A stretch of DNA of 23,757 nt, taken from a virus. The stretch's first letter is position 1. The number at the start of each line of letters is the position of its first letter. The position numbers were made by a program, and so were the translations under genes. Positions 1-23,757 of this stretch are shown in pieces. The stretch covers positions 1-23,757 of the IMG/VR virus record IMGVR_UViG_3300010883_000480; one strand, given 5' to 3'. The notes below the pieces were generated by a model that saw nothing but the letters and a program-made list of their open reading frames with translations, made no database searches and was not told the DNA's origin.

Positions 1-642
1 GCATGTAATTATGTTATTAAATCGCGTAGACTTGATACCGCATGTAATAGACCCGATCATCTATATGTCTCTTTAACAGATAGAGTTCATAAGAATAGGG
101 TCATAATACCGTTTGTTAATGAGCGTAATGAGATAGAGTTCTATCAAACGAGAACTGTAATGACAACGGACTTAAAAACAAAGCCGAAGTATCTCGGTAA
201 AGTAGGAGCCGAGAAGACGCTATTTAATATTAATAAAGTTTCGAGTGATCATGGTAAGGTTTATATTTTTGAAGGTCCTATTGATGCTTTCTTTGTACGC
301 AATTCTGTAGCGGTTGCGGGAATTACCGAACGAGGTAGATCATTTACAGCACGTCAGCAGGAGCAGTTAGATTCTACGCTAAAATGGTATGATAAGGTGT
401 GGATACTCGATTCTCAGTGGGGTGATCGAGCATCAATGATAAAGTCAGAGGCGCTACTCAAACAGGGAGAGAGCGTGTTTATATGGCCGGAGACGTTAGG
501 TAGAAAGTTTAAGGATTTTAACGATTTAGCAATAGCGGCTAATAAGGATGAGATTGGCTGGGATTGGATCCAAAAAAATACCTTCCGAGAATTGGAAGGT
601 ATTGTTAAGATGTCTGAAATTAAAAAGTTTAATAACTATTAA
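1..642 (+). CDS. DNA primase, Toprim-domain C-terminal part (5' end outside window)
   Basis: The frame is open from base 1, so this is the last 213 residues of a longer protein; the ATG at 160 is internal. The fragment carries a Toprim-like core. An EGPID motif at fragment residues 91-95 follows a hydrophobic strand (the first acidic Toprim motif). A second strand ends in Asp137, and a KDFND motif lies at 171-175. This pattern matches DnaG/gp61-type primases of T4-like phages, which make RNA primers at the replication fork. The second motif (Asp137 then SQWGDR) departs from the usual DxD. The stop codon abuts the stop of the convergent gene at 643. The last 70 bases also contain a hairpin that works as a terminator on the opposite strand. 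Confident of a Toprim primase-like protein; less so of its exact T4 equivalent. Confidence 0.8.
   Translation, partial: ACNYVIKSRRLDTACNRPDHLYVSLTDRVHKNRVIIPFVNERNEIEFYQTRTVMTTDLKTKPKYLGKVGAEKTLFNINKVSSDHGKVYIFEGPIDAFFVRNSVAVAGITERGRSFTARQQEQLDSTLKWYDKVWILDSQWGDRASMIKSEALLKQGESVFIWPETLGRKFKDFNDLAIAANKDEIGWDWIQKNTFRELEGIVKMSEIKKFNNY
572..603 (-). terminator. Intrinsic terminator for the 643-1074 gene, inside primase coding sequence
   Basis: Bases 577-586 (AATACCTTCC) and 594-603 (GGAAGGTATT) form a perfect 10-bp stem with a 7-base loop. Read on the minus strand, the stem runs directly into a run of seven T (complement of the A run at 572-578), the classic rho-independent layout. It lies 40 bases downstream of the minus-strand gene stop at 643, so it should end that transcript. 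On the plus strand it is coding sequence of the primase and has no T tract. Confidence 0.75.
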
Positions 643-1074
643 TTATACGTGTCTAAAAGATGGGTTTTCAGTCTGAGCTAAATACCCTCTAAATGACTCT
701 GCTAACGAGGCTAACTCAGTAGCTACACGTGCAATTTTACGCTGTTCCGATTGTTTCATTCTATCGAAAATGGTATCAGACTCAGATTGAGCTAAAGCTG
801 TTTGAATTGAATTAGATTCACCGTTCAGAAAGCTTAAAAACGTATCCATCTCAGTTATCCAACTGGTCAACTCACTTCTCATCTGCTCTGCAGCGGCAGA
901 TTGAGCCTTAGCAGCTTGAACAACAGGATCTTCACCTGCTGCAACTTCATCAACCTCTAAATCTGTATCAAAATCTTCGGCATCTGTATCATTATCTAAC
1001 TCTGCATCAAATGCTCTTTCTTCTTCTGTAGCTTCTTTAAGAGTTTTAAAAAATCTATTTTCGAACTTTGTCAT
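643..1074 (-). CDS. Acidic/helical late protein, possible prohead-core or capsid-associated protein
   Basis: This 143-residue protein has three parts. The N-terminus is basic/amphipathic (MTKFENRFFKTLKEATEEE). Residues about 20-50 are strongly acidic and Asp/Glu-rich. The C-terminal two-thirds looks alpha-helical, with many Ala, Gln and Glu residues. There are no cysteines, signal peptide or membrane segment. The N-terminus resembles the capsid-targeting leaders of T4 internal proteins, with a possible prohead-protease site at LKE/A. From memory, similar proteins occur in marine T4-like phages without a firm function. A late box 5 nt before the ATG marks it as a virion-phase gene, and it has its own terminator downstream. 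It is divergent from the 1108 gene and convergent with the primase. The capsid or scaffold role is inferred. Confidence 0.6.
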   Translation of the reverse strand: MTKFENRFFKTLKEATEEERAFDAELDNDTDAEDFDTDLEVDEVAAGEDPVVQAAKAQSAAAEQMRSELTSWITEMDTFLSFLNGESNSIQTALAQSESDTIFDRMKQSEQRKIARVATELASLAESFRGYLAQTENPSFRHV

Positions 1075-1079
1075 GTATT

Positions 1080-1087
1080 TATTTATG
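1080..1087 (-). promoter_or_regulatory. T4-type late promoter box for the 1074 gene
   Basis: CATAAATA on the minus strand, followed by AATAC (5 nt) and then the ATG at 1074. A second TAAATA overlaps it one base from the ATG. Six base pairs separate it from the divergent box of the 1108 gene. There is no Shine-Dalgarno sequence. Confidence 0.7.
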
Positions 1088-1093
1088 CTCTAC

Positions 1094-1101
1094 CATAAAT
1101 A
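1094..1101 (+). promoter_or_regulatory. T4-type late promoter box for the 1108 gene
   Basis: CATAAATA followed by 6 nt and then a GTG start at 1108. This spacing matches other late genes in the window and favours the GTG over the internal ATG at 1135. It is back-to-back with the box at 1080-1087. Confidence 0.7.
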
Positions 1102-1107
1102 ATTTAA

Positions 1108-1434
1108 GTGAATAACGGTTATTATCCTTACAGTATGGGTATTGCAGATAAGCAATTTTCTAAAGACTTAAATCCTGCTAGTCAAATCAATAAATACAAA
1201 GAAGATGAGAAGCTGCAAAAGGCGCCACTTATTCTACCATACGATTTAGACACAGTAAAACAGTCTCTTGGTAATGCTTTCGTAGCACTTACACAAGTAC
1301 GTGCTTCCCTAGAAATAGCTCAAGGTAATAATGAAGTTAATTACGGTGCTATAGATAGTATTAAGAATACAATAGACGAAATTAATAAATTAATACTTGA
1401 TATACCAGAAGACTTGTCTAAAATTAGTATATGA
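1108..1434 (+). CDS. Hypothetical late protein, 108 residues
   Basis: I do not recognise this protein. It has a short Tyr/Asn-rich N-terminus, then a mostly helical region (residues about 45-105) of alternating hydrophobic and charged residues that could form a small coiled coil or helical bundle. There is no signal peptide, membrane segment or cysteine. The start is GTG at 1108, chosen because a late box sits 6 nt upstream; an ATG at 1135 would shorten it by nine residues. Its stop overlaps the start of the next gene (ATGA), so the two are probably translationally coupled and may work together. Late expression suggests a virion or assembly role. Confidence 0.65.
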   Translation: MNNGYYPYSMGIADKQFSKDLNPASQINKYKEDEKLQKAPLILPYDLDTVKQSLGNAFVALTQVRASLEIAQGNNEVNYGAIDSIKNTIDEINKLILDIPEDLSKISI

Positions 1435-1844
1435 AAATACTTGTTCAGATCTTTATTGTACTTTTAATTTCAAGCTTAGCAGGTTATTCATTTCAAAATA
1501 TTTTCGGACTTATAGAAGCATTTCTTGTTGCAACAGTTATACAGTTGATCGCCCCTTCTTTATACCAGTCACTCTCACGAAGCAAGGCGCGTATTTTAGC
1601 CTTAGAGAGTGAAATAAATGAATTTGTAGATATTAGTACGTGTAATGTTGCGTGCCCATGCGGAGGTTATACGTTTAATGAAATAGTTGTAGTAAGTGAA
1701 GATAGTGTTATTACTAATTGCCCGGTTTGTAGTAATGAGTATAAACTTACACCTATAGTAAGGGTGGTGCTAACTACAGAGCCTTTAAATCTTGGTAAAT
1801 CATACGAAGATAAAGAAGATAAAGAAGCTGTAATAGGTAGCTAA
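1431..1844 (+). CDS. Membrane-anchored zinc-ribbon protein
   Basis: This 137-residue protein has two closely spaced hydrophobic helices at residues about 3-21 and 24-45, separated by a short polar turn, so it is probably an inner-membrane hairpin. A soluble domain follows with Cys75-Pro-Cys77 and Cys97-Pro-Val-Cys100, a CxC/CxxC knuckle pair typical of a zinc ribbon; Cys71 is an extra candidate ligand. The C-terminal tail is charged. ATGA overlap with the previous gene and no box of its own place it in the same late transcript. The family is not recognised. Possible roles, all inferred, include membrane remodelling late in infection, superinfection exclusion, or a virion component. Membrane and zinc-binding features are well supported; function is unknown. 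Confidence 0.65.
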   Translation: MKILVQIFIVLLISSLAGYSFQNIFGLIEAFLVATVIQLIAPSLYQSLSRSKARILALESEINEFVDISTCNVACPCGGYTFNEIVVVSEDSVITNCPVCSNEYKLTPIVRVVLTTEPLNLGKSYEDKEDKEAVIGS

Positions 1845-1871
1845 TATAACTCACTTGAGATTATTTTGTTG

Positions 1872-1899
1872 TTGCAATTATAAATCATAACGTTATAAT
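1872..1899 (+). promoter_or_regulatory. Sigma70-like promoter for the 1906 gene
   Basis: TTGCAA (1872-1877), a 16-bp spacer, and TATAAT (1894-1899). The -10 box is followed by 6 nt (TAACGT) and then the ATG, so the predicted transcription start is the A of the start codon. No Shine-Dalgarno sequence precedes the gene. Confidence 0.65.
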
Positions 1900-1905
1900 T
1901 AACGT

Positions 1906-2340
1906 ATGAAAAAGTTAGTAACAATCTCAACTGTAATCCTAGTTATATCAATGCTATTTAAATATGGTGCTGAAGCGTATGCCAATCGAGGAGAAGACTA
2001 TCCCGAAGGACCTACTGTTAATATTGCTGATATATACATAGATATAGCAACTTCTACCTTCTATACAGCAGAACCCTTCAATACTGATAATTTATTTACA
2101 GGAACTGTAATTACCTTTAACGAGGCAGGTACTTTAATAGTTAAAGCAGGAGTTAAAGAAGGTAACTTTCACGGACCTTATACTGCTTGGCATGATAATG
2201 GTCAAGAGCGACTCTCTCTTATATGGAAAGATAGTACACACTTTAAAAAGTTCAAAGCATATCATTCTAATGGTGATCAGGTTGAGGGTGGTAATGAACT
2301 CGGTGAGAAAGTATTTTCAGGTGAAATAGTATTAGAATAA
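1906..2340 (+). CDS. Exported MORN/YwqK-like repeat protein
   Basis: This 144-residue protein starts with a clear signal peptide: Lys2-Lys3, a hydrophobic core at about 4-18, and a likely signal peptidase I site after AYA at residue 26. The mature part has short repeats of the MORN_2/YwqK type. The clearest unit contains GNFHGPY (86-92) and WHDNGQ (95-100). A partial unit before it starts near Gly66, and another after it has YHSNG at 119-123. Such repeats occur in bacterial surface and periplasmic proteins. The gene lies alone with its own sigma70-like promoter among late genes, which suggests expression by host polymerase, possibly early or constitutively. It may be a moron-type accessory gene acting at the host envelope; that role is inferred. 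No lipobox cysteine is present. Confidence 0.65.
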   Translation: MKKLVTISTVILVISMLFKYGAEAYANRGEDYPEGPTVNIADIYIDIATSTFYTAEPFNTDNLFTGTVITFNEAGTLIVKAGVKEGNFHGPYTAWHDNGQERLSLIWKDSTHFKKFKAYHSNGDQVEGGNELGEKVFSGEIVLE

Positions 2341-2361
2341 TAATAGGAACTATGTTATAAT
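2332..2361 (+). promoter_or_regulatory. Extended -10 sigma70-like promoter for the 2368 gene
   Basis: TATAAT at 2356-2361 is preceded by TG plus one base (extended -10). A weak -35 (TTAGAA, 2332-2337) lies 18 bp upstream, overlapping the end of the previous gene. The -10 is followed by 6 nt (AATAGT) and then the ATG, the same geometry as at 1906, again predicting a leaderless message. Confidence 0.65.
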
Positions 2362-2367
2362 AATAGT

Positions 2368-2634
2368 ATGAGTAATATTAACGAAACATACCAAAAGACA
2401 TTTAAATTTAATCTTAAAGATGGTACAACTAAAGTAATGCAGTTTGATGAATTTGTAAGATGGGCTTGTCTTATTGAAGGGGTAGGTAAGGTAGCAGATA
2501 AACTAGAAGAGAAGGGTGTTAATATGAATAATAACGATTGGGTTAAACCTCTCGCATTTCATAAATATGTTGAAGAGAGATTCCCTTCCCTCTATCAAGA
2601 CTTAAAAGTTGAATGTAAGTTAGGTAATATTTAA
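2368..2634 (+). CDS. Hypothetical small protein, 88 residues
   Basis: Not recognised. It is a soluble, mixed-charge protein with an N-terminal stretch that could form beta strands (residues 9-27) followed by helices. It has two cysteines (Cys34, Cys83) and no signal peptide or membrane segment. It has its own promoter with a perfect TATAAT 6 nt before the ATG, and so probably follows the same timing as the 1906 gene rather than the late genes. Its last 15 bases overlap the 3' end of the convergent glycosyltransferase gene. Confidence 0.6.
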   Translation: MSNINETYQKTFKFNLKDGTTKVMQFDEFVRWACLIEGVGKVADKLEEKGVNMNNNDWVKPLAFHKYVEERFPSLYQDLKVECKLGNI

Positions 2635-3456
2635 TTCCTTCTTAACTTCCTTAATAAAATCTTCTGAAACTACTTGTTTAAAGTTGTCAACTACCTCTTG
2701 CGTATCCTTTTCAACTTCTTGGAAAGCGATCATATAGTTTCTAAATCTTTGTTTTATATCGAGTTTATAAGGGGTACCGCTAGGCTTGGCAAATCGGTGA
2801 TTCCATCTTAAAAATGGTAAGCATATAGTTTCTTTACCGTTAAGTTTATACTTTTCATGTATATAACCCTCTTCACCGCCAAAACCTCTCATACTTTTGT
2901 TAAACCCTAACCAGGCGTCCTTTCTGCAGCTAAATAGACCCATACCATTACCAGGTATTGTGAATGGCTTACCATTAAATTTAGTACCTCTCTTATCTGT
3001 AGCCCACGCTCCCCACATATAACCACTCCACTCCTTAGAAGAAAAGTCGAAATGAGTAGAAACATTGTATAAATCATCGTATAATAGAGGTCCTTGTAAT
3101 AAATTACCGTTATCAAGACCTTTATCGTAGTAATCAAGTAACTTTTTTAGTGAACCTGGTTCTAGTAGAACATGACTATCCATAACTAATACGTATTCCG
3201 TTTCTGCTATATCAAAAATTTTACCTTTAATAAACGGACTACTATACTTTGTATATTCAAGATAGGTTTTTGGCTCAGTTATAGTATCAACGATATTTTT
3301 TAAAGCTTTACCGTGTTCACTTGCAGGATTGTTGTTTATAACAACAAACTCAACTCTATCCATTACCTCGGAATGGTACATTCTGAGTGATTGTAGTGTA
3401 AAAAACGCACCATCGTAATCATCATAAACACATATACCAATAGTCAGCTTACTCAC
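2620..3456 (-). CDS. GT-A fold glycosyltransferase, GT2/GalNAc-transferase-like
   Basis: This 278-residue cytosolic enzyme should transfer a sugar from a nucleotide-sugar donor. The N-terminus has a GT-A beginning (strand TIGICVY, then VEFVVINNN at about 35-43). The metal-binding motif is Asp93-Ser-His95, the DxH form used by polypeptide GalNAc-transferase-like enzymes. Further conserved-looking features are GNGMGLFSC (169-177), FGGEE (192-196, a likely catalytic acidic region) and RWNHRF (217-222). The start is GTG: an ATG two bases upstream runs straight into a stop, and the late box lies exactly 5 nt before the GTG. Late expression beside tail-fibre genes suggests it glycosylates virion proteins or a host surface polymer. 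The substrate is unknown. It overlaps the convergent 2368 gene by 15 bp. Confidence 0.8.
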   Translation of the reverse strand: MSKLTIGICVYDDYDGAFFTLQSLRMYHSEVMDRVEFVVINNNPASEHGKALKNIVDTITEPKTYLEYTKYSSPFIKGKIFDIAETEYVLVMDSHVLLEPGSLKKLLDYYDKGLDNGNLLQGPLLYDDLYNVSTHFDFSSKEWSGYMWGAWATDKRGTKFNGKPFTIPGNGMGLFSCRKDAWLGFNKSMRGFGGEEGYIHEKYKLNGKETICLPFLRWNHRFAKPSGTPYKLDIKQRFRNYMIAFQEVEKDTQEVVDNFKQVVSEDFIKEVKKELNIT

Positions 3457-3461
3457 ATGAC

Positions 3462-3469
3462 TATTTACA
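3462..3469 (-). promoter_or_regulatory. T4-type late promoter box for the glycosyltransferase gene
   Basis: TGTAAATA on the minus strand, then GTCAT (5 nt), then the GTG at 3456. This spacing is the best evidence for the GTG start. Confidence 0.6.
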
Positions 3470-3486
3470 ACGACTTTTTTTGAAAT

Positions 3487-4350
3487 CTACACCGGTATAG
3501 CGGTAATATTAGATACTGTTGTAAATGATGTATTCGGATTGAATGTTAAAGGTGCTGAAGTAATCGTTTGGGTTAAAACTTCAGTTGTTTCTAATCCTTC
3601 TATATGAGCATTTTTAAGAAAAAAGTCACCTACAGATAATGCTGTGTTTTGTGTAGAGATAGGAGTACAAAATGAATATCCAACAAAGACATTATCAAGA
3701 TTATCAAATTCCTTCAGTCTAAATGGTAGTTCCACGGTGGTTAGAGTTTGATATTTAGTGTTTACCTTCTTATCTATAGAGATCTTAGTACCTAAATTAG
3801 CATATCTAACTCTTAATGTTTCAAATTCATCAGAAGTTAGCGAAAAGGTCGGGGAGAAAGCTGATAAATGCTCATAAAACACTAAATTGTGAAAATAATC
3901 ACGGATACTAATGCTATTTTTCTTTATTTGATGCTCTCCAACACCGCCTCTACCGTTTATACCTGAAAGTCCATATAACCCTGTACTATCGAACACTACT
4001 TTAATAAGCTGACCACTTAAAGTAGTGGAATCAACCATTAAATCTATTTCACCTTCTGTTGTAATCGCAGAAGTAGGTGATTGCTCTGTTAATAGTTGAG
4101 TTTGACCTGATACTAATAGAGGATCAGTATCTCCAACATATTGACCTGGTAAGGATGATAGCTCTCCTGTTAAAGAAGTTAAAAAAGTACCAAAAGCATA
4201 CTCATAGTTACTATTGTATACATTATCCCCCGGTAATTTAAACTGTAACGACCATACTATGTCATAATTTGAGTTATAACTTAAATCAGTCTCTACAAAC
4301 TGATAATATCTTGCATCAGATGGTAGAAGAATGTCGGATGGGAAGGCCAT
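3487..4350 (-). CDS. Putative virion structural protein, 287 residues
   Basis: I do not recognise a named family. The protein is beta-rich, with many Ser, Thr, Leu and Tyr residues, few charged clusters, no signal peptide and no membrane segment. This composition is typical of tail-fibre or decoration proteins. It has a Gly-rich turn (GINGRGGVGE, about residues 131-140). It has its own perfect late box. It lies downstream of the fibre genes with only the 52-residue gene at 4373 between, so it may be a fibre-associated or receptor-binding protein; this is inferred from position and composition. Confidence 0.6.
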   Translation of the reverse strand: MAFPSDILLPSDARYYQFVETDLSYNSNYDIVWSLQFKLPGDNVYNSNYEYAFGTFLTSLTGELSSLPGQYVGDTDPLLVSGQTQLLTEQSPTSAITTEGEIDLMVDSTTLSGQLIKVVFDSTGLYGLSGINGRGGVGEHQIKKNSISIRDYFHNLVFYEHLSAFSPTFSLTSDEFETLRVRYANLGTKISIDKKVNTKYQTLTTVELPFRLKEFDNLDNVFVGYSFCTPISTQNTALSVGDFFLKNAHIEGLETTEVLTQTITSAPLTFNPNTSFTTVSNITAIPV

Positions 4351-4356
4351 TATACA

Positions 4357-4364
4357 TATTTATA
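4357..4364 (-). promoter_or_regulatory. Perfect T4-type late promoter box
   Basis: TATAAATA on the minus strand, the exact T4 late consensus, followed by 6 nt (TGTATA) and then the ATG at 4350. Confidence 0.75.
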
Positions 4365-4372
4365 CAGTAGAA

Positions 4373-4531
4373 CTAATTAAACGCGTCAATTATCTGATCG
4401 AGCTTACCTATAATGTCTTTTACTTTTACTAATTCTTCTAATTCTTCAGTCGAAAACGATAGTTTTAGTAAAAATTTCTTTAATTGAACGAAGTCTTCGT
4501 AATCAAGACCTTCTACTATTAATTCTTCCAT
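4373..4531 (-). CDS. Small acidic helical protein, 52 residues
   Basis: An intact frame runs from ATG at 4531 to TAG at 4373. The protein starts MEELIVEGLDYEDF and is rich in Glu, Asp, Lys and Leu. It looks like two or three amphipathic helices with heptad-like Leu/Val/Ile spacing. A late box sits exactly 5 nt upstream, as at clearly real genes, which is the main reason to call it. It fits the gap between two minus-strand structural genes (22 bp to the next start). The function is unknown. Small helical proteins beside fibre genes are sometimes assembly chaperones, but nothing here proves that. Confidence 0.6.
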   Translation of the reverse strand: MEELIVEGLDYEDFVQLKKFLLKLSFSTEELEELVKVKDIIGKLDQIIDAFN

Positions 4532-4536
4532 GTATA

Positions 4537-4544
4537 TATTTACT
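4537..4544 (-). promoter_or_regulatory. T4-type late promoter box for the 52-residue gene
   Basis: AGTAAATA on the minus strand, then TATAC (5 nt), then the ATG at 4531. It lies immediately downstream of the stop of the 4549-6057 gene. Confidence 0.6.
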
Positions 4545-4548
4545 AAGA

Positions 4549-6057
4549 TCAAATGCCATATCCATGTACAGTTACTATTATATTTTGATTGGTAATTTGT
4601 CTAGCGAGATAAATCTTATTATTTACTTTATCAACTCTAGCAGTAAATTGCGTATAACCTCCGATATTACCTCTATTTGTTCCATACAACATAGATAGAA
4701 GAACTTTTTTAGGACTAACGTCAGGTGCTAGATTATTATCGTGGGAACTGTAAACAAATGTACGAACATAATCACCTCCACCGCCATTTTGAGCAGGGCT
4801 AGCAACGCCGTATATCATTTTAGCATTTGCCGGTATACCATATTGAGATAGTGAAACCTCTTCCCATGACGCCATTCCGTTTGGCATTAGGTCATTCCAT
4901 ATCTCTACTGGTTCATCTAAAAATATACTTTTATAAATAGCATTATCTTCCTTGTATCCAGATAATCCTACTTCAATTGTACCGCTTAAAAATTCTGTTA
5001 CAGTATCAGTAATATTAACTCCATTTAAGGTTGCAGATAAAGGTGTACTAAAGTTAATAGTAGGAGCTTGTACACTATCCTGGAATGCTTTAATAATAAA
5101 CGTAGTACCAAAAGCAGAAAGCTCGTTAGTATCGGTACTATGACCTGAGGCTATACTAAATGTTGTAGATAAAAACGGATCATTTACGTTTGTACCGTAC
5201 AATGCACTATTAGTTAAATTAGGTAAGTTAAAGTTAGTAGTATCACCACCGTACCTATTACCTATTACAGCAGACAAGTCTGGGTAATCAGCACCAGCTA
5301 CTGAAGAACCGTTACATTTTAACCAACCATAAGGTACAAACTCAGCTCCTGTTACAAAAGGTACTATTGTACCTGCAGGTATTTGATTTGCAGTAGTAGT
5401 TGGTACAGTACTGGTAATAACAGTAGGCAAACTCCACGATAATTTATTATTAGTATCCGATATAAGAAAACTATTGTTTGTAGATGGAGCTACCGAGGGA
5501 AAATCATAATTAATTGAGCTAATTTTAAGCTTAGAAGGTATAGTTAAGTAGCTAGTAGAGTCAACTGTACGCTGTTTAATCTCATTAATACTAATACTAC
5601 TGCTTAAGGCTATTCTATTACTAGTGTCAAGCTCAATACTATTACCTAGTGCATCAGCAGAAAAATTACCAGCGGAAAGGGTACCTACTGTCGCGCGTTG
5701 AGCAGCGTCAATTACAATAGACGCATTGCCTGAACTCAATAAATTTGATACTGTTTCCCAATCAGCAGCATTTGAGCCATTATTTTGCTTAATACGTTGG
5801 AATGTATTGTTATCATTATCGAAAGCTAAATCATTTATCTCACCAGTTTCAAGAGTAATATCAGGTCTACTACCTAAAAATCTATTACCGATTAAGTTAC
5901 CTCCAACCGTAGTGCCGTCTCCTATAAACAATCGCGTAGTATCAGAAGCATATCCTAATTCACCTTCGTCTAAGGTAATATTCTTTCTATCTTCGTTAGT
6001 ACCTCTACGTACCAGTAGTTTTAAGAGTGTATTTTCTAATATTTCAATTGAAGCCAT
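4549..6057 (-). CDS. Tail fibre protein: Mtd-like N-terminus, tail-collar domain, extra C-terminal domain
   Basis: This 502-residue protein has three regions. Residues about 10-60 match the N-terminal module seen in Mtd-type and many tail-fibre proteins (VRRGT at 16-20, GELGY near 32-36, FIGDGTTVGG near 44-53). Residues about 226-288 form a phage tail-collar domain (IPAGTIVPF, then GWLKCNG, then NLPNLT), closed by IIKA near 320. The last 180 residues are a separate domain absent from the paralogue at 6066, with a Gly-rich loop (QNGGGGDY), and are a good candidate for the receptor-binding tip. It follows the paralogue by 8 bp with no box of its own, so it is the third gene of a late operon starting at 8168. 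It has no Shine-Dalgarno sequence. Confidence 0.8.
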   Translation of the reverse strand: MASIEILENTLLKLLVRRGTNEDRKNITLDEGELGYASDTTRLFIGDGTTVGGNLIGNRFLGSRPDITLETGEINDLAFDNDNNTFQRIKQNNGSNAADWETVSNLLSSGNASIVIDAAQRATVGTLSAGNFSADALGNSIELDTSNRIALSSSISINEIKQRTVDSTSYLTIPSKLKISSINYDFPSVAPSTNNSFLISDTNNKLSWSLPTVITSTVPTTTANQIPAGTIVPFVTGAEFVPYGWLKCNGSSVAGADYPDLSAVIGNRYGGDTTNFNLPNLTNSALYGTNVNDPFLSTTFSIASGHSTDTNELSAFGTTFIIKAFQDSVQAPTINFSTPLSATLNGVNITDTVTEFLSGTIEVGLSGYKEDNAIYKSIFLDEPVEIWNDLMPNGMASWEEVSLSQYGIPANAKMIYGVASPAQNGGGGDYVRTFVYSSHDNNLAPDVSPKKVLLSMLYGTNRGNIGGYTQFTARVDKVNNKIYLARQITNQNIIVTVHGYGI

Positions 6058-6065
6058 GGTGTATG

Positions 6066-7493
6066 TTAGTAGTTAAAAATTGGTATTGCGTATCTATCAA
6101 AAGTAGCGCCATTATTTCGAGTACTACCGGATAAAGCTAGTGTTAAAAATCCTGCTGAACTGAGAATTAATGAATTACCGTCTGAATCAGTAGTAGAATA
6201 TGTTGTGCCATTATGTGGCAATCCTTCCGATCCTTGGTTAGGTGCACCTGTAAATAAGCCAGATTCAATGGATGACGCCTTAATTATATAGTTCGTAGCA
6301 ACAGCATTTAAATTAGCTCCGTCGCCCTCAGTTGTACTACCTGTTAAATACCACGTTTGGGAGGTAGGGGGAAGATCACCTGAGCCATATTGTAACACAT
6401 TACCGCCTGTTAAATTAGGTAATCTAAAGTCAGTCGCGACTGAACTACCGTAATTTGTACCTATAACTTCATAAAGCTCGCTGTACCCATTACGTGATAC
6501 ATAATGTCCGTTGCAAAGTAGATAACCATCAGGTACGTTACCTATAGCTGCGGCATGTGGTAATATAGCACCAACAGGTACAAAATCAGCCCCTGTTAGC
6601 GATGTCGCTGTTAAACAATCAAAGAAAGTAGATTGAGGTATATTTGATATACCGTAGTTATCTATTGAAAGTTGAGGCATTTCATAAACTCCTGATACTC
6701 CAGTCTGTATAAGAGATAAACGTCTGTTAGTAAAGTCAAAATTTTCTGTATTTACACCAGATAAAATATTTTGAATTTGGTTGGTGGAGTTGTTATACAC
6801 CAACCCTTCTCCAAACGCTTGATTATCAAATGAGCTAAAAGATACTGAATTAGATTTTGCGGAGGAAGTTTGTAGTTTATTGTCAATATCGATCTCTAGA
6901 CCTTGACCAACGTTTATACTTATTGGAGCTCCAGCTCCCCCAACCAATCCACTCGATAAAGCTGTTGTTTTGATTTCCCGCTCCGTAATAGAACTTGCTT
7001 TTAGTGATAGTTTTGAAGAAGAAAGCTCTAAGAAATCAGAATTAAAATCAATTGAAATCGAACTACCGTCTCTTACCAGACCACTACCAAATGCAGTATT
7101 AGTTATATCATTGGCGTCTAAAGAGCTTTGCTTAACAGTTAGTGTATTTGAAGCTGTAAATTCAATATTTTCATTATCTAATGCAGGTCCCATGTATGAC
7201 CAACCGGTAAGTGAAGAGTCATATTCGCTTGCAGTCAGAGTGTATAGTTTTGAATTAGCATAACCGATATCTCCTATTTGAGCGCCTGTAACATTACCTA
7301 AGCCGGATTCTAAATTAAAAACGCCGAAGTTTTTATTACCTACAACCCTACCACCAGATAAAGAGCCATCTCCTACGAACACTCTTTTAGTGTCTATAGT
7401 ATAACCTAACTCCCCTTGATCTAATACTAATTGCTTACGTTGATCGTCTGATCCACGTCTCACTTTTATTTTTACTATTGTAATATCTGGCAT
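6066..7493 (-). CDS. Tail fibre protein: Mtd-like N-terminus, shaft repeats, tail-collar domain
   Basis: This 475-residue paralogue of the 4549 product has the same N-terminal module (VRRGS at 11-15, GELGY at 28-32, VFVGDG near 39-44). A central shaft has three repeats about 46 residues apart, recognisable by AFGSGLV (about 134), ALSSGLV (178) and AFGEGLV (226). A collar domain runs from about 308 to 372 (GAILPH, GYLLCNG, RLPNLTGG), then an IIKA strand and a short C-terminal domain. It should be part of the adsorption apparatus at the tail tip. It lies 12 bp after the 7506 gene stop, with no clear late box, so it is probably co-transcribed from the promoter at 8175-8182. Confidence 0.8.
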   Translation of the reverse strand: MPDITIVKIKVRRGSDDQRKQLVLDQGELGYTIDTKRVFVGDGSLSGGRVVGNKNFGVFNLESGLGNVTGAQIGDIGYANSKLYTLTASEYDSSLTGWSYMGPALDNENIEFTASNTLTVKQSSLDANDITNTAFGSGLVRDGSSISIDFNSDFLELSSSKLSLKASSITEREIKTTALSSGLVGGAGAPISINVGQGLEIDIDNKLQTSSAKSNSVSFSSFDNQAFGEGLVYNNSTNQIQNILSGVNTENFDFTNRRLSLIQTGVSGVYEMPQLSIDNYGISNIPQSTFFDCLTATSLTGADFVPVGAILPHAAAIGNVPDGYLLCNGHYVSRNGYSELYEVIGTNYGSSVATDFRLPNLTGGNVLQYGSGDLPPTSQTWYLTGSTTEGDGANLNAVATNYIIKASSIESGLFTGAPNQGSEGLPHNGTTYSTTDSDGNSLILSSAGFLTLALSGSTRNNGATFDRYAIPIFNY

Positions 7494-7505
7494 TGCTAAA
7501 ATTTA

Positions 7506-8168
7506 TTAAGATGTTCTTTTCCAAACGTATACTCCGAAGTAAGGTGGTGTGTTATTATGTGATTGACTATTACCCTCAAAAGATGTAGAAACGTGTACAG
7601 GTGTAGCTGGATCAAAAAGACCGGACTGGTCTTTATTGGCACCATTTGTACGACCGTACCTTCTCCTTGCGGTAGATATATCATGATCATGCCGTGGCAT
7701 TTCAGCTTTAGTTAGTGTATGGTTGTATTCACCAATGGTGTCTGAATTAGAACCTTCGCTGATAGTTTCTCGCCCACCATTCTTATCACTACCAGTACCT
7801 ATACCTGCTAAATACCTACCTTCTGAAACTAATTCCCATTGTGTACCGGTAAATGAGGTACTAGGATTAATATTGGTAGCTGTAAGGTATATTGAATCAA
7901 CCGGAAATATTACATTGTATAACGTAGTAGCGGTAGGAGCAGTAGGTAGCTGTATATTATTAATAGAAACAGACGCCTCATCTTCATTTACATCTATTAT
8001 TGAGCTACCAGCTCCAATAACCACCCTAGCATCACTTATTTGAATAGGTGTCGAGTTACCTAGACCGTCGTGTACTGAATCTAAAACTCCTGTAATTGAG
8101 CTACCACTTAAATGTAACAGAGATGTATATCTATCTGAGATAAATTGATTTTCTAAACTCGCCGACAT
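7506..8168 (-). CDS. Short tail fibre / baseplate tip protein, gp12- or gp10-C-terminus-like
   Basis: This 220-residue protein ends in the tip domain typical of short tail fibres and T4 gp10-like C-termini. FPVDSIYLTATNINP (about 88-102) is followed by WELVSEGRYLAGIG (111-124), the histidine motif PRHDHD (158-163) and a final HNNTPPYFGVYVWKR segment (about 204-218). His160, His162 and His204 are candidates for the metal-binding histidines known in fibre tips of this class. The N-terminal 80 residues (SLENQFISDRYTSLLHLSG and following) look like an attachment module. It is first in a three-gene late operon (7506, 6066, 4549) driven by a box 6 nt before its ATG. A role in irreversible attachment is inferred. 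Confidence 0.8.
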   Translation of the reverse strand: MSASLENQFISDRYTSLLHLSGSSITGVLDSVHDGLGNSTPIQISDARVVIGAGSSIIDVNEDEASVSINNIQLPTAPTATTLYNVIFPVDSIYLTATNINPSTSFTGTQWELVSEGRYLAGIGTGSDKNGGRETISEGSNSDTIGEYNHTLTKAEMPRHDHDISTARRRYGRTNGANKDQSGLFDPATPVHVSTSFEGNSQSHNNTPPYFGVYVWKRTS

Positions 8169-8174
8169 ATAATA

Positions 8175-8182
8175 TATTTATG
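8175..8182 (-). promoter_or_regulatory. T4-type late promoter box for the fibre operon
   Basis: CATAAATA on the minus strand, 6 nt (TATTAT), then the ATG at 8168. It overlaps the start of the gap after the 8183-10237 stop and probably serves all three fibre genes. Confidence 0.7.
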
Positions 8183-10237
8183 TTAGCTGCTTAGAATGCT
8201 ATCGTAAATAGTTTTCTGAAGTTCAAATAATTTAGAAAATACCCTGTTTACAGATAAGTAGTTTACACTTTCGTTGCTATGAAAGTAAAAATTGCGAGTG
8301 TCTATATCTAATGGTGTAGGTATCTTATAATCACCAAACACCTTTACCCCCTGAATAGTATCAGTCGTTGGTATTCTAGTAAAGTTATTGTATATATTAA
8401 TAGTGTCGCGTAAGATATCTTGAATTAAAACATTTAAATTAATTCCCAAACCGGTCTCACATATAGTATCAAAAATATCCGGATTAAAAAAGCTTTCCAG
8501 ATCAGCAGGCACTAAACTTATTCGTTTTTTATTAAGAGCGCCAGTAGAGAAGTAAACTCTACCCACGTTATGATAGTAGACATAGGTTTTTTCTTTAAAT
8601 GTATCTGTAAGTGCATCAATAAAAGCTACCCGATTTGATTCAAGTAAATTAGTATTAAACTTCCAGTTGTTAGTATTAAATTTATAAGGTGAATCAAAGA
8701 GAATAGCTGGTGGAAATAATAAATCTTTTGGATCTAAGAAAGAAGTAATAGGTACTGGGTTAGTTACCATTCGTTCTGTTACATTACCATTATCCTTTAA
8801 TGTAAACAAGTTACTATCATAATCAGAAAAAGATACATCTAAATCAATTATAGAATCATCGTTCCGGTAAATAAAAAATCCGTCTGGTCTATTTTCCGCC
8901 CCATTAAAATTTAAATAATCCCCAGCATAATAAAAAACTTTATCTGGTACTTCAGTAAAGGTAATTTCTTGCGGAGTAGCTAAGCTAAACTCACTTACAG
9001 CAGATTGATTTTCAAATACAGGGTAGTAATAACCAGTTTCTCCATTTACTGTACCGAAAATAGTAACAGGCGCATCTCTTTTTATAGGTGATTTGTATTT
9101 TGCTTCTAAAATAACTCTATTAATTATTTTCGGCTCAGGTATCTCTCCATTTAATATAAATTCCTGTATATCAATAAAGTAAGCGTTGTAGGTCTGGGTG
9201 GTACTTACAGACTTGGTTACTATTAGTAGTAAATCGTCGGTAAATCTTGACTCTACCTTTACATACTCTGGATTATTTAAACTAGAAATAGGTATGGTGG
9301 CAAGAATCTCGCTTGTAGTATTAGGTGAAATCTCTAACTTGATATTATTATCGTTATCTATTACCTGAACTACTTTATAAGTTTTACCAAAGCTTATGCT
9401 ATTATTAATAACTTTAAAATTTGATGTTTTTATTTTATCTACTAACTTTAATCTTGTACATGCTCGATAAATATCCCTATCATATATATTGGTATAGTTT
9501 AATCCATCGTCTTCTAATGAGGGTGAATAAATTAAGCCGTTCGCTCTATCAACATCTAATCTTTTTACATTAATTAAATCATCTTGAACGGATTTATTTT
9601 TAATTTTTTCAATTTCACCAGTAAAACTACCACTAAAAGCAATTGTTTTTGAACTCGTAGAGGCGGTATATACAAACCCGTCATCATAAGTTTCAACATA
9701 AGCTTTTTTTGTATCGTCTAATTCAAAAAGATCAGGAAATCTTAATTTATCTGCACCTTTAAACGGGTCTATTTGATACGTGGTATCTAAGTTTTTAAAT
9801 GTTTTGTTGTCATCGTCTCTATCATCGGTTGTTGTAGAAGATAGACCAAAAAACCCACCTAACACTGTATCATCTTTAAAACTAGTGGTATCAAGGAGGG
9901 AATTATTATATACTTGCCCTAAACTATACAGTGAAAGATTATTTTCGTACAGTATATTAAAATTTTTCTTTAAAAAATCATTACTAAGAACATTTCTTGG
10001 TGAGTATTCTAATTTTTTTACTTTATTAGTAGTAAAAGCAGTTGGAGAATTATCAAACTCACGCTTTTCTATTATACTTCTCGCTAAAAAATTACCTTTT
10101 GAACTTAATTCAACCGAAAATGAGTTCTTAACCCGACCTGTAAGCGGTTTTTTGTCATCGATATTTACAAACCCACTATAGTCTACACCATCAAGTGTAA
10201 ATGCGCTACCAGCAGTATATTTAAAATAGTTTATCAT
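8183..10237 (-). CDS. Large beta-rich virion protein, 684 residues
   Basis: No named family is recognised. The N-terminus (FKYTAGSAFTLDG, then DYSGFVNIDD, then LTGRV) resembles, from memory, the start of structural proteins in uncultured marine T4-like phages. The bulk is beta-rich, with many Asn, Asp, Ser, Thr, Phe and Tyr residues. The last 130 residues look more helical (about 600-684). There is no signal peptide or membrane segment. The start overlaps the stop of the 10234 gene (ATGA), implying translational coupling and probably a joint structure with it. It lies between the gp6/gp25 baseplate genes and the fibre genes, so it is probably a baseplate-periphery or fibre-connector protein. 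The role is inferred from position only. Confidence 0.65.
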   Translation of the reverse strand: MINYFKYTAGSAFTLDGVDYSGFVNIDDKKPLTGRVKNSFSVELSSKGNFLARSIIEKREFDNSPTAFTTNKVKKLEYSPRNVLSNDFLKKNFNILYENNLSLYSLGQVYNNSLLDTTSFKDDTVLGGFFGLSSTTTDDRDDDNKTFKNLDTTYQIDPFKGADKLRFPDLFELDDTKKAYVETYDDGFVYTASTSSKTIAFSGSFTGEIEKIKNKSVQDDLINVKRLDVDRANGLIYSPSLEDDGLNYTNIYDRDIYRACTRLKLVDKIKTSNFKVINNSISFGKTYKVVQVIDNDNNIKLEISPNTTSEILATIPISSLNNPEYVKVESRFTDDLLLIVTKSVSTTQTYNAYFIDIQEFILNGEIPEPKIINRVILEAKYKSPIKRDAPVTIFGTVNGETGYYYPVFENQSAVSEFSLATPQEITFTEVPDKVFYYAGDYLNFNGAENRPDGFFIYRNDDSIIDLDVSFSDYDSNLFTLKDNGNVTERMVTNPVPITSFLDPKDLLFPPAILFDSPYKFNTNNWKFNTNLLESNRVAFIDALTDTFKEKTYVYYHNVGRVYFSTGALNKKRISLVPADLESFFNPDIFDTICETGLGINLNVLIQDILRDTINIYNNFTRIPTTDTIQGVKVFGDYKIPTPLDIDTRNFYFHSNESVNYLSVNRVFSKLFELQKTIYDSILSS

Positions 10238-12555
10238 TTAAAATTTTTAAAGTTTATTTTGTTTATTACGGTTGTAGCTGGTAAACTTTTTTGTATTACA
10301 GCTAGTAAATTATCTTTAACTTGATTTAAAATATTAACATCAGTTATATTTAAATTATCAATGTTAATATCAACAACGTTAGATTTAGATTTCAAATTAG
10401 CTCCTAACGTATTAAGCGTATCGATGTTATCAGAATAGTTTCTCATACCACAAGGTAAAGATATGTATATATCATCTATATTATTTATATTTCTCGTATA
10501 TACTGTTACAATTTCATCTTCTAAAGATAAAGGCTGTAGAGATAAAAATAAATTACTTATAGCGTTATTAGTAGTAATGTTTGATAGCAGAATATCTCCA
10601 CTAAAGTCTTCACTATCTAAATTTATATCACCAAATAATATTTGTTTATTAGTATACTGAAATGATAATACGTTATATTTAAAAATCTCAACAGTGTTTA
10701 AATACACTATACCAGTACCTGTAAGATTATTAAAAGATATATAAAGATCATTGTTAGTTAAATCAGATAACGTTATTGTCTTACTAAATGTTTCTTCACT
10801 ATTAGATGCATTGTCAAAGAACTTAAATTTTAAATCTAGATTTATACCAACCTTTTCAATAGTTATACCAGCATCTATTTCATTAACATGTGACTTTATA
10901 GAAAAATCCTTATTAAAAAACTTAAACGCTAAGGTATAGCCTCCGGTTGTGTTAATGGTTTTATAGTAACTAGGCGCATTCCTTTCTTGCTGCTTTAAAT
11001 CGCAATATTTCAATTGCATTTGTTCGTCTACCTTCTTTATATCTTTAACTCTCTCGTAAATATATTCTTTTTTAGGCTCAAAAGTAAGGTCGCTTAGCTT
11101 ATCGAAAAATAATTTATCAGTAACAGACGCTTTTAAAGTAGAATTACCTTCAATCAGATTTTCTATCACGTTGTCGTATGTAATATTATAAATAGGCTTA
11201 CCACCTAAAGCAGTTGCTTTAGACACTAAGTCAGGGTAGTAGTATCTATCAACCCATATCCCTTCCTCTCCTGGCATGCCCGAAAGCCAAGTACATAAAT
11301 ATTGACCTTCAGTGGCAGGCATATTGTCTAACTTCTTGTATACCCTATCTGCAAAATAGGGATATGGAAATGCAAAGGATCCAGACTCAACAAATGTTGT
11401 ATCGTTAATATTGAGTCTACCAAAGGGGTTGAGAGAAGAAGGAGCTGTAAAAGAAGTTGAACCAGGAGTTATTTTATAGGATAGATTATATGTTACAAAA
11501 TTTAACTCTAATGATGAATCTTCTTCTGCATTTATATCATTAAGTATAGAAGTATAATTTCTTATCTTATCGTTAAATACCAAGTCATTACTAGAACTAA
11601 GCAAATTATTAGAAGAAGTATAGCTATCTGCAGTGTCAGCTATATTTTTTAAATTTAATACATTAAAGGTACTATTATCCGAACTACTATTTTTATAAAA
11701 CAGGTAATTAGATTCTATATCAAATGAACTTTTATTTTCATTTACTAAGTATTCAGTATCTGTATACTCAATAAACGACGTATTAATAGGGTCTAATACT
11801 AAAGTGCTTTGATTGAAAATTATTTTAGCTGAAGTACCGTTAATATATAAGTAATTAATGTTCTCGAATTTATCAATAACCTGACCTACTAATGCCTCTT
11901 TCCGTTTTCTTAGTATATAACTCTTATTACCTTTTTTAACAAGAAAAGTTAAATACTGTACGCTACCCGACTTAGTTAGAATATATTCAATCTTTCTACT
12001 TTCTTTGTTGAGTTTGTTTTCACTTACAAATATTACAGGGATGATACCCTCCTTTTCAGGGTCGTCAGTAGCTACTAGATAGTATTTTTTATTATTATCG
12101 ATATAAGAAACGGAGCAGTAAAAATCATCTATAAATTCAATTTCAAATAAGGTGGAGCTATCATTTTGATCGTTACTAAAACCAGTAGCCCCATAAAAAT
12201 TAAAATCTACAAATTTATTATCATCCTTAAAAAATTCAGGTCGTATATCTTTTTCAAACTTAAGATAGTTGCCCGTTCCTGTACACTTCGCAAACTGTAA
12301 TGAGGTGTAGATAGAACTAGGTTTTAATCTCTCTGATTTGAACTCAATAAAATTATCAAGAGTGTTTAAATTAGTAAGATAAAAGTCAGTATAGTTTTTA
12401 TTCTTAAAGTCCACCGCTCCTGACAGCGCTGTAATAAAATTGAACGAGAAATTACCAGCATAAGTTCTACTAAACTGTGTTAAGTTTAGAGAGTCTATAC
12501 ACAAACCTGCTTCGTTAGATTTATATGTACTTAAACTTACAGTAGTTGAGCTCAT
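10234..12555 (-). CDS. Large virion protein with possible LamG-like C-terminal region, 773 residues
   Basis: The protein is long, beta-rich and Asn/Ser-rich. Two parts stand out. Residues 419-443 contain a Trp/Gly/Tyr-rich motif (WLSGMPGEEGIWVDRYY) that I recall from structural proteins of environmental T4-like phages. Residues about 537-665 have the strand pattern of a concanavalin A/LamG-like sandwich (GGYTLAFKFF, LYISFNNLTGTGIVYLN, ILFGDINL). A carbohydrate-binding role would fit that fold but is not shown. It is first in a two-gene late unit with the 8183 gene (ATGA overlap). The late box is 7 nt before its ATG, the widest spacing in the window. Clearly phage-structural by composition and context; the exact part is unknown. 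Confidence 0.65.
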   Translation of the reverse strand: MSSTTVSLSTYKSNEAGLCIDSLNLTQFSRTYAGNFSFNFITALSGAVDFKNKNYTDFYLTNLNTLDNFIEFKSERLKPSSIYTSLQFAKCTGTGNYLKFEKDIRPEFFKDDNKFVDFNFYGATGFSNDQNDSSTLFEIEFIDDFYCSVSYIDNNKKYYLVATDDPEKEGIIPVIFVSENKLNKESRKIEYILTKSGSVQYLTFLVKKGNKSYILRKRKEALVGQVIDKFENINYLYINGTSAKIIFNQSTLVLDPINTSFIEYTDTEYLVNENKSSFDIESNYLFYKNSSSDNSTFNVLNLKNIADTADSYTSSNNLLSSSNDLVFNDKIRNYTSILNDINAEEDSSLELNFVTYNLSYKITPGSTSFTAPSSLNPFGRLNINDTTFVESGSFAFPYPYFADRVYKKLDNMPATEGQYLCTWLSGMPGEEGIWVDRYYYPDLVSKATALGGKPIYNITYDNVIENLIEGNSTLKASVTDKLFFDKLSDLTFEPKKEYIYERVKDIKKVDEQMQLKYCDLKQQERNAPSYYKTINTTGGYTLAFKFFNKDFSIKSHVNEIDAGITIEKVGINLDLKFKFFDNASNSEETFSKTITLSDLTNNDLYISFNNLTGTGIVYLNTVEIFKYNVLSFQYTNKQILFGDINLDSEDFSGDILLSNITTNNAISNLFLSLQPLSLEDEIVTVYTRNINNIDDIYISLPCGMRNYSDNIDTLNTLGANLKSKSNVVDINIDNLNITDVNILNQVKDNLLAVIQKSLPATTVINKINFKNFK

Positions 12556-12562
12556 TATTATA

Positions 12563-12570
12563 TATTTAAG
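12563..12570 (-). promoter_or_regulatory. T4-type late promoter box
   Basis: CTTAAATA on the minus strand, 7 nt (TATAATA), then the ATG at 12555. It is in the 42-bp gap after the 12598 stop; nothing else is visible in that gap. Confidence 0.55.
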
Positions 12571-12597
12571 CCATTATCTCTGTTTTAAAGAATCAAA

Positions 12598-13239
12598 TTA
12601 CTCAACAATAATGACCTCAGTACCGTCTTTATTATCCACTACGACATTTTCGTTATTACGTTCAATTTTTTGTAAATTCTCTCCTACATCATTAACAACA
12701 AAAGATGTAAATGAATCTGCATTAGTGTTATTTGTTGTTTCAATAATATAGTTATCTATCTCTGTTCTTAGCTGTAGGGTAGTATCGAGATTCACATTGT
12801 TAATTATCTTTACTCCCTCGAGCTTAACATCTCTAATATTTTCGTAGTATCCCTCGGTTCGAATATCAAGAGGAATATTGAATTGGGTAATTTCTCCAGT
12901 AGTATACTGTATACCAATTTTTAATGTTAGCGATTTTACTAGACTGTTAGGAGATGGGTAGTAGATATGCTTATAAGTAGTGTTGAGAAATGGTGGAGAT
13001 ACTCCCTTAGTAATTTCATTTAATATACTCTCTGTTCTATAGTTTATAAATGTCTTTATTTCAGGCTCTAAAACCTCTGATCCATCACCCCAATCAAAAA
13101 CAACGTAGTATGGGAATACTTCAGAAAAAATATTACTTATATCTATTGATACTTCCGTTTGATCAAAAAGATCAATAGTATCGTAATTAGAAGTTAACGA
13201 TGTAGTTGTTGTTGAAAGAGAAATATTGTACGTATTCAT
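12598..13239 (-). CDS. Virion protein with PKD-like domain, 213 residues
   Basis: Residues about 25-125 look like a divergent PKD/immunoglobulin-like beta sandwich: FDWGDGS at 48-54 (the WGDG hairpin typical of PKD) and YKHIYYPS at 89-96, which fits the H-x-Y strand. PKD modules mediate protein-protein or protein-carbohydrate contacts on virion and cell surfaces. The C-terminal third is acidic and Asn/Thr-rich. The start overlaps the stop of the 13236 gene (ATGA) and there is no box of its own, so it is the second gene of a late unit. It may be an accessory subunit bound to the 930-residue product; this is inferred. No signal peptide. Confidence 0.65.
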   Translation of the reverse strand: MNTYNISLSTTTTSLTSNYDTIDLFDQTEVSIDISNIFSEVFPYYVVFDWGDGSEVLEPEIKTFINYRTESILNEITKGVSPPFLNTTYKHIYYPSPNSLVKSLTLKIGIQYTTGEITQFNIPLDIRTEGYYENIRDVKLEGVKIINNVNLDTTLQLRTEIDNYIIETTNNTNADSFTSFVVNDVGENLQKIERNNENVVVDNKDGTEVIIVE

Positions 13240-16028
13240 AATACCAAGGAGTTATTACTAACAGTTAAAGGCTCGGAGCTCAAATTAAAGCTAAACGAAT
13301 TTAATGTATCAGTATTTTCAAATGTAAATGTCTTGTTATCATAAACAGCTCTTACATAATCATCTCTTACAAACGATACGTTACTATTATTATCTACGAA
13401 AAAGTTATGGCTAGCTATAACCGGCGACATGTTTTGATCTTTTACTAAATAACTTAAATTAAATAAGTCTACATCACCTCTATACGTAATAACAGGGGTA
13501 TCAACTTGATCATATAATACATCGTACCCGGATAATATAAATCTATTTATATTATTACTAAGCTCTAAATTATTCTTAGGAAATATCTTAGTATTTGTTT
13601 TAGCTGTATAACTATACTCATATATTTCAGGGTAGACAGATAGTGTTTTAGTTTGTGTAGAATCCTGCTCAACTTTAAGCTTATAGTAATATACATTAAG
13701 ATCCTTTTTAAATCTATTACTTATTTTATCAAAATTGTTAGTATTTAAAGGTAGAGAAATATTATCATTAAACGGATCTTTAAATTTATTACCTTCAAAT
13801 CTTAATTGCTCAATTACAAAGAAACTACTTGTCTGTACGAAAAGCGTATCGTACATTAAGTCGAAATTTAAAACCCTACTAGAAAGGTCGCTTACAATAG
13901 TTGAACTATACTTAGATGATAAATATGGTATTAAATCAAAAATCTCCCCGCCTGTGTTCGTTGATGTATTTTTAACGTAAATTTTACCTTGTAAGTTTTT
14001 AGTGTTAAATTTATCAAAGGCTGCAGACGTATTGTTAACTACAGTTGTTGTCTCTAAAACCGTATCATCATAAAAATAACTGCCTGGGGCTAAGTTATAT
14101 TCGAAGTTTAATTTGTCAGTAAATCTTCCTCCTTCATAGCTACTATACAAACTATCTAAACCAGTAAGTTGAAGATTTAAGGAAAAATTACCAGTTAAAC
14201 TCTCAGTAACTGCAGTAGTATCATCCACTAAAGCACGTTGTATGGAAGCACTACTTAAACTAGCAATACCTCCTTCTATTAAATTGGAATAGTAGAATTG
14301 CTGTGTAGTACTAGCAAATGCGCTTAAATCTGAAGAGATAGGATCTGGTAAAAATCCAGAATCAGACTTCATAAAATAAGCACCATCTATAACACCTGCT
14401 GTATCAATATTACTGTTTAAAAAATCGACGTTAGTAGTTGTAGGCTCTATAAGCTCTTCATAAGGGCAGAAATATCTAAAGAATATATTATATGCAGAAG
14501 ATGGAAAAAAGGGTGAAGTTTCACGTGCAGTTAACCCGTTGGTGAACGAAGATAACCCTGATCTTTTAGTTTCAGTAAAGGTAGTTGTATCAGCTGTATT
14601 ATAGTTAAAGTTAAACCCTTCATTGTATAAACTATCATAAAATTGATAACCATTTAATATAAGATTTTTTACTGTTGGGGGATTTTTAACTGTTAAATTA
14701 TCTCTAAATTGGTTATTATCTTTTACTAATCCAAAAATATTTCCAAAGAGATCCTTTTTACTATCATCTATATAACCTTGATCAAAGAGAAATGCTAAAT
14801 CAGTATTTTCTGTTCTTTTGTCAAATTTAGAACTATAACCAATATAGGATGTATCTGCCTTACCAGTATTAGGTTGTAATTTGGCTACACCACTGGTAAT
14901 ATTTTTAAAGAAATTACTAGGTTCGATGTTAAAAACTAGTATATCCTGATTATTAGTAAATACTTTCGGGTCAGGAAATATAAAAAGACTATCAGGCTCG
15001 TACTGTTTACGTAATTCAAAGTCAATAGCCGGCGCTTGTATAACATTAATACCTGTATTAGTAGGTTTAAAGAATCCAGCCTCTCGTTTTGTACTTATTT
15101 TATTAGCAAATACACTAGCTGTGGTTGGATGTTGCTGATTTAAGAAATCACTATACGGCTTCTCCGCTTTGATAAGAATATCGTATACATATTCACCGGC
15201 TGAATTAGAAGAGATATAATAAAAATCTGTACCAATATATTTTTCAGTAAGGGTTCTCTTATTATCAAAAATACTATCCGCCTCTAAATATAACTTTAAA
15301 ATTTCACTATAACCTTCAAATACCTCTGATACTAACTCGGAGTTACTAGAAAGAAATATATTATCAGTTGGTAGATCATCCGGACTATAACTTAAAAAGT
15401 GCTTACCGTAATACGTCTCGTCTGGTTCTTGGTTAAAGTAGGAAGTATAAACATCAAAGTATTCAGTTAATGAAATACGTATATTGTTTTTTATATTATT
15501 AAAGTTATAATCTATTGAACCATCTTCACGATTATCTAGAAAATTAAGTACTGTACTGTAAGCACTTTTAACAACATTAAAGTTACTAGTTTTAGTTTTA
15601 ACCTTATTTGAAGTGTTGTATAAATTAACGCGTTCTAGTCTATAATATTCTATAACCTCTCTTAGCTTCTTACTAAAAAATGAAATTGCTATAGCTATAT
15701 CGTTATTATCATCAAAATCAAGATACTGTAGAAATTTCTTCTCTGTCTTATTGCTAAAATTTATAGTAATTTCCTTTAAAAAGTCTCTATATCTATCTAT
15801 TATAAGACTTTTATTAGTGGAATTCTTATTATTAATTTTATTATTCCAGTTATTTATATATGCAGCGTAGTACCCTTGCAATGTATCCGGTTCATAATCT
15901 ACCTGCACTGTTTTTATAAACTCAATCAGGGAAAAGGCTTGGTTTCGATCTAAAGCATTAGAATCTAATACATTACTATTAGTAACAGACTGTGGTACTT
16001 CAGGATAACCTTTTATTACATTTTCCAT
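13236..16028 (-). CDS. Large virion/baseplate protein, 930 residues
   Basis: This is the longest protein in the window. Residues about 30-290 look helical with many charged and Tyr/Phe residues. Residues 340-360 contain LFIFPDP (348-354), a motif I recall from large structural proteins of uncultured marine T4-like phages. The rest is beta-rich and Asn/Ser/Thr-rich. There is no membrane segment, signal peptide or enzyme motif. It is preceded by a late box 6 nt before its ATG and followed by the PKD-like 12598 gene with a 4-bp overlap. Its size and place two genes after gp6 make it a possible functional counterpart of T4 gp7 (about 1000 residues), a baseplate-wedge protein. I see no sequence match that would prove this. 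Confidence 0.65.
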   Translation of the reverse strand: MENVIKGYPEVPQSVTNSNVLDSNALDRNQAFSLIEFIKTVQVDYEPDTLQGYYAAYINNWNNKINNKNSTNKSLIIDRYRDFLKEITINFSNKTEKKFLQYLDFDDNNDIAIAISFFSKKLREVIEYYRLERVNLYNTSNKVKTKTSNFNVVKSAYSTVLNFLDNREDGSIDYNFNNIKNNIRISLTEYFDVYTSYFNQEPDETYYGKHFLSYSPDDLPTDNIFLSSNSELVSEVFEGYSEILKLYLEADSIFDNKRTLTEKYIGTDFYYISSNSAGEYVYDILIKAEKPYSDFLNQQHPTTASVFANKISTKREAGFFKPTNTGINVIQAPAIDFELRKQYEPDSLFIFPDPKVFTNNQDILVFNIEPSNFFKNITSGVAKLQPNTGKADTSYIGYSSKFDKRTENTDLAFLFDQGYIDDSKKDLFGNIFGLVKDNNQFRDNLTVKNPPTVKNLILNGYQFYDSLYNEGFNFNYNTADTTTFTETKRSGLSSFTNGLTARETSPFFPSSAYNIFFRYFCPYEELIEPTTTNVDFLNSNIDTAGVIDGAYFMKSDSGFLPDPISSDLSAFASTTQQFYYSNLIEGGIASLSSASIQRALVDDTTAVTESLTGNFSLNLQLTGLDSLYSSYEGGRFTDKLNFEYNLAPGSYFYDDTVLETTTVVNNTSAAFDKFNTKNLQGKIYVKNTSTNTGGEIFDLIPYLSSKYSSTIVSDLSSRVLNFDLMYDTLFVQTSSFFVIEQLRFEGNKFKDPFNDNISLPLNTNNFDKISNRFKKDLNVYYYKLKVEQDSTQTKTLSVYPEIYEYSYTAKTNTKIFPKNNLELSNNINRFILSGYDVLYDQVDTPVITYRGDVDLFNLSYLVKDQNMSPVIASHNFFVDNNSNVSFVRDDYVRAVYDNKTFTFENTDTLNSFSFNLSSEPLTVSNNSLVL

Positions 16029-16034
16029 TAATAT

Positions 16035-16042
16035 TATTTATT
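16035..16042 (-). promoter_or_regulatory. T4-type late promoter box
   Basis: AATAAATA on the minus strand, 6 nt (ATATTA), then the ATG at 16028. It abuts the stop codon of the 16043-18133 gene. Confidence 0.65.
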
Positions 16043-18133
16043 TTAGATTATAGATAAGCTACTGAACAACGAGTTACGGATTGCAATATCTTCGATATTA
16101 TTATCTCCTTTGAAACTACTTAATGCGGTAGATATGTCAAACGTATTTAAAATATCCGCATAATTTATAATTCCATCATATACAGTACCTTCAACTCCTG
16201 AAGTGTACTCATAAAAAGTATAAAACTTAGATATATCGGTTGAAGTAAAGGTAGTGGGTAGTACTAATGGCCATCCCCAATCGGTGTTAAATTCACTCAA
16301 CTTATATTGCAATGTATCTACAGCGCAGATTGGTTGGTAAGTATTCAAGAGAGAATAGTTATTACTAAACTTTTCCAAAGCTACTATATCTGTTCCTGCA
16401 GTTACTGTGTATGAATTTATATCGATTTCATTCCCTAAGTTTTTTCCATATTTTTCCTTTGTAGTAATACCTCTATCGGAAAAGTTTTCCTTAAACTTGT
16501 TTTTAGTTCCTTTAAATTGATTATAATCAGTAGAAAATAAACTCAGTAATCTTACTATTTCAGGTGGAAAGTTAAAGAGTGAATCATCATATACATTAGC
16601 TGTTTCATCTAATAGATTGCTTATACTAATAAGACTATTTAAATCACAAGTATCGATGTTAGTTCTATTATTAACAAAGTTAAAGATTTTCTCATTTAAT
16701 TTCTTACCGAGTGATGAACTATTAGAACTTAAATTACCAAAAATAGATCCTAACAAATCATCAAAAAGTATATCTTTATCTAATAAAATTTCTTGAAATC
16801 TTAAGCTTTTAAATACTTCCGTATAATCAATATCTTCATTCGTTTTTGCAAAATAGTAATAATCTTTAGGGTAGATACTAAAACTAACACTTCTACCGGT
16901 CAACTGAAAAGTCTCAGCTGAGTTTGTAAACTCAGCACTAACACCTAACGTAAAAGAATCGAACCCAGAAAGTCCATCATCATATGTTAAATTTCCATAA
17001 AACCAATAATCTGTATCTATACCGGAAATAGAACTATTCAGACTAGTTATACTATAGTAAGATGTATTTACTTCTTGGTTATTACTATCATATAATCTAC
17101 CTGTAATACTACCATTCAACGTTAACCCCTTTACTGTATAATTAGATATACTTGTAGGCTTAATAAAGAACGGTATAGGAGCCTTTTTAAACTGTACAGG
17201 GCTTATATCGAAAATTTGCGCTTCGTCGTCTCCCTCTTCAGTTAATCCATTATCATTAATGGTTAAGGAACTTAAATTAGCTGAAAGTGATGTAGTACCA
17301 ACGTTAGCAGTTAAAGATATAGATAAATTATTATTATAATTATTAAGGGAATACTCTAAGCTACTATCTTTACTAAAAATTTTATTTCTATCTTTAAATA
17401 AGTTAATTGCTATTCCACTTGCAAGTTGATCTGATGAAAAATAATATGATTCACGGCCTGATGTACCAACAAACACACTATCAACATCTGTACTTTTAGC
17501 ATCCACAATTGCATTGCCAGATAACTTTACATATACATTCGAACCACTAACGCTTATAAAAGGAATTTCGTTATACTCAAATGCTGATAAGTTCTCTATA
17601 TAAGACTTTTCGTAGAAAGAGTAATATTTTTGAAGGTGATTAAACTTATAAGGTGTAAGTTCGAAATAGTTAGGTATAGTTAACCCCGATACTGTATAGA
17701 ATATATTACTACTATCTTGATAAAACGGAGCTTTATTAGTTATAGTAATCGGTTTTGAAAATTCACCTGCAGATAATGATAGAATATCATCTTCTATATC
17801 TACTGTAAATGTATTTTCAATATAATCATAAATACTTATATCAGTAGAATAAGAGGCTAATAAAGAATTATTCTCGCAATCATTGACCACCATTCTAACC
17901 TTATACTCTCCTGGTTGTGTATAAGTATGTGTTGCTGTTAACCCGGTACCTACTGTACCATCACCAAAGTCAAATAACGCTTCTAACTTATTTATATCAG
18001 AATAAAAATCTGTAGAAGGTAAGTCTGCTTTAAAAGTTAAAGGAGTGATATCTAGATTATAAGAAGAAAGAACACTTTCGTTTTTATAATCCTGTACTTC
18101 GAATAGTGCATAAGTTGTATTTATATTACTCAT
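16043..18133 (-). CDS. PKD-domain baseplate/virion protein, 696 residues
   Basis: Residues about 30-102 form a clear PKD domain: FDFGDGT (54-60) and HTYTQPGEYKV (69-79). Residues about 130-430 are beta-rich with several sandwich-like stretches. The C-terminal third, from about 440, changes to a more helical pattern with Leu/Asp-rich segments (for example DKDILFDDLLGSIF), so the protein looks bipartite: a surface beta part and an assembly part. Its start overlaps the end of the gp6 gene by 8 bp, so it is translated from the same message as gp25 and gp6, which ties it to the baseplate wedge. It could replace part of T4 gp7 or gp8; this is inferred from gene order. The PKD call is firm. Confidence 0.7.
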   Translation of the reverse strand: MSNINTTYALFEVQDYKNESVLSSYNLDITPLTFKADLPSTDFYSDINKLEALFDFGDGTVGTGLTATHTYTQPGEYKVRMVVNDCENNSLLASYSTDISIYDYIENTFTVDIEDDILSLSAGEFSKPITITNKAPFYQDSSNIFYTVSGLTIPNYFELTPYKFNHLQKYYSFYEKSYIENLSAFEYNEIPFISVSGSNVYVKLSGNAIVDAKSTDVDSVFVGTSGRESYYFSSDQLASGIAINLFKDRNKIFSKDSSLEYSLNNYNNNLSISLTANVGTTSLSANLSSLTINDNGLTEEGDDEAQIFDISPVQFKKAPIPFFIKPTSISNYTVKGLTLNGSITGRLYDSNNQEVNTSYYSITSLNSSISGIDTDYWFYGNLTYDDGLSGFDSFTLGVSAEFTNSAETFQLTGRSVSFSIYPKDYYYFAKTNEDIDYTEVFKSLRFQEILLDKDILFDDLLGSIFGNLSSNSSSLGKKLNEKIFNFVNNRTNIDTCDLNSLISISNLLDETANVYDDSLFNFPPEIVRLLSLFSTDYNQFKGTKNKFKENFSDRGITTKEKYGKNLGNEIDINSYTVTAGTDIVALEKFSNNYSLLNTYQPICAVDTLQYKLSEFNTDWGWPLVLPTTFTSTDISKFYTFYEYTSGVEGTVYDGIINYADILNTFDISTALSSFKGDNNIEDIAIRNSLFSSLSII

Positions 18134-19955
18134 CTATTACTACAATTTTACTAGATAATGAATTAGGGTTAATAAAGTATGGAAACTTAAAATACGGCAG
18201 CGTTGTATTTTGATTTACTAGCTCTATATCAGCGGTAGGGTATAGAGGGTTATATGATACAAGAGAAATACCCTTAAACGAAATATTTTCGCTATTATTT
18301 CTAGTCTCTATTCTCTTAATACCTTCTATACTTAAGAGAGTTGATGTTAGGGTGTTCAATGCTAACTCTTGGCCTAGAATATTTGCTACCGGATCAAAGA
18401 AATTTAATATAGCAGCGCTTACCTGAGACTTAAGCCTCTCACTGTTTATCTTATTTCTAGACTCTCTTACAACTACTAAAGTTGTATCTTGACTGATATC
18501 AGGAACTACATCACTTTGATTAGAAATACCTAAATCAAATGCCATATATATTGGATCTCTAGGCACTACTTCTTGTGAAAGACTCTTCTTTTCATTAGCA
18601 GAATCGATTATAAGATTCTTGAGAGAGTTACTTAAGAACTCAGGGTAATCCCCATCATTAGCTACTGTAAATCTTGGAACGGTAAATATATTAACGTTAT
18701 TAAAATCACAACTATCTGCAAAGTTAATTTGATTTATCAGAACTCTATTTGACTTATCCGGATCAACACAAATATTGTAAAAGTATTGAATATATTCATT
18801 TATAAACGATTGGTTATTTACCACTCTTGAATCAATAATTATATTATTGAAACTCTTATCCATAAAGGATTCATAATCTTGCGTAGAAACCAGCCTTAAT
18901 TGAGAGTTAAACACCCTAGGAGCGTTTTCTCTTATTTGTTCGACTGTTTCTTCATCTACTACAGGTGAGGAATTATTAGGATTGTTAAAAGTAAGTAGCG
19001 CGTTATTAGCTGCCGTTACAAAAGTAGTTGAATCTTTATTAGTATAAGTATCATTAAAAATCTTTCTTTGTCGTGAACTATCATAGACAAATAACTTATC
19101 ACCGTTAATCGCGTTCTTGCTTATAATGCCGCGCTGATTGTCAGATAAAATGTAATTTACTGATACAGTACTGCCCTGCGTTAAAATTTTACCAGAAACA
19201 CCATCACCAAACTTAATAATAAAGTGACCATTTTCATTAAGTCTCTTTTCAAAAACTCTTTCATTTTTATCTGCAATATAAAGACTATCAACTTCATTAT
19301 ACACATAATATAATCCCGTTTCAGCTTCCTTAACATATACACTTAAAGTGTTATCAGCTATAAATCTACCATCATTACTGTCTAGTATATTATCTACAAC
19401 AATATTTAAAGTTTCAAATTCACTTCCTTGAGCTGTGTAATCTGGATATTCACCAACTGTACCCTGATACAATATAACATTTTCGTTTAATACGTCTAAA
19501 CTCTGCTTCTTAGCCTCTGATATAGTAAAGCTATAATCTTTGTTTGTAGTATATTGTATATTATCTACTAAAAAATATGAATACTTTTTAATGGTGTAAT
19601 TGCCAGTTGTTAAGCTAGCTGCGGCTGTCGCGTTAATAGAAGCTAAAGAAGTTTGTTTACCTGACGGTTTGTAGCCAATAGTTTTGACTATCTTATTCAT
19701 ATTTTCATATAACGTCGCTTGATCAAAAGAGACTTCAGAAGCGGTATTGTTAAGATAGAATAATAGTACGTGGTATGAGTACGCTACTATATCTATAACA
19801 GCGGCTAAATTACTACCTTCAAAATTTTGATCTGTAAACTTTTCATTCTCATTTAATCGGTTTACAATAAAATCCTTTAAACTAACAGCATCAAAAGCAG
19901 TGTAAGCGTCTTGCGGTAAATTAAAATCTAGAAATTCGTTATTTTTATCAGCCAT
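18126..19955 (-). CDS. 6: Baseplate wedge protein gp6 (baseplate J-like)
   Basis: This 609-residue protein (T4 gp6 is about 660) has the gp6/baseplate-J signature. The N-terminal region FEGSNLAAVIDIVAYSYH to GYKP spans residues about 45-97. IIKFGDGVSG (246-255) with a following GSTVSVNY strand is the typical J-domain core. The segment QLRLVSTQDYESF is the conserved Q-R-x-x-D-Y-x motif. gp6 forms the iris-like ring of wedge dimers that holds the six wedges together and rearranges on sheath contraction. It lies 5 bp after the gp25 stop with no box or Shine-Dalgarno sequence and overlaps the 16043 gene by 8 bp, so gp25, gp6 and the PKD protein form one late operon. High confidence. Confidence 0.92.
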   Translation of the reverse strand: MADKNNEFLDFNLPQDAYTAFDAVSLKDFIVNRLNENEKFTDQNFEGSNLAAVIDIVAYSYHVLLFYLNNTASEVSFDQATLYENMNKIVKTIGYKPSGKQTSLASINATAAASLTTGNYTIKKYSYFLVDNIQYTTNKDYSFTISEAKKQSLDVLNENVILYQGTVGEYPDYTAQGSEFETLNIVVDNILDSNDGRFIADNTLSVYVKEAETGLYYVYNEVDSLYIADKNERVFEKRLNENGHFIIKFGDGVSGKILTQGSTVSVNYILSDNQRGIISKNAINGDKLFVYDSSRQRKIFNDTYTNKDSTTFVTAANNALLTFNNPNNSSPVVDEETVEQIRENAPRVFNSQLRLVSTQDYESFMDKSFNNIIIDSRVVNNQSFINEYIQYFYNICVDPDKSNRVLINQINFADSCDFNNVNIFTVPRFTVANDGDYPEFLSNSLKNLIIDSANEKKSLSQEVVPRDPIYMAFDLGISNQSDVVPDISQDTTLVVVRESRNKINSERLKSQVSAAILNFFDPVANILGQELALNTLTSTLLSIEGIKRIETRNNSENISFKGISLVSYNPLYPTADIELVNQNTTLPYFKFPYFINPNSLSSKIVVIDE

Positions 19956-19960
19956 AATGT

Positions 19961-20449
19961 TTATATGAAGTTATATCCATTACTATTTAATACTGATCTA
20001 AGTGAAAGACCGTATACATTAAGCGATGGAACGTTTATTTGTAGTTGAATATTGTATTGTTGCTCATCTTCTAGACCCTGAACCTCAACATTTTCTAACT
20101 CTATTCTTGGTTCAAATCTAGGCAAATTAACCTTTATATCTTCTTCTATATCTTCTTCTGTAAACACATCTACAGGTTCGAATATAAACCTCCTTAAATC
20201 AATACCAAATTCCGGACTTAATATCTTTTCGCCTGGTGATGTTAAAAGAGCATTAGCAATACTATTTTTAATAGCCTCTATATCATATAACCCAGCTACG
20301 TCTTTTAATTCTTCCTTCCTATTAAGTTGAGCGTTATAGGAGTAAGAGTTGTTTATATCTAGAAATAGATCTTTATAAAGATAATTCTGCTTAATAGCAT
20401 TATCATCAGCCTTACTTACTGATACGGTATCTATCTTTATTAGAGCCAT
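19961..20449 (-). CDS. 25: Baseplate wedge protein gp25 (GPW/gp25 family)
   Basis: This 162-residue protein is slightly longer than T4 gp25 (about 130) because of its N-terminus. The family core is intact: GEKILSPEFGIDLRRFIFEP at residues 73-92 and the diagnostic EPR motif at 113-115 (FEPRIELENVEV). gp25 resembles T6SS TssE and sits where the baseplate wedge meets the first sheath ring, so it nucleates sheath assembly. It is the first gene of the gp25-gp6-PKD late operon. Its late box lies 5 nt before the ATG, next to the stop of the small basic-protein gene upstream. High confidence. Confidence 0.95.
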   Translation of the reverse strand: MALIKIDTVSVSKADDNAIKQNYLYKDLFLDINNSYSYNAQLNRKEELKDVAGLYDIEAIKNSIANALLTSPGEKILSPEFGIDLRRFIFEPVDVFTEEDIEEDIKVNLPRFEPRIELENVEVQGLEDEQQYNIQLQINVPSLNVYGLSLRSVLNSNGYNFI

Positions 20450-20454
20450 GTATA

Positions 20455-20462
20455 TATTTAAT
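20455..20462 (-). promoter_or_regulatory. T4-type late promoter box for the gp25-gp6 operon
   Basis: ATTAAATA on the minus strand, then TATAC (5 nt), then the ATG of gp25 at 20449. It lies in the 15-bp gap before the gp25 gene. The same TATAC spacer occurs before the 4531 start. Confidence 0.65.
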
Positions 20463-20464
20463 GG

Positions 20465-20755
20465 TTACTTCTTTTTCCACTGCTGCCTCTTTGGACCTCT
20501 TTTCTTATATTTCTTAGCTCTCTTACGAAGCTCAGTTACAGGACCCTTACAACTAGCACCTGCTAGCTTAACGCGACCAGGACTACTTTCTGCATCTTCC
20601 TCATCGGAATGTTTGCTCTTGTTAAGCTTATTACCAGCCTTTTTAGCTGCTTTATACGCTTTACTACCCTTACGAGCACTCTTACCACCGCGCTTCTCCT
20701 TAGCGTTTATATTGGCCCATAACCCCTCTGTAAAAAATTCTTTAAATGTTTTCAT
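20465..20755 (-). CDS. Small very basic late protein with capsid-targeting-like N-terminus
   Basis: The ATG at 20755 is preferred; an in-frame GTG lies two codons upstream but falls inside the preceding gene. The 96-residue product starts MKTFKEFFTEGLW, very like the capsid-targeting sequence of T4 internal protein I (MKTYQEFIAE). FTE/G would fit a prohead-protease cleavage site. The rest is dominated by Lys, Arg and small residues, with an acidic patch near the middle (DEEDAE) and a Lys/Arg-rich end. It would bind DNA or RNA non-specifically. The start overlaps the upstream stop by one base (TAATG), so it is the second gene of a unit with the 20755-21216 gene. Likely an internal head protein packaged with the genome; inferred. 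Confidence 0.65.
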   Translation of the reverse strand: MKTFKEFFTEGLWANINAKEKRGGKSARKGSKAYKAAKKAGNKLNKSKHSDEEDAESSPGRVKLAGASCKGPVTELRKRAKKYKKRGPKRQQWKKK

Positions 20756-21216
20756 TACCACTTCTTACAGCTCCAGTAACCAGCAGAGAACTTATCTTTT
20801 TTCTGATCGCACTTATGACGTGCACGGAATGACTTACGACGCTTTGGAATACTCTTTTTGATCTTCATGTTTGGATCCCCGTAACGAACAATCTTCTCTT
20901 TACCATCCTTACAAGCTTTAACAACAAACTTCTTAGAGCCACCAGATGTTCTACGAGGTGTGTTACACTTCATACGATCTTTATCAATCTTACCTTCAGC
21001 ATCTTCTGTAGGGATTTCTTCCCCTTCTGTTTTCTTTCTCGGCCCGTAGTTCTTTCTATCTGTTGGATCACTAGCAAATTTTGGACCCCCCCTTCCATCT
21101 GATTTAGGATTACCTTTTCTTAGTTTACCTTTGCTGGTATAGTAATGATCATCAGGCGCGCTTCTAGTTTCATTTAGAGATTGTAGGATACCCTTAACTA
21201 AATTGTTAAATTCCAT
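20755..21216 (-). CDS. Basic Cys/Trp-motif late protein, viral DUF6321-like C-terminus
   Basis: This 153-residue protein has an amphipathic N-terminus (MEFNNLVKGILQSLNE), a Lys/Gly/Asp-rich low-complexity middle, and a compact basic C-terminal domain (about residues 95-153). The domain contains VRYGDPNM, KRRKSFRARHKCD and a final GYWSCKKW. I recall this Arg/Lys plus Cys/Trp module from many phage and algal-virus proteins (I believe DUF6321, not checked). Its function is unknown; the charge suggests nucleic-acid binding and the cysteines possible metal binding. The N-terminus fits a capsid-targeting leader with a candidate site after LNE. It has its own late box, 5 nt before the ATG, and is followed directly by the 20465 gene. 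A run of seven G (minus strand) lies in the middle of the coding region. Confidence 0.65.
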   Translation of the reverse strand: MEFNNLVKGILQSLNETRSAPDDHYYTSKGKLRKGNPKSDGRGGPKFASDPTDRKNYGPRKKTEGEEIPTEDAEGKIDKDRMKCNTPRRTSGGSKKFVVKACKDGKEKIVRYGDPNMKIKKSIPKRRKSFRARHKCDQKKDKFSAGYWSCKKW

Positions 21217-21221
21217 ATTAT

Positions 21222-21229
21222 TATTTAAT
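21222..21229 (-). promoter_or_regulatory. T4-type late promoter box for the 21216 gene
   Basis: ATTAAATA on the minus strand, then ATAAT (5 nt), then the ATG at 21216. Six base pairs separate it from the divergent box of the 21249 gene. The box plus spacer is identical to that of the 21860 gene. Confidence 0.65.
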
Positions 21230-21235
21230 AGATTG

Positions 21236-21243
21236 CATAAATA
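21236..21243 (+). promoter_or_regulatory. T4-type late promoter box for the 21249 gene
   Basis: CATAAATA, then ATTGT (5 nt), then the ATG at 21249. Back-to-back with the box at 21222-21229. Confidence 0.7.
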
Positions 21244-21248
21244 ATTGT

Positions 21249-21833
21249 ATGGCTAAGGTAAAGAAGTTTGTTAATCTTTTTGAAAGTTACATGAAACGTT
21301 TTGAACGAGGCGGGTTTCTCGTAGGTGATATTTTCAAGTTTAATGATAATTTTAAATCATCTGAAGAATATAAGTGTTTAGGTAGTAACGTTCAGGAATT
21401 ATTAGACCAGATGATAGATTCTGGGTTACATGTACGTGTGGTAGGTATTAAGGATACTAGTCCATCTCGTTACCCTGCTAATTCTGATACCACCTCACTC
21501 GATGTAGTTTTAAATGTAGCACTTGATAATGGAGGAGGTCGGATGACTCACTATTGCTCAATACCTTGCTGTTTAGGAGAGCCATTACAGTATGCACCAA
21601 ACTTACCACCGATTCCAGATGCTATGAGACGTAACGATAGAGTTACTATTAAGCCTGAAGAGGCAGAGGAAGATACTAATAACATTCAAAATAAAACAGA
21701 TAGAGGTAATGGTGAGCTTTCTAATACGGAAAGGTCACTACCAAAAACTAATACAAAGATACCTAGTAATCCTGTAACCCCATCACCTGCTGTTACTTCA
21801 TATACACAAAATTATCTTGGAGATCTTAGTTAA
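21249..21833 (+). CDS. Late virion-associated protein, 194 residues
   Basis: The N-terminal 110 residues look like a compact conserved domain: KKFVNLFESYMKR, then RGGFLVGDIFKFNDNFK (about 20-36), VRVVGIKDTSPSRYP (about 62-76) and a DNGGGRMTHY turn. I recall the same pattern from structural proteins of uncultured marine T4-like phages, but know no function. Residues about 110-125 are Pro-rich, and the remaining 70 residues are Asn/Thr/Pro/Glu-rich and probably disordered. There is no membrane segment or signal peptide. It has its own late box 5 nt before the ATG, in a divergent arrangement with the 21216 gene. Probably a virion or assembly protein; the role is unresolved. Confidence 0.65.
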   Translation: MAKVKKFVNLFESYMKRFERGGFLVGDIFKFNDNFKSSEEYKCLGSNVQELLDQMIDSGLHVRVVGIKDTSPSRYPANSDTTSLDVVLNVALDNGGGRMTHYCSIPCCLGEPLQYAPNLPPIPDAMRRNDRVTIKPEEAEEDTNNIQNKTDRGNGELSNTERSLPKTNTKIPSNPVTPSPAVTSYTQNYLGDLS

Positions 21834-21846
21834 ATACCCAGCTACC

Positions 21847-21854
21847 ATTAAATA
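21847..21854 (+). promoter_or_regulatory. T4-type late promoter box for the 21860 gene
   Basis: ATTAAATA, then ATAAT (5 nt), then the ATG at 21860. It is in the 26-bp gap after the 21249 gene. Confidence 0.65.
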
Positions 21855-21859
21855 ATAAT

Positions 21860-22360
21860 ATGACTAAAAAAGATCAAGAATTATTGGCTGAGGCCTATGG
21901 AGCGGTTAATGAGGGATTGTTCGATAGACTTAAAGCTCGTGGCGCGCAAGCTGCCGGAGCTGTTAAAGGTGCAGGTGGTAGAGTAAAAGGAGCTGCTCAA
22001 AGTGCTGCTGGTGGAGCTTTATCAAAAGCAGCTGAATTAGGAGGTCAAGCTCTAGGTGTTGATGCATCACAAGGAGGATTAGCTCAAAAAGGTGCAGAGA
22101 TGCAAAAAGACGGAGCAGCAAATACTAGTGCCGGTAAAGCAAGTGGTGACGAAGCTAAATATAAAAGCTATATAGCTAATTCAGCTAAGACTATTGCTAA
22201 CGATCTTAGTAAGATGGGTATGGAGGTGGGTGATGAAGCTGCCTTATTGAATGATATACAGGCAACAATATCTAAGCACTTAACTCAGGTTACAAAAGGT
22301 GGCCTCTTTAAAAGGGGCGGTGGTGATAGACGTGGTACACAAGTAGGAGCAAGAAGCTAG
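21860..22360 (+). CDS. Ala/Gly-rich late protein with capsid-targeting-like N-terminus
   Basis: The 166-residue protein begins MTKKDQELLAEAYGAVNEG. This DQxLLxEAY motif is one I recall at the N-terminus of many small proteins in marine T4-like phages; LAE/A and VNE/G are candidate prohead-protease sites. Residues about 19-75 are Ala/Gly/Lys-rich with a repeating amphipathic pattern (KGAGGRVKGAAQSAAGGA), resembling histone H1 or LEA-type tails. Residues 95-145 look like a helical bundle, and the end is Gly/Arg-rich. Its own late box and gene neighbours suggest an internal head or virion protein; not proven. Its TAG stop shares a CTAG palindrome with the stop of the convergent clamp-loader gene (4-bp overlap). 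Confidence 0.65.
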   Translation: MTKKDQELLAEAYGAVNEGLFDRLKARGAQAAGAVKGAGGRVKGAAQSAAGGALSKAAELGGQALGVDASQGGLAQKGAEMQKDGAANTSAGKASGDEAKYKSYIANSAKTIANDLSKMGMEVGDEAALLNDIQATISKHLTQVTKGGLFKRGGGDRRGTQVGARS

Positions 22361-23277
22361 AGACACTTTTCTAAGCTTATAAAACAAGCGAACGCGTTAA
22401 TTTCTTTATCTACGACAAACGCGCTCTTGTAGAGATGATCAGCTATAATGGCTATCATCTCTTTCTTTTTCATATCATCGATTTGTTTTAGGTAGATATG
22501 ATCCAGAAAGGTACCTAATAGAGTATCATAATCACCCTGAAAACGATCCTCATTTTCAATTAGATACTTTCGTAACTTAATAGTATCAGTAACTACTCCT
22601 TGGTATACTTTATCCAACAGCTCGTTATCAGTCCCAGTGTTACTAATACACAACTCTGAATCAATAACCGCTTTCTGGATTTCATTAATCGTTTTCCGGA
22701 GGTCCGGGAAGAATCTCTTGACCAGCTGTACAAATTTTTTCTTTTGTTCATCACTTATATTTACTCCCTCTGTCTTTAAGATATTATAACATCTCTTTAC
22801 AGCTTGACCGATTACAGGTTTAAGGTCAAGAGACTGACATCTTGACTGAAGAGCTGGTATAATTTTATGCTTGTAGTTAGCCGTTAGTATAAATCTACAA
22901 TACTTAGCAAAGGACTCCATTGTATTACGAAGCGCCGCTTGCGCTTGGCCTGTAAGCCCATCAGCTTCGTCTAATATAATAACCTTTACCTTACCATCAA
23001 ATGATTTTGTTTGTGCAAAATTCGTTATATTATGTCTAATAGTATCAATACCAGACTCATCAGAAGCATTAATGTATAGGTAATTACACTTAAGAATATC
23101 ATTAACAATAATTCTTGCCAGAGTCGTTTTACCCGTACCAGGATTACCGACGAACAATAAGTTAGGTATCTCTTCTTCGAATTGCGATACAACTCTTAGT
23201 GAAGCCTCATCTAGAATAACATCAGCAAGCTTATTAGGACGATACTTTTCTACCCATATTTTATTAAACTCAATCAT
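22357..23277 (-). CDS. 44: Sliding-clamp loader large subunit, gp44/RFC small-subunit-like AAA+ ATPase
   Basis: The 306-residue protein (T4 gp44 is about 319) carries all the clamp-loader motifs. These are the N-terminal WVEKYRP box (8-14), Walker A GNPGTGKTT (44-52), Walker B IILDEAD (100-106), sensor-1 LTAN (131-134) and the arginine-finger SRC (145-147). Four copies with a gp62-type partner load the sliding clamp onto primed DNA. In T4 the same clamp (gp45) also activates late promoters, which links this gene to the late boxes seen here. It follows the dUTPase gene by 3 bp. A TAAATA lies 4 nt before its ATG but is partly made by the Lys-stop codons of the dUTPase gene, so it may be chance. 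No gp62 is in the window. Confidence 0.93.
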   Translation of the reverse strand: MIEFNKIWVEKYRPNKLADVILDEASLRVVSQFEEEIPNLLFVGNPGTGKTTLARIIVNDILKCNYLYINASDESGIDTIRHNITNFAQTKSFDGKVKVIILDEADGLTGQAQAALRNTMESFAKYCRFILTANYKHKIIPALQSRCQSLDLKPVIGQAVKRCYNILKTEGVNISDEQKKKFVQLVKRFFPDLRKTINEIQKAVIDSELCISNTGTDNELLDKVYQGVVTDTIKLRKYLIENEDRFQGDYDTLLGTFLDHIYLKQIDDMKKKEMIAIIADHLYKSAFVVDKEINAFACFISLEKCL

Positions 23278-23280
23278 ATC

Positions 23281-23703
23281 TTATTTACCAGATGAACCAA
23301 AGCCCTTCTCACCACGATCAGAATCAACTACATCTCCTTCACTCACCTCTACCGGGTAATTAGCGTATACAACGAACTGAGCCACACGCTCTCCCGCTTT
23401 AACAGTATAGTCTACATCTGTTAGGTTGTAGAGCTTAACACCGGCATCCCCACGATACCCCTCGTCAATGATACCTGAGTGCGGCATGATACCATGTTTA
23501 AATCCAAGCCCTGATCGACCTTCGACTTTAATCCAAAACCCGGGTTCAATATAAGCAAACTTAAGACCAACACCAACAACAGCAGAGCCACGTGCTGGTA
23601 TAGTAATATCTTCAATAGAGGTAACATCCATCCCTGTATCATTATCATGATTCTTAACAGGTAAGGTAGCATCTTCATGCGTCTTTTCAAATTTCAAAGT
23701 CAT
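23281..23703 (-). CDS. dut: Trimeric dUTP pyrophosphatase
   Basis: This 140-residue enzyme hydrolyses dUTP to dUMP and pyrophosphate, keeping uracil out of phage DNA and feeding dTMP synthesis. All five motifs of the homotrimeric family are present in order: DTGMDVTS (about 22-29), GRSGLG (62-67), GIIDEGYRGD (77-86, with the uridine-binding region), AGERVAQF (103-110) and the C-terminal arm RGEKGFGSSGK (130-140). Length is normal for the family. It is the first gene of a two-gene unit with the clamp loader and is preceded by a sigma70-like promoter rather than a late box, consistent with early or middle expression. Confidence 0.95.
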   Translation of the reverse strand: MTLKFEKTHEDATLPVKNHDNDTGMDVTSIEDITIPARGSAVVGVGLKFAYIEPGFWIKVEGRSGLGFKHGIMPHSGIIDEGYRGDAGVKLYNLTDVDYTVKAGERVAQFVVYANYPVEVSEGDVVDSDRGEKGFGSSGK

Positions 23704-23711
23704 ATATACCT

Positions 23712-23739
23712 AGTATAGGTTAAATTATATCAAAATCAA
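23712..23739 (-). promoter_or_regulatory. Sigma70-like promoter for dut and the clamp loader
   Basis: On the minus strand, TTGATT (23734-23739), a 16-bp spacer and TATACT (23712-23717) lie 8 nt before the ATG at 23703, predicting a leader of about 2 nt. A second possible -10 (TATAAT, 23724-23729) lies further upstream and would give a leader containing the AGG at 23709-23711. Which is used cannot be told here. Confidence 0.5.
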
Positions 23740-23747
23740 GCGGTAAG

Positions 23748-23755
23748 AATAAATA
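23748..23755 (+). promoter_or_regulatory. Possible late promoter box for a gene just beyond the right edge
   Basis: AATAAATA on the plus strand, two bases from the window end and divergent from dut. With the 5-7 nt spacing seen elsewhere, a start codon would fall at about 23761-23763, outside the window. Confidence 0.4.
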
Positions 23756-23757
23756 TA

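Follow-up and report, generated by a model that had tools for sequence, protein, structure and literature searches.

T4-type late promoter boxes placed at start codons point to leaderless late mRNAs in a lineage of uncultured T4-like phages

Leaderless mRNA is usually a minority trait or a trait of cellular genes. In phage T4, the late promoter (TATAAATA, associated with gp55, gp33 and gp45) occupies positions -13 to -6 relative to the transcription start (PMC1524935). Most T4 boxes are located 27-28 nt before the ATG, with a leader that carries a Shine-Dalgarno sequence, and the late boxes of phage Syn9 are located 9-48 nt upstream of the ATG. A clear precedent for leaderless phage mRNAs is provided by the Thermus phage phiYS40, for which most middle and late transcripts are described as leaderless (review, PMC3594737). 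The lineage analysed here differs from phiYS40 in that its apparent early genes are start-adjacent too. We know of no T4-type late box in phiYS40. In Actinobacteria and Deinococcus-Thermus, leaderless genes are preceded by a TANNNT motif about 12 bp before the start (PMC3160421, PMC12340547). The likeness to these bacteria lies in a -10 box which ends 6-7 nt before the start codon and in the absence of a Shine-Dalgarno sequence, whereas the differences are that the bacterial examples are cellular genes served by the primary sigma factor, that many other genes of the same bacteria use Shine-Dalgarno sequences, and that the phage lineage possesses an additional element at -25 to -15 besides a late box specific to the phage. 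In the literature searched, most subscription papers being outside its scope, we found no account of T4-type late promoters being used in a start-adjacent manner. Previous searches for middle and late promoters in pelagimyophages were unsuccessful (PMC7029224), which may in part be explained by promoters being located on the start codon.

The stretch of DNA under analysis (the “window”) is a 23,757-base IMG/VR virus record from a T4-like phage, 67% AT, which encodes the baseplate wedge proteins gp6 and gp25, a clamp loader, a dUTPase, paired tail-collar proteins and a gp10-like baseplate protein. Even the closest cultured phages are only distantly related (26-27% at best for gp6 and 41% at best for the clamp loader). 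Uncultured relatives are plentiful, 158 loci being retrieved from two scans (with gp6 and with the clamp loader), some of them on contigs of 150-212 kb. We take the lineage to be present in both freshwater and sea, an assumption based on IMG sample numbers only. Membership of the cyanophages (cyanomyoviruses) was rejected on the criterion of the photosystem genes psbA/psbD, none of which was found in eight large relatives, while both cyanophage controls were positive. An actinobacterial host, considered for the leaderless habit of Actinobacteria, is unsupported; the host search found no WhiB, and bacterial and archaeal genomes, scanned twice, yielded no close gp6 relative and only remote clamp loaders.

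The original prediction stated that 12 genes of the window have TAAATA ending 5, 6 or 7 nt before the start codon (this distance being referred to as the spacer), where chance would supply about 0.1. All 12 boxes were found at the claimed spacings, with seven at spacer 5, four at spacer 6 and one at spacer 7 (Table 1), and recomputation of the chance expectation over three positions and 24 starts gave 0.106 (P about 4e-21, a value to be read with the knowledge that the three spacings were picked after looking at the data). Over the window as a whole, TAAATA is no more frequent than expected (70 occurrences vs 74.7 in shuffles); the enrichment lies in its placement. The boxed starts are sound, since 11 of the 12 ORFs contain no alternative start before the upstream in-frame stop and the remaining one, starting at 4531, contains a single TTG. 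The genes preceded by late boxes in the window include virion genes (gp25, baseplate and tail genes). A thirteenth box, at spacer 4 to the clamp loader gene, was discounted; its sequence overlaps with the stop codon located upstream, and G012, the nearest relative, does not conserve it. A separate observation concerns the gene starting at 1074, where a second TAAATA overlaps the first and lies at spacer 1.

Table 1. Coordinates of putative promoter elements and of the two query genes in the window (spacer in nt to the start codon)
Feature	Position	Strand	Spacer	Gene	Remarks
Late box TAAATA	1080..1085	-	5	643-1074	
Late box TAAATA	1096..1101	+	6	1108-1434	GTG start
Late box	3462..3467	-	5	2620-3456	GTG start; box and GTG conserved in G012
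Late box	4357..4362	-	6	3487-4350	
Late box	4537..4542	-	5	4373-4531	Box and spacing kept in G012 despite diverged flanks
Late box	8175..8180	-	6	7506-8168	gp10 C-terminal domain-like
Late box	12563..12568	-	7	10234-12555	
Late box	16035..16040	-	6	13236-16028	
Late box	20455..20460	-	5	19961-20449	Baseplate wedge gp25
Late box	21222..21227	-	5	20755-21216	Back-to-back with box 21238..21243 (+)
Late box	21238..21243	+	5	21249-21833	
Late box	21849..21854	+	5	21860-22360	
Sigma70-type -10 TATAAT	1894..1899	+	6	1906-2340	Weak TTGCAA at 1872-1877, 16 bp upstream
Early-type element AGGAACT	2345..2351	+			Motif and position as in about 15 copies in G010; conserved in G012
-10 TATAAT	2356..2361	+	6	2368-2634	
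-10 TATACT	23712..23717	-	8	23281-23703	dUTPase; start-adjacent promoter, less certain
Baseplate wedge gp6	18126..19955	-			Operon-internal; no box at 5-7 nt; query for lineage search
Clamp loader (gp44-like)	22357..23277	-			Query for lineage search; TAAATA at 23282-23287, spacer 4, overlaps stop codon, not conserved in G012

The original prediction allowed for an alternative in which the AT-rich motif is a translation signal and not a promoter. In such a reading TAAATA would act in translation initiation (Kozak-like, compare the Shine-Dalgarno-poor Bacteroidota) and transcription would start farther upstream; in its favour, the motif is AT-rich and close to the start codon, and Shine-Dalgarno sequences are not enriched over control in any gene class of the lineage (0-2% at late-box genes vs 0-10% in the control interval). 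This alternative fails because operon-internal genes lack the motif although they need translation equally. A start-adjacent promoter is present at all 14 window genes with at least 14 nt upstream (12 late boxes and two TATAAT at spacer 6), whereas none of the nine genes with a gap of at most 12 nt has a box at 5-7 nt or any start-adjacent promoter at 5-8 nt (Fisher test, 7.6e-7, in a count that includes the last gene, whose upstream gap is undetermined); if the clamp loader with its spacer-4 box is left out, the motif is found at none of eight operon-internal genes. The corresponding numbers in G012 are 17 of 19 genes with a gap and none of nine tightly packed genes (Fisher test, 8e-6). Furthermore, several gaps of 14-17 nt contain nothing but a box and its spacer, the hexamer is the core of the T4 late promoter at T4's own coordinates, and a pyrimidine preference at -1, detailed below, is restricted to this spacing. 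A translation signal is therefore hardly tenable, and the TAAATA box, as judged from sequence context, is a promoter.

Disappearance of the enrichment outside the window would have refuted the proposed pattern; the enrichment grew instead. In 159 related loci, which are partly redundant and supply 1772 ORF starts, TAAATA occurs 360 times at spacer 5, 216 times at spacer 6 and 47 times at spacer 7, most other positions having roughly 0-20 occurrences. Since the ORF caller is mechanical and includes spurious ORFs in the large relatives, start-agnostic tests were relied on for these genomes. The spacing between TAAATA and the ATG that follows it has a single sharp peak at exactly 5 nt in G001, G003 and G005 (198-212 kb), and likewise in G006, G010 and G012. 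TAAATA-N5-ATG is present 48, 49 and 43 times in the first three of these (4.3, 4.9 and 7.2 expected, respectively). Counted over six relatives, of 150-212 kb, it is found 30-49 times per relative, five of them having 41-49, with the reversed-pattern control giving 0-4 sites per strand. The ATG of such a site opens an ORF of at least 50 aa in 45/48 (G001), 48/49 (G003) and 40/43 (G005) cases, and in 83-98% across the relatives, as compared to 17-24% for ATGs at other TAAATA spacings. All 54 loci with sequence upstream of gp6 have a box at spacer 5-8 before gp25 or gp6, and it is kept across proteins down to 52% identity, while comparison of the window with G012 reveals that box and spacing persist where the flanks have changed, for example before 4531. 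The start-adjacent TAAATA pattern spans the lineage.

The lineage shares with T4 the core TAAATA, the absence of a -35 element and an AT-rich start region. Given that the T4 box is located at -13 to -6, a spacer of 5 places +1 on the A of the ATG and, with this A set as +1, the spacer-5 boxes match the T4 coordinates base for base. Positions -13/-12 are purine/pyrimidine and weakly constrained, which resembles the a/gC late-promoter variant described in Aeh1 (PMC2988020). A pyrimidine occupies -1 in 83-100% of the spacer-5 sites vs 31-42% at other spacings. A pyrimidine(-1)/purine(+1) pair is the usual bacterial transcription start, and the pyrimidine at -1 is as would be expected for transcription starting at the ATG. 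At spacer-6 sites the -1 base is mostly A, and the corresponding mRNAs may carry one extra base; if the initiation distance is fixed, spacers 6 and 7 would leave a leader of 1-2 nt. An alternative is that the boxes are late promoters whose RNAs start well upstream or are processed, thereby acquiring short leaders as in T4, in line with the tens of nucleotides which separate box and gene in other T4-like phages (T4, Syn9). However, in place of the distance and the intervening Shine-Dalgarno sequence of T4, the lineage has 5-6 nt and no such sequence, and a bacterial-type polymerase does not initiate within its own -10 element or farther upstream; leaders of this kind are thus considered very unlikely.

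An unbiased search of the relatives for position-fixed hexamers identified a second start-anchored motif, being TTAAAAACTAG in G001, TAAAAACTA in G003, AATTAAAACCGAA in G005 and AAGGAACT in G010, with the general layout (from 5′ to 3′) of an element at about -25 to -15, a -10 box (TACAAT or TATAAT) at -12 to -7, N6 and the ATG. In the window, the gene starting at 2368 has the exact AGGAACT form, which is kept in G012. All 83 aligned early-type sites of G001, G003 and G005 have a pyrimidine at -1. The early -10 box ends at spacer 6 and the late box at spacer 5; a one-base register difference between sigma70 and gp55 promoters is expected if both start at the ATG, and the observed shift is as expected provided that this is indeed where both start. 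The regions containing the early-type motif encode RNA ligases, a DNA ligase and RecA/KaiC-like ATPases, and are largely separate from those with late boxes in G001, G003 and G010, with more overlap in G005. From gene content and map position it is inferred that this second class serves early or middle genes. Early-type elements also precede some tRNA genes, at 0 to about 14 nt from the mature 5′ end, two of them directly adjoining the tRNA gene, so that a start at the usual distance would not fit. With such variable spacing, the tRNA genes were rejected as proof of the exact start and support the promoter reading only.

With regard to the late-transcription machinery, the expected homologue of the late sigma factor gp55 (phrog_234) was matched in all nine relatives of at least 89 kb (E 1e-24 to 1e-27), though none was seen in the window itself, a 23.8 kb fragment. 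Its presence, together with boxes before baseplate and tail genes, adds to the likeness with T4. These homologues align with T4 gp55 across the sigma2-like core and differ from it in their shorter tail, in which the T4 clamp-binding sequence is missing, so that no clamp-binding tail is evident. A gp45-like sliding clamp was weakly detected in four of ten relatives, without a Pfam gp45-C match, and a search for phage-encoded ribosomal S21 and IF3, which might favour leaderless mRNA, found neither. It is conceivable that both classes of box are read by an unaltered host sigma70-like factor and not by gp55, as the TATAAT/TACAAT boxes of the early regions share the start-adjacent placement and the late promoters contain a weak hexamer, NTAAAT, at -12 to -7. 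Against this, at -11 the late box has T and not the key A, its register differs by one base from that of the early -10 box, the two box types are largely found in different regions, and the phages encode their own gp55 homologue, making exclusive use of a host factor improbable.

Our main reading is that the late mRNAs of this lineage are leaderless and that the boxes are T4-type late promoters, to which we assign a probability of roughly 0.87, no RNA 5′ end having been mapped. According to this model, the TAAATA late box would be read by RNA polymerase equipped with a phage sigma factor of the gp55 type (gp55 binding being inferred), transcription would begin at the start codon or 1-2 nt before it (+1 being inferred from T4 geometry), and ribosomes would start on the 5′-terminal AUG or GUG, also an inference. 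Operon-internal genes, which are equally without Shine-Dalgarno sequences, would probably be reached by translational coupling. The same design appears to extend to the sigma70-type promoters (TATAAT/TACAAT-N6-ATG), to which the larger relatives add the lineage-specific element at -25 to -15.

The leaderless late programme as originally predicted is supported by the spacing, the position at the start of transcription units, the pyrimidine at -1 and the gp55 homologue. It has to be amended in that the arrangement is not late only, sigma70-type promoters being likewise placed, and in that it is not confined to this lineage. TAAATA-N5-ATG occurs 0-14 times in 13 T4-like isolates, the highest numbers being those of the SAR11 phages HTVC008M (14) and Mosig (11). 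In HTVC008M, a cultured Pelagibacter phage, about a dozen of these sites are located on real genes, before ORFs of at least 85 aa, and the boxed genes include those for the end protector, head closure and tail-tube cap. Unlike in the lineage analysed here, start-adjacent sites are a minority in both phages, and the remaining late boxes of Mosig are located at 8-27 nt, often with Shine-Dalgarno leaders.

A broader interpretation, towards which we lean without strong conviction, is that the whole lineage dispenses with leaders and Shine-Dalgarno sequences in both temporal classes, every transcription unit beginning on its start codon. Early or middle genes would be driven singly by start-adjacent promoters. 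In these, an element peculiar to the lineage and changing quickly (TTAAAAACTAG, AATTAAAACCGAA or AAGGAACT; at -25 to -15, just upstream of the -10 box) would be read by an unidentified factor; late genes would rely on a gp55 box (-11 to -6).

Leaderless mRNA is thus what the two main classes of promoter suggest in a large phage lineage from aquatic metagenomes, with promoter and start codon locked together at base resolution. Under this reading, sequence alone suffices to predict start codons and transcription starts, and the gene starts called in many uncultured phages would be repaired. It also implies a host that translates a 5′-terminal AUG efficiently, the leaderless capacity of the host being undetermined. 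Since HTVC008M has about a dozen promoters of this type on annotated genes, the main claim can be put to the test in a cultured system. For the T4-like phages, it would mean that the T4 late module tolerates the fusion of promoter and gene start.

In both divergent late gene pairs of the window, the opposed late boxes (TAAATA, read as T4-type late promoters) are located approximately 10 bp apart within a single intergenic region of 32-33 nt. In the relatives, divergent start-to-start gaps are concentrated at 28-35 nt, the commonest being 32-34. Given this proximity of the boxes and the clustering of the gaps, it is inferred from sequence that two polymerases positioned at such boxes would probably be mutually exclusive. 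Promoters of the form TAAATA-N5-ATG are also present in the cultured SAR11 phage HTVC008M (NC_020484), where approximately 12 of them precede annotated genes, including those for the DNA end protector, head closure and the tail-tube cap. Two tail proteins of the window (see table) are neighbouring paralogues.

Coordinates of features in the window and in large uncultured relatives (G-numbers)
Feature	Location	Details
Tail protein, paralogue pair member 1	window 4549-6057	Major-tropism-determinant N-terminal domain + Collar domain
Tail protein, paralogue pair member 2	window 6066-7493	Major-tropism-determinant N-terminal domain + Collar domain
Divergent late gene pair, common intergenic region	window 1075-1107	two opposed boxes
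Divergent late gene pair, common intergenic region	window 21217-21248	two opposed boxes
Early-type start-anchored promoters	G001 7.5-73 kb	
Early-type start-anchored promoters	G003 123-145 kb	
Early-type start-anchored promoters	G005 110-171 kb	
Early-type start-anchored promoters	G010 58-75 kb	

The early-type element at -25 to -15 is lineage-specific: its sequence varies between the sub-lineages represented by these four relatives, whereas the spacing that separates it from the -10 box and the ATG is preserved. One such promoter precedes, and is read as driving, a phage-encoded gene in the early region of G005 (L192:12268-13500) specifying a poly(ADP-ribose) polymerase-type catalytic domain. 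Among the approximately 19 tRNAs of the same phage is one whose anticodon is CTA (annotated as tRNA-Pyl; L195:16159-16232, minus strand), a possible amber suppressor.

The homologues of the late sigma factor gp55 (L200-L208) possess short, acidic C-terminal tails with no evident clamp-binding motif of the T4 type. As far as can be judged from these sequences, the coupling of late transcription to the clamp may be different in the lineage of the window phage.
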